From Cornus controversa (taxonomy: Eukaryota; Streptophyta; Magnoliopsida; Cornales; Cornaceae), in NCBI GenBank assembly GCA_026545225.1, contig CM048854.1, positions 26,208,730 through 26,272,729 of the forward strand: a DNA stretch of 64,000 bases, written 5' to 3'. The notes beneath the pieces are model-generated. The model was not told where the DNA came from. It saw only the letters and a program-made list of their open reading frames with translations, and did not search any database. Positions 1 through 64,000 of this stretch are shown here, in pieces (positions within the stretch are counted from its first letter, which is position 1; each line of letters begins with the position of its first letter). The position numbers were made by a program, and so were the translations under genes.

Positions 1-477
1 AGGAACTCTGCCCCTAATTCCCTCTCCTCGCTCTCTAAGTAGCATATTTCTATCTATTCAAGATATAGGTTAACATAACAAGCCATCACATGCTATGTAT
101 TCAAGATAATCAACTACTACTCAACATAATAATATGTTATCATTTCGCACGTAACACATGGACATGCTTTTCAAAACACATTTAATCACATAGACATGTT
201 CTCACCTCACACATAACATATACACATGTTATCACACAAGCACACTTATATTTTAACACATAACATATCGGATAACATGTTGTTATAACATAAACACTTA
301 ACATTTTTATCATGTAAGCACATTTCACATGCACATAAGTTCTCTATCCAACTCTGTCATGTCCAAACGCGTTTCTAGGTTATCAAACTCAAAGGTTCTA
401 AATTATCCCGAATCTACACATGATCTGTCCATTACCTGTCGCTCCTAGGTGTTCGACTTAATACTCTGATACCAAGT
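1..477 (-). mobile_element. Gypsy element, 5' leader part (minus sense)
   Basis: Noncoding AT-rich leader next to the LTR that starts at 478. Positions 465-475 read as the reverse complement of a tRNA-iMet primer-binding site (TGGTATCAGAG type), directly abutting the LTR end. This sets the element's sense as minus, with the rest of the element lying off the left edge of the window. The family (Ty3/Gypsy with long LTRs, Tekay/Del-like) is inferred from LTR similarity to the other copies here. No coding remnant is seen. Confidence 0.6.
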
Positions 478-3022
478 TGTCACACTCCAAAATTCTGACT
501 GCCAAGACTCCACCGATCCGAGCCTGAACTCTAGGTAGTGAGGTATCATGATTGCCCGATCATCATTCCGTGATCTGAAAAATCGTGGCAAACTACTATC
601 AACATCACCCTCAGTTCCTACTCGAAACACCGAGATCATTATATACAACCGAAGTCTTTACATTATCGATATATTCATCATTTACTGGATATGTTATAAC
701 GATCAACCAATCTAAGTGGTTATCTCAAAATCAGCAGAAGCATTCATAACAACATTAACATCATACTTGCAAGCATACATAACCAATTCAAATACACTAG
801 AGATATCACTTAATGAAAACATGTATGCACAAGTTCATTCACAATCCTTAGTCTCTACAACTTTTTGTACGAATCGAAACCATCATTTTGCATAATCGAA
901 GTGCTACTTTCACACAATCAAAATAAAGGTTTCGCATAATCGTTGTATTGAAGTCCTATCAAAGTTTTCAAAATTCAGGATCTCACACTTGTAATTTTTT
1001 GCACAATCAAAACCTCAATTTCGCACAATTGAAAATTTCGATCGTGCGAAACAGGAGTTTCGCACAATTAAAATCATCTCCTGCAGAATTTTTAGCAACT
1101 TAACATTTTGGTCATTTTTGATCTAATGTCCCTCATTAACACATCTATACATCACATCTCACATACGTATCAACATAACCATTCTCACAAGTTTATACAT
1201 GTGAAAATAAACAAAAATACATGGATTATCATTTAAATCATCTAGCAGTCTACTATGCTTATAATGTATAAAATTATAAGTCATGAACGACACATGTTTA
1301 AGAACGTACTTAAACGTATACATTTATAAAACATAAATAATATATGTTCTCAAAACATAAATAGTCATTACATGTTGTCATATGCATATAATCCACAATC
1401 CAGGTATGCATTCAAATAAAGTAATATGAGTCTTTAAATGAAACCAAGATATTCTCCATGCCAATACTCTATTCGGGAGACTCCATCACCTTTTTCTCAT
1501 TTCTTAAAAAATATTAATTCTCAAGGGATAAGCAACCACACGATCAGTAGAAATGTCTAAAACATAATTTTGCAAGCTCTGTGAATACTACATAAACATA
1601 CATTTGCATTTAATCATGTTAACCAAATATTCACATATCACAATCGTATCATAAGCAACGTATAAATATGACATGATATGCACAACTCCCTCATCCTTTC
1701 CACACATCCATTGGGTTTCGATTTTGTGGGCCGACTAATCCCACTTAACCGAGGTTCTAAAGTCGATTTACCTCATCAGAAGACTCCATTTTAGGGAGTA
1801 TTCTCTTCCATTATAATACAGAGCCCCAATTAAGGATCACTCCACAGGGTTCCAAAGCTGGATTGTCCCATATGGATTTATAACGAATACCATGCCACCT
1901 CAAGAGGGCCCTCAACTCAATTGAGCTCACCACCCTCACCAAACCAATGATGATGTATCCCATATATTCATATTCACAATTCACTCAATATAACAATAAT
2001 AATCATGTTTGCACATTTCCCCAAATAATGTCTCATGCATTCACATTGAACATGTTACACATTTTTAACATTTCATATCAATTATATTGACAATTAAACA
2101 TGCACTATAATTAATCATGCTTTCAAGACATTTCATCAAACACATAAGTGTCATTTTCACAATTGCACATATATACACATAATTATCCGATAATTCAATC
2201 TCAACATGATCACATCATTATCTAATGCAATTATAAACATGTAATACAACATTAGACAAAGATAATTCATCAATTGGCATATTTAAGCATGTTTTACTAT
2301 TGAAAAATATCTAATTACCCACATAACCAATTGGTTGCCTTAACAACTAATATACTCATAAAAATTCCAAATTCTATAGGTTAGGCATCCCTACCTCAAT
2401 TTAGAAGAGCTTCCAAATGATTTCTCCAATTCTCTTAAAAATTAACTTTCTTTGAAATTGATTTTGGATGGATCAAGCTCGAGCCTTTAGTGTGTTGACT
2501 GTTCTCTCTTCATTGGGTAACTCTAATTATGGACTTAAGTCCCTCAAAACAATGGGGAAGGGAAGAAGAACATGTAGCTATATATAGATATATGTATATT
2601 GCTCTATTCAACTGAGGAGAATGAGAAATGAGGATGGGACATTCTCTCTTGCTATTTATAGAATTTAACCTACACTTCTTTACAAAAATAATACTACCTC
2701 TCTACTAAACCTTCCTGCGCTCAGTTTTTGAGTTCCGTAACTCCGTTCGACACAAAATCGATTCCGTAGCGTGTCAAATATTTTATTTAAGTCACTCTCA
2801 AAATTTGGAGTCATTCTAACTCTTTCAATTTTTTGGGCCCACAGGCCTGCATCCTGGGTCAATCGGGCCCGAAAAAGTAACTTTTGTCAAACACTCTAAA
2901 AAGTTTCTCAAACGTTAAATAAGTTTTTCTAAACATTTATTTTACATTTAAAACACATATATAGTTATCCAAAGCATTAATATGACAATAAATGAAATTG
3001 AAGGAAAACCGACCAAAAATGA
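478..3022 (-). mobile_element. Gypsy LTR, about 2.5 kb (5' LTR, minus sense)
   Basis: It begins TGTCACACTCC immediately after a primer-site complement. It runs with recognisable similarity to the LTRs at 53986-57951 and 33289-34661 and, in the other orientation, 5249-8012. The shared tail around 2700-2990 covers the FormTTCCG-like block and the long run before the terminus. The outermost bases expected at the right end are missing where it meets the next LTR near 3022. It is an old, broken copy. Confidence 0.7.
893..1075. repeat. Iterated word TTTCGCACAATCGAAA inside the LTR
   Basis: About seven degenerate copies of a word with self-complementary ends (TTTCG...CGAAA) lie near 893, 915, 932, 997, 1018, 1039 (inverted) and 1057. 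They are spaced by about 15-70 bp. Related LTRs carry different words at a comparable place. Confidence 0.65.
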
Positions 3023-3139
3023 CATTATATTTGGCATGTTGGGATTGCCAAGGCGTGTTGGGATCGTCTAATACCTAATAAGGTAGCTATGCATCATATT
3101 GGCATGTTGGGATTATCAAGGCATGTCGGGATCACCTAA

Positions 3140-4660
3140 TGATAGGCATTGAATGTTACGCATTCTAGCCTCTTAACTTATGTATTTTATTCTCTTAGTG
3201 ATAGATTATTTTGTGATTTTACTTCATTTTAGTGTTTTCTATATTTTCAGGGCCTTAATGATTATTTCAGTTAAAACCAAGCTTTTGGGTTTTTAAAGAA
3301 GACATCCAAGATGGTGAGATGAAGCCTACACCAAGGAGAATCACTCAACCATTTATTTTAACTCAAATCAGCCCAAGAAAGAGGTCCAAGAGAATTACAG
3401 CTGCCTAAGAAGGTTTCGGGCCTGAAGCCCAAATCTGTGCATAATACAGTCTTAATCCTGTTTTGGAAAATGGATCAAAAGTCTTATTTTTGAGACTCAA
3501 ATCGACATTATTTTTGCTTAAGGGTTGAACGAAATTTGATTCTGCACACTTTTGTATTTCACGAAAATTTCGTAAATCGGACTTCTAGTGGGTCAAAAGT
3601 TGGGCCGAAGTCAGCAGGAAAAATCCACCTGATTAGTGCTGCGGGAAACCCTAATTTATTCCTAATTGGATTAGGACTTTGGTGTATTCTCTTAGGGAAT
3701 AAAGTGAAGACTTGGAGGCTGAATTGAGGAGAGATTAGATTAGAGAGAACAGAGCTTGGAGAGTCTGAGAGGGCTGAGAAGAGAACAGAAACATATATTG
3801 CAGAGCCATTGGAGAACATAGTCATACGCATAATTCAGAAAGATGATGTCTTCTTCCTCAATAGTTGAAACTTCTTCTTCTACCATGAGCAGCTAGTTTA
3901 TCCACTAGGGTTTTGATGTAACCCTAACAAAGCATCAATGGTTTGATTATTTTAATTATTGGGGACCTTTATATACATGCATAGATTGTGTAATTCAGAG
4001 GATTCTTATTATAGAATTGAGCAATAAAAGTCTTGTAAATTCAATCTCAATGATTTTCTATCTTGTCTTAGATATTTAGTTGTTGTTATTGAACTCAATT
4101 TCTTTTGTTTTCTGTGATCATGAGAGAGATTATTACACAATGGTAATCACTGAATATATTGTTATGAGCTTTGATGGATTATGCCTAGAGAAGATCAACC
4201 ATACTGCACCCTAGATTAGAGTAGTTAGGCAGATGGCCCATGCCAATCGAAGATAGTCCATGGCTTAGCCTTAATCATATGTTATCTTCTTGACGGATGA
4301 AGGTGAGCTTGTAGCTACCGACACCACTTATGCATAATGTAATTCCCCTATAGTTGATTCAATTGACCATTGATTGTGGAGTTAGTGGTGAAGTCAAACA
4401 CCCTAGGTTTCTCTCATATTATCTTCACTATCTTATTTATCTTTGAGTAATTTTATTTTATCTTTTTAATTAGTTTAAAAATCAAAATTATTTTCTCTTA
4501 AATTTAATTAGAATTAATTCCGTATTCCAACTCATCAGACCATAATCCCTGAGGTACGATACCCCTTTCGATAGCCCTATTCTGCAAGGAATTCGTTCTA
4601 TTGCGAAGTGTGAAAATTTTAAATTAATATACTTTTTGAGTCACACTCACACACGAATCA
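3140..4660 (-). mobile_element. 1.5-kb TG...CA element (solo-LTR-like), nested
   Basis: The insertion is bounded by TGATAGGC and ACACGAATCA and flanked by a perfect 5-bp duplication, CCTAA (3135-3139 and 4661-4665). The same unit recurs at 48739-50248 and 50858-52363 in the opposite orientation. A TATA-like run near 3973 reads correctly on the minus strand, which sets the inferred sense. It has no coding capacity. It is best read as a solo LTR of an unidentified retrotransposon family. Confidence 0.8.
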
Positions 4661-6598
4661 CCTAATACCTAATAAAGTATCTATACATTATAATTGGCAT
4701 GTCAGGATTGCCTGCCTAATAAGGTATCTTTATATTTTATTTGGGGTATGTCAAGATTGCCTAATATCTAATAAGAAAGTTTCTCATTATATATTCAAGC
4801 ATGTTAGAATTGCTTCTTGTGTAAACTTAAAACTAGTCCGCACTTGCATTGAGATAACTAATGGGTTAGTGTAGTGTGTGGGGTGACTTTATTCTTGAGT
4901 CATAGGGTTAATTGGGTATATATTTATGAGCTAGTGGGTTATATATAATTGTATACAAACATAAATTTGATGTTTTGGGAAAGAATTATTAGTGGAGGCA
5001 GGATAGATTTGTCTAATACCTTATAAGACATTTGTAGAATATATAGAGGAAGGCATGGTGGAATTGCCTAGAATCTAATTAGAATACTTAGCGTGTTTAG
5101 GCATGTTAGGATTGCCTATGGTTTGAATTTAAAAATTTGTAATACCTTTATTGGGATAAAGGATGGGTTGGTTCGAAACATAGTTCTAATTATTTATAAG
5201 ATAGGAGATTAAATGATAAAATGGTATAGTTATATCTATATACTTTATTGTAGAGACCGTGACCAATTTTGGCCGATTTTTTAATTTTTTATCATTTTCG
5301 TTATAAACGCATTTCGAATGATGTTTTGGATGTTTCAAGAGTGAAAAACGTGATTGGAAGGTTAATTTAAAAATTTTAGAACATTTGGAGAAGTTTGACT
5401 TTTTGGTCAAATCGGGGCCCGGGAATTCGAGAATTTTTGAAAAATAATTATTTTTGATTTTGAGTGTAACGAAGTATTTAATGAGTTAAGGGAGTGATTT
5501 CGAGACCGTAGGAGTTTTCAAAATAAAAAACGGAGCCCAAAAATGTACGTTAAGTGACTTAAGGGCAAAATGGTCATTTACCCTTGGTGAGGTGTGATAT
5601 ATATAGATATATATTGCTGGGGCAGAGGTGATACATACAAATTTCAGCCATTGAAGGCCCTTTATCTTCCCCAAACTTCCTTCTTGGTTTTCATCACTTT
5701 AAAGTGTGATTTGGGGTTTGTCTCAAGAGAGAAAGCTTCCCCTCTCTTCCTCCTCTATATATTGGTGGGTTCAAAGTCCTCCAAGTGAGAGTTTTGAAAA
5801 TTGAGGACCATTAAAGTTTGTATTTGAAATTCGTCCAAGAAGGAAAGTGTGTTCTCCTCGACCCGATCTACTGTTCTATGAAAAAAAATCACAATTTTGA
5901 CAAACTTGGAGTTTGGTGATTTTTGAAGATTGCTTGGAAGGATTCCAAACTTGAGGTAGGGGTATTCTCTCCATCTTATCATCGATTTCTTAGGAATTAA
6001 TGTGGGTTGTGTTGTTTAGCATGTTTAGAATTGTTAGGATGTGGGTCTTACATTTTTAATTGGGTCAATTTATGTTAATTGATGATATTATTGAATTCAT
6101 GAGTATTGAATTGTGTTTATATGTTTAAATGTAGTTAATTGTGGAGGTATGCTGCCTTATAATATGATTTATAGTGTAGAGACCATGTTGTGTATAATGC
6201 ATGTTATGTGTTTGATAATATGAATGAAAATGATTATTTCCTTCAAATGGTGTTTTGTTATATACATGGAATCACATGTTTGAACATTTGAATTAAGTGA
6301 CTTATGATGTGCTTGAATTATGGAATTAATGTATTATTTTATGCATGAGATTACATGTGTTAACATGGAAGTTAAAAGGCTTATGATACACTTGAATTGT
6401 GGAACTGTTGCATTGTGATATGTATAGAATTACATGTTTTAGCATGTGGATTAAGTGGCTTATGATGCACTTGAAATTATATGTGTTGCCATACTTGAAA
6501 CCTATGTGACAGGTTGTTGATTTTGGGAGTAAGTCAGAAATGAAAAATGGCTCTAAGCCCGGAACTTAGCCAAGGAATTTTGTTTAGATTTTAGGGTT

Positions 6599-6718
6599 AG
6601 TAGCCCGTGAAGTAGAATATTTAAGTTTTGTCTAGACCCTCGAGTTTTAGCCCGTGAAGTAGAATATTTGGGTTTTGTCTAAACTCTCGGGCTTTAGCCT
6701 GTGAAGTAGAATATTTCA
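6599..6718 (+). repeat. Local tandem repeat, period about 49 bp, 2.5 copies
   Basis: A block with the core AGCCCGTGAAGTAGAATATT starts near 6602, 6650 and 6698. The related LTR at 53986-57951 has this region without the reiteration, so the expansion looks copy-specific. Confidence 0.7.
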
Positions 6719-7542
6719 GAAAATTGCTCAAAAAACTTTTGACCCGCGACCTATGACTACTCCCACCCTTGTGTGATTTTGAAAGTTATGTGATTTGGTG
6801 CCTAAGTGTTATTGTTGAATTGTGATATTCATATTGACATTGTATGGCATTTTCATTGAAATTGAGTAATATTGAACATGTTTTCTATTTAAGCTTTGAA
6901 TTGAAACTCCTTTGAGCATGTGCATTGAAGTATGCTATATATTGTAGGAATGCCATGATAATATTTCACGTGTATTGGGAGTATGCCATGTAGTATAGGA
7001 ATGTCATGCTTATATTCATGTAAGTCACATCGAGTCGATGTATAGGTTGGTTAGGGTATCTTTACTGAGCCGTTGTGGTGCTCACCCCTTTCTCCCCCAA
7101 ACATTTTTCAGGTAGAGTATTGAAAATGAATGCAAAGGACTTGTTTAGCTACTTGGAGCCATTGGTGCATCTTGAAGCATTTTAAAATTTTGTGCACAAA
7201 TTGTGTATATTTGGCTATCCATGCCGACATGTGGCATGTGACCTTGTTTTAAGATTGTAGTTACGTTTATACATATATGTAACTTGTGTAACACATTTGG
7301 ACCTTACATATCTGAACGATGTGGGGATATTATGAATGTATATTGAACCATAGGATTTTTATGAAAAAGTATAAAGATTATGGGTTCATGACATTTCAAA
7401 TGCACATTTTGGACTATGTGTTATATATCATTTCTTGATGATTAGAACTTTGTTGGATAAGTTCTATGTATTGGAAAGGTTGAAATATGAGCATTGGGGT
7501 AAATTTTGGTCAAAATGGTGTAAAATGGGGTTTTCAGGCTCA

Positions 7543-7668
7543 ATTAGTCGACTGATTCCTTTCTATAAGCCGACTATCGTTGATAGAGCATTTTAGAGCT
7601 TTATAGAGCAGCAAAGTAGTCGACTGATTCACTTAATAAGTCGACTGATGCACTTATAAGTCGACTAA
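7543..7668. repeat. Iterated palindromic word AGTCGACT in the LTR
   Basis: The word AAGTCGACTGAT occurs near 7545, 7615, 7639 and 7661, with a degenerate copy near 7568. The spacing is about 22-45 bp. The 8-bp core is a perfect palindrome. The array lies in the last 500 bp of the LTR, downstream of the presumed promoter. Confidence 0.75.
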
Positions 7669-8692
7669 TACAGATTTTAATAGACATAACTTGGTCATTT
7701 CAAATCCGAATCAATCGATTCTTTTGTTGAAATTGAGTATTTTTAAATTCCTTTTTCCAATGATTTTAATTTCAGTATTTAATAATGAATGTATAAGGAG
7801 TTATGTGTCCGTACTTGTGTAATAAGATTCCTTGGAAGGTTGTATGGCTTAGGCCCATTAAGATAACTTGTATATACCAGTGTATGTATGTGATTAAGCT
7901 TCCGTGGTATTTAAAGGTGAAAATGGTTCATTAGGGATTAATGAATGGGTTCACACTCGGGATTCGAGTCGGTCCGGGGGAGTCCTGGCGGTCTAGATTT
8001 CGGGGCGTGACATTTATTGTCCCTTATATAGAGGGTATGTTTATTAGTCCGCAGTCTCACCATTATTTATATTTGGCATGTTAGGATTACTTTTTTATAA
8101 TTATAATTTGTTATTATTCATTATTATATAAAATTGTTTATCAATTGCATTATAAGCATAGAATTTATGTATTTATCATGTAGTTTAGGTTGTTGGAATG
8201 GGAGTTGATTGGTTTATCAGTTCTTTGATTGGGATGTAGTAGAGAGGACTTGGTCGTGGGTTTAATCCACTTTTTGTTGATATTTCAGGTTATAGGTTGT
8301 TCCAGCCACAGAGTTGAATTTGGGATTCTTCTTAAATTCACGTGTCTATAGTCTATTCCAGTTGTTCATTGTAGGGACTCTATCTTTAATTATTAGATAT
8401 GTTACAATTTTGTAAACATTGATTTATAGATTTGGATTAGGGGTCCTTGGTTTACTGAATTTCCGAGTTGTATTTAATTGAGGATGTTGGTATATACTCC
8501 AAATTAAATTACAAAATAGTTATGGAGATTTATGGTTCAGGATTTATTATTTATTAGATTTTCTTTCTGCTATTAAATTTTCTCTTTATTGTATCTTATA
8601 CTCTATGCTTGTTTATTATCATGTGTTGGAATTTTTTAATTTTTTGTGTATAAGTCTGGCCAACTTATGCATGAAAATTAGGGGGTGTCACA

Positions 8693-9200
8693 ATTGGTAT
8701 CAGAGAATTCTAGGTTTAAGTATTCTCGGATCCTTAGGGTCTGTCATTTGATATCTTCCGTGTTGCATATTTTGATAAATAGAGACTAAGTGTAGAACTT
8801 ATTGTACTCTATTTTTTAGTCTATTATTGGAGTATTGAGGGTATGTTTCCTATACATGGTAAACTTGGTTGACTTTTTTTTTTTTTTATGCTGGTACATC
8901 ACTCTTTTGTGTCTAAATCTTTTGTTGCTTTATTTGGATTAGTGACTCTACTTTGTAGTCCTTCTCTTAGCATTTCTACACCTTTGGGAGTTAGTACGGT
9001 TTTCCGAAAAAATTGTGGGCAAGTCATTATGGATATTAGTGGACTTCAATTTTTAGCAGATTTGTTAGTCTTACACATGAATTCATAAGATGTCATACTT
9101 GGGAAAGAGATGATGAAATAAGGACAAAATATGCACAGCTTTTTATTTCATGTATGGAGCAAATTCTGAGAATGGAATTCCTTTTCTAAGGGGGGAAGAA
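8693..9200 (+). mobile_element. Residual internal region of the deleted Gypsy element
   Basis: Only about 0.5 kb separates the primer site (8693-8705) from the polypurine tract (9188-9200). A protease-like remnant (about 8885-9085, with the LSISTPLG and LADLLVLHM blocks typical of Gypsy aspartic proteases) is followed by a short pol C-terminal tail resembling TWERDDEIRTKY (about 9096-9145). Most of gag-pol is absent. This is a broken, deletion-derived element that may once have been moved in trans. Confidence 0.7.
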
Positions 9201-9548
9201 TGTAATATCTCGTTATTTTGAGATTATTTAAATGGATAATTTATTTAGTTAGATTGCTGATTTGTGAGTGTTTTAAATGTTTTAATTTAATTTTGTCAAT
9301 GTATTTATTTCTTTTTAATTTTGATGTTAATTATTTGGTATTAAATGACTTGGTTGTTTTAAATAAGTGTGTAGTAGTTTTATTAAATGTTTTGCTATAT
9401 ATATTTTGGGTTTTTATTTTATTTGTGTGGGTTGGACCTTTTGTTTTTTTTTTTTTTGGGTTGAGTTTTACTTTTGTGTACATTTGGGCTCTTGGGGGGA
9501 AGGAATGGGTTTATTTTATTTAGGCCCATGCCCATATGTTTTAAGAAA

Positions 9549-9589
<41 letters not shown>

Positions 9590-9608
9590 TGTGTGTGTGT
9601 GTGTGTGT
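9549..9608. repeat. (TA)n followed by (GT)n microsatellite
   Basis: About 37 bp of TA dinucleotides run into about 20 bp of GT dinucleotides inside the LTR. Open frames through it are low-complexity artefacts. Confidence 0.9.
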
Positions 9609-9901
9609 TAAAATATTAGGGTTTTCTACAAATTCTATTATATGTATATTTTTTAGAAAGAGAGGAAGAGGAGATACAAACCCTAAGAAAGATTTGAGAA
9701 GAGGAATTGAAGAGGGTCGTGATTTTGGACAAAAGGCTTTGCGTCTAGGTAATTTCTACATTTATTTTTGAAGAGGCAAGTACATTTTCTTCTCTTCCCC
9801 TTTGAATTTATAAACTCTTCACATCTGAAACCATATCTATATGTATATATATATATGAATATATACAAATATGTATATATAAAGCATGAATGTATTGTGT
9901 T

Positions 9902-10005
9902 AAACTATGGTTTTGTTTCTAATATATATATATATATATTGATAGAAACTATGGTTTTGTTTCTAATATATATATATTGATAGAAACTATGGTTTTATTT
10001 TTGGA
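9902..10005 (+). repeat. Three-copy tandem repeat, period about 40-44 bp
   Basis: The unit AAACTATGGTTTTGTTTC plus a TA run and TTGATAG starts near 9902, 9946 and 9985. Copy length differences come from the TA run. Confidence 0.8.
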
Positions 10006-10163
10006 GATATGTATGTTGACTAAAATCTATAATTTCGTTTATAGAATTTATATGTAGTAAATTTAATAATGTTGTATGTATTTACAATTAATTTTTTGTC
10101 GATATTCATAATTTTTTGACGAACGTATTTTGGAAAGGTGTAGATATATATATATATATATGG

Positions 10164-10205
<42 letters not shown>

Positions 10206-10540
10206 ATGGAGAAAGAGTTTCATACGTAGAATTATGGTATGTGTGGAGGACTTATATGTATATATATATATGGAGATGTATATATATATATATATATTAG
10301 ATCAATATATTTATATTTAATTATAAATATATGAGAGAGTGCATGTGTATAATAAATACGTGTATGTAGTTATGCATGTGTAGAGATAAATGTATTTATG
10401 TACATGTGGGTATTATGTGTATGTATATAAGTATATATAGAACATGTGGACCAAATTTTGGTTGGTGAGAATGAGTGGTGTATAGCAAAAAGAAAGTATG
10501 ATGATTCAAAATAAAAGAGAAAAGAGACCAAGTGAGTGGT

Positions 10541-10790
10541 TCGGCTGAGAGGAAAAAGAAAAAGAAGAAAAAGGAGAAAAGAAAGAAGAAGGAAGAAGAG
10601 AAAGCTAGAGAGAGAGAGCTTTAGAGAGAGAAAGCTTGAGAGAGAGAGAGAGCGAAGATGAAGCCAAGAAGAAGAAGAGAGACCGAGAGCTTGCAAAAGA
10701 GAAATAAAAAAAAGTAGAGAGAGAAATAGTGAAGTCTAGAGAGAGAAAATGAGAAAATAGAGAGAGGAAAAGAGAAGAAGGTGAAGTAGA
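10541..10790 (+). repeat. 250-bp polypurine (GA) tract
   Basis: This is an almost uninterrupted A/G stretch on the plus strand, with many GAGAGA runs. It probably lies in the leader of the LTR transcript. The sequence composition is suitable for triplex formation, but no function is shown. Confidence 0.85.
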
Positions 10791-11386
10791 GAGGGGCTAG
10801 TTCGCGGCTGTGGAAAGGAGTTGGGGCTGGTGGTGCTCGGCAGTAGCTTGGGCTGCCATGGGAGGAGCTGGGTCTTCACGGTTGAGGTGGTGGTCGATGA
10901 TAAAGGTGAGATACAAATATGGTGATTGTTATGGGTCTTCTTGGTGATCATGGAAGGTCATGGGGGCGGGTTGGCCAGCCATGGAGCTCGGTCAGTTAGT
11001 CTTTACAGTGGGCCTTATGTGGTGTTAGGTTATAGTGATGCTCACGGTTGGGTATTCGACTGTGGCCTCTTTATTGGGTCTTCGGCTGATGGCGTTTCAT
11101 TTGGTGGCCTCAAGTGAAGGCTATTCTAGCCATGGTTGGTGGTGCTCGGCTGGTTTAGTTGAAGTGGTGGTTGGGTATGGTAGCTATGATGATAATTATG
11201 CTAAAGTGAATAGCCATTGCAGACTGATTTTGGCTGATTTGTGGCTAGATTTTCAAGTTGGTTATGGCTGTTGTGGAGATTGGTGTTCATGGTAATGGCA
11301 GCGCCAATGGTGGAGCTTAGTGAAGGCGAAGGTTGGGCAGTTGGTTGGTGAAGGCTTGGGTTCTCACGGCTGAGTTTTGGGTAGTG

Positions 11387-11417
<31 letters not shown>

Positions 11418-12758
11418 TGTATGTACAAATGATGATGACTCAATATTTGAAAAGGAGATGGGCCGAGTTTAGTGTAGGGTTGGCTTAAAAATGGTGGCTA
11501 TTATGAGCTGGCTGTGTGGGTTGGTAGCTTGTGTTGGTTTGGTCCGGCAGTGGATGGTGGTGACAATGGGTTTAGTCTAATAAATTGGATTGGATTTGAA
11601 TTAATGACGGGCTGAACTTGGTATTGGAACTGGGCTTGGGGATTAGACCTCAGAATTGATTGGGTTTTGTTTGATTTGGAACAATTAATTGGGCTGGTTT
11701 AATTGGCTTAAAGATGGGTTGGGCTTGAGACTTGAATTTAAATTCGACTTTCCTTGGACTTTGGATACGCAATGACGTGTGACACCATTCCGGCATAGCA
11801 ATGGGTGGTGATCATTTCATCCTTCTTGGAATTGGAGATTTTTGGAGTTCTCACTCCAAATTGAGGTAGGGCTGCTAGACTCATCCTTACTTTAATTCTA
11901 TAGGTCCCTTATCTGTGACATGAAAGATAGGATTGTGATTCCTTGAGTTTAGGGTCTTGTGTATTTATATGTAAATAGAATATGAATTATGCATATGTAT
12001 ATGTCTAACATGTTAGTTAGGACTTGTATATGTTGCATATATGATATTGATATTATGAATGCTTTTGTTGAAATTTTGTTCAATTGATGAAAATGTGAAA
12101 ATATGATTTTCAATGTAGAGCTGTGCATGAAAGATATGATTTTCTTGAAATTGCATAAGCATGTTGATTTTCATGAAGTGAGTGAATGACATTGTGACAA
12201 TCTTGAGTTGAGACGGAAAATGCATTGATCTGGTAAAATGCATTATGTTGTGTGGATAAGTGCATTGATGTGATTATATGCACTATGTGAAAAGTGATAT
12301 TTTTGGGGTATGTGTGAGAATTAATAAGGGTTTCGAACCCTAGGGTGTAAGACCCAAAACTTGGCCAAGCAGGTATCGCTTCCGTCGAGTTAGTAGCCCA
12401 AAAAGCGTGAGCAGAGTATCTGGTCCCAAAACGACCCTTACTACGGACTGTGACAAGTGAAATCCTCAGTTGAATTAATTTTTGAAAATTTGTGGCGTGA
12501 GTTATATATATTTTAATTGTGACTTTTCCAATTTGATAAATAAATGCATATGCATTGAAATGTGAAGCATCACACATGATTTGAAAAACGTGATCATTTA
12601 TGGGTAAAAAGCATGGATATCTATCATGTAGAAATGTAGTGATTTCATATGCATCCATCCATGGCCGCCTGAGTAAGAATAGAGTTGGGTGGATCATTTA
12701 TACTGAGTCGTAGTGGTGCTCACCCCCTATTTATAAATTATTTTTCAGATAAATCATC

Positions 12759-13326
12759 TGTAATACCCCGCTCCAACATATGGTATGATATTATCTGCTT
12801 TGGGCCTGAGCCCGCACGATTTTGCTCTTAGGTTTTACCCCAAAAGGCCTCATACCATTTGAAGAGAACATACTACATATAAGCGCATCCCCTTTTCCAT
12901 ACCAGGCGATGTGGGATTGAGCACCCTATACCCTGTCAGTGTGGTAGCTCAGCCTAGTGTCTCTCTTTCCACCCGCCCACTCACACCCGTCCACAAGGGT
13001 TACTACAATCCACCCCTACGAGGCCCGACGTCCTCATCAGCACACTTCCGGCTGGGTTCAGGCTCTGATACCAACTGTAATACCCCGCTCCAACACATAG
13101 TATGATATTGTCCGCTTTGGGCCTGAGCCTGCACGGTTTTGCTCTTGGGTTTTACCCCAAAAGTCCTCATACCATTTGAAGAGAACATACTACATATAAG
13201 CACATCCCCTTTTCCACACCCAGGCGATGTGGGATTGAGCACCCTGTACCCTGTCAGTGTGGTAGCTCAGCCCAGTGTTTGTCTTTTGCACCCGCCCACT
13301 CACACCCGTCCACAAGGGTTACTACA
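12759..13326 (-). mobile_element. TRIM (miniature LTR retrotransposon), structurally whole
   Basis: Two direct repeats of about 250 bp (12759-13007 and 13076-13326), both beginning TGTAATACCCC and ending TTACTACA, flank only 68 bp of internal sequence. In minus sense the internal part starts with a tRNA-iMet primer site (complement of GGCTCTGATACCAA, 13061-13074) and ends in a G-rich polypurine-like tract. The flanks are TCATC and GCATC, a near-perfect 5-bp target duplication. It has no coding capacity, as expected for TRIMs. The two LTRs are very similar, suggesting a fairly young insertion into the older LTR. Confidence 0.88.
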
Positions 13327-13750
13327 GCATCACCGGAGGATGAGGCTTAGAGTGCTAGAGTGATTTGAAAGAATACTTTTGAATTTCTCTTTGGATATAG
13401 TGTTATGAATTGTATATTTGACTATCCATGCCGGCATGTGGCATGTGGATTATATTGATATGAGATTGGAATTACATTTATGTAACTTGTATTTATATGG
13501 GTCCATGGATATTAGAAATGTGAGTTAGTGCTTATACATTGTGCAAAAACTTGTATAAGGATTATGAGAGTGTTGAGATATAAATTGATGATTTAGAATA
13601 TGTGTATGTAAGCTTCCGCATTGACTTAAGAGTTGAGACCTCGGCACGGTGATGGAATCTCCGATGACCGAGGCTTTGATGTGTGATTTCATGAGTTCAC
13701 ACCCCGCTTTTTTCGCTCTTAACCAGGTGTCGGAAGCCGAGGCGTGATAG

Positions 13751-14155
13751 AAATGACCTAGTAAGCAAAACCCAATAGCTTATGCTACTAGCCCATGTCA
13801 TTTTTTAGCCAAAAACCCTCGTTTAGGTTTCCAAAACTACGATTTTTCATCTTATAGGAAGACTGTTGAATATTTCAGAAATTTTGTTCGTGAATCAAAC
13901 GAACTCAAAATTGGCTGAAATTTAATATTTAGTAATTTTTAATTATTAGGTTTCTTATGTATGTATTTTTTAAAAAAATTTGGATGAAGTTTATTTTTAG
14001 CAATTGTCTTGTTGTGGTAATTTCCTTTAGTTTTTAGGTTTTCTTGTACTGTTAGGATTAGGATTTCTTTACAATAAATACATGTACTATATAGAGCAGA
14101 TTATGCAGTCCATTTAATTGTCAAGTAACCGTGAATAGTGTCAATGAACAGTACC
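13751..14155. other. Unassigned 0.4-kb spacer
   Basis: AT-rich sequence between two LTR regions. I see no gene. The TTAGGATTAGGATTTC run and the AATAAATACATG run near 14050-14090 look like LTR remnants, but no family is assignable. Confidence 0.4.
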
Positions 14156-16140
14156 TGTAATACCCTAAAATTTGAGGATATTTAATTTGGGGTTTTAATT
14201 ATTTAAATTTTTCATTTTGTGTTGTTTCAAATGTTTTAGTTAATGTTTGTGAATGTCTGTTCTTTGTTTTACTGAAAATTTGAGACAATTTCAGAAAAGT
14301 AAATTCAGACTTTTAAAAACAAATTTTGCACGGAAACCTAAGATTAGAGCTAGGTTTAGATACTTGATATTTAAATTGAGGTGTTGGCTTTATTCTGGGC
14401 TTTTCTTTTAATTAATTGTTTAATTTACTATAATTGTTTCTTTGCTAAATGTTCTTAATTAATTGTATGGTGTTTAAAACAGTTTATGTGAGTATGTTAA
14501 ACTCATTTTACGTTCATAGTACGTTGTGGTATTTTTATTTGTTTAAATTAATAAAGAGGATGATAGGATTTACATGATATTAATTAGCATACTTCTAAGT
14601 ATGTTAAATTTTTATTTAAATGTTAATTATTCAGGCGTGTCAAGATCGCCTAATACCTAATAATATATCTATGCATTATATTTGGCATTTTGGGATTACC
14701 AAGACGTGTCGGGATCACCTAATACCTAATAAGGTATCTATGTATCATATTTAGCATGTTGGGATTGCCAAGGCGTGTCGGGATCACCTAATATCTAATA
14801 AGGTATCAATGCATTATATTTGACATGTTGGGATTGCGAAGGCGTGTTAGGATCGCCTAATACCTAATAAGGTATCTATACATTATAATTGGCATATCAG
14901 GATTGCCAGGGTATGTCAGGATTGCCTAATACCTAATAAGGTATCATTATATTTTATTTGGGGCATGTCAGGATTGCCTAATATCTAATAAGAAAGTTTC
15001 TTGTTATATATTCGAGCATGTTAGGATTGCTTCTTGTGTAAACTTAAAACTAGTCCGCACTTGCATTGAGATAACTGATGGGGTAGTGTAGTGTGTGGGG
15101 CGGCTCTATTCTTGAGTCACAGGGTTAATAGGGGATATATTTATGAACTTGTAGGTTATATTTAATTGTATATAAACATAAATTTGGTGTTTTGGGAAAA
15201 GATTATTGGTGGAGGCAGGATAGATTTGCCTAATACCTTGTAAGACATTTGTAGAATATATGGAGGAATGAATGGTGGGATTTCCTAAAATCTAATTAGA
15301 AAACTTAGCGTGTCCTGGCATGTTAGGATTGCCTATGGTTTGAACTTAGAAATTTGTAATACCTTAATTGGGATAATGGATGGGTTGGTTCGAAACATAA
15401 TTCTAATTATTTATAAGATAGGAGATTAAATGATAAAATGGTATAGTTATATCTATACTTTATTGTCCCTCATATATAGGGTATGTTTATCAGTCAGCAG
15501 TCTCACCATTATATATATATATGGCATGTCAGGATTACCTTTTTATAATTATAATTTGTTATTATTCATTACTATGTAAAATTGTTTATCAATTACTTTA
15601 TAATCATAGAATTTGTGTATTTATCATGTAGTTTAGATTATTGGGATGTGAGATGATTGGTTTATCGGTTCTCTGATTGGGATGTAGTAGAGAGGACTTG
15701 GTCGTGGGTTTAACCCACTCTTTGTTGGTATTTCAAGTTATAGACTGTTCCAACCACAGAGTTAAGTTTGGAATTCTTCTTAAATTCACGTGTCTATAGT
15801 CTATTCAAGTTGTTCATTGTAGGGACTCTATCTTTAATTATTAGATATTTTACAATTTTGTAAACATTGATTTATGGATTTGGATTAGGGGTCCTTGGTT
15901 TACTGGATTCCTGAGATGTATTTAATTGAGGATGTTGGTATATACTCCAAATTAAATTACGAAATAGTTATGGAGATTTATGGTTCAGGATTTATTATTT
16001 ATTAGATTTTCTTTCTACTATTAAATTTCTTCTTTATTGTATCTTGTACTCTATGCTTGTTTATTATCATTTGTTGGCATTTCTTAATTTTTTGTGTATA
16101 AGGCTAGCCAACTTATGCATGGAAATTAGGGGGTGTCACA
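14156..16140 (+). mobile_element. Gypsy solo LTR, about 2.0 kb
   Basis: It runs from TGTAATACCC to GGGGGTGTCACA and is the best-preserved copy in the window of the LTR family also seen at 3023-8692 and 60223-62876. Neither a polypurine tract on the left nor a primer site on the right adjoins it, so it stands alone. The flanking pentamers (GTACC and ATTTT) do not match, so an ectopic exchange or decay is likely. Confidence 0.75.
14634..15060 (+). repeat. Minisatellite of the word GGCATGTYAGGATTGCC with TAATACCTAATAAGGTAT
   Basis: At least ten copies of the word lie near 14634, 14681, 14702, 14753, 14772, 14822, 14841, 14890, 14909, 14961 and 15013, with scattered extra copies near 15213, 15316 and 15522. 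Long and short units alternate. The word has inverted ends (GGCA/TGCC), and the linked ATACCTAATAAGGTAT is a 6-bp stem with a 4-base loop. The related LTRs at 3023-5248 and 60223-62876 carry shorter arrays. Confidence 0.85.
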
Positions 16141-19100
16141 ATTTTTATGCCATTTTTGGACACTTTTATTTAAAGTGTCCACGTTTCTAAATATTTAAAT
16201 TACTTAATTTACGTGTTATCATTCAATGCATGATTAGTTGTTCAATTCATGTTTTCTCATTTAACACATGCTAGTTGTTCAATATATGTTCGAATCATGT
16301 TTTATCATTCAACTCATGTTTAGAATTTCAATGCATACTCAATTATATGTTTAGTTGTTTAATCTATGTTTTCTTATTCAAATCATGCTCACGTACACTT
16401 ATGCCTACTTGTTCATATACTCAATTGCTCTTATGTTTACATACTTCTATGTTTCAAAACATGCTTTCAATCAATCCTCACATGATGATATGCTCACATG
16501 TTTTTATATGCTTTCAATAAATTCTCACATTCTGATATACTCACATATTTTTACATGATTTCAATAAATTCTCATAGGATGGCATGCTCACATGATTTCA
16601 AACATACTTTTGAAAGAATGCTCACATGATTTTACATGCTTTCAATACATGCTTACATGATTACTTGCTCACATGTGTCTATACATATTTACAATACATG
16701 CTCATATACTAAAATACATGTTTTCTTTTTCAACACCTGCCTATATGCTTAACCTCCATATATGTTAACACCATAGGGATTCTAAGCACAGCTCAACTTC
16801 CATACATGTTAAAGCCTTCGGAATTTTAAGCACACCTCAACTTCCATACATATTAAAGCTTAGGGATTCTAAGCACACTTTCCATTATTAAGCTCATTCC
16901 CTAGGATAATTCCAACTTCTTAAACAACCCATTGAGCTTAAATCTTGTTTGAGTCTCATGACTCATTTCATTCCAATTCAAAAATGGTCACGGGGACCTT
17001 AAACCCACTTAGCTTATATCTCGTTTGAATCCCATGACTCATTTCATTCCAACTCAACACGGTTACGAGCACCTTAAACCCATTGAGCTTATATATCATT
17101 TGAATCCCATGATTTATTTCATTCCAACTCAAAACAGTCATGGGGACCTTAAATCCATTGCACTTACATTTTATTTGAGTCTTCGACTCATTTCAATTCA
17201 AGAACGGTTATCATACATACACTTCATTCGAGTCCTCAACTCATTTCAATTCAAAAATTGTTAGGGGACCTTAAACCCATTGCGCTTACACTTCATTCAA
17301 GTCTTCGACTCATTTCAATTCAAGAACAGTCACGGGTGCCTTAAACCCATCAACCTTTAATATCATTTGAGTCTTCGACTCATTTCAATTCAAGAATGGT
17401 TACGGATACCTTAAACCCTGCAAGTTCCAATTTCATTTAAGTTATCGACTTATTCCAATTCAATTTATGGCCACGAGGACATTCAACCCATTGAGCTTTA
17501 ATATCATTCGAGTCTTTGACTCATTTCATTTCAGAAAACGGTCACGGGGACCTTAAACCCAATGCACTTTCAATATCATTCGAGTATTTGACTAATCCTA
17601 ATTCAAGAATGTTCACGGGGACCTTAAACCGATCGACCTTCAATATCATTCGAGCCTTCGACTCATTTCAATCCAAGAACGGTCATGGGGACCTTAAACC
17701 CATTTAGCTCAAATTTTATTCAAGTCATCGATGCATTTCAATTCAATTTATACTTACAAGGACCTTAAACCCATCGAGCTTTAATATCATTCGAGTCTTT
17801 AACTTATTTCAATTCAGGAAATAGTCACGGAAACCTTAAACCATTGCACTTTCAATTTCATTTAAGTCTTCGACTCATCCCAATTCAAGAACGGTCACGA
17901 GGACCTTAAACCCATCGAGCTTTAATATCATTCGAGTCTTTTACTTATTTTAATTCAGGAATCGATCACAGGGACCTTAAACCAATTGCCCTTTCAATAT
18001 CATTCAAGTCTTCGACTTATCCCAATTCAAGAATGGTTACGGGGAACTTAAACCCATTGAGCTTCAATAATATTTGACTTTTTGACTCATTTGAATTCAA
18101 GAACAGTAACGGGGACCTTAACCCATTTTGTTCATATTTCATTCGAGTCATCAACTAATTTTAAATTAGAACGATCATAGGGACCATAAACCCACACTCA
18201 ATTCAATTCACGATCACGGGCACCATAACCCGATCAAGCTTCAATATCATTCGAGTCTTCAACTTATTTCAATTCAATCACGAGGACCTTAAACCTACCG
18301 TGCTTACACTTCAACTCATTTTAACTCAACATGGTCACGGGGACCTCAAGCTCATTTCACTTCAGCATCATTCGAGTCATCGACTCATCCTCAACTCAAA
18401 ACGGTCACAGGGACCATAAACCCATACTCATTCTTAACTCAGAATGGTCATGGGGACCATAAACCCACTCTCAATTCAAAACAGTTATAAGGACTATAAC
18501 CTAGGGAACAGTTACAAGGACCATAAACCCAATCTCAACTATGAACGGTCATAGGGACTATAAACCTTCTCTTAATTCAAAACAGTCGCGGGGACCTTAA
18601 CCTAGGAAACGATCACGAGGACCCTAACCTAAGAAACGATCGTGGGATCCTTAACATAGGAAACGGTCAGAGTGACCTTCACCTAGGAAACGATCTTGGG
18701 GACCTTAACCTAGTAAACGGTCATAGGGACGTTAACCTAGGAAATGGTCACAAGAAACATAAACATACTCTTAACATAGTAACGGTTATGGGGGGACCAT
18801 AAACCCACTTTTAGTTCAGCAACGGTCACAAGGACCTTATACCCCTTCAACCGAACTACGTTTGACCTGATCCTTAGATAACCCCAAGGTACGTAGGCAA
18901 TCTGGACAGTCTCAAATTCGGTCCCACCATCATCATAATTCCTATTCATTCATAGTAATTTCCTCCATATTTCATGCGTTTGACCTAATTACCTTCATCG
19001 GGATACGTAGGCAGCTTAGGCGACCTCAGGTTCGTTCATATTTCCCATCCAACTCCCACTCTTCTTTCTTCCTTTTATAAATATATACATATGCATATTA

Positions 19101-19340
19101 GACCATTTTTTTTCTTTTCATGAACATAATCATCTTTAGAATAGCAAAGCATCTTGAGGATTAGGTTACTTTATTCTATATGAACATTGTGGGGTGCCTA
19201 ACACCCTCCCCACACATAACTAAACTCCCAGACTCACTAATCTAGTTTCAAAATATCACATAGTAGTCATTCAATCGGGCCTGCACATAAATCAACAATC
19301 TCAAGTAACATAACACACCAAAACTTAATGTTAGGTGGCA
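16141..19340. mobile_element. Tat/Ogre-like Gypsy LTR or untranslated region (fragment)
   Basis: Between 18840 and 19020 there are two copies of a block of the type TTTGACCTGAT...TACGTAGGCA. Near 19192 lies GGGGTGCCTAACACCCTCCCC-type sequence, followed at about 19334 by TGGCAACTC, which resembles the tRNA-Arg primer site used by Tat/Ogre elements. These are recalled family traits; no coding domain is present to confirm them. The left part (16200-16720) is rich in CTCACATGAT and ACATGCTTTCAAT words. Confidence 0.45.
16920..18790 (+). repeat. Large degenerate minisatellite, about 70-bp units shrinking to about 31 bp
   Basis: The unit core is GGTCACGGGGACCTTAAACCC plus GAGTCTTCGACTCATTTCAA. Starts recur roughly every 70 bp from 16990 to 18300. 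The period then falls to about 36-50 bp (18330-18580) and to about 31 bp (18590-18750, GAAACGGTCACGGGGACC type). Two mini-hairpins recur in each long unit: GAGTC-TTC-GACTC and GGTC-N5-GACC. Tat/Ogre-type elements are known for tandem repeats in noncoding parts. Confidence 0.85.
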
Positions 19341-19800
19341 ACTCTAAGAACATATCATCTCTTTCTTCAGCCCAATGCAAACTCCGTTGAAATAGACAGA
19401 ATGGAATGACAATTGGGCAACGATCCCCAAATCCACTCCTTGGGGTAACCATCCAGCATGGCATGCGAAATTTATGGGTGCAACAATAACTGTCACAATG
19501 CAACCGAACTCCACCTTGATGAACACCAAGTTCCTTGACCCTTCACTCAGAAAACTTCCTATACTCCGCTCCACTATAGGCCTCTAGGCCCTCCTAAATG
19601 ACCTAGAGCCAAATGTAACTCCTCATTATAATATGAGCGATAACCTAACATATATGACTCAAGGTTAGGAAGTTGTTACAAATAACAATATTTTTTATTT
19701 CCATATTTATTATTTCAAAATTACCTTTTTTTTTAAGACCTGCAATTGCTCAATTAATTATTATATAGTAATTTTAACTCGAATAAACTAAGTTGATGAG
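19341..19800. other. Spacer without a recognisable gene
   Basis: Short overlapping open frames on the minus strand (19267-19574) show no known domain and overlap the retroelement-like flank. A block near 19570-19600 (GGCCCTCCTAAATGACCTAGAG) resembles the start of the Copia LTR fragments at 25755, 32575 and 44100, hinting at another small remnant. Confidence 0.4.
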
Positions 19801-20363
19801 TAGGCCAGGCAAATGGGCAGGTTGAATATGGGTTGTGACCCATATTTTACCCACTTGTAGTGGGTCAAATACGGGTCAGATCAACACAGGTTAAGAATGT
19901 TTGGGTTTAAGTCGATCTCTATTTGGATATCATATACCAAAGCACAAAATGTAGGTTGACTATGTTTTCCTACACAGCCTACAACTCCTTTGCCAAAATC
20001 TACCTTGTCCGAATCAATGTTCTTCATGTTGATCTCGATAAACATATTTTTAGAGATCGAGAGAGAGAGCACAATAGATCATGGAGAGAGAAGGACATGT
20101 CGAAGATTGGGGAGAGTGAGAGGGAGAGAGAGGGGGGAGCAATGTGGTTTACTTTACAAATACCGGTTAGTATGGAATAGGGTATGGACCACTCTCTTTC
20201 TTTTACAAATACGAATGAAATATGGGTAGAATATGGTCATTTAACCCACAAATTAATGGGTGTAATTTTATCCAACCTGTTTTTGACCCGTATAGAAAAA
20301 TAAGCCACCCAAATCCATTTATTAGTGGGTGGGTTTGCGAGTCAATGCATATTTTGCCACCCT
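19801..20363. mobile_element. Putative non-autonomous hAT-like element
   Basis: The left edge (GGCCAGGCAAATGGGCAGG near 19803) and the reverse complement of the right edge (GGGTGGCAAAATATGC near 20363) form imperfect terminal inverted repeats of the style seen in plant hAT MITEs. Both subterminal regions are rich in GGGTCAAATA/GACCC words. There is no transposase. The ends are too degraded to define the 8-bp target duplication. Confidence 0.4.
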
Positions 20364-20739
20364 ATTGATAAGATACCATCGAAACTTGAACTACATTTTA
20401 TTTTGTCCATGACGATATCGGGTCTCTTAGAACTTTTTTTAGCTAATTAGTTCTTCTAAAATAATCTCCCATCAATTGCAATGGGTAATTAAATCAAAAA
20501 TTTTATGTACTAGGAATTAATTATTAAGAAGTTCATATGACCAAAAGATCAATTATAGTATAATTGTACTTACATGTAATAGAAATTATAATGTTATAAG
20601 TTTTAGAATTAGCCATAGTATATATCCAATTCACTTGTATGTAATTGATTTCACTAAAAATCAACTCGATCTTAGTACTGATTCAAAGTGATTAATTAAT
20701 ACATAGTTTTATTTATAGAATAATTTTATGATTAGATAG

Positions 20740-20783
<44 letters not shown>

Positions 20784-20980
20784 CCACTATGTGTGAATAA
20801 TATAGCATTTGTGCGAGAATTATTAGTTCAAAGTAACTTGGATCAAGAAGGATGTATCAGTACCTTAGTGGAGAACTTATTACAACTATATATGACCATT
20901 TTTTAACTTAATTTATAATGTTTTGTGATGCGAAATGACCATATTTCAAATTGAGACTATTAAAAATAGTACGTGACATG
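20364..20980. other. AT-rich spacer with a (TA)n(TG)n microsatellite
   Basis: No gene is seen. A TA run followed by a TG run occupies about 20739-20782. Confidence 0.6.
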
Positions 20981-21480
20981 CACCAATTAATTAATCTCAA
21001 AAAGACCATTTTTCATTAATTTATCTATACATGTACTCTTGGTTCTGTAAATCTCACTGAATTTGATATCAGTAATAACTTATGTCAGTAAGCTTTGTGA
21101 GTTGGGTCTTGATGTCATTTTCATTAATACATATATATACCATTGGTCGTTAGAATTTATCATTTATAAATATTTAGTTAATTGAAAAATATAATATTTG
21201 TAGAGTTTGTAAAGTTTAATTGCTAGAATTACTTATAAATGTAGTTGTAAAGTTTTTTAAGTTATTATTTACTTATCTACAGTTGACAGACACCAATTAA
21301 TCAATCTCAAAAATCCAATTTTTATTAATATATATACACACACACTCACACCATTGGTCGTTAAAATTTATCATTTACAAATTCTTTGTTAATTGAAAAC
21401 TATAGTTGTAAATTTTGATTATTAACTATTACTTATAAATGTATTTGTAGAGCTTGTTAAGTAAATTTAACTACTTACGA
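20981..21480. repeat. Imperfect tandem duplication, about 300-bp offset
   Basis: The block CACCAATTAATYAATCTCAAAA occurs near 20983 and 21290. The block CCATTGGTCGTTARAATTTA occurs near 21139 and 21352. Both are followed by similar sequence. The copies differ by many substitutions, so the duplication is old. Confidence 0.65.
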
Positions 21481-21674
21481 ATTACTACTTATATAATATA
21501 TTTTAATTAACAGTTTATGTTTCAACTTTGACCATTTTGCAAAAAATAACAAAAATGATTTTAAAAAATTTTCAAAATTAAATTTATAATTTTATTCAAA
21601 AACAATTGTCTAATGAATTCAATTATTTTAATTAGTATAAATCAATATTCTACAATCAGAAAAAAGCTAGACAT

Positions 21675-21970
21675 TAGGCGACAAACACAAATTTTGTCCC
21701 TAAAACCAAAGAATTTGTGACAGTATTTTTTGTCCCTAAAATTAATTATTTGCGACAAATATTTTGTCCCTAAAGTACAACTTTTTGCAACAAAGCATGT
21801 TTGTTGCAAAAAATTATACATTGGCAACAAATTCAAATTTTGTTGCAAAAACTAATGACAAAGTATTTTTTTTTCCTAAAGTTAATTCTTTTCCGACAAT
21901 GTTTTTGTCCCTAAAGTTTTAGTTTTTGCAACAAACGAAAATTTTGTCTGTAAATGCAATATTTGGGACA
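21675..21970. repeat. Cluster of TTTTGTCCCTAAA / TTTGCAACAAA words (possible MITE)
   Basis: The word TTTGTCCCTAAA recurs near 21693, 21730, 21767 and 21905 and alternates with GCGACAAA and TTGCAACAAA. A perfect 13-bp inverted repeat (TTTTTGCAACAAA, 5-bp spacer) is centred near 21797. Such subterminal word clusters occur in CACTA- or Mutator-like MITEs, but no clean ends or target duplication were found. Confidence 0.5.
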
Positions 21971-22238
21971 AATAATTATAAGTATAAATGCAATCTTGAG
22001 TATATATTCTTAACGTCATTAATCAATAGCCACCCAAAGTAGCCAAAAAATGACGCCTTGGAACCCACCAACTAAATCAAAGTAGCTATTAATTAATACG
22101 TACAAAGGTTCACACTCCTCTCACAATTGAGATCCACTCTCCATGACACTGATGAGGAGTAATTGGTACGATGACACTCACAATCAACTCTAAATAAACA
22201 CATCGTTGATTCGGTTCACTTCTTTCTTTAAAAGAGAG

Positions 22239-23566
22239 TGTGAGTTGTGCAGTGCGGAAGCGGCTGTAAAAGTTTGATTAAAACCTAGAGGGGAGTGAAT
22301 ACGGTTACTTGCTCGTTTGCTTAATTTTTTAGATTATCCCAAATTTTAAGTCCAATTTAAATTAAAGCAATTCCATAAAGAAAGTAAATAAATAAAGTGT
22401 AATAAAGCAAAGAATGCACCAGATATACGTGAAAAATCGAGATCGAAAAAAACCACGGGTGAGGCTTGTCGCCCCGGAAAACCAAATCCACTATCATCAA
22501 AGCAAAGTATAACAGACTTTATCCCAAACTCACATCATCTCTATTTTGAATAGAACTTGATGCGCAATGCCTCAGGCTTACTCTTACGACTCCCTAGTTC
22601 AATTGTTGCAAACTTTCGGCTAACGTCACAATTCTTTTAGAAGAGTAATTGGAAGAACACGAACACTCAGCAAGTATTTTATCCCCTTTTAAATGTGATC
22701 TTCATTTCCCTCCTCGCCAATGAACAATTGTAGAAAAAATCAAACGATCCAATAACTTGATATATAAGAAATCTCTAAAGCAGTCGTTGAATGATTGATC
22801 AAGCAAAGAGAGAAACACAACCTAAATCTCTCATATTGTATATATGTGTGTGATCTCTCAAAGAAACATAAACAAAAATTAAAGAAGAATTCTCTATCAC
22901 AAAATATCTCTATGTTTTCTCTCTCTAAATATAATATTTTCGATGTGTATTCAAAGCTCTATGAGAGAAAATTCAGATGATGTTTTTACAGATGTTAAAA
23001 ATCCAAATTTTTCTTGAAAAAAAAGTTTAAAATCACTAGGAAATGAATTACAAAGTTTAAGAAAATTTTATAGCCAAAAGCTATATCAGGAGGCTTGGAC
23101 CGGTCCAACCCATACTTGGACTAGTCCAGGGCTCTACCCCGCAAGGATTGAAGTTCTGAGACTTCATGGACATGTCCAGGGTTGAGCTAGACCAGTCCAA
23201 CCTTGAATTTTATGAAAAATAACCCAAAAATCCTAATTTTCAAGGTTGGAACCTCCGATTTTAAAATATGTGTTTTCACCACTTTAATGGACTACATGAC
23301 TTTCACACTTTATAGTGATGTCCACAGGCAATTGAAACCATCTGAAAACTTTAATCGATCAAACCCTTGTTCAATGCATTGATGCCTTTTTCTAAAGTGT
23401 CAACCTTCATGCCTTTGAAGATCATTTGCATGGTTGGTGTAGAACACTATAATCACTCTTAGTCTTCAAATGTATAATAAAGTACAAGAATATAAATGAA
23501 AGATTACAACTTAATCATACTAAGTTTTGACACCGAACATTGCCAATTATAAATTTATATGTCACA
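22239..23566 (-). mobile_element. Copia solo LTR, 1.33 kb
   Basis: The ends TGTGAGTTG and ATATGTCACA match the LTR at 42269-43455, whose adjacent primer site shows that sense is minus. The flanks GAGAG (22234-22238) and GAAAG (23567-23571) are a decayed 5-bp duplication. No internal sequence adjoins it. It carries the GGACYRGTCC word array at 23090-23205. Confidence 0.8.
23090..23205. repeat. Word array GGACCGGTCC in the Copia U3
   Basis: Four versions (GGACCGGTCC, GGACTAGTCC, GGACATGTCC and AGACCAGTCC) are spaced by about 25-45 bp. Three are perfect 10-bp palindromes with different central dinucleotides. Equivalent arrays occur at 26340-26450, 33125-33235 and 44655-44765. Confidence 0.8.
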
Positions 23567-24342
23567 GAAAGTCTATCCTCTACCATCGAATATGAATAGA
23601 TTTATGTTTATGATAATGTATTATACTTGTAATATATATAATGTCCGCAAGAGAACCACCATATGCATATACTAAATGACAACATTATCAAAGGGACACC
23701 ATGATACATCTCATGCATCAACCAATACACAATGTCGTACAAGTATATAAAATATTTTATATCAAACCTAGATTTAATTAAGATATAATAAATGTTAACT
23801 ACAACCTAGAAACATTTGCACGAAGGGCATACAATCTCAACAACACAGAGAAGAGTGATAATTTCTCTTCTATTTGTGTACATGTGCGTGTCAAGGTGCG
23901 ATTAGTGGTTGTCAGTTCATGCAAACAAAACACTCCTAATAATAGTGATTATAGTAATAGATGAAGGAAAATAATATTGAAAAAGATTTTAGAAAGCACA
24001 AAGTTAAATACCAGCTACAACACTGTACACAAAATCATAAAAGATGCTAAGTAAAGGAACTAACTACCAGTGCTAGTGGCTTTGCCATTAATTTCTTCAA
24101 AGTAGAGTATTAGTCATGAGGCCGGAGTGGTTTGTTGATGCGGATTTGCGGTAGGGAATGGATGCTAGGATCGATGAGTAAAACCAACAATAGGTGACTT
24201 TAGGATGAATACATAACTAATTGTAGTACTTACTCATAATGGATTAATTTTGAGCTAGCTAAGCAATTAATATTCTATAGAACATGATTTTTCTTCTTAT
24301 AATAATTTTTTAACTGAAGTCATATGTATGTGTTTTATTTTT
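23567..24342. other. Spacer upstream of the PMEI segment
   Basis: AT-rich, unique within the window. I see no gene or repeat beyond short TA runs. Confidence 0.5.
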
Positions 24343-24587
24343 TGAGATTGCTTGCGTGTATGTATACTTGACTGATTAATTGATTGAAACCCATTAAATT
24401 TGAAATTGGAAATGATATAGCTACATATTAACCTTGGCCCCTCTAGGTCTTGTACATGTGATTACTTGGTAATTAATTTGGAGGAATGAATTAGTAAAAG
24501 TGAATCTATATTTAGTTATGCTATTTTAATATATGGTAGGTAAACACTTGTGAGCATGAGAAAGGTTATCGGTTGGTGTTTAACATC

Positions 24588-24614
24588 TATATATATATAT
24601 ATATATATATATAT
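24588..24614. repeat. (TA)n upstream of PMEI copy 1
   Basis: A TA tract of about 27 bp lies 240 bp upstream of the start codon. The orthologous tract at unit 2 (31411-31454) is longer. Confidence 0.9.
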
Positions 24615-24729
24615 CAAGAGAAAATGTTTTGGTGAGTATAGCCGATAGTGTTGACCTTTATTATGGCAATTCAACTTAAGCCTCCCTCCCTATTTTCATG
24701 CATAGCCAGCCAAGCCAAGCCATTTTCCT

Positions 24730-24738
24730 CTATAAAAA
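24730..24738 (+). promoter_or_regulatory. TATA box of PMEI copy 1
   Basis: TATAAAAAC lies in a CTC-rich context 123 bp before the ATG and is conserved at unit 2 (31553-31561). Transcription would be expected to start about 30 bp downstream, giving a 5' leader of about 90 bases. Inferred from position and consensus only. Confidence 0.75.
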
Positions 24739-24852
24739 CACCCCTCCTCTAGTTTTCAATTTCCATCAATCCCGAAGCTTCTTCTCCTTAATTTTAATTA
24801 CATACGTACATTCAAAACATATAGTGAACGATCTGCCCTAGCTAGCTTAACA

Positions 24853-25326
24853 ATGGAGCGTGTTCTCCTCATTTTTGCTGTCTCCTCTCTCCTGATCTTG
24901 TCATTAGTGGAGGCAACGGAGCCGGTGATCAGCCCCGCAAAGGCACCACGGGGTGACCTTATTGCTATGATGGACAATAACCTAAACAAGATAAATTTGA
25001 ATGCCGAGCAAGCTATTCAATCCTTTGATAAGGTTTCCAAGGATGGTTCTTTAAAGAATGAAGCTCAAGTATCATGGCTCCAACAATGCATTAAGGAATA
25101 CTCACATGTGATTTACACTGTCACAGAACATGCAAAGGGTGATGTTCAAAATGGCTTCATAGGCCTGAATATGGATTTGGCAGCAATCCTAATGGCACTT
25201 GATCGTTGTGACCGTTCGACTTTGGATTTTGCAGGTGGCCTTGAGGATCCAGGCAAGATATATGACACTACCATCAGGGATTTAACTCGCGACTCCATGT
25301 CCCTTTATGAAGCTTTCTTCAGTTAG
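24853..25326 (+). CDS. Secreted PMEI / invertase-inhibitor-like protein, copy 1
   Basis: 157 residues and no intron, as usual for this family. Residues 1-21 form a signal peptide (MERVLLIFAV... ending VEA), predicting export to the apoplast. The rest fits the helical bundle of plant invertase / pectin methylesterase inhibitors: C79 and C119, 40 residues apart, match the second conserved disulfide pair, followed by the usual C-terminal helix with acidic and polar residues. The N-terminal hairpin and first Cys pair of canonical members are absent, and the mature chain is short (about 136 residues). Binding to invertase or pectin methylesterase is therefore uncertain. The start is supported by AACAATGG context, a TATA box 123 bp upstream and conservation at copy 2. 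The 3' flank carries AATAAT-type polyadenylation candidates near 25450. The family assignment is by recognition, not by search. Confidence 0.85.
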   Translation: MERVLLIFAVSSLLILSLVEATEPVISPAKAPRGDLIAMMDNNLNKINLNAEQAIQSFDKVSKDGSLKNEAQVSWLQQCIKEYSHVIYTVTEHAKGDVQNGFIGLNMDLAAILMALDRCDRSTLDFAGGLEDPGKIYDTTIRDLTRDSMSLYEAFFS

Positions 25327-25754
25327 ATACATTAATTAATTCTCTCCATCTCAACAATGCACGTTTTATATATATACACACACACACATTATATATCTAA
25401 CTCATTCATTATTGGTGGGTGGCTTGATAGGGTTGATCATAATCATGTTTAATAATAATAATAAGAAGCTTTGGCATATAATGATTCATTAGCACTCTTT
25501 CCCCTTTAATTTTCAGTTTTACTTCCTTACACCTATTATTAATGGTTTATTTTTTCTCTTATGAAATCTTAAATTGTTGTTTGAACACTTTAATTATAAG
25601 ATTGACTTACCTTATCTAAAAAAGAATTGATACGTTGTTTTATTTGGCTAAAACATCAAAACCAATAGGAGTATAGTTTATTGATCTCACTCCATGTACG
25701 TAAAGGTAGTTTTAAAGCATTGTTTTCATTTATTCATTTTTAACATCTCTTTTA
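25327..25754 (+). other. 3' flank of PMEI copy 1
   Basis: Conserved at 32128-32574 and 43672-44099. It includes a CA/TA microsatellite (about 25364-25390) and a run of AATAAT repeats near 25450 that could serve as polyadenylation signals. No other gene is seen. Confidence 0.6.
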
Positions 25755-26826
25755 ACATCTTTGCTCCACCATGGGCCTTCAGGCCCCCCTATATGACCCA
25801 GAGTCTAGCGTAACTTTCTCACTCGAATATGAGCCACAACCCAATAGTCATAATATTGCAAAAAGGTAACTGGAAGAATATGAACACTACACAAATATTC
25901 TATCTCCTTTGTAGTGCGATCTGCTTCTCCTTCCCCACCAATGAACAGTGGTAGAACAAACCAAACGAACCAGTGACTTGATCAATAAGAAATATTTGAA
26001 TTAGTCTTCGAACGATTAACCAAGCAAAAAGAGAGACAAAACCTAAATAACTCATTATGTTAATGTGTGTATTATCTCAACAATATAAACATAAAAACAA
26101 AGTTATCTGTCAAAAATACTTTAATATTTTATCTCTCTAATATCAAATTTTTCTAAAGTTCTTTAGAAAGCTTCATGGGTGAGAAATCATATGAGGTTAA
26201 TATAGATGTTAAAAATCCTAATTTTTCTTGAAAAAACAAGTTAAAAATCAATTGAAAATGAATCCCAACATTTTAGAAAAGTTCAGAGTTTAATTTCGAT
26301 CAAAACACAACACTGCAGAGCAAAAAGGCCATATTAGGATTCATGTGCTAGTCTAGCCATTTCTTAGAATGGTCCAGCCTGGTTAAATCTTATAATCGAG
26401 ATATTGAGATCTCATGGACCAGTCCAGGACTTTATTGGACTAATCCAACCTTCAAAAATATTAATTTTATATCCAAAAACCATAGTTTTAAAGGTCAGGA
26501 ACCATTTATACAAAAACTATGTGTTCTTACCACTTTACCTAGACTATGTGCCCCTCATGCTTGATAAACGTTGTCCACATGCATTTGAAAACATTCAAAA
26601 ACTTCAGACGATCAAATTCTTGTTCAAATCATTGATGTCATCTTCAGACGGTGAAACTTCTTGTTGAATCATTTTGACTTGATCATATGCATGTTTGGTG
26701 AAGAACTTTATTGATGCTTACTGACTTCAATTGCATGATCGATTACAAAGAATTAAATGAAGATTTAAACTCGATCATTCTTAGTTTTGACACCAAAATT
26801 TGCTATTTACAAATTTATAAGTCACA
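25755..26826 (-). mobile_element. Old Copia LTR fragment downstream of PMEI copy 1
   Basis: Aligns with the right three quarters of the LTR 22239-23566 (from about 22610) and ends in the same ATAAGTCACA terminus. It includes the GGACYRGTCC array (26340-26450) and a decayed TATA-like run near 26193 read on the minus strand. The left part of the LTR is missing. It was present before the PMEI segment duplicated, since units 2 and 3 carry it too. Confidence 0.75.
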
Positions 26827-26834
26827 TATTGTTC

Positions 26835-28276
26835 ATTAATTTATTAATTGAGGTGTGGAAGTGTCTAGGTGAAGTTGGCTTGTCTTGGTTAACAAAATTG
26901 TTTAATAAAATTATAACAATTAATAGGATGCCAGATGAGTGACGCCAAAGTTTTCTTATACCTATATATAAAAATAAAGGAGACGTACAAAGTTGTAATA
27001 ATTATCATAGTATTAAATTAATGAGTCACAATATGAAACTTTGGGAGAAAGTGATTGAACAATATCTAAGACGAGAGACAGAAGTGTTAGAGAATAAATT
27101 TGGATTCATACCAGATAGGTCAATGATGGAGGCTATTCACTTGTTGAGGAGGCTAATGGAAAGATATAGAAAGAAGAAGATAGATCTCCATCTTATTTTT
27201 ATTGATTTGGAGAAAGTCAATGATAGGGTACCAAGAGACCTAATATAGAGGGTTTTAGAAAATAAATGAGACACAAAGGGATATATTAACATAATAAAGG
27301 ACATGTATGATGGGTGTGTAACTAGAGTGAGAACGCTTGTAGGGGAAACAAGAGAATTCCTAATCACTGTAGGCTTACACCAAGGGTCCGCATTAAGTCC
27401 ATACATTTTTGCTTTAGTGAGGATGAGTTGACAAGACACATCCAAGATGATATTCCATGGTGTATGCTATTTGCCGATGATATTGTTTTAGTTGATGAGA
27501 CTAGAGAATGAGTTAATGCCAAATTGGAGGTTTGGAGAGAAGATTTAGAACTAAAAGGGTTTAAAATAAGTTAAAATAGAACTGAAAATATGAAGTGTAA
27601 CTTTAGTAATTCTAAAAGGACAAATGAGGATGTAGTGAGGATTAAGAATCAAGGGGTACAAAAAAAGTTAACATTTTTGCTATTTAGGTTCAATTATTCA
27701 AAATGAGAGAGAAATTGAAGATGACGTTAATCATAGAATCAAGGAAGGATGGGTTAAATGGAGGGGTGCATCTAGTATATTGTGTGATAGACGTATCCCC
27801 TTATGATTGAAAATGGACTTTTATTGAATAGCCCATAGACCAGCCATACTTTATGGTACTGAATGTTGGGCAGCTAAGCAACAACATTTGCATAAAGTGA
27901 GTGTCGTTTAAATGCAAATATTGAGCTGGATGTGCGGGAAGACTAGAAATGATAGAATTAAAAATTAACACATTCACGAGATGGTTGGAGTAGCACCAAT
28001 TGGAGATAAAATGAGAGAAAATTGGCTAGATGGTTTGAACATGTGCAAAGAAAGCCTTTAACTACGCCCGTCGGGAAAAATGACAAAGTCCAAATTGAAG
28101 GCAATGTTAAGGGAAGAGAAAGACCAATTCAGCTAACATGGGTAATATTCGTAAAGAAAGATATGATAGCATGTGAATTAACCGAAGAGATGACCTTAAA
28201 TAGAGAGGAATGGAAACATCGGATTCATGTAGCCGATCCCAAGTAATTGGGAAAAGGCTTGGTTGTTGTTGTTTAA
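26835..28276 (+). mobile_element. RTE-clade LINE, 5'-truncated and inactive
   Basis: Reverse transcriptase blocks appear in order: the RGIKLMSH-like block (about 27003-27040, here HSIKLMSHNMKLWE), FGFIPDRSMMEAIHLLRRLM (27098-27157), LIFIDLEKVNDRVPRD (27193-27240), LHQGSALSPYIFA (27375-27413) and the catalytic FADD box (27466-27477, FADDIVL). The thumb and C-terminal blocks (RPAILYGTECW near 27840, VAPIGDKM near 27990, WFEHVQRKP near 28031) follow. The 3' end reads GGGAAAAGGCTTGGTTGTTGTTG, the typical plant RTE tail with TTG repeats. Several stops and frame changes interrupt it, for example after DLI at 27246 and inside the palm. The endonuclease domain is missing. Unit 2 preserves the empty site near 36305-36325. 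Confidence 0.88.
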
Positions 28277-28719
28277 ATACTTATTTAGATGTGATTGTAT
28301 TGATTCATTTTCAGCGATTCTTTTGAACAAAAGAAGACCTACAATTTTCTTCCATGAATATTTGTGCTAACATAAGAAAGTATTTAGTCAAAACAGAGTT
28401 TTTCAATTTCTTGTGTTACTTTATGACAAGTTGTTGCTACCATTAATATTATTTATGAATTTTTAGGACAAATGAAGTTGATTATATGTTTAGGATGGTA
28501 TTGACCATGAACGCTTTTTCAGTAGAACAACGCATGTTTGAGGATTAATTTTCGACCATTGATACTTATCAACCCAAAAAAAAAAATGCTTATAAGTTCC
28601 TTTTGTTACGACGTAAATATGTAAACTTTTTTTGGGTATTTTTTTTCATTTTTTGGAGTTTGGCTAAGATCCTGAAAATATTTTTTGATTTTTTTTCTCC
28701 ATGTTTCCTGTTTTTAACT

Positions 28720-29094
28720 AAAAGATCAAAACTCTTACGAAAATCAAACTTGCATTCTTACCAAAAATCATAATTTTCAATGTCACTAATTATCCAATCT
28801 CTATGTTTCTCTCAATCCTAGCAACAGCTACACATATATTATCTCCAACAAAATTACTAGTGATAATTATTTTATAAAAAAAAGTGAAAAATTAATTAAA
28901 AATTAAAAAAATCAAAGCTCTTATGAAAATCAAACTTGCTTTCTTACAAAAAGTCATAATTTTTCCAACTCACTAATTATCCAATCTCTATCTCTCTCTC
29001 AATCCTAGCAACGACTACACATATATTATATTCAACAAAATTACCAATAATAATTATTTTACAAAAAAAACTGTGAAAAAATAACTAAAAATTA
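28720..29094 (+). repeat. Tandem duplication of about 185 bp, unit 1 only
   Basis: The block starting AAATCAAACTTGC appears near 28739 and again near 28925, each followed by the same CTAATTATCCAATCTCTAT stretch. Unit 2 has a single copy (about 36768-36960) that resembles the second more closely. Confidence 0.75.
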
Positions 29095-30300
29095 TTTCAC
29101 GTATTCTATGTTTATAAATTATTTCTCACATTTCTATCCTTTAAGTACAAGGGAAAAAAAGTCACAATATCAATCATGATTCACATCAACTCAATAAAAT
29201 CAAACTATACACATGACCGAGCATAACTTGACACAAATTGAAAATACAAAATTTAAAAAAAAAATTTACATAAATAAAAAAAAGTTATTTAAAATTTGAT
29301 AGCTGAAAGCATGTATTTAGCAAAAATAAAAAAACAAACATAATCTCTGCAAAGATATATCGGTATCCTTCAGCTGAAAGATTAAGTCTACAATGTCTTC
29401 AAAGTAAATAATTTCAGTAGGCTTGAATCAGGTGAGAGGACACCTTATGCAAACAATGGAGTGGAGAAGTAACTTGATTTGCTGAAAATTTTGATATCTT
29501 AAAATGAGACTACTGCAACAACCAAAATGGACAATTTACTTTGGACAAATTTGTTCAAAGCCATAAAAAGATAATAGTTAGAAAAAAATTACAATCTATT
29601 CCACCTTTCTGAACCGACCTACAAAAGAAAACACACGTTACAATTTGAGAAGACCCAAGCAAAAATATTCACAGAATCTACTAGAAATATAAATCACAAT
29701 GGAATTGGAAAGATATTAACACAAATTCCAAATACAATACAGGAATGCATTTGCATCCAATAATAAATAGAATAAAAACACGTACCACTACCAATAAACT
29801 ACCAAGTATTTCAAGAAACTATTTCAAGTATCAACCAACAAAACAAACAATAAACTATAAATTATGAGATCAAGAAACCATAAAATATCAAGTATTATCC
29901 AACATAACATATTAAGATGTACTCAAAGAAGATATCAATAGGACCCAATCAAATCACCATGAGTATTTCATATTTTTGCCTAAACAAGTAAAGATCTTTG
30001 TTATTTAACAAAATGATGACACAAATATTCACATATGATAATACCACAAGCCAAAATAAAAGGGAGTGAGAGGGATCTATAACAATTGTTAAACTAAACA
30101 CTAAAAGAAAGAACTTACTAAATACAGAACCAATAAGCCAAAACTTAGTAAAAACTGAACCAATTAGCTAAAAGTGAACAAAATTAAACCAATTAGATCA
30201 ATGCAAAGTCACAAGTCTAGTACTAGATTCACAACTCAAGGAATAAATAATAGTTTTTTGCTAAAGTGACCTCTTATATTGGCATTCAAAACAGCCCCAA
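29095..30300. other. Noncoding tail of unit 1
   Basis: No open frame or RNA gene is recognised. From about 29281 the sequence is almost the same as 37141-38160 (roughly a dozen differences by eye over about 1 kb), far closer than the PMEI genes are to each other. The function is unknown. It may be a fragment of an unrecognised element. Confidence 0.5.
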
Positions 30301-30603
30301 GCTACATATCTAAGACATGGCCTCAAAAATTAAGGCACTTTACATAAAGTGGAACTCTGCCTAGCAGAATTCAGGGTAACTTTTAAGACACCTAATTTCA
30401 TAGTAATCAATACACAAAGCATAAGTTTCAAACCATTACCCAGATAACTATTTATAGAGTTCGAAACTCATTTTTTTGTTGCACAATGATTACAATTTCT
30501 TGGAGCCCAAGACTTGTCTTACAAGAAATTTTCTAAAAGAATACAACTCTAAAATAGAAAGGGGTCGGTAGGATTTTAGATTGAGTAGAGAGAGAGAGTA
30601 CTT
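30301..30603. other. Unique spacer between units 1 and 2
   Basis: No gene is seen. A GA run lies near 30585-30600. Confidence 0.45.
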
Positions 30604-31167
30604 TGATGCGTGGTTAAATGTGTCAATTAAAAATTACCATTTTATAATATGATGAATCCTTGTATTGAAAGGGTTGTTGAACCTCAAGGACTTGCATAAT
30701 TATATTGGTTGTATTACTTAGCTTCCGAGTTGATTCCAATTCAATTGAAATAGAGTGATTGGTTGATTGTGTTCTTAAACAAATTAAAAGTTGAAATAAA
30801 AACTAGATGTAAACTAAGTAAATTAAGTTAATCAAGAGGAGAGAATTCTAGGAAACTTGACTTCACCACAAACTCCTCAACACTGATCAACTGCATTTAA
30901 TCCAAAGAAGTTATTCTATGTACTTTTAAATTGTTTGGCTACAAGGTCACAGAAAAATTATTGAGAAAATTCAATTAAATTGAATTAAGAATAACACATC
31001 TTTGGCTGGCATGAATTCTCTACCTAACTACTTTTAAACTCAACTAAATTACTTTGTAGTACAATTCATCTTTCCTTAGCATGAATTACTAAAATCACAA
31101 TTTAAATGATCATGAAACAGCCCAGAATAATTTTCCCACTTTATGATCATAGAAAATAAAGATAGTG
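30604..31167 (+). mobile_element. Truncated 1.5-kb-family LTR-like element (subfamily B)
   Basis: Starts TGATGCGTGG and follows the element at 45991-47283 (CAATTAAAAATTACC..., GGACTTGC..., GGCATGAATT...). It is cut at 31168, where unit 2 begins, with the shared heptamer TGAGATT at the joint. Confidence 0.65.
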
Positions 31168-31406
31168 TGAGATTGCTTGCGTGTATGTATACTTGACTGA
31201 TTAATTGATTGAAACCCATTAAATTTGAAATTGGAAATGATATAGCTACATATTAACCCTGACCCCTCTAGGTCTTGTACGCGTGATTACATGGTAATTA
31301 ATTAGTTGAAATGAATTAGTAAAAGTGAATCTATATTTAGTTATGCTATTTTAATATATAGCAGGCAAATCCTTGTGTCCATGAGAAAGGTTACCGGTAT
31401 GTGTTT

Positions 31407-31410
<4 letters not shown>

Positions 31411-31454
<44 letters not shown>
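31411..31454. repeat. (TA)n upstream of PMEI copy 2
   Basis: A TA tract of about 44 bp, longer than at copy 1. Confidence 0.9.
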
Positions 31455-31455
<1 letters not shown>

Positions 31456-31552
31456 CTTAACTTGAATTGCTATAATAAAGATCAACAATATCGGCTTTGA
31501 TCGATCCCTCCCTATTTTCTTGCATAGCCAGCCAAGCCATGCCATTTTTCTC

Positions 31553-31561
31553 TATAAAAAC
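31553..31561 (+). promoter_or_regulatory. TATA box of PMEI copy 2
   Basis: TATAAAAAC lies 116 bp before the ATG, with the same context as copy 1. The leader contains an expanded GCTA tetranucleotide run just before the start codon (about 31641-31661) that is shorter in copy 1. Confidence 0.75.
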
Positions 31562-31668
31562 ACCCATCCTCTAGGCTTCAATTTTCATCAATCCCAAAGC
31601 TTCTTCTCTTTAATTTTAAAATATATAGTGATTGATCTACCCTAGCTAGCTAGCTAGCTAGCTTAACA

Positions 31669-32127
31669 ATGGAGCGTGCTCTCCTCATTCTTGTTGTCTC
31701 TTCTCTCTTGATCTTGTCGTCAGTGGAGGCAACGGAGCCAGTGATTAGCCCTGCAAAGGCACCACGAAGTGACCTTGTTGCTGTGATGGACAATAACCTG
31801 AATAAGATAAAGTTGAATGCTGAGCAAGCTATTCAATCCTTTGATAGGGTTTCGAAGGATGGTTCTTTAAAAAATGAGGCTCAAGGAAGATGGCTACAAC
31901 AGTGCGTTAAGGAATACACACATGTGATTTACACTGTCACAGAACATGCAAGGGATGCTATTCAAAATGGCTTCGCAAGCCTGAATAAGGATTTGGCAGC
32001 AATCCTAATGGCACTTGATCGTTGTGACCGTTCGACTTTGGATTTTGCAGGTGGCCTTGAGGATCCAGCCAAGATATATGACACCACCATCAGGGATTTG
32101 ACTCGCGACTCCATGTCCCTTTTATGA
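31669..32127 (+). CDS. Secreted PMEI / invertase-inhibitor-like protein, copy 2
   Basis: 152 residues. The signal peptide (residues 1-21), C79 and C119 match copy 1. By eye the coding sequence differs from copy 1 at about 41 of 474 positions (about 91% identical). Relative to copies 1 and 3, an extra T in the run after TCCC near 32120 shifts the frame, so the protein ends ...MSLL and loses the shared YEAFFS tail. The remaining core is intact and the promoter is conserved, so it could still be expressed. Changes such as AKGDV to ARDAI and FIGLNM to FASLNK alter surface residues of the second half. Family assignment as for copy 1. Whether the shortened last helix is stable is unknown. Confidence 0.8.
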   Translation: MERALLILVVSSLLILSSVEATEPVISPAKAPRSDLVAVMDNNLNKIKLNAEQAIQSFDRVSKDGSLKNEAQGRWLQQCVKEYTHVIYTVTEHARDAIQNGFASLNKDLAAILMALDRCDRSTLDFAGGLEDPAKIYDTTIRDLTRDSMSLL

Positions 32128-32574
32128 AGCTTTCTTCAATTAGATACATTAATTAATTCTCTCCATCTAAACAATGCATGTTTTATATATAAACACACGC
32201 GCACGTTAATTATTTTATATCTAACTCATTCATTATTATTGGGTGGTTCGATAGGGCTGATCATAATTATGTTTAATAATAATAAGAAGAAGCTTTGGCA
32301 TATAATTATTCATTAGCATTCTTTCCCCCTTAATTTTTGGTTTTTATTTCCTTCCACCTATTTTTAATGGTTTATATTTTCTCTTATGAAATCTTAAATT
32401 ATTGTTTGAACACTTTAATTACAAGATTGTCTTGCGTTATCAAAAAATATATATATACTTTGTTTGATTTGGTTAAAACATCAAAACCAATAGGAGTACA
32501 GTTTATTGATCTCATTCCATGTATGTAAAGGTAGTTTCAAGGCATTGTTTTCATTTATTCATTTTTAACATCTT
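32128..32574 (+). other. 3' flank of PMEI copy 2
   Basis: Conserved with copies 1 and 3, including AATAAT runs near 32274 usable as polyadenylation signals. The small plus-strand frame here has no recognisable product. Confidence 0.55.
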
Positions 32575-33288
32575 TGCTCCACCATGGGCCTCCGGTCCCA
32601 CCCATATGACCTAGAGACTAGTGTAACTTTCTCACTTGAATATGAGCCACAACCCAACAATTGCAGTATTGTAGAATGGTAACTGGAAGAATATGACCAC
32701 TCCACAAATATTATGTCCCCTTTGTACTGGGATCTACTTCTCCTGTAGAGGAAACTAAGCGAACCAGTGACTTGATCAATAAGAAATACTTGAAGTAGTA
32801 TTCGAACGACCGATCAAGAAAAAAGAGAGACACAACCTAAATAACTCATTATGTATATGTGTGTGTTCTCTCAAAAATATATACATAAAAACAAAGTTCT
32901 CTATCAAAAAATAACTCAATATTTTCTCCCTCTAATATCAGATTTTTCTAAACTTCTTTCGAAAGCATCATGGGAGAGAAATCATATAAGGTTTATATAG
33001 ATGTTAAAAATCCTAATTTTCCTTGAAAAATAAGTTGAAAGTCAATTGAAAAGGAATCCCAATCTTTTAGAAAAGTTCAGAGTTTAATCCGGTCAAAATA
33101 GGACACTGCAGAATAAAAAGACCACAACAGTCCAACCCTTTCTTGGACCAGTCCAGCTATATTAAATCTTATAATCAAAATGTTGAAACCTTATGAATTA
33201 GTCTAGGGCTTTATTGGACTAGTCCGACCTTAAAAATTATTAATTTTGTGTCTGAAAACCCTAGTCTTAAAGGTCGGGTGTCATGCCC

Positions 33289-34661
33289 TAAAATTCGAAC
33301 CACCGGGACTCCCTCGGACCAACTTGAATCCTGAGTGCGAACCCGTTCAATCAACCCCATGAAAGACCTTAATCACACTCATGTGATAGTATCAAGCTCT
33401 AATACCATGTTGTCATGCCCCAATTTCTAACACTCGATTAAGAGCGAGGGAAATGAGGGTGAATAGTGAAATCCAATCGATTTACATTCATAAATCTCTC
33501 ATTTTCATAAATAAACTTCTTGTGTATTTTAAATCTCAGCTTGAATCTTATGTGAATGGAAAGAGAGTTCAAAAATAATCAATTTCAAAAAAAAGAATCA
33601 TCAAATTTTGATTTAAAACAGAGAAGATATGGTTGCTTGAAGTTGGGCAAAATTTGGTCAAGGTCTGCAATAAAAGTGATCGAGCGTCATAGAAAAAGAG
33701 ATCATGCGCATTCACTCTGGAATATAAACTTCTAGGGCATTTTACAAAGGCAATCGAGCCCCGTAAAAAGCAATCGAGCGCTGTTAATGCTGAGGCTAAA
33801 ATCCTGCAACCCAGGCTTATCCAATTTTCACCCTAACTTCAAATCATATTATCTCTCAATCCGTAAGTCCATTTGATCCAAAATTTGACATGGATCATCA
33901 TCAATTTAATCAAACAATTAATCCACAAAACCTAATATAATCATATATAACATGCATGCACCTATTTTAAGCTAATAACATGAAATTAAACTTGAAATAT
34001 AAGACACAACGTACACCCCCTACCTCAATAGCTATAGTTTCAAGCTATTTCTTACTTTACTCAAAAAAATAAACTTCTTAGAAATTCATTCCAGACCAAC
34101 CAAACTCAAGCCCTCGTTGTATAGACCGTTTCTTCTTTCTTCGGCGAACTCAAATTCCCACCTGAAGTCCCTCTAAATTGATGAAGAAAGGAAAAAAAAG
34201 ATGAAGCTACATATATGTGTGTGTATATATATATATGTCCCTCACGGCTACTAGAAATTCAAAATGAAGATATGAATCCCCTCTTTGCTATTTCAAGCAA
34301 AATGACCTACACTTATTTACAACAATGCCATTACTTTTCCCTAAACTTTTCTGGACTCATTTTCAGAGTTCCGTATTTCTAATTGACACGAAATTATTTT
34401 TGCAGCGCATAAAATATTTTATTTAAGCTACCCTCCAAATTTGGAGTCATTCCGACAATTTTGGATTTTCTGTATCCCTAGGTCAATCTGACTCGAAAAA
34501 GTCAACTTTGGTCAAACGCTCCAAAAATTTTCTCAAACCTTAAATACATTCTCTAAACATGTATTTTACATTTAAAACACATATATAATTATTTAAAGCA
34601 TTAAAATGACAATCAAATAAAAATGATAAAAAATCGGACAAAAGTGGTCAAAGTCCTTACA
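33289..34661 (-). mobile_element. Gypsy LTR (3' LTR, minus sense) of the composite
   Basis: Runs from TGTCATGCCC to GTCCTTACA, 1373 bp, and belongs to the family of 53986-57951. The adjoining pol tail on its right shows that it is a 3' LTR in minus sense. A GATCGAGCG-type word array lies at about 33675-33795, and a TA-rich promoter-like run at about 34222-34237. Confidence 0.75.
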
Positions 34662-35127
34662 ACCTAGCTACCCAACATAAAAGGATTTCATCCCCGAAAT
34701 TAGGTCATACCTAAAGGAAACAAGTCTGGATACTTATAACGAACTTCCTGCTCTCACTCCCAAGTAACCTCATCAGCATTGTGGTGATGCCACGAAACCT
34801 TGACCAACGGAATGGTTTTACCCCTTTAAACTTGCTCTCTAGCATTAAGAATCAGAACTGGTCTCTCCTCATAGGTGAGATCCTCATTAACCTCAACATC
34901 TACCTAACTTAGAACATGTTATGGATCAGGTTTGTATTTTCTCAACAGTAAAACATGGAATACGTTGTGAACCTTTTTCAACTGTGGCGGTAAAGCCAAT
35001 TTGTAAGCCACCTCACCGACACACTTGAGAATCTCAAATTGTCCAATGTATCTAGGCAATAACTTGCCACTCCACCCAAAACACATCAATCCTTTCCATG
35101 GTTAAACCTTAAGAAACACATGGTATT
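34662..35127 (-). mobile_element. Gypsy pol C-terminal fragment
   Basis: In minus sense it shows the post-integrase region (FGWSGKL, GEVAYKLALP, KVHNVFHVLLL) and a chromodomain-like tail (HHNADEVTWE near 34770), then a short untranslated stretch before the LTR. All upstream coding sequence is absent. It is broken. The chromodomain-type tail fits a chromovirus (Tekay-like) Gypsy. Confidence 0.75.
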
Positions 35128-35965
35128 GACGAGGATGTCAGGCCTCCTAGGAGATGGATTGGTGACCCTTGTGAGCAGGTGCGAGCTAGCACACTAGCAT
35201 GCTACAGGATGCTTAATCCCACATTATCTGGGTGTAGAGAATGGGATGTGCTATGTAGTTTGTTCTCTCTAAATGGTATGAGGCCTTTTGGGGTAAAATC
35301 TAAGAGCAAAATCATGAAGATTTGGCCCAAAGCGAACAATATCATACCATGTGGTGGAGCGAGCTGTTCAAATAATATCAGAGCTGAACCCAACCGAAAG
35401 TGTGCCGACAGGGATATCAGGCCTTTTAAGGGGTGGATTATAGTGACCTTTATGGGCTGGTGCAAGCTACCACATTGGTGCTATAGGGTGCTAAATCCCA
35501 CATCGCCTGGGTGTGGAGAAGGGATGCGCTATCTAGTGTGTTCTCTCTAAATGGTATGAGGCCTTTTGGGGTAAAACCCAAGAGCAAAACCATGCGGGTT
35601 TGGCCCAAAGCGGATAATATCATACCATGTGGTGGAGAGGGCTATTACAAATGGTATCAAAGCCGGAGCCCAGCCAGTAGTGTGCCGATGAGAATATCGG
35701 GCCCCCTAAGGGGTGTATTGTAGTGACCCTTGTAGGCGACTGTGATGTGGGCGGGTTCGAGAGACACTGGGCTAGCTACCACACTGACAGACTACAGGGT
35801 GTTAAATCCCACATCGCCTGGGTGTGGAGAAGGGAATGTGCTTATATGTAATATGTTCTCTTCAAATGGTCTGAGACCTTTTGGGGTAAAACTCAAGAGC
35901 AAAACCGTGCAGGCTTAGGCCCAAATCAGACAATATCATACTATGTGGTGGAGCGGGTTGTTACA
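35128..35965 (+). mobile_element. Tandem TRIM array (three LTRs)
   Basis: A partial internal stretch (35128-35159) is followed by LTR 35160-35370, internal, LTR 35439-35649, internal and LTR 35719-35965. Each internal piece begins with a primer-site-like (A)ATGGTATCAAAGCC sequence, so sense is plus. The LTRs match those of the TRIM at 12759-13326. The first two LTRs lack a short segment near their start that the third retains. Such multimers are known for TRIMs. Confidence 0.82.
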
Positions 35966-36298
35966 TCGGGAACTATTTATACAAAAACTATGTGTTCTCA
36001 CCACTTTACCTAGACTACGTGTCCTTCATGTTTGATAAACGTTGTACACATGCATTTGAAAACATTCAGAAACTTCAAACAATCCAATTCTTGTTCAAAT
36101 CATTGATGTCATCTTCAGACAATGAAGTTTCTTGTTGAACCATTTTGACTTGATCATATGCATGTTTGGTGAAGAACTTTATCGATGCTTACTGACTTCA
36201 ATTGCATGATCAATCACAAAGTATTAAATGACAATTTACAACTCGATCATTCTTAGTTTTGACACCAAAATTTGCTAATCAAAAATTTATACGTCACA

Positions 36299-38163
36299 TA
36301 TTGTTCATTATTTTATTATATTTTAAATAATTATTTAGATGTGATTGTAGTGATTCATTTGCAACGTTTCTTTTGAACATAAGAAGACCAATAATTTTCT
36401 TCCATGAATATTTGTGCTAACATAAGAAAGTGTTAGTCAAAAGTGAGTTTTTTAATTTCTTTCATTACTTTATGACAAGTTATTCCTATCATTGATATTA
36501 TTTATGAATTTTTAGGGCAAATGAAGATGATTCTATGTTCAGAATGGTATTGACCATGAGGACCTTCTTCAGTAGAACAAGACATGTTTGAGGATTAATT
36601 TTGGACCGTTGTTACTTATCAACCCAAAACAAATGCTTATAGGTTCCTTTTGTTTCAACGTAAAAAAGTAGACTTTTTATGGGTAATTTTTTTTCATTTT
36701 CTGGCGTTTGGTTAATATCCTAAAAACATTTTCTGATTTTTTTTTTCTCTAAGTTTCCTGTTTTTAGCTAAAAAATCAAAGCTCTTATGAAAATCAAACT
36801 TGCTTTCTTACCAAAAGTCATAATTTTTCCAAATCACTAATTATCCAATCTCTATCTCTCTCTCAATCCTAGCAACAACTACACATATTATCTTCAACAA
36901 AATTGCCAGAGATAATTATTTTACAAAAAAAAAATGTGAAAATATAATTAAAAATTATTTTACGTATTCTATGTTTATAAATTATTTCTCACATTTATAT
37001 CCTTTAAGTACAAGGAAAAAAAATCATAATATCAATCATGATTCAGATCAACTCAACAAAATCAAACTGTATACATGATCGAGCATAACTTGACACAAAT
37101 TGAAAATACAAAATTATAAAAAAAAAATTACATAAATAAAAAAAGTTATTTCAAATTTGATAGCTGAAAGCATGTATTTAGCAAAAATAAAAAACAAACA
37201 TAATCTCTGCAAAGATGTATCGGTATCCTTCAGCTGAAAGATTAAGTCTACAATGTCTTCAAAGTAAATAATTTCAGTAGGCTTGAATCAGGTGAGAGGA
37301 CACCTTATGCAAACAATGGAGTGGAGAAGTAACTTGATTTGCTGAAAATTTTGATATCTTAAAATGAGACCACTGCAACAACCAAAATGGACAATTTACT
37401 TTGGACAAATTTGTTCAAAGCCATAAAAAGATAATAGTTAGAAAAAAATTACAATCTATTCCACCTTTCTGAACCGACCTACAAAAGAAAACACACGTTA
37501 CAATTTGAGAAGACCCAACCCAAAATATTCACCGAATCTACTAGAAACATAAATCATAATGGAATTGGAAAGATATTAACACAAATTCCAAATACAATAC
37601 AAGAATGCATTTGCATCCAATAATAAATAGAATAAAAACACGTACCACTACCAATAAACTACCAAGTATTTCAAGAAACTATTTCAAGTATCAACCAACA
37701 AAACAAACAATAAACTATAAATTATGAGATCAAGAAACCATAACATATCAAGTATTATCCAACATAACAGATTAAGATGTACTCAAAGAAGATATCAATA
37801 GGACCCAATCAAATCACCATGAGTATTTCATATTTTTGCCTAAACAAGTAAAGATCTTTGTTATTTAACAAAATGATGACACAAATATTCACATATGATA
37901 ATACCACAAGCCAAAATAAAAGGGAGTGAGAGGGATCTATAACAATTGTTAAACTAAACACTAAAAGAAAGAACTTACTAATTACAGAACCAATAAGCCA
38001 AAACTTAGTAAAAACTGAACCAATTAGCTAAAAGTGAACAAAATTAAACCAATTAGATCAATGCAAAGTCACAAGTCTAGTACTAGATTCACAACTCAAG
38101 GAATAAATAATAGTTGTTTGCTAAAGTGACCTCTTATATTGGCATTCAAAACAGCCCAAGCTT
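36299..38163. other. Noncoding tail of unit 2
   Basis: Collinear with 28270-30300 of unit 1, without the LINE and without the 185-bp tandem duplication. The first part is about 90% similar to unit 1. From about 37141 it is nearly identical. No gene is recognised. Confidence 0.5.
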
Positions 38164-38646
38164 GGTGACCTCAACACGAACACCATAACATTTGGTCACA
38201 AACATTAGGTCGTCCAAGCTTGATGTAATCATGTTGCCATAAAAATATCGGACCATGTCAAGCTTTACAATTTCTCTAAGATCACAAAGAGACTCCCAAC
38301 CATTGTCTTCAAAGTATTGCACAAAATCCATCTCCCATTTGCGATTGATTATCGCAAGATTGACTCGCCTTTCAATCCTCATAGCCCGGCACCCTATTAC
38401 ATTCACAAAATTATTGAAATTGAACTCATCTTTAAACATGTCTAATGTGAATACAATTCGATTCTCATCACTGGTTGACGCCTCAGTACGTCCCCTCTTT
38501 CGTGCCATAAGAACTACAATGAACAGGACCAAAAATAACGACAAAAGTTCCATTGAGTCAAATTGTCGAACACTTGGTGTGCAAGTGCAAAATCCCCAAA
38601 TGTCAAAGCTATTTGTTTGTTCAAACTCTCCCAAATCAACAATCAA
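38146..38646 (-). CDS. Extra ORF of the Copia element (plant-transposon-domain-like)
   Basis: An open frame of 166 codons on the minus strand. From MARKRGRTEAS onward it resembles the short 'putative plant transposon protein' domain that is common next to plant LTR elements: a basic start, then a region rich in aromatic residues around YFEDNGWESLCDL and MVRYFYGN. The first 45 residues may be leader rather than protein. The 3' part runs into the unit 2 junction at about 38163, so the family's usual C-terminal portion is missing. Its upstream region (38650-38965) has a TA-rich box and a GACCGGTCC word array like that of the LTR promoter, suggesting its own transcript. Domain assignment is tentative. 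Confidence 0.45.
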   Translation of the reverse strand: MIVDLGEFEQTNSFDIWGFCTCTPSVRQFDSMELLSLFLVLFIVVLMARKRGRTEASTSDENRIVFTLDMFKDEFNFNNFVNVIGCRAMRIERRVNLAIINRKWEMDFVQYFEDNGWESLCDLREIVKLDMVRYFYGNMITSSLDDLMFVTKCYGVRVEVTKLGLF

Positions 38647-38864
38647 TCAATCACAATCCTCCAAACACTTTAATCCCAACCTCCAATAATCACAAATTAA
38701 AAAGAAAAATAGATGAAGAGAAGCTTATGTGAGTTGGAGAGTTTTAAAGTTAGAGAGATTGAGTGAGAGTGAGATATGAGTGTGTGTGCGTGTGAGAGTG
38801 AATGAGGGATTTAAAATAACACAGCGCGCGTGCAAAATTTCATCAAAACTGGGCATCCGCTAAG

Positions 38865-38965
38865 TGCGACCGGTCCTCATATTTGGGGACCGGTCCAACT
38901 TCTTTCTGTTCCTCAGAACTTGCAGAAGTGCGACCGGTGCTCAATAATGGGGATCGGTCCAACTT
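38865..38965. repeat. GACCGGTCC word array upstream of the Copia extra ORF
   Basis: GACCGGTCC near 38869 and 38891 and degenerate versions (GACCGGTGC, GATCGGTCC) near 38939 and 38953, in two pairs. It lies 220-320 bp upstream of the ORF start (minus sense), with a TTTTAAATCCC run between. Confidence 0.75.
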
Positions 38966-40117
38966 TGTGAATTATGAAAAATTACACTTTGGACCTTTAA
39001 TTCACCAAAAACACATATTTTTAATCTGATTTAGCAATTTAGCACATAAAGAGTAAAAAATAACCACAAAATCAAAATAAACATATTTTTGAATTATTTG
39101 AATTTTTTTTTTTTAAGAAGAAGAAAAAAAATAACACTAAAACATGAATAATCTCATGAGAATAATCAAAATACATTTTTCAGAGAATAACATGAGTTCT
39201 AAAATTTCTGAAAAATTTCAAACATTTATAAATGCGTAATTTTAAAACTCATAGATTGTCTTTAAAATTCATCCTCGAATTCATGATCATGACACAACTT
39301 CCAACACACAAATATTTATAAAAATTTTGAAATTCATCTAATAAATCCATGTGTGTGTGTGCAATCCAACTTCATCAAAAATTAATCAAATTCTTTTGAT
39401 CCATCTTATAAAACATATTAGATAATAAGCAATTATAGCTACACATGATCAAATAATTTTTTCTTCATTAATTTTTTTCTTTTTCTAAGATGGTGGCTTT
39501 CACTCTTACGGGCAGCCAGCTATTTTTCTCAAAACAACTCTTTAATTTTTAAAGATATCTCATTAGAGATTTACATTGTAGTGGAAGCTACGAACACATC
39601 CTGAAGGTAGCCTTTTCCATTTGTCTTAGATATTCAGCAAATTTTCTATTTTCTTTTTCTTTTCATGCTGAATAAAAACATATTTTTTTTTTCATTTTTT
39701 TTTATTTGATCATTTAAGCTTTCAATGCTACTCATACAATATATTCTAGTCAACTTCACATTAGTTTTCAATCAATTCTCTCAAAGTTGGACTAGTGCAC
39801 AAATTGTATGGACTCAAAAGATTTACCTCTAAACAGACATAAATATAGCACATTGGTCATCAATGTTTAGATCATAAAATCAAGCACTTCATTCATTGAC
39901 AAACTAAGTGTCCCAATTATGCATTCACAAATCAAAGTGACATTAAAAAGAAATATAAAGAAATCACATTATTTCTCAAAAAAATATTATTATCATAATC
40001 TCATATGCTTATTACTAAAAATAAACAAAACCTAACCTAAAAAAAAAAAAATATGGTCCAATGGAAAACAAATAAATGAACATAAGCTCAGTCCATGACC
40101 ATCAAAGTCCTAATGAC
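38966..40117. other. Noncoding stretch inside the Copia element
   Basis: AT-rich, with no domain seen. It contains a GATGGTGGCTTTCACTC-type block near 39489 that I associate with this class of element, without proof. Confidence 0.4.
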
Positions 40118-42196
40118 CTAGTTAGGGGGTTTTGCACCCAAAGACCTATTAGGAATAAATCCCATAGTATCAACAGACACAAACTTCTCCAAATCTTCCT
40201 TTTTCATCCAGATAGTTTTAACATGCAATTTATCAGGAAAGAATTGTGGAGAAACAAAAACATTCTTCTTTTTATTTGAATTCTTTTTATCTTGAGAATT
40301 TTTTGGTTTGTTCCAATAATGTGGTTTTTTAGCATGAACCCTATTCTTAACAAAAGAATTATGTACATGAAAATCAGAATTAGAATGTTTTCTCTTTTTA
40401 TAGTAATAGTGTTGACTATGTCCAGTCTTACCACAAAAAGTACAATAAAGCACATTGGACACAACTTTAGCATGCACAGACTCAACTTGAGACTTAGGTT
40501 TGGGTTCAGACACAATCAAATTCTTGGGTTTAACAAAAACAGTTTTTCCCTTAGACGATAACCCAACAAAACCTAATCCAGTTTTATCTCCTACAGGCTT
40601 ACCAACACTAATCATGCTATCAAGCTTAATCTGCCCAGAAGTAAAAGCAATTAATTTCTCTTGTGATTTTCTCAATTCAGACTCAAGAAAATTAATTCTA
40701 GCAATAAGAACATCTTTAGCAGAAATAGCTTGACTTACCTCGCTTTCGAGAAACTTGACTTTGCCTTGAAGATTCAGAATTTCAGCTTTACTTTCTTCAA
40801 TCAACTTCACTTGATCTTCATTCTTTTTCTTCAATGTCTCTTTCTCAGATTTTTCTTGCTTCAGCTTCTCAGATTTTTTATTCTAAGCTTCTAGCAATTT
40901 CTCAAACAGTTCTGGCAGCTTGCTGTCACATGGTTCTACATCAGACTGCTCATCTTCTGAATCATCAGACCCTACTTGACTGAGAGTAGTGTACATCTCT
41001 GTTTCACCTACATCAGAGGAAGAATCATTAGCAGTATCACCATTCAATAAAGCAACAAAAGCAAGAGAGTCATTCTCAACTGAAGAATCACTATCAGAGT
41101 TAGAAGATTCAGACTCAGAAATAATAGCTTTCATAACTTTCTTGTTTGAAATTTTCTTTGCACTAAAGCTATTTTTCTTAGGACTTGGACATTGATTAGA
41201 TGTATGACCTTTACCACCACATGTCCAACAAGTAACCTCAATTTCCTTAGAGTCATCTTCTTTCTCTTTCCTTTCCTTACCTTTGGATGATGAGCTTTAA
41301 TTCCGGAATTTAGAAGAATTTCCTTTTCTCAAATTTTTACCTTTTTCATATTCAAAAATCTTTCTAAATTTCCTAGCAAGGAGTGCAACATCATTATCTG
41401 AATCATATTCAAACCTTTCAATTTTTTTAACTTCAGATTTTGAAGAATTTGAACAATTTGACAAACTTGAAGACTTTGAAGTCTTTGATATTTTTAAAGC
41501 CAAATTTTTTGATTTCTGAAGCTTTGGATATTTCATCTCAAAAGTTTGAATTGATCCAACTAACTCAGCCACCTCCATAGAATCTACATCTCTGCTTTCA
41601 TCTAAGGCTTCCAACTTAGCTTGGAACCTATCGGGCAATGATCTCATGATTTTTCTAATAATCTGAAAAGAAGGAATTTTCTCTCCAAGGTTAGCATTAC
41701 TTTGAACAATATCATTAAGCCTAGAATAAAAATCAGAAAATATCTCATCTTCATCCATTCTAATTGTTTCAAATTTAGTGGCAAGCATTTGTAACTTAGA
41801 TCTCCTTACCTTGGTGGTACCCTCATCAGTTACCTGTAAAATATTCCATGCTTTTTTCGAAGTGGAACACGCAGAAATTCTAGCAAATTCAGAAGGAACA
41901 ACAGAATTAAATATAGCATATAAACTCTTGTTGTTATTATTTGCATCTTCATGTTCAGCATTAGACCATGTTGCCTTATCCTTTTCTACAGTCACAACAG
42001 CATCACCATCACCAGTTGTAATGGTAGGAATTTTATAGCCATTCTCTACAGCCATCCAAACTCTCTCTCCTTGAGATTTTAAAAAGGCTTTCATGCGAGA
42101 CTTCCAGAAAGTATAATTTGAACCATCAAACAAAGGAGTTCGCTGAATCGATCTACCCTCTTTCATACTAGATTCCATAGTAATTTTTGAAAACAA
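40118..42196 (-). mobile_element. Copia gag region (UBN2-type, zinc knuckles)
   Basis: In minus sense it begins with an N-terminal gag segment having the hallmark RTPLFDGSNYTFWKSRMKAF. The middle gag helices follow (WNILQVTDEGTTKVRRSKLQ, then MRSLPDRFQAKLEALDES). Next come a lysine/serine-rich stretch, a CCHC knuckle of the type CWTCGGKGHTSNQC near 41190-41235, an acidic serine-rich spacer, a coiled-coil-like segment and a second knuckle-like CTFCGKTGHSQ near 40440. The region is broken. Confidence 0.8.
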
Positions 42197-42268
42197 AAAT
42201 AATTTTGATTAAAAAAAAACTTCGCAAGGAACTACTCACAAATTAGAGAACACTGCTATGATACCAAT

Positions 42269-43455
42269 TGTGAGTTGCGCGGTGCGGAAGCGGTTGCGAA
42301 AAGTATTTTAGAACCTAGAGGGGGGTGAATAGGATCACTTGCTCGTTTGCTTAATTTTTAATTAATTCAATTTTAAGTCCAATTAATTAAACAATTAAAG
42401 TAAGCAAATAAATAAAGTGCAAGTAAAGAAAAGAATGCACTAGATATACGTGGAAACCCAAGGCGGAAAAAACCACGGAGGGAGGCGGCACGCCTCAGGG
42501 AACCAATTCACTATGATGAAGCAAAGTACAACAGACTCAGTCTCAGTCTCACACCCCTCTTCACTCTGTCAAGGATCTGATGCGGAACACCTCAGGCTTA
42601 TGATTGCGACAACACGTCCAACTGCTGCAGACTTCCGGCTAACGTCACCACCCTTACAGAAAGGTTGCTGGAAGAACCAAAATACTCAGCAAGTATTTTG
42701 TTCCCTTCATAGTGCAATCTGGTCACCTTTCTTCCTCAGCAAGCAAGCAAGAGAAGAACCTTCAATCCAATGTTCTGATCAGCAAATAGATTTGATGCAG
42801 TCTCTGAGCAGCTAATTAGAAGTAGAACACCATCCTAAAAATCACTCGTGTAGTATGGATGTGTGTTCTTAAAAATATATAGCCCTAATTATACTGTATA
42901 TACTTTCTCTTTCTAAAATATTAATTTTTCAGGGCTCCACCTTGTAGAGAAAATATGAAGACATATATATAGGCAAGGAAGTCCTAATTCTACTTGGAAA
43001 AGAAGTTGAATACCAAAATAGAACTTTCCTAAAAGTTTCAAACCCAATAGGAATCAGAATTTCCGTCAAAAACTATTTCCTATTTGGAACAGGCTAAGTG
43101 GGACCGGTGCCAAATAAATAGGACCGGTGGGACTTTTTGAAAACCTGCAGAAACTAAACTACCGAGAAAAGTTGGATCAGTCCTAAATATTGGGGACCGG
43201 TCCTACTTTGAAAATTCCTAAAATTTTCATTTAAACCCTGATTTTTCAAAATAGGCTCGGAACTAAAAAGTGCAGAATGTCCTCACCATACGTACCTGTA
43301 CTATATGGTGTTCTAACTGATTTGTCGGCTTCCATGCACTTGAGTGTCAGCTCGAAGATGTCGATGATCGGTTACATAAAATATCATGAAACTTACAACT
43401 CGATCATTCAGGTTTTGATCACCAAAATATGCCAATTACAAATTTATATGTCACA
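42269..43455 (-). mobile_element. Copia LTR (5' LTR, minus sense)
   Basis: Runs from TGTGAGTTGCG to ATATGTCACA, 1187 bp, and is homologous to 22239-23566. A primer site adjoins its left edge. TATA-like CTATATATATG (minus) lies near 42966. The word array at 43085-43215 lies upstream of it in transcription sense. It abuts the PMEI remnant at 43456 directly. Confidence 0.85.
43085..43215. repeat. Word array GGACCGGTCC in the Copia LTR
   Basis: GGGACCGGTGCC, AGGACCGGTGGG, GGATCAGTCC and GGGACCGGTCCTAC lie near 43100, 43122, 43174 and 43196, roughly 100-250 bp upstream of the presumed TATA box in minus sense. Confidence 0.8.
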
Positions 43456-43671
43456 ATTTACACTATCACAGAACATGCAAGGGGTGATGTTCAAAACGGC
43501 TTCGCATGCCTGAATATGGATTTAGCAGCAATCCTAATGGCACTTGATCGTTGTGACCGTTCGACTTTGGATTTTGCAGGTGACCTCGAGGATCTAGCCA
43601 AGATATATAACACCACCATCATGGATTTGACTCGCGACTACATGTCCTTTTATGAAGCTTTCTTCAGTTAG
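43456..43671 (+). pseudogene. PMEI-like pseudogene, copy 3 (C-terminal half)
   Basis: Homologous to codons 87-157 of copy 1, from the segment reading IYTITEHARGDVQNG to the tail YEAFFS and its stop. The 5' half, signal peptide, promoter and C79 equivalent are gone. The Copia LTR terminus lies immediately upstream and the displaced 5' part is not found on the other side of that element. The retained part is in frame and keeps the second Cys (C119 equivalent), with changes such as a Cys in FACLNM and Asn in YNTT. No start codon of its own is supported. It is a gene fragment, not an expressed small gene. Confidence 0.85.
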
Positions 43672-44099
43672 ATACATTAATTAATTCTCTCCATCTAAAT
43701 AAAGCACGTTTCATATATATACACCCACACACGTTAATTATTATATATCTAACTCATTCATTATTGTTGGGTGGCTCAATAGGGCTGATCATAATCATGT
43801 TTAATAATAAGAAGAAGAAGATTTGGCATATAATTATTCATTAGAATTCATTCCCCTTTAATTTTTGGTTTTTACTTCCTTACACTTATTATTAATGGTT
43901 TATATTTTCTCTTATGAAATCTTAAATTGTTGTTTGAACACTTTAATTATAAGATTGTCTTGCCTTATCAAAAAACATAATTTGATACTTTGTTTGATTT
44001 GGCTAAAGCATCAAAACCAATAGAAGTATAGTTTATTGACCTCACTCTATGTACGTAAAGGTAGTTTCAAAGCATTGTTTTCATTTATTCATTTTTAAC
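43672..44099 (+). other. 3' flank of PMEI copy 3
   Basis: Collinear with the 3' flanks of copies 1 and 2. No further gene is seen. Confidence 0.6.
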
Positions 44100-44807
44100 A
44101 TCTTTGCTCCACCATGGGCCTACGAGCCCTCCCATACGACCTAGAGCCTACTGTAACTTTCTCACTCGAATATGAGCCACAACCCAATAGTCACAATATT
44201 GCAAAATGGTAACTGGAAGAATACGACCACTCCACAAATATTATGTCCCCTTTGTAGTGGGATCTGTTTCTCTTGTAGAGGAAACCAAATGAACCAATGA
44301 CTTGATCAATAAGAAATATTTCAAGTAGTCTTCGAACGATTGATCAAGCAAAAAGAACACAACCTAAATAACTCATTATGTATATGTGCGTGTTCTCTCC
44401 AAAATATAAACATAAAAACAAAGTTCTCTGTCAAAATAATTCAATATTTTCTCTCTCTAATACTTGATTTTTCTAAACTTCTTTAGAAAGCATCATTGAA
44501 CAGGAATCATATGAGGTTTATATAGATCGATATTAAAAATCCTAATTTTTCTTGAAAAACAAGTTGAAAATCAAATGAAGATGAATCCCAATGTTTGAAA
44601 AAAGTTCATAGTTTAATCCGATCAAAACAGGACACTGCAAAACAAAAATACCACACCAGTCCAACCCTTTCTTGGACCAGTCCAGCCATGTTAAATCTTA
44701 TAATCGAGATATTGACATCTTATGAACCAGTCCAGGGCTTTATTGGAGTGGTCCAACCTTGAAAAATATTAATTTTGTATTTGAAAACCCTAGTTTTAAA
44801 AGTCGGG
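44100..44807 (-). mobile_element. Old Copia LTR fragment, unit 3
   Basis: Collinear with 25755-26500. It has the best-preserved TATA-like box of the three (GGTTTATATAG at 44516-44526, reading CTATATAAACC on the minus strand) and the word array at 44655-44765. It is cut off by the Gypsy LTR at 44808, and the rest of the fragment is absent. Confidence 0.75.
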
Positions 44808-45990
44808 TGTCACGTCCCAGAATTCGGACTATTAGGACTCCCCGGGACCAACCTAAATCCCGAGTGTGAACCCGTTCACTCAACCCCATGAATGACCTTA
44901 ACCACACTCATGCGATAGTATCAAGCTCTAATACCATGTTGTCATGCCCCGATTTCCAACACCCAATTAAGAGCGAGGGAAATGAGGGTGAATAGTGAAA
45001 TCCAATCGATTTACATCCATAAATTGCTCATTTTCAGAACTTAACTTCTTATGTATTTTGAATATCAACTTGAATCTTATGCTAATGGAAAGATGGTTCA
45101 AAAATAATCAATTTTAAAAAAAGAATCATCAAATTTTGATTTGAAGTAAAGAAGATATTCCTAACAAAATTTGGTCAAGGTCTGTTGTAAAAGCGATCAA
45201 GCATCGTAAAAAAAGAGATCGATCGCATTCACTCCAAAAGGTAAACTTCTGGGACATTTTACAAGGGTAATCGAGCCCCGTCAAAAATGATCGAGCGCTG
45301 TTAATGCTAAGGCTAAAATCCTGCTACCGAGACTTAGCCAATTTTCACCCTGACATCAAATCCTATTATCTCTCAAGACGTAAGTCCGTTTGATCCGAAT
45401 TTGACATTGATCAATATCATCAATTTAATCAAACAATTAATCCACAATACCTAATATAATCATATAAAACACGCATACATCTATTTTATGCTAATAACAT
45501 GAAATTAAACTTAAAATGTAAGATACAACACACACTCCCTACCTAAATAGTTATAGTTCCAAGCTATTCCTTACTTCACTTGAAAAACTAACTTTCTTAG
45601 AAATTGATTCCAAACCAATCAAACTTGAGCCCTCATCACGTAAATCATTTCTTCCTTCTTCGGCGAACTCAAATTTTCACTCGAAATCCCTCTAAATTGA
45701 TGAAGAAGGGAAGAAGAAGATGAAGCTACATATGTGTGTGTGTGTGTGTGTGTGTGGCCCTCACGACTGCTAGAAATTCAGAATGAAGAGATGAATCCTC
45801 TCTTGGCTATTTACAGTACAATGACCTACACTTATTTACAACAATGTCATTTTTTTTTCTAAACTTTTTCGAACTCATTTTCGGAGTTCCTTAATTTCGA
45901 TTAACATGAAATTGATTCCGTAGCACGTAAAATATTTTATTTAAGGTACCTTCCAAATTTGGAGTCATTCTGACAATTTTAGATTTTCTG
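44808..45990 (-). mobile_element. Gypsy LTR fragment, unit 3
   Basis: Starts TGTCACGTCCC right after GTCGGG, at the same site as the Gypsy LTR in unit 2 (33289). It stops before the LTR terminus, at the joint with the next element. The GATCGAGCG-type word array lies at about 45190-45310. Confidence 0.75.
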
Positions 45991-47283
45991 CAATCAATTA
46001 AAAATTACCACTTTATAATAAGACGAATCCTTGTATTAAAAGGGTTGTCGAACCTTAAGGACTTGTGTAATTATATTGGTTATGTTACTTAACTTCCAAG
46101 TTGAGTCCAATTCAATTGAAATAGTGTGATTGGTTGATTGTGTTCTTAAACTAATTAAAAGTTGAAATAAAAACTAAATGTAAACTAAGTAAATTAAGAT
46201 AATCAAGAGGAGAGAAATTTAGAGAACTTTACTCCACCACTAAATCCTCAACACTGGTCAATTGCATTTAATCCAAAGAAGTTAATTTATGTACTTTTGA
46301 ATTGTATGGCTACAAGCTCACAGCAAAATTATTGAGAAAATTCAATTAAATTGAATTAAGAATAACTCATCTTTGGTTGGCATGAATTGTCTACCTAACT
46401 ACTTTAAACTTAACTAAATTACTTTGTAGTACAATTCATCTTCCCTTAGCATGAATTACTAAAATCCCAATTTAAATGACCATGAAACATCACTGCATAA
46501 TTTTTCCTCTTTATGATCATAGAAAATAAAGATGGTGTGAGATTAACCAAAATACTATTTTATCTAATACAAGAATAAAATTCCATTAAAATTCAATTTA
46601 AAACATTAAATCCTTAACAAAAGTACAACTATTGTATTTTCCCTAATTATGCAATCAATATATAGAAGAAATCATCCTCAAATAAAAAACGCAATTAAAC
46701 AATTGAATAAGAAAAATGGGGTTGCATGAATTCGCTAGAAGGAAATTTAGTCGCTTATGGTTTTGGTTTGAGACTTGATCAATGATGAGAACACCATTTT
46801 CACGTCTCTTTTCTCTGAAAAATTGTTCTAAAATCGCCCTTCCAGTTGATCTCAAAGCTGTCTCCTCGGAATATGTTAATTAGGGCCAAAATACTGAACC
46901 AAATAGGAGTTGTCCGTAACTTTAGCTGCAAAAATGTACTTACAGCTTTTACCCAGCATTGTTAGTTAAGCCAGTTTGGCCCAACCTTTAATGCAAACAA
47001 GCCTAATGTTGGTTCTCTTCAATTGCACTTGCTTTTGGGTTGCTTCCTTGGTCCATTCGGCTTTGAATCTTTAACATGGACTTGTCCAATGGGTCAAGCT
47101 TCATCTCTTTTCTATGTAAGTATCAACAAAGGCCCAAATGCAATCATTTTAATGAAAGTTACACTTTAGTACTTGAAAATCAAATAAACTTAAAACTAAT
47201 ATTAAAACGACTAAATAAGTATTACCAAGGAATTATTATATGTAATTTTAAGGGCTTCAATGTACAACATTCAGCGCTTATCA
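45991..47283 (+). mobile_element. 1.5-kb-family LTR-like element, subfamily B
   Basis: Ends in CGCTTATCA, the counterpart of CGCCTATCA in the copies at 48739 and 50858. The left terminus (TGATGCGTGG, seen at 30604) is lost at the joint. A TATA-like CAATATATAGAAG run lies near 46650. No coding content is seen. Confidence 0.65.
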
Positions 47284-47292
47284 CACCCCTAA

Positions 47293-47608
47293 TGTAAAGA
47301 CCGTGGCCATTTTTGGCCTATTTTCTTTTTATTTTCATTTATTGTCTTATAAGTAATTTAAATGACTATATGCATGGTTTAAATGTGAAATAAATGCTTG
47401 GAGACTTGTATAAAGGCCTGGATTTAAGGGTAATGTTTGAAGCAATTTGAGATTTTCGAGTCAGTAGGGCCCAGGATGCGAGTCGGGTGGGCCCAAGAAA
47501 CTAGATATTTTCTAAAAAATATTTATTTATGAGATTAGACCATTTGGAATCGATTTGGGGCCCGTAGTAGTTCTCAAAAATGAAAATAGAGGTCGAGAAG
47601 GTACGTTA
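47293..47608 (+). mobile_element. Gypsy LTR start fragment
   Basis: TGTAAAGACCGTGGCC matches the start of the solo LTR at 5249. The similarity continues for about 300 bp and ends at the next LTR boundary. Confidence 0.6.
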
Positions 47609-48112
47609 TGTCACACCCCCAAATTTAAATACCAGAAACTCTCATCCAGTACCTGAATTTGGTGCGAGACTTGAAAACAACATCCATCATAACATTAATA
47701 CTTCTAATATTTACATTACTAAGAACAAAATATAATCATCCAGACCATCTATATAAAAAATTTACATCAAAGCCTTATCCCGGATCGTGAGTATCGACTA
47801 TAGACAACAAAAATAATATAAGCCATAAGGGTATACATGTAGATGGTCACCATCGCTCATTGTCGTGCCTTCATCACCGAGTACTTGAAAATAAAATGGG
47901 TTGAGTTCACAAGCTTGGCAAGAGAATCGCTAAACACTATCATTACTTAGCAAATTGACCTTCCCTTATATTCTCATATATATAAGAACTCGTAAAACAA
48001 TCATTTCTTTAGATTTACAATTTCTTAAGATAATTAAACTCTAGTTAATCATTATATCCACAATCTCTTTTGTATAGAAACCATATTCTCAAAAAAAAAT
48101 CTTTATTAAGCT
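47609..48112 (-). mobile_element. LTR fragment (TGTCACACCCCC terminus)
   Basis: A 0.5-kb block with a Gypsy-like LTR terminus on the left and no matching right terminus. The family was not resolved. Confidence 0.4.
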
Positions 48113-48540
48113 TGTAACAACCCAGATTATTTTAACTGGTTTCAGATGACCTTTGACCGGGTTTTATTTTTCTGAATTATTAATTTCAAAAAATATTTGA
48201 ATTGTATATATATATATATGTAAATAGAATTATATATATATACATAAAGTAAGTGGATGCTCATATATGTGGAGTTATTGTATGGACGGAGGATGCATAT
48301 GTATATATATATATATATGGAGATATATATATATATATATATATATAAGGTGGATATATTTATAGTTAATTATAAATATATGGAGGTGAAAGTATCAAGA
48401 AATAGAAATACAAGTGTCGTATATATTTATATACGTGTATGATTTTATGTGGAAAGGGTGTACACGTATGTTATAGTATATGTATTGATGAATGTATATC
48501 ATTAAGTGTAATTGGTTTCATGTATATATATAGGTGTGTA
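48113..48540 (+). mobile_element. LTR start fragment (TGTAACAACCC type)
   Basis: Begins TGTAACAACCCAGATT and runs into TA-rich sequence that matches 10140-10440. It is truncated on the right, where a Gypsy RNase H remnant begins. Confidence 0.5.
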
Positions 48541-48738
48541 TCTCTGTTGCCTCATGTTCAAGTCCTTTTATGAGAAAATGTACTTCAAACTCTTGTGATC
48601 GAAGAACACTTTGAACTTTTCCCCGCACAAGTAATGCCTCCACACGTTCAATGCAAAAATTACCACCGTTAACTCCAAATCATGAGTCGGGTAATTTTGC
48701 CCGTGTGTCTTCAACTGTCGAGAGCCATATGGTACTAC

Positions 48739-50248
48739 TAATTCGTGTGTGAGTGTGACTCAAAAAGTATATCAATTAAAAATTACCACACTTCGCAATA
48801 GAACGAATTCTTTGCAGAATAGGGCTATCGAAAGGGGTGTCGAACCTCAGCAATTATGGTCTGATGAGTTGGAATACAGAATTAATTCTAATTAAATTTA
48901 GAATAAAAGAATTCTGATTTTTAAACTAAACTAATTAAAAATTAAAATAAAATAAATCAAAGTAAATAGAAAGTGAAGATAATATAAGAGAAATTTAGGG
49001 TATTTGACTTCACCACTAACTCCACAATCAATGGTCAATTGAATCAACTATGGGGGGTTATATCATGCATAAGTGGTGTCGATGGCTACAAGCTCACCTT
49101 CATCCATCAAGAAGATAACATATGATTAAGGCTAAGTCATGGACTATCTTCGATTGGCATGGGCCATCTACCTAACTACTCTAATCTAGGGTGCAGTATG
49201 CTTCATCTTCTCTAGGCATAATCTATCAAAGCTTTTAATGATATATTCAGTGAATACCATTGTGTAATAATCGCTCTCATAATCACAAAAAATAAGAGAG
49301 ATCGAGTTCAATAATAACAACTAAATATATAAGACAAGATAAGAAATCATTGAAACTGAATTTATAAGACTTGTATTGCTCAATTCTATAATAAGAATCC
49401 TCTAAATTACACAATCTATGCATGTATATAAAGGTCCCTAATAATTAAAACAATCAAACCATTGATGCTCTGTTAGGGCTACATCAAAACCCTAGTGGAT
49501 AAACTAGCCGCTCATGGTAGAAGAAGAAGCTTCAACTGTTGAAGAAGAATGCATCATCTTCATGAATTATGCGTACGACTTCGTTCTCCAATGGCTCTAT
49601 AAAGTATGTCTTCTGTTATGCCCTCAGCCCTCTCAGACTCTCCAATCTCTGTAATCACCTCCCAACTTAGCCTCCAATTCTTCACTTTATGCCCCAAGAG
49701 AATACACCAAAGTCCTAATCCAATTAAGAATTAATTAGGTTTTCCCGCAGCACTAATCAGGTGGGTTTTTTCTGCTGACGTTCAGCCCAACTTTTAACCC
49801 ACTAGAAGTTCGATTCATGGAATTTTCGTGGAATACAAAAGTGTGCAGAATAGAATTTCATTCAACCCATATATAAATTAAGTCAATTTGAGGCTCAAAA
49901 ATAAGACTTTTGATCCGTTTTCCAAAACTGGATTAAGACTGTATTATGTGCAGATTTGGGCTTCAAACCCGAAACTTTCTTAAGCAGCTATAATTCTTTT
50001 GGACCTCTTCCTTGGGTTAATTTGAGTTGAAATAAATGGTTGAATGAATCTCCTTAATGTAGGCTTCCTCTAACCATCTTGGATGTCTTCTTTAATAACC
50101 TAAAATTATGGTTTTAACTGAAATAATCATTAAGGCCCTACAAATACAGAAAACACTAAAACAAAGTAAAATAACAAAATAATCTACTACTAAGAGAATA
50201 AAATACATAAGTTAAGAGGTTAGAGTGCGTAACATTCAACGCCTATCA
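48739..50248 (+). mobile_element. 1.5-kb TG...CA element, nested in Gypsy pol (first)
   Basis: Flanked by a perfect 5-bp duplication ACTAC (48734-48738 and 50249-50253). Same family as 3140-4660, in the opposite orientation. A TATA-like GCATGTATATAAAGG run at about 49421 supports plus sense. Confidence 0.85.
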
Positions 50249-50857
50249 ACTACCTGCTCGGTTTGCATCAAGACACATCCCAAACCATCTCATGAAGGAT
50301 CACAATAGATAACATACCCCAAACCACATTCAGGAATAATCAAGATTAGAGCAGAAGTAAATCTACTCTTTAGCTCTATGAATACATGTTCACAAGCCTC
50401 ACACCACACAAATTTTACCTCCTTTGGAGTGAGTTGTGTCATAGGTGCCGCCAATCATAAAAAATTCCTCACAAAGCTTCTGTAGTACCTGGCTAAACGT
50501 AAGAAACTACGGATCTCAAATACACTCTTCGGTCTTTCCCAACTCATCATAGCCTCAACCTTTGAAGGATCCACGGAGACTCCTCCTCCCGACACTACAT
50601 GCCCGAGGAACTTCACCTCCGTTATCCAAAATTCACATTTCTCATACTCGTCATACAATCGATGTTCCCTCAAAAGTTGTAACACAATCCTCAAGTGTTC
50701 CTTATGCTCCTCCTCCGATGATAAGTACACTATGATGTCATCCACAAACACCACAACAAATCTATCCAAGTAAGCACTAAAGACTCGATTCATCAAGTCC
50801 ATGAAAGCTACTGGTGCATTCGTCAAACCAAATGGCATCACTAGGAACTCGTGGTGT

Positions 50858-52363
50858 TGATTCGTGTGTGAGTGTGACTCAAAAAGTATATCAATTAAAA
50901 ATTTTCACACTTCGCAATAGAACGAATTCCTTACAGAATAGGGTTATCGAAAGGGGTATCGTACCTCAGGGATTATGGTTTAATGAGTTGGAATACGGAA
51001 TTAATTCTAATTAAATTTATAAGAAAAGAATTCTGATTTTTAAAATAAACTAATTAAAAAGGAAAATAAAATAATTCAAAGTAAAATAGAAAGTGAAGAT
51101 AATATGAGAGAAATCTAGGGTATTTGACTTCACCACTAACTCCACAATCAATGGTCAATTGAATCAACTATGGGGAATTACATCATGCATAAGTGGTGTC
51201 GGTGGCTACAAGCTCACCTTCATCCGTCAAGAAGATAACATATGATTAAGGCTAAGCCATGGACTATCTTCGATTGGCATGGGCCATATACCTACCTACT
51301 CTAATCTAGGGTGTAGTATGGTTTATCTTCTCTAGGCATAATCCATCAAAGCTCTTAACAATATATTAAATGATTACCATTGTGTAATAATCGCTCTCAT
51401 AATCACAGAAAATAAGAGAGATTGAGTTCAATAATAATAACTAAATATCTAAGACAAGATAACAAATCATTGAGATTGAATTTACAAGACTTTTATTGCT
51501 CAATTCTATAATAAGAATCCTTTGAATTACACAATCTATGCATGTATATAAAGGTCCCCAACAATTAAAACAATCAAACAATTGATGCTTTATTAGGGCT
51601 ATATCAAAACCCTAGTGGATGAACTAGCCGCTCATGGTAGAAGAAGAAGCTTCAACTGTTGAGGAAGAAGGCGTCATCTTCATGAATTATGCATATGACT
51701 TCGTTCTCCAATGGCTCTGCAAATATGTTTATGTTCTTTTCTCAGCTCTCTCAGACTCTCCAATCTCTGTTATCTCTTTCAACTCCAGCCTCCATATCTT
51801 CACTTTATTCCCCAAGATAATACACCAAAGTCCTAATCCAATTAGGAATAAATTAGGGTTTCCCACAGCACTAATCAGGTGTGTTTTTTCTCCTGACTTC
51901 GGCCCAACTTTTGACCCACTAGAAGTTCAATTTATGGAATTTTTATGAAATACAAAAGTGTGCAGAATCAAATTTCATTCAACCTTACAAAAAATTATGT
52001 CAATTTGAGGCTCAAAAATAAGACTTTTGGTCCGTTTTCCAAAACGGGATTAAGACTGTATTATACGCAGATTTGAGCTTCAGGCCCGAAACCTTCTTAA
52101 GCAGCTGTAATTCTGTTGGACCTCTTCATTGGGCTGTTTGAGTTGAAATAAATGGTTGACTGGTCCCCTTTAATGTAGGCTTCATCTAACCATCTTGGAT
52201 CTCTTCTTTAAAAGCCCAAAAGCTTGGTTTAACTGAAATAATCATTAAGACCCTGAAAATACAGAAAACACTAAAACAAAGTAAAATAACAAAATAATCT
52301 ATCACTAAGAGAATAAAATACATAAGTTAAGAGGTTAGAATGCATAACATTCAACGCCTATCA
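50858..52363 (+). mobile_element. 1.5-kb TG...CA element, nested in Gypsy pol (second)
   Basis: Ends TGATTCGTG and CGCCTATCA, with flanks GGTGT (50853-50857) and AGTGT (52364-52368), a near-perfect 5-bp duplication. Very similar to the copy at 48739, only 0.6 kb away. A TATA-like run lies near 51540. Confidence 0.85.
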
Positions 52364-53985
52364 AGTGTCCATATCGAGTGCGAAAAGTAGTCTTTGGTAT
52401 ATCTTCATCCTTTACCCTCAACTGGTAATATCCCGACCTTAAGTTAATTTTTGAGAAACATTTCAAACCCTTTAATTGATCAAACAAGTCATCTATCCTT
52501 GGCAAGGGATACTTTTTCTTGATCGTTGCTTGGTTCAATTTTTAGTAATCGATACGCAATCGTAAAGATCCATCCTTCTTTTTAGCGAAAAGTATCAAAG
52601 CTCCCCAAGGCGGTATACTCGGTCATACAAATCCCTTGTCTAACAAGTCTTGCAATTGACCTTTCAACTCCTTCAATTCTATCGGTGTCATACGGTACGA
52701 TGCCATAGAGATAGGCACAGTACCGAGAGCAAGATCAATAATAAATACAACTTTCTATTGTGGTGGCAACACCGTCAAATCCCTCGAAAACACATCCTCA
52801 AAGTCATAAACCACAAAAGAAAATTCCCTACACTTCACATCTTCTTCTTCAACTAAAAAACTTGCTAAGAAGTAACTCACTCCACTCTGGCTACCAAAAC
52901 TATGCAGCAAGGGTGTGTGGAAGTCATCTCGGTCTCCCACAAAGAAAAAATTATCACCTTCCGGCATACATACTGTCACATGTCTATGATAACAATCGAT
53001 AGTGGCTTTAAAAGTAAACAACTAATCCCTACCCAGAATAACATCGAAGTTGGTCATGTCTAAAAGAATAAAGTCAAACACCAATAGACGTCCTAAAATC
53101 TCAATCCAACAAAACTAATAGACTCTACCCAGAGTGACTCTACCTCTAACTAGTGTATTAATAGACAAAACTGTATCTAATGAAGAGACCTCCAAACCCA
53201 AAGCAAAATCTTTTATATTCAAAACACTTTAATCTCAATTCTTCACTCATCAATATCAAACGAGTCAACTCTATAACTACTTAGACCCAACACATTGCAA
53301 AAGAAGCGTTAATCAAAGAAAAATGTTCGGCCGAGCCATTTTTCCTCACTAGTCCAACTCTGGCCACATGTCATTCTTGTCATCACACTTTAGGTTCAAT
53401 AAGAATCCCACCATATCACCACTATCTAATGTCGAAGTTCCACACTAAAAACAATGAGGCACATCAAACCCCTGTCTAAGTTTTCCAAGTCCCAAAAATT
53501 ATAATCTCAAACGGTGATACCATTCCAATCAAATCGTATGCAAATCGTAAAAGAAATATCTAATTACAATGAGCGATCACATATGTCATGCTCAACACAT
53601 AACACACCGTACATTATACAATCCATATAGTATTCAACATGTTTCTCTAAATACAATAACAACAATACATGGTATGCAACATGATGCATGTATGCTAAAT
53701 ATATCCCATAAACCCTCATAGACTACCAGTCTAGTAATGTCTCATGTTGCCTCATAACCAAATCCTTACCCTTATTTTAAGGTTCTTAAATCTAAATCAA
53801 AATAAGGTATAAGTTAAATAATGGTTCTCAATCCACAAGTGGTATCACCCTCACTCATCACCCACAGGTAATCGTACCTAATGCTCTATCAAACTACCCA
53901 TTAACACACAACTCTGAACCAATGCATGATTCTACCCTTACCCTTTGTTCTTAGGTATTCAAACCCAATTCCTCTCATACCAAGT

Positions 53986-54085
53986 TGTCACGCCCCAATT
54001 CTTGACTCTCAAAAATTGAGGGTGAACCTGTCCATTTAAACCTTAATAAACCATTTTACCCTTTACATACCATGGAAGCTTAATC

Positions 54086-54129
<44 letters not shown>

Positions 54130-57100
54130 CTATAGAAATAACTCAACATCAACTAATCCCCAGGACCTCAACCATATAACACCTCAAGTGATTCCATCAC
54201 ACAAGTGCTGGTACATAATTTCTTGTAAGTTTTTAATCTATGTCTGAAAGTTAACCATGGGAAAGAGGTTTTAAAAATACTCAATTTTAAAAAAAGAATC
54301 ATCTAAATCCAATTTGAAACAAAAAAGATATGCTTGTTTGAAGTTAGGTAAAAATATAGTTGAACAATGCATGCTGTGAAAAAGAGAATCGATCACCCAA
54401 GGTCGACCGAGGCTGGTTTTTGTCCTTTTACAAGGGCAATCGATTGTCGTAAATAATGGAGATCGATCTCCATCAACGCCCAACAAAAATCCTGCAACAT
54501 TCACTTAGCCAAAATTTCACCTTAACTTCAATTTCGAATATCTCACAATCCGTAAGTCCGTTTGACTTGAAATTTTGCATGGATCATCCTCAACATGTCT
54601 AGTTTTTAACCCAATTTGAATCACCTAAAAATATGACTCAAAACCTAGATTACATGTAAATCAACGTCCATAGGTCAGATTATGAACTCCTATCCTAAAA
54701 CATGCATATCTTACTTAATTTAAATCCAAACAAGGCCAATGACCTATCAAATTGAAGCTAACACAATTCTCATTCTATACATATAAATTTCATTCATAAA
54801 AATAGATACTTTTGGGCACATGTCCCCCCCTAATGGCCATTCAAGTGCCTTAAATTTTCATCCAAAGCATTCATACATTCCATATGATTAACCTTTAAAT
54901 CATACACATGCTTGGACATTAATGTGAACATAATCCATCAACATGACCATTCTCACAAGTTAAACATGTAGAAATAAACTATAGAACCAAAATTCTACTA
55001 TGTAAACAAAAAAAGGTTCAATATAAATATAAATTCCATATCTTGTCCTCAATTGGTTTCAAGTGCCAAATATGGCTCACACATATATAATCCGAATTAC
55101 AAGTTTGATAAATGCCCTAACATAGCATATGAAAACATAACATAAATGATAACGAAGAAATATAAACATCATCGATCTATGGCTGGTGCCTTATCTGTAA
55201 AAATGATATGGGAAGGGGGTGAGCACCACGACGGCTCAATAGAAATACCCACCAACCTATACATCGACTTAACGTGGCCTATATGAATGCAAGCATGGCA
55301 TCCCTATACTATATGGCATGCTTCCAATGCACATGAAAAGTTATTATGGCATTCCTACGCTATATAGCATACTTCGATGCACATGCTCAAAAAGATTTCG
55401 ATTCAAAACTTAAATAGAAAGCATGTTCAACATTATTTACTTTCAAGGAAAATACCACGCAACACCATTATCATTATCACAATTCAATAATAACATTTAA
55501 GCACCAAACCAAATAAGTTTTAAAATCATACAAGAGTGGGAGTTGTCGTAGAACCACTGGATAATTACTGAATGATTCAATTATCCGTAATATCTATCTT
55601 GATGGGTGATCAACCCGAGGGTCTAAAAGGAATCAAATCTGACTTTACGGGCTACTAACTCGATGGTGTAAAGTAACCACCTTGGCCAAGTTTAGGGATT
55701 CGCACCCTAGGGATCTAAGCTCTCATTACTTTCCAACCTCCTTCCAAAATCAACAACCAATCACATAGGTTCAAGTATGGCAACACAAACAATTTCAAGC
55801 ACATTATAAGTCACTTAAATTATATGCTAAAACATGTAATCCCATGCATATAACAATGCAACAATTTCATGATTCAAGTGCATCATAAGCCACTTAACTT
55901 ATATGATAATACATGTAATCTCATACATAAAACAATACAATAATTCTTTAATTCGAGTACATCATAGTCACTTTATTCACATGCTAAAACATGCAAATTT
56001 ATGCACTTAACAATACAACATTGAAGGAGATAATCATGTTCATGCATATTATCAAACACATAACATGTATTATACACAACATGGTCTCTACACTATAAAT
56101 CATGTTATAAGACAACATTCCTCCATAATAAATAACTCTTAAACATATAAACACAATTCAATACACATGAGTTCAATAACATCATCAATTATCATGAATT
56201 GACCCAATTAAAAGTGCAAAACTCACATTCTAGTAATCCTAAACATGCTAAATAATACAACTCACATCAATTCTTAAGGAATCGATGATAAGATAGAGAG
56301 AATACCCCTACCTCAATTCCAAGCTAAAATCTTTCAAAAATTCAACTTTGTTTGAAGATGATTTTGATCAGACCAAACTTGAGCTCTTAACGCATAGATC
56401 ATTTCTTTCTTCTTTGGCTTATTCTAATTCTCACCTTAAGACCCTCTAATTTAATGAAGAAGAAGGAAGGTGATATAGATACATATATATAGATACATAT
56501 TTTATTTCAGGTACTCATAAGTCCACAAAACTTGCTATTTTATATCCTAAAATAAATTTTTAATTACTCTTTTATTTTATTTAAATATTCTTATCTTTGC
56601 ATTTCTTGTTTTATAGGAGTTGATTTCTAAATAAGAAGAAAGCAGCAAAAAAGGGTTAAAGAGGATATATATAGCCAAAGATGAACATAAGAGGAATTGT
56701 AGGAAAGATGGTATTCTATGTAATCTATTTTACAAGAGGTCTCAAGTTCAAAATTTAACAAAATATTTTTTTACATAGCCACGTCTGCAGTCCAGAATTC
56801 AAATTGAAGATATGGTGATCAAAAATTAGATATTTAAATTCAAAATTTTGTACTTTGAATTTTTGTTTTTAAATTTTATATTTTGAATTTTGTATTTAAA
56901 ATTTTTCCCACCTAAACCATTCTTCTCTAACTCTATAAATATGGGGTCTTAGGGGATGGTGAAGAGAGTTAGAAATTGTTAAAAAAAATAAAGTGGAGTT
57001 AGAAATTGTAGAAAAAAATAAAGTGTAGTTGAAAATATTTTCTTGTATTCATTTTCTTTTCTTCTAAACACACCTCTCATGGGAGTGATGAAGCCACTAT

Positions 57101-57951
57101 GAGAAAATATAAGTAATTTCTTTTAATTTCTTATATATATTTTCCTCCCAAGAGTATTTCTTTTATTCTTCTATTCTGAGTTTTTATTTTCAAAAAAATA
57201 TTAGAGGAAGGATTTTTCATGTTTGTCAAATAATGGTAATTCAAAGAATGCCTACCTCTATTTACCTAGCAAAGGTGCAACATATTAACTAAAAAAATAC
57301 TCTCTCATATATAATCAAGTTTGCTTTTTATGTCATATTTTTCTTCATCTTTTCAAGTTGTAATTGGATTGGCGAAGTGTATTGTTTATTGGAGGAAAAA
57401 TCATATAAGAATAATAGAAAATTTATTTATGTGGATTCGTAGTGGTGGATTCCCTTCCCTTGAGATTTATTTTATTAGTATATTTTTATTTATTCATTAT
57501 AATTCCAAAATAAAAAATATTTTTTAAAAAAATCATTTTCATTCCATAAATTAGTGTGTGAATTTGAGCTCATTCGGAATCTCACTTGAGATTGGTTTGA
57601 CCCGGCTTATTACTATACAATTTTTAGTAGAGTTTTTGCAGGTTTATTTTTGTACGAAGTGTAGAGAAGTAATGACATCCATCCACTAATCTACATTCAT
57701 CAGCTACCCTCTGAATTTGAACTCATTCCGACGATTTTGGATTTTCTAAGTCAACGGAGTCCGTACACCCGGGTCAATCAAACCTGAAAATGTCAACTTT
57801 TTTCAAACACTCTGAAAATTTTCTCAAACCTTAAATAAGTTATCTAAACATGTATTTTACATTTAAAACAAATAAATAATCTTTTAAACCATTAATACAA
57901 CAATAAATAAATTTAAAGAAAAATTGGTCAAAAGTGATCACAGTCCTTACA
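53986..57951 (-). mobile_element. Gypsy LTR (5' LTR, minus sense), enlarged by an insertion
   Basis: Starts TGTCACGCCCC after the primer-site complement and ends CAGTCCTTACA. Conserved blocks match 5249-8012 in reverse, including one near 55215 (GTGAGCACCACGACGGCTCA). A GATCGAT-type word array lies at about 54385-54470. The block from about 56500 to 57695 is absent from related LTRs. Broken and old. Confidence 0.75.
56500..57695. mobile_element. Inserted block inside the Gypsy LTR (LTR-like)
   Basis: Interrupts the LTR between sequence equivalent to 34215 and 34430 of the copy in unit 2. It contains CTCTATAAATATGGGG (56930-56945), a good TATA context, followed by a leader-like stretch. This suggests a solo LTR of another family in plus sense. 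The exact ends and target duplication could not be fixed. Confidence 0.45.
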
Positions 57952-60222
57952 ATTCTACAGACACTAAGAGATCATCAATTGTATGAAAAATTTGCAAAGT
58001 GTGATTTCTGGCAGAAATAGGTGAAGTTATTGGGTCACTTAGTATCTGAGAAGGGGATAGCGGTATATCCAAGTAAAGTGTCAGCAGTTTTGAAGTGGGG
58101 GCAGCCTACCTCATCCTCAGAGATTCATAGTTATCTTGGGATAGCTGATTATTATCGTAGGTTCATTCAAGACTTCTCCAAGATTGCTAGTCCACTCACC
58201 GATCTAACTAAAAATGATGTGTCTTTCGTTTGATAAGTTGAATAGCACGTTGACAACTACATCTATTCTAGTTACCCCTCAGAGCAGAATTGAGTACTTG
58301 GTATTTACCGATGCATCATTGCAGGGTTTGGGATGTGTGTTGATGCAGGAGGAGAGGTCAATATCATACGTTTCACAAAAGCTTAAGCCTCACGAGCTTA
58401 ATTACTCGTCTCATGATCTGGATTTGGCAGCTGTGGTTTTTGCCTTGAGAATTTGGAGGCATTATCTCTTGGGTGAGACCTTCAGATTGTTCAGCGACTA
58501 CAAGAGTTTGCAGTATCTATTCTCACAAAAGAAACTAAATATGAGGCAGCACAGGTGGTTGGAATTCATGAAAGATTATCATTTTTTCATACAGCACCAC
58601 CCAGGAAAAGCGAATGTAGTAGCTAATGCACTTAGTCACTGACCCTATGCTAGTCTTTCACCTCTATTTGAAGCAAAATGAAATAACTTGGGAAGCGTTG
58701 ATGATCTAGCTGATGCTTTTGTAGTGTGTGTAGTGGTTACACCTACTATCATTCAGAAGGTAATTATAGATCCGCTTACTGACCCGTAGTGTATAGAGAA
58801 AATGGCTAAGTTAAAATTTGGAAAGGTACCGTTCTAAACAGTGGGTATAGATCGAGGATTGAGGTACAAAGGGCGGTTAGTGGTTCCTCCTAAAGATGAA
58901 TTGAGGAGAGCAGTGATGAGTGAGGCTCATAGTTCTTAGTTTTTGATACACCCAGGAGGGGATAAAATGTACCAAGACATGAAACGACAGTTTTGGTGGG
59001 CAGGCATGAAGAAAGATATTGCTATATTTGTCTCTAAGTGTAGCACTTGTCAAATGATCAAGATTGACCACCAGAGACCGCCGAGATCTTTACAGCCACT
59101 ACCTATATCGGAGTGAAAATGGGAGAACATTTCTATGGACTTTATTGTGGGGCTTCCCACCTCCGAACGGAATCATGATGCTATTTGGGTTATAGGGGAC
59201 AGGACCAGCCAATTTCTTTCGAGTTTGCTCATATTACACCTCAGAGCAATACGCAAAGCTTTACGTTGTAGAGATAATGAAGCTTTATGGGGTGCCTTTG
59301 TCCATTATATCGGATAGAGATCCGAACTTTGTTTCAGGATTTTGGGAGAGCTTTCAACAGGCTATGGGTACAGCGTTGCATCTCAGTATAGCTTATCACC
59401 TTCAAATCGATGGTCAAACTAAAAAGGTTAATCAAATTTTGGAGGATATGTTGCGAGCATGTGTACTTAACTTTAAAAGTACTTGGGAGAGTTATTTTTC
59501 ACTTGTTTAGTTTACCTATAACAATAGTTATCAGAAGACTATTGGTATGGCACCATTTGAGGCTTTGTATGGCGCTCATATAGGTCGCCTGTATGCTAGT
59601 TGGAAGTTGGAGAGAATAGATTTTTAGGTCCTAAATTCATTAAGGACACCTTAGAGAAACTTGCTCTTATTAAAGACCGTATGCAGACTACCCAAAGTAG
59701 GCAGAAGAGTTATGTTGATCGAAGAACTGAGCCTTAAAGTTCAAGGTAGGGGATCAGGTTTTGCTTAAGGTCTCTCCCATGAAGGGAGTAATGCGGCTTG
59801 GTAAAAAGGGAGAAGTTGTCACCTCATTTTGTGGGTCCTTTCATGATTACTGACAGGATTGGGGCGGTAGCATATAGATTGGCGTTACCAGACACAATGC
59901 ACAGGGTGCACAATATCTTTCATGTATCTATGTTACAAAAATTCCTTAGGGATGAGGATAATTACCAGTACATTGAGGTTGGGGAGATTGAGTTACAGTC
60001 AGATGCAACATATGTGGAGCAACCTTACTGTATTCTTGACCATAGGAATTAGGTCCTTCGTTCCAAGACTATTCCTTTAGTACATGTCTAGTAGAGCCAC
60101 TACAATGAGGTGGAATCCACTTGAGAAAAGGAAGATGAAATGAAGGAAAAGTATCCAGAGTTTTTTTATTTTAGGTATGGGGTGAATTCCGAGGATGAAA
60201 TTTCTCTTTTTAGGGGGAAGAA
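57952..60222 (+). mobile_element. Gypsy pol region, reverse transcriptase end to chromodomain-like tail
   Basis: In order: RT connection (LLGHLVSEKGI, 58021-58200); RNase H ([40 protein letters not shown], 58300-58640); integrase zinc region (HPGGDKMYQDMKRQFWWAGM, CSTCQ, 58950-59060) and core (MDFIVGLPTS, SIISDRDPNFVSGFW, 59135-59400); and the post-integrase region (HFVGPFMITDRIGAVAYRLA, HNIFHVSML). A tail with TWE(K)EDEMKEKYPEFF lies near 60120-60160. A polypurine tract (60211-60222) abuts the 3' LTR. The upstream half of the element is missing; the LTR at 53986-57951 lies at its edge. The element is broken at several points. Chromovirus-type Gypsy by domain order. Confidence 0.85.
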
Positions 60223-60533
60223 TGTAATACCCTGTAATTTTGGGGTTATTTAATTTAAAATTTTTATTTATTTAAATTATTTATTTGTGAGTGTTTTAAA
60301 TGTTTTAGTTAAATTTTTTCAATGTTTATTCTTTATTGTTTAATGTAGATGTTTGATTATGTGATACTAAGTGTTGGTTGCATTTAATAAGTGTGTAATT
60401 TTTGTTGTAAATGCATTTTTATTTATAAGTAAAAATATGTGGGTGTTTTATTATTTTTTTGTTGAAACATATTAATGTATTTTTTTTTTAATTCTCTTCA
60501 TGTTGAGATAGGGGGAGTTTGAGTTGGATTATT

Positions 60534-60589
60534 GAGTTCGGGCTAGATTATTTCTACATGTTATATTATAATTGTTTAGGTGTTGGGCT

Positions 60590-60635
<46 letters not shown>

Positions 60636-60689
60636 CCCAACACCTAAACAATTATAATATAACATGTAGAAATAATCTAGCCCGAACTC
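60534..60689. repeat. Perfect 57-bp inverted repeat around a (TA)n core
   Basis: 60534-60590 and 60633-60689 are exact reverse complements with no mismatch. The 42-bp centre (60591-60632) is a TA tract. Related LTRs lack the right arm. DNA could form a cruciform and a transcript could form a long hairpin. Confidence 0.95.
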
Positions 60690-61019
60690 TCTTTTATTTC
60701 TTTTAAATTTTATTTCAATTTCTGAAAAGAAAAAAAAAAATAGGGTTTCTGTTGCTTTCACATACAAAGAATGAGAGAACAGTAGACGCAAGAGAGAATG
60801 AGAGATTTCTTGTGCGATTTCTTGTTCAGATCAAAAGGTAAGTTCTTACTCTACACTTCCCCTTTGTACTTATAAACATATTTTAATTTTTCTTTTGTTT
60901 GTTGATGATAGTATGTGTATACATATATATTTATACTTGTTATTGTATGAACATGGAAGGATTGGGATTTGTTTTGTTTGGATTACAAAGGAAAAATCGT
61001 GTGGATAGGGTGTGGAATT

Positions 61020-61061
61020 TTATGTGTGTGTGTGTGTGTGTGTGCATGTATAAGGTATAAG

Positions 61062-61105
<44 letters not shown>
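61020..61105. repeat. (GT)n, (TA)n, (GT)n compound microsatellite
   Basis: GT tracts at about 61024-61044 and 61079-61104 flank a TA tract at about 61063-61078. Confidence 0.9.
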
Positions 61106-61106
<1 letters not shown>

Positions 61107-62876
61107 TTCAGAATCATATATGAATATGAAATTTTGTGTTTTAATGAAATGTAATCCAATTATTATGTTCATTTGACTTCTACGAATAAGCCTTGATCTC
61201 TGGGGTGTAGTTGGTTGTAAAACTTAAAGGAATTTGGGGTTTTAAAGTAAGAACCCTAGAAATTTAGATTTGGAGCTTTTCAATTTGATAAGTTTTTGGT
61301 GAAGATTTCTATACTAGAATGTAATTGAGACTAAAAGAAGTTGAATGGTATAATTTTGGAGGGGGGTTGAGGTTATTTGGTGGCCGAAAAGGGGCTAGGA
61401 AGTCAACGGAACAAGGCTGTGCGCACTGCTTCAGTGGCTGGAACAATAACCGCTGAAGGAAAAAGAAGAAGATCAGTGCCCGTGAAACCCATGCGCACTG
61501 TCGACGCGTAGGGGTGTGTGGGTACTATTCTGGTGGCCGACGAGGACAGGAAAAATGATGGTCCGGTCCCTCTCGCCGAGCTTAACCTCTGGCCCAGTTT
61601 CGACCCAATTCGGTAATTAAAATATTTTTTATATTTTTTTAATGTTTTAAATGTAGAAAAATAAGAAAATATTTTTTTTAAATACCGAAAAATTGCAGAA
61701 TTTTTTCAAAAAATCAAATGAGACTTTTTAGGGCAGAATATGCATGGGACTATAGTTTCAAGATGTATTTAGTCACCCTAGTTGTAAATTTAGCACAAAA
61801 AGTAAGCTTTTAAGGTTGAAATTTTGTATTTCTTTTGCTTTGGAACTCATTTAAATAATACGGTTGAATATGTCGCTTTATTTGCTTTGAGTATTAACAT
61901 TGTATACAAGGTGAATGTTTGTTATAGTTGTTCTATATTTTTTTTATTATTGTGGACATAGGGAAAAGGACAGTGTTGTTTTGGATAGCTTTTATTTTAT
62001 CCTTGTGGATTGGTATATTTTTATTTTATATTATCACTCATGCTTTTAAGGATATGTTATGTTTTAAAGATTATGCAAGGGAAGGCATATTAGGATTTCC
62101 TAATACCTAATAACTTATTTGTAAATTATATGTGGAGGCGTATTAGAATTGCCAAATACCTAATAAGATATTCATAAAATACGGATGTGGGCATGTCAGG
62201 ATTGCCTAGTATTTAATAAGGAAATTACTTAGTATGTGTTCAGGCATGTTAGGATTGCCTATGATTTGAATTTAGGATACTTGCTCTACATTCATTGTGA
62301 TAACGGATGGATTGATACAATGTGTTGAGTTGTCTAGTTTTGGGACATGAGGTTAAATGAGAATATGATATATTTATATATTTGTTTATTTTATTTTCCT
62401 CATATAGAGGGTATGTTTATTAATACTTTGTTGGGTCGTAGTAGAGGGAACTTGATCGTGGGTCTAATCCACTTTGTTGATATTTCAGGTCCTAGACCGT
62501 TTCACCTCGAGATTAAAGTGTAGAGTTCGTAGAGTGTAACAGCCATCTTTTCTTACCAGACTTCAGTGTAAGGACTTAGTTTTTATTTATGTCTGAAATG
62601 TGAACTTTTTTGGGATGTTATTTTAGATTATTTAATCTTATCTATTTTTAGGATTAGGGGTCCTTGAGTTACAAGACTTCCAAGTTATATTGCTTGGACT
62701 CACAAATTTTTATTTAATATTGTTAATCATCTCAGTTAAATTTTCCTCTCGTAATTATTTTTTTTCTTTTGTCACTTGTATTCTGTACTTGTATGCTATC
62801 AGTCGTAGGTATTCCTTATGTCTTATGTGTGAGACTAACTAACTCATGCATGAAATTTTATAGAGTATTTCAGACG

Positions 62877-63147
62877 TAACCCTAGAGTTGGGTGAACCAT
62901 GTAAAATATTGTGTTATGCGTAGATTGTTTTGATTGTTATCTCCATATATGTTTTTGTGATTGTTGATGTGATGATATGTTTCCGTTGTGTCGAACAAAA
63001 GGGGATTAAATTCCCAACAGATCCTAAAACCATGTAATAATTTCTTCTTTTTGTATGAAGGCTTCATACTAGAATTTGATATATACGTGTGAGTATTTGT
63101 CTGTAGGCATAATGCAATACCTTTAAAGACAAACGTAAGTAAGTAAG
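62877..63147. other. Spacer with no recognised feature
   Basis: Follows the LTR. No primer site adjoins it, so it is probably older flanking DNA. Confidence 0.4.
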
Positions 63148-64000
63148 TTATCAGTGGTTAAATAGTTGCAAATTAAAAATACCACTTCGTAATAGGATGA
63201 ATTATTGTAAGATAGAACTATTGAAAAGAAAAAAGTTGTCAAACCTCAAGGACTTGCGTTATTAGATTGGTTGTGTTACTTAGATTCCAAGTTTAATTCT
63301 AATTCAATTGAGAAAGAGTGATTGGTTGATTGTGTTCTTAAATTAATTAAGAATGAATAAAGCTGAATGTAAATGAAATAAATTGAGATGATCAAGGGAG
63401 AGAAACCAAGAGAATTTGGCTTCACCACTAACTTCTCAATAATGGTCAATTACACTAAATAAATGAAATAAAATGAGATGATCAAGGGAGAGAAACCTAG
63501 GGAATTTGGCTTCACTACTAACTTCTCAACAATGGTCAATTGCACTAAAAAAATGAAATAAAATGAGATGATCAAGTGAGAGAAACCTAGAGAATTTGAC
63601 TTTACCACTAACCTCTCAACAATGGTCAATTGCACCAAATTAAATATGAGTTGTGCGACTACAAGCGCACAATAAAACTGTTAAGAAAATTCATTCAAAT
63701 TAATCTAAGCGTAACTTGTCTTTAGTTAGCATGGATTATTTACCTATCTACTTCTAGTATAACACATCTTCCCTTACCATGAATTATCAAAGCCCTAATT
63801 AAAATGTTCAGTAAGTTCCAATTGCATGAATTCTATTTTTATAATCATTTAAAATAAAGTTGGAATTGAGATCAATCAAACTGAAACTTTATCTAAGATA
63901 AGATTAAAATTCCATTATGATTGAATTTAAAGCATTAAAATCTCATACAAAATAGCACAACTATAGTAGTTTACTCTAATAATGCAATTCATACATAGAT
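63148..64000 (+). mobile_element. 1.5-kb-family LTR-like element, subfamily B (cut by window end)
   Basis: Follows 30604-31167 and 45991-46650 in order: TTAAAAATACCACTTCG, GGACTTGCG, GATTGGTTGATTGTGTTCTT and CATGAATTATCAAA. It is enlarged by a local tandem repeat. The right end lies outside the window. Confidence 0.6.
63379..63645 (+). repeat. 93-bp tandem repeat, three copies
   Basis: The unit begins near AAATGAAATAAAATGAGATG and includes the GGTCAATTGCACTAAA block. Starts lie about 93 bp apart, a multiple of three. The minus-strand open frame through it is therefore repetitive and not a gene. The other copies of this element have a single unit. Confidence 0.85.

Follow-up and report, generated by a model that had tools for sequence, protein, structure and literature searches.

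The window, by which we mean the whole 64-kb stretch analysed, contains copia and gypsy-type LTRs with blocks of short reiterated words (Table 1). The end of LTR E is followed by TTGGTATCAGAG, and its start was placed from the junction with LTR A. A TATA-like stretch lies about 130 bp downstream of the S1 block (near 42970), and the I block has one such stretch downstream and another upstream. An RVT_1 fragment (50458-50904) lies on the strand of LTR H and presumably belongs with it. A further copy of the F-type block, at about 45194-45314, looks like one insertion duplicated with a gene-like segment, and we rejected F and G as independent LTRs. A pattern search of viral contigs gave 0 matches, a protein search of GTDB contigs no relative, and Rfam 0 matches at gathering thresholds.

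Table 1. Retrotransposon features and word blocks of the 64-kb window (spacings in bp)
Feature	Position	Strand	Remarks
LTR E	479..3022	-	5' LTR of minus-strand element; iMet-type PBS at ~463-474
E word block	879..1075	-	7 copies (one inverted) of TTTCGATYRTGCGAAA at <=4 mismatches, several 22 bp apart
Solo LTR I	5249..8012	+	Inside 5' LTR of element A, TTTAT on both sides; ends and target site read
I word block	7546..7666	+	AGTCGACT, 4 exact copies and one with 1 mismatch; spacings 22, 50, 21, 20
Downstream anchor	7685..7780	+	Common to LTRs I, H, F, G and L052
3' LTR A	14590..16140	+	End read, start approximate
A word block	14634-15060	+	Each 69-bp unit with two forms of a dyad 17-mer
Tandem arrays	16926..18750	+	Units of 70-75, 43, 101 and 27-81 bp, with GAGTCTTCGACTC and GGTCACGGGGACC; taken by us to be an Ogre/Tat-type LTR
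Sirevirus-type LTR S2	22239..23566	-	End resembles S1; far start approximate
S2 word block	23097..23198	-	GGACCGGTCC, GGACTAGTCC, GGACATGTCC, AGACCAGTCC; spacings 21, 50, 21
LTR F	33411..34661	-	LTR end and PBS read
F word block	33675..33795	-	GCTCGATC-type, 4 copies; spacings 20, 52, 22
Putative linker word block	38867..38960	-	Downstream of copia gag; 4 GGACCGGTCC-type words, spacings 20, 44, 20
Copia gag open frames	40121..42208	-	Retrotran_gag_2, zf-CCHC; third piece without Pfam match
Sirevirus-type copia LTR S1	42270..43460	-	Start approximate; CA/ATTGG junction; C-rich stretch near end
S1 word block	43101..43203	-	GGACCGGTCC-type, 4 copies; spacings 20, 53, 20
LTR G	44940..45990	-	Apparently the insertion of F, copied by duplication including a gene-like segment
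LTR H	53986..57950	-	PBS near 53971
H word block	54385..54473	-	ATCGAT-centred words and GGTCGACC

Reiteration of words is clear from the counts. In addition to the copies in Table 1, across the four A-like stretches that were scanned GGCRTGTYRGGATYGCC occurs 28 times at up to five mismatches, GAGTCTTCGACTC and GGTCACGGGGACC occur 18 and 29 times at up to four mismatches (16900-18850), and GGACCGGTCC occurs ten times in the window at up to one mismatch, against a mean of 0.18 in 100 shuffles. The first-pass annotation had placed such words in LTRs, an observation confirmed in part; the stretch containing the words at 38867-38960 has no LTR similarity and is only putatively a linker. It had also described the words as unrelated in sequence and mostly palindromic. 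The first point needs correcting, as AGTCGACT, GATCGATC and GCGCTCGATC have a TCGA core in common. The second stands in part: the words are often dyad-symmetric, the exact palindrome AGTCGACT being the most iterated 8-mer in family I (rank 1 of 251, flank-sampled) and GATCGATC ranking 4 of 69 in family H, but the F word is asymmetric (GATCGAGCG in its block is no palindrome), as is the array. CG-centred palindromes of at least 8 bp were in excess in LTRs E (4 observed, 1.0 expected), I (5, 0.93) and H (4, 0.99) and in the copia linker (2, 0.31), with p from 0.004 to 0.042; there was no excess in F, G, J, S1, A, the tested part of S2 or the array, and eight control stretches held 0 or 1 each.

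It is unlikely, in our view, that the blocks are a by-product of the duplication and homogenisation, within LTRs, of a short unit that held a word by chance, leaving symmetry and spacing without function. The 70-bp array of the window and the asymmetric F word are examples of iteration without symmetry; most of the top iterated 8-mers of single LTR copies are non-palindromic, and the generic test of whether the top 8-mer is a palindrome was unsupportive on such copies, although with family samples it favoured I, S1 (chosen with its own block) and, nearly, H, but neither E nor T2; and any-centre palindromes were enriched in two of the eight control stretches too (p 0.006 and 0.024). However, an exact palindrome ranks top in flank-sampled family I, and a spacing of 19-23 bp recurs with different words.

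This spacing is more regular than the 20-70 bp first reported. Independent of the word, paired copies are mostly separated by 19-23 bp, and the following pair often comes 44-53 bp further on. Besides the S1, S2 and linker blocks (Table 1), we found mostly 21-22 and 50 bp in I, 20 and 22-25 with 49-52 bp in F, 22-23 and 50-52 bp in H, 20 and 44 bp in T2 (a further LTR family), 19 and 49-53 bp in A, and mostly 22 bp in E. Because other steps occur (12 and 25 bp in I; 14 and 38 in H; 16, 28 and 38 in T2; 17-18 and 60-71 in E), phasing on one face of the helix is not strict. Across the host genome, AGTCGACT forms 1780 pairs with a gap of 5-35 bp, against 59 for the reversed pattern. Among 50 plus-strand pairs, a non-random sample comprising the first on contig C1, 38 were spaced at 19-23 bp (28 of them at 22) and eight at 40-43, within a possible range of 13-43. 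Equal spacing inside one family can come from a duplicated two-word unit; among 16 spacers of AGTCGACT pairs compared, five share at most 9/14 with any other. Furthermore, families I, H, F and T2 have common flanks and are hence not independent, so their spacing may be inherited.

In the 772-Mb host genome, LTRs of the I, F, H and S2 types were sampled with word-free flanks or ends as the query, and E, S1 and T2 with the block itself. AGTCGACT was present in 29 of 30 I loci (from 40 listed among 535 candidates), a sample in which the window copy is counted and some pairs, for example L045/L046, are nearly identical. At up to two mismatches, 20 F loci (40 listed, 698 candidates) held 72 GCGCTCGATC words against 1.2 in shuffles; 18 H loci held 49 GCGATCGATC words against 1.25, L101 (another insert upstream) and L104 (truncated) having been dropped before counting from the 20 taken (41 listed, 816 candidates); and 20 S2-type loci (40 listed, 2830 candidates) held 44 GGACCGGTCC words against 1.1. 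The latter words were found in 16 of these 20 Sirevirus-type LTRs, four being without them. For S1, the top 10-mer was GGACCGGTCC and the top 6-mer ACCGGT, in nearly identical copies chosen with their own block (30 of 40 listed, 2260 candidates). In T2 (ten of 40 listed, 106 candidates, plus L052) the sole iterated palindrome was ACCGGT, at rank 9 of 121, and in the E sample (20 of the 48 genome matches to its block, plus the window copy) no exact 8-bp palindrome was iterated. For H, the 18-bp palindrome of the window copy was rejected as a family feature, the family loci inspected carrying GATCGATC-type words. H and F, with their GATCGATC-type and GCGCTCGATC words, are two gypsy-like families besides I. 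The earlier proposal that the iterated word differs between LTR families is borne out in these samples, and the words recur across the genome beyond the window.

Related LTRs can retain alignable flanks around an unalignable block. When I was compared with L052, the upstream flank scored 91 (shuffle maximum 33) and the downstream flank 114 (32), but the inside of the block scored 13, below the shuffle maximum of 24; it appears that a whole block can be replaced. The comparison of H with F suggests a different change, in which the family word may be altered at nearly all sites together: of 62 H words, 48 have A directly in front of the TCGATC core, whereas 65 of 70 F words have C there.

The word had also been thought free to change. 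It does differ by family, but two types of word are common to the superfamilies: ACCGGT blocks were found in both a copia and a gypsy-type LTR of the host genome, and so were AGTCGACT words. The L052 block aligned to copia S1 with a score of 65, against a maximum of 26 in 500 base shuffles, and with the words masked the T2 blocks matched S1 at p<=0.006 in all ten copies tested. Outside the block, S1 had no match better than E 0.15 among the five LTRs compared, and the window linker, also masked, gave no significance against T2 in six tested. We class T2 as gypsy from LTR flank similarity (to I, 83% over 173 bp; to H, 76% over 202 bp), not from coding sequence. Similarly, AGTCGACT occurs in an LTR that neighbours a Ty3_capsid gag (L045, an I-family relative, with Ty3_capsid and Retrotrans_gag). 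It is also present in an LTR with copia gag, integrase and RVT_2 directly after it, and once more further downstream (L156, L161, L162); these contexts are six stretches from the 1780 pairs, and the superfamily assignment excludes L155 and L157-L160. The L156 LTR had no match to S1 or S2. Masked spacers of AGTCGACT blocks were compared with ten I-family blocks: L156 matched seven at p<=0.02, L162 five, L157 four and L158 none at p<0.05, a spacer similarity weaker than for ACCGGT. The ACCGGT block, at least, may have passed between a Sirevirus-type copia LTR and a gypsy-type LTR, or both may have drawn on a common source. Two word types in two otherwise unrelated kinds of element suggest an exchangeable control module.

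On balance, we think that the block is probably an interchangeable cis-regulatory cassette that offers paired sites to dimeric DNA-binding factors. In several LTR families it consists of about 100-150 bp between alignable flanks, with short, often dyad-symmetric words in pairs; at 19-23 bp, or about two helical turns, most pairs could place putative dimeric proteins on one face of the helix. The most likely role would be control of LTR transcription or of chromatin state. We infer protein binding, this regulatory role, and the direction and route of exchange from the sequence. The paired spacing, the kept flanks around an unalignable block, and the word types common to copia and gypsy-type elements go beyond the earlier observation.

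An anti-silencing role appears rather improbable. Here an element- or host-encoded factor would bind the words and remove silencing, as VANC proteins do for VANDAL elements, and word and protein would change together. VANC motifs are short, dense, noncoding and family-specific, and repeat turnover alters them together (PMC5735166, PMC10398659); the concerted change between H and F looks similar. However, the VANC21 motifs are in a single orientation, and the main text of that report does not contain 'palindrom' (PMC5735166); moreover, the same word lies in copia and gypsy elements, which argues against a private element-encoded partner.

Action at the RNA level, in which self-complementary words would pair genomic RNAs for dimerisation or packaging, or form transcript hairpins, is in our judgement distinctly unlikely. 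Self-complementarity combined with a free word would suit a kissing contact of the kind made by retroviruses. Folding was stronger than in shuffles for S1 (z -5.1), S2 (-5.5), the linker (-6.1) and I (-4.0). E and A were each folded as two pieces, of which the first-named here was stronger than shuffles and the second unremarkable (E, -4.2 and -0.6; A, -2.05 and -0.3); F (-0.3), H (-1.2), G (-1.8) and three array pieces (-1.0 to 0.2) were also unremarkable, and four control pieces gave -0.5 to 0.9. Such scores follow from the words, because any repeated palindrome pairs with itself. The A 17-mer has paired changes (14 both-sided against 4.1 in shuffles, among related copies), but pairs do not covary in the array words (16.9-18.8 kb), in the E word or in the second hairpin of A, ATACCTAATAAGGTAT. 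Covariation was rejected as general proof of RNA structure, the A 17-mer alone covarying among copies that are related. RNA pairing also does not predict a 21-bp spacing.

Returning to the cassette, a bolder version can be put forward only tentatively: both superfamilies may draw on a common pool of helically phased palindromic cassettes that copia and gypsy elements would exchange whole. It is equally tentative that the word would then mark the cassette and not the element lineage. If true, a single step could give an element a different regulator or a different escape from silencing, and the regulatory heart of plant retrotransposons would be a portable module that crosses the copia/gypsy divide, with a simple grammar of dyad word, 21 bp and dyad word. 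It would then be easier to understand why LTR control regions can be unalignable between close relatives. Potentially, the bound factors could be found with one DAP-seq experiment per word, and there would be a direct test for why elements switch tissues or silencing state.

The first-pass annotation knew of no named system of this kind. For the copia part this was wrong, as it corresponds to the 'RM boxes' of Sireviruses (Bousios et al., 2010, PMC2829016; a 2016 follow-up is cited in PMC5311732 and PMC10760457). According to the 2010 report, 13 Sireviruses have a palindromic repeated motif, with 12 different motifs, in at least eight copies, placed upstream of a TATA box in the LTRs and in the linker that precedes the ENV gene; its authors describe the boxes as specific to Sireviruses, classic copia elements having none. 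S1, S2 and L156 look like such elements, in which a palindromic motif mostly differs from one element to the next. The gag coding sequence of S1 is of copia type (Retrotran_gag_2, 2.1e-23; zf-CCHC, 2.7e-05), and S1 has the published CA/ATTGG junction followed by TATCAGAGC (PMC2829016), here CACAATTGGTATCATAGC, the nonamer having one mismatch. It also has the C-rich LTR-end signal, TTCACCCCCCTCTAGG, read by eye near the end. Its motif is found four times in the LTR and four times in the linker stretch at up to three mismatches, reaching eight only if degenerate copies are counted. Unlike the CGG...CCG signature, the core of the words in S1 and S2 is CCGG (as in GGACCGGTCC of S1), and the published RM of Tnd-1 likewise is without the signature (PMC2829016). 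The passages of that paper on RM boxes give no word spacing, which is given here, and equivalent blocks occur here in gypsy-type LTRs. For I and H, the coding matches were not of copia type (Ty3_capsid and Retrotrans_gag in L045; the RVT_1 fragment on the H strand). The gypsy-type I, H, F and T2 blocks would work like RM boxes, yet we do not class them as Sirevirus RM boxes, the coding matches being those of I and H.

Other systems are similar in part. Tnt1 and Retrolyc1 subfamilies are mostly alike and differ in the regulatory U3, termed 'modular evolution' (PMC1838419); unlike the present case, they are copia only, 'palindrom' is absent from the main text, and the passages on these modules report no exchange with gypsy elements. 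Tnt1-type U3 enhancer repeats activate transcription from a position upstream of its start; in the window, TATA-like stretches are downstream of the S1 and I blocks, with another upstream of the I block. The VANC motifs of VANDAL21 have the same short, dense, family-specific and jointly changing character, but belong to DNA transposons with a known, element-encoded binding protein, and the report does not term the motif palindromic (PMC5735166). Finally, the maize Sirevirus LTR palindromes, CACCGGACNNNGTCCGGTG, also lie clustered within copia LTRs, where small RNAs are over-represented, although in one host (PMC10760457). As CACCGGACNNNGTCCGGTG is also the most abundant motif of structured regions in maize Helitrons (PMC10760457), it may hint at sharing there as well.

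Nested LTR elements make up the window. We delimited them by self-comparison, primer-binding sites and LTR ends, and the words listed in the first-pass annotation proved to fall in several different structures (Table); the host genome searched comprised 771.7 Mb in 61 contigs. S1 was assigned to copia by its gag, a Ty3 capsid is present in one relative of the I family, and a reverse transcriptase fragment in the orientation of LTR H gave a match to RVT_1, a domain that is not gypsy-specific. F, E and T2 (the group of genomic LTRs around locus L052) are called putatively gypsy-type solely on the resemblance or the ends of their LTRs. We take I, H, F and E to belong to the Tekay lineage, and the tandem array is presumably of the Ogre/Tat lineage.

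Table. Features of the window and centre-to-centre spacing of their iterated words
Feature	Position	Strand	Word spacing	Remark
LTR E	479-3022	minus	mostly 22 (91/155 steps); also 17-18, 60-71	
LTR I	5249-8012	plus	mostly 21-22 and 50; also 12, 25	solo, TTTAT on both sides
LTR F	33411-34661	minus	20/52/22	
LTR G	44940-45990			apparent segmental duplicate of F
LTR H	53986-57950	minus	22-23 and 50-52; also 14, 38	
LTR A	14590-16140		19 and 49-53	
Tandem array	16.9-18.75 kb			
Copia element S1	LTR 42270-43460; gag 42208-40121		20/53/20	
S1 linker (putative), downstream of gag	38867-38960		20/44/20	
Copia element S2	22239-23566		21/50/21	
Gene-like segment	24343-26499; 31168-34472; 43456-45990			three copies
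TRIM-like elements	12755-13326; 35133-35965			very short
1.5-kb repeat	3140-4662; 48741-50249; 50860-52364			three copies
Inverted repeat	60534-60689			156 bp, (AT)n centre, 98.7% to own reverse complement

One LTR insertion (F, G) is common to two of the three copies of the gene-like segment and thus seems older than that duplication. The segment contains signal-peptide-like open frames at 24736-25323 (no Pfam match) and 31654-32124, and its product may be PMEI-like. The TRIM-like elements have LTR-like repeats of ~250 bp with only ~64 bp between them and an iMet-type primer site, and are apparently in tandem at 35133-35965. The 1.5-kb repeat is probably a solo LTR of another family, since its first copy reads TGATAGGC...GAATCA and has CCTAA on either side, inside LTR A.

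For most of the words first noted, occurrence in the window exceeds chance, with the caveat that any-centre palindromes were also enriched in two of eight control stretches there. Sampling the genome by word-free flanks or LTR ends removed the choice of words as a source of bias, and the words did recur: exact AGTCGACT was found, in 1-8 copies, at 29 of 30 loci sampled by the LTR I flank (window copy counted). Shuffled sequences gave 1.25 GCGATCGATC-like words where the H-flank sample held 49 (18 usable loci), 1.2 GCGCTCGATC-like words against 72 in the F-flank sample (20 loci), and 1.1 GGACCGGTCC-like words against 44 in the Sirevirus-type LTR-end sample, where four of the 20 loci had none. 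E-type loci, retrieved with the block itself as query, carried 7-10 words each in 21 of 21 cases (vs. 0.1-0.6), with at least one inverted copy per locus.

The claim that these words are mostly self-complementary held in part. The most iterated 8-mer of the I sample is AGTCGACT; in the H sample ATCGAT ranks third among 239 6-mers and GATCGATC fourth among 69 8-mers; and GGACCGGTCC and ACCGGT rank top in the S1 sample (30 near-identical copies, retrieved with the block as query). In the E word, inverted arms enclose a 6-bp centre, and ACCGGT occurs in the T2 block, but neither family sample yielded an iterated exact 8-bp palindrome. Furthermore, the F word is asymmetric apart from TCGA, and paired changes, present in the A 17-mer, were absent from the array words, the E words (176 instances) and the second A hairpin; symmetry is thus a tendency and no rule. 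RNA folding was strong in some blocks and absent in others, and we regard RNA pairing as an unlikely basis for the words. The window copy of H includes a perfect 18-bp palindrome, ATGGAGATCGATCTCCAT (54456-54473), where its relatives carry GATCGATC-type words. The first 200 bases of another locus (C2:33284780-33285180, reverse strand), seemingly an unrelated insert, hold a further near-palindromic word, TCTCGATTGATCGAGA, which is iterated with variants; its four pattern starts lie 37, 21 and 38 bp apart.

The spacing of the words is an observation beyond the first-pass annotation (Table); in T2 the steps are 20 and 44. Genome-wide, AGTCGACT pairs with a gap of 5-35 bp number 1780, against 59 for the reversed control. 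Of the 50 plus-strand pairs listed, 38 are spaced by 19-23 bp and eight by 40-43 bp; these pairs are the first on contig C1, hence non-random and partly from copies of one element. As 21 bp is two turns of B-DNA, the simplest reading is that paired words are putative dimer sites sharing one helix face. Word pairs inside one family may stem from duplication, and the layout may have been inherited by descent among gypsy-type families, which have common flanks; neutral duplication as the explanation of the blocks is, in our judgement, unlikely.

The block appears to behave as a module. Between I and L052 the upstream and downstream flanks scored 91 and 114, while the block, at 13, did not align (shuffle maximum 24). 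For H and F, alignment extends over the flanks on either side and is weak within the block (32 vs. 25); most of their words differ at one same base (A in 48/62 for H, C in 65/70 for F). Words therefore appear to change by two routes, concerted substitution and whole-block replacement. The best conserved long stretch between I and H (5951-7092 vs. 55212-56316, 77%) starts in I near GAGGTAGGGGTATTC, ends near TTTTTCAG and resembles an intron-like stretch of the LTR leader. Elsewhere (C2:36118503-36119434) the LTR H flank occurs three times in exact 410-bp steps; here a piece of LTR is amplified in tandem.

T2 was an incidental find within the 30-locus sample taken with LTR I as anchor; each of its flanks resembles those of I and H, and a primer site lies at its end. 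The L052 block matched its counterpart in the copia LTR S1 (score 65, against at most 26 in 500 base shuffles), as did the blocks of ten more T2 copies. With words masked, T2 and S1 blocks remained similar in 10 of 10 copies (p<=0.006); T2 and the S1 linker were not significantly so (six tested), and outside the block S1 had no match below E 0.15 in five LTRs compared. A pattern search located AGTCGACT in the LTR at L156; after this LTR come a CA/ATTGG primer site, a copia gag and an integrase together with a copia reverse transcriptase (L161), and the word recurs 4.2 kb downstream (L162). Since AGTCGACT also marks family I, one word serves elements of both superfamilies, gypsy and copia. Spacers are less alike here than for ACCGGT (L156, p<=0.02 in seven of ten comparisons, three not; at p<0.05, L162 5/10, L157 4/10, L158 0/10), so that common use of one host factor would be as likely as block transfer.

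We favour the block as a cis-regulatory cassette whose words would be bound by putative dimeric proteins, because the words are often symmetric, paired about two turns apart and CpG-containing, and occur within LTRs as well as 3' of gag or pol. By eye, the two S1 pairs are mutually inverted and the linker pairs are not, which suggests that orientation is immaterial. Anti-silencing by a VANC-like factor seems quite unlikely to be what these words serve.

In a limited search of the open-licence literature, gypsy LTRs were not reported to carry such blocks, and neither the 21-bp pairing nor an exchange with copia turned up, which does not prove absence. The first-pass annotation knew of no named system, yet according to Bousios et al. 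(2010; PMC2829016) 13 Sireviruses carry palindromic repeated motifs (12 different motifs), upstream of a TATA box and ahead of the ENV gene; these are termed Sirevirus-specific, and with them GGACCGGTCC and the greater part of the general idea are already covered. In maize, such palindromes are described as small-RNA hotspots (PMC5311732, PMC10760457). Finally, relatives of Tnt1 differ among themselves in their modular U3 regions (PMC1838419).
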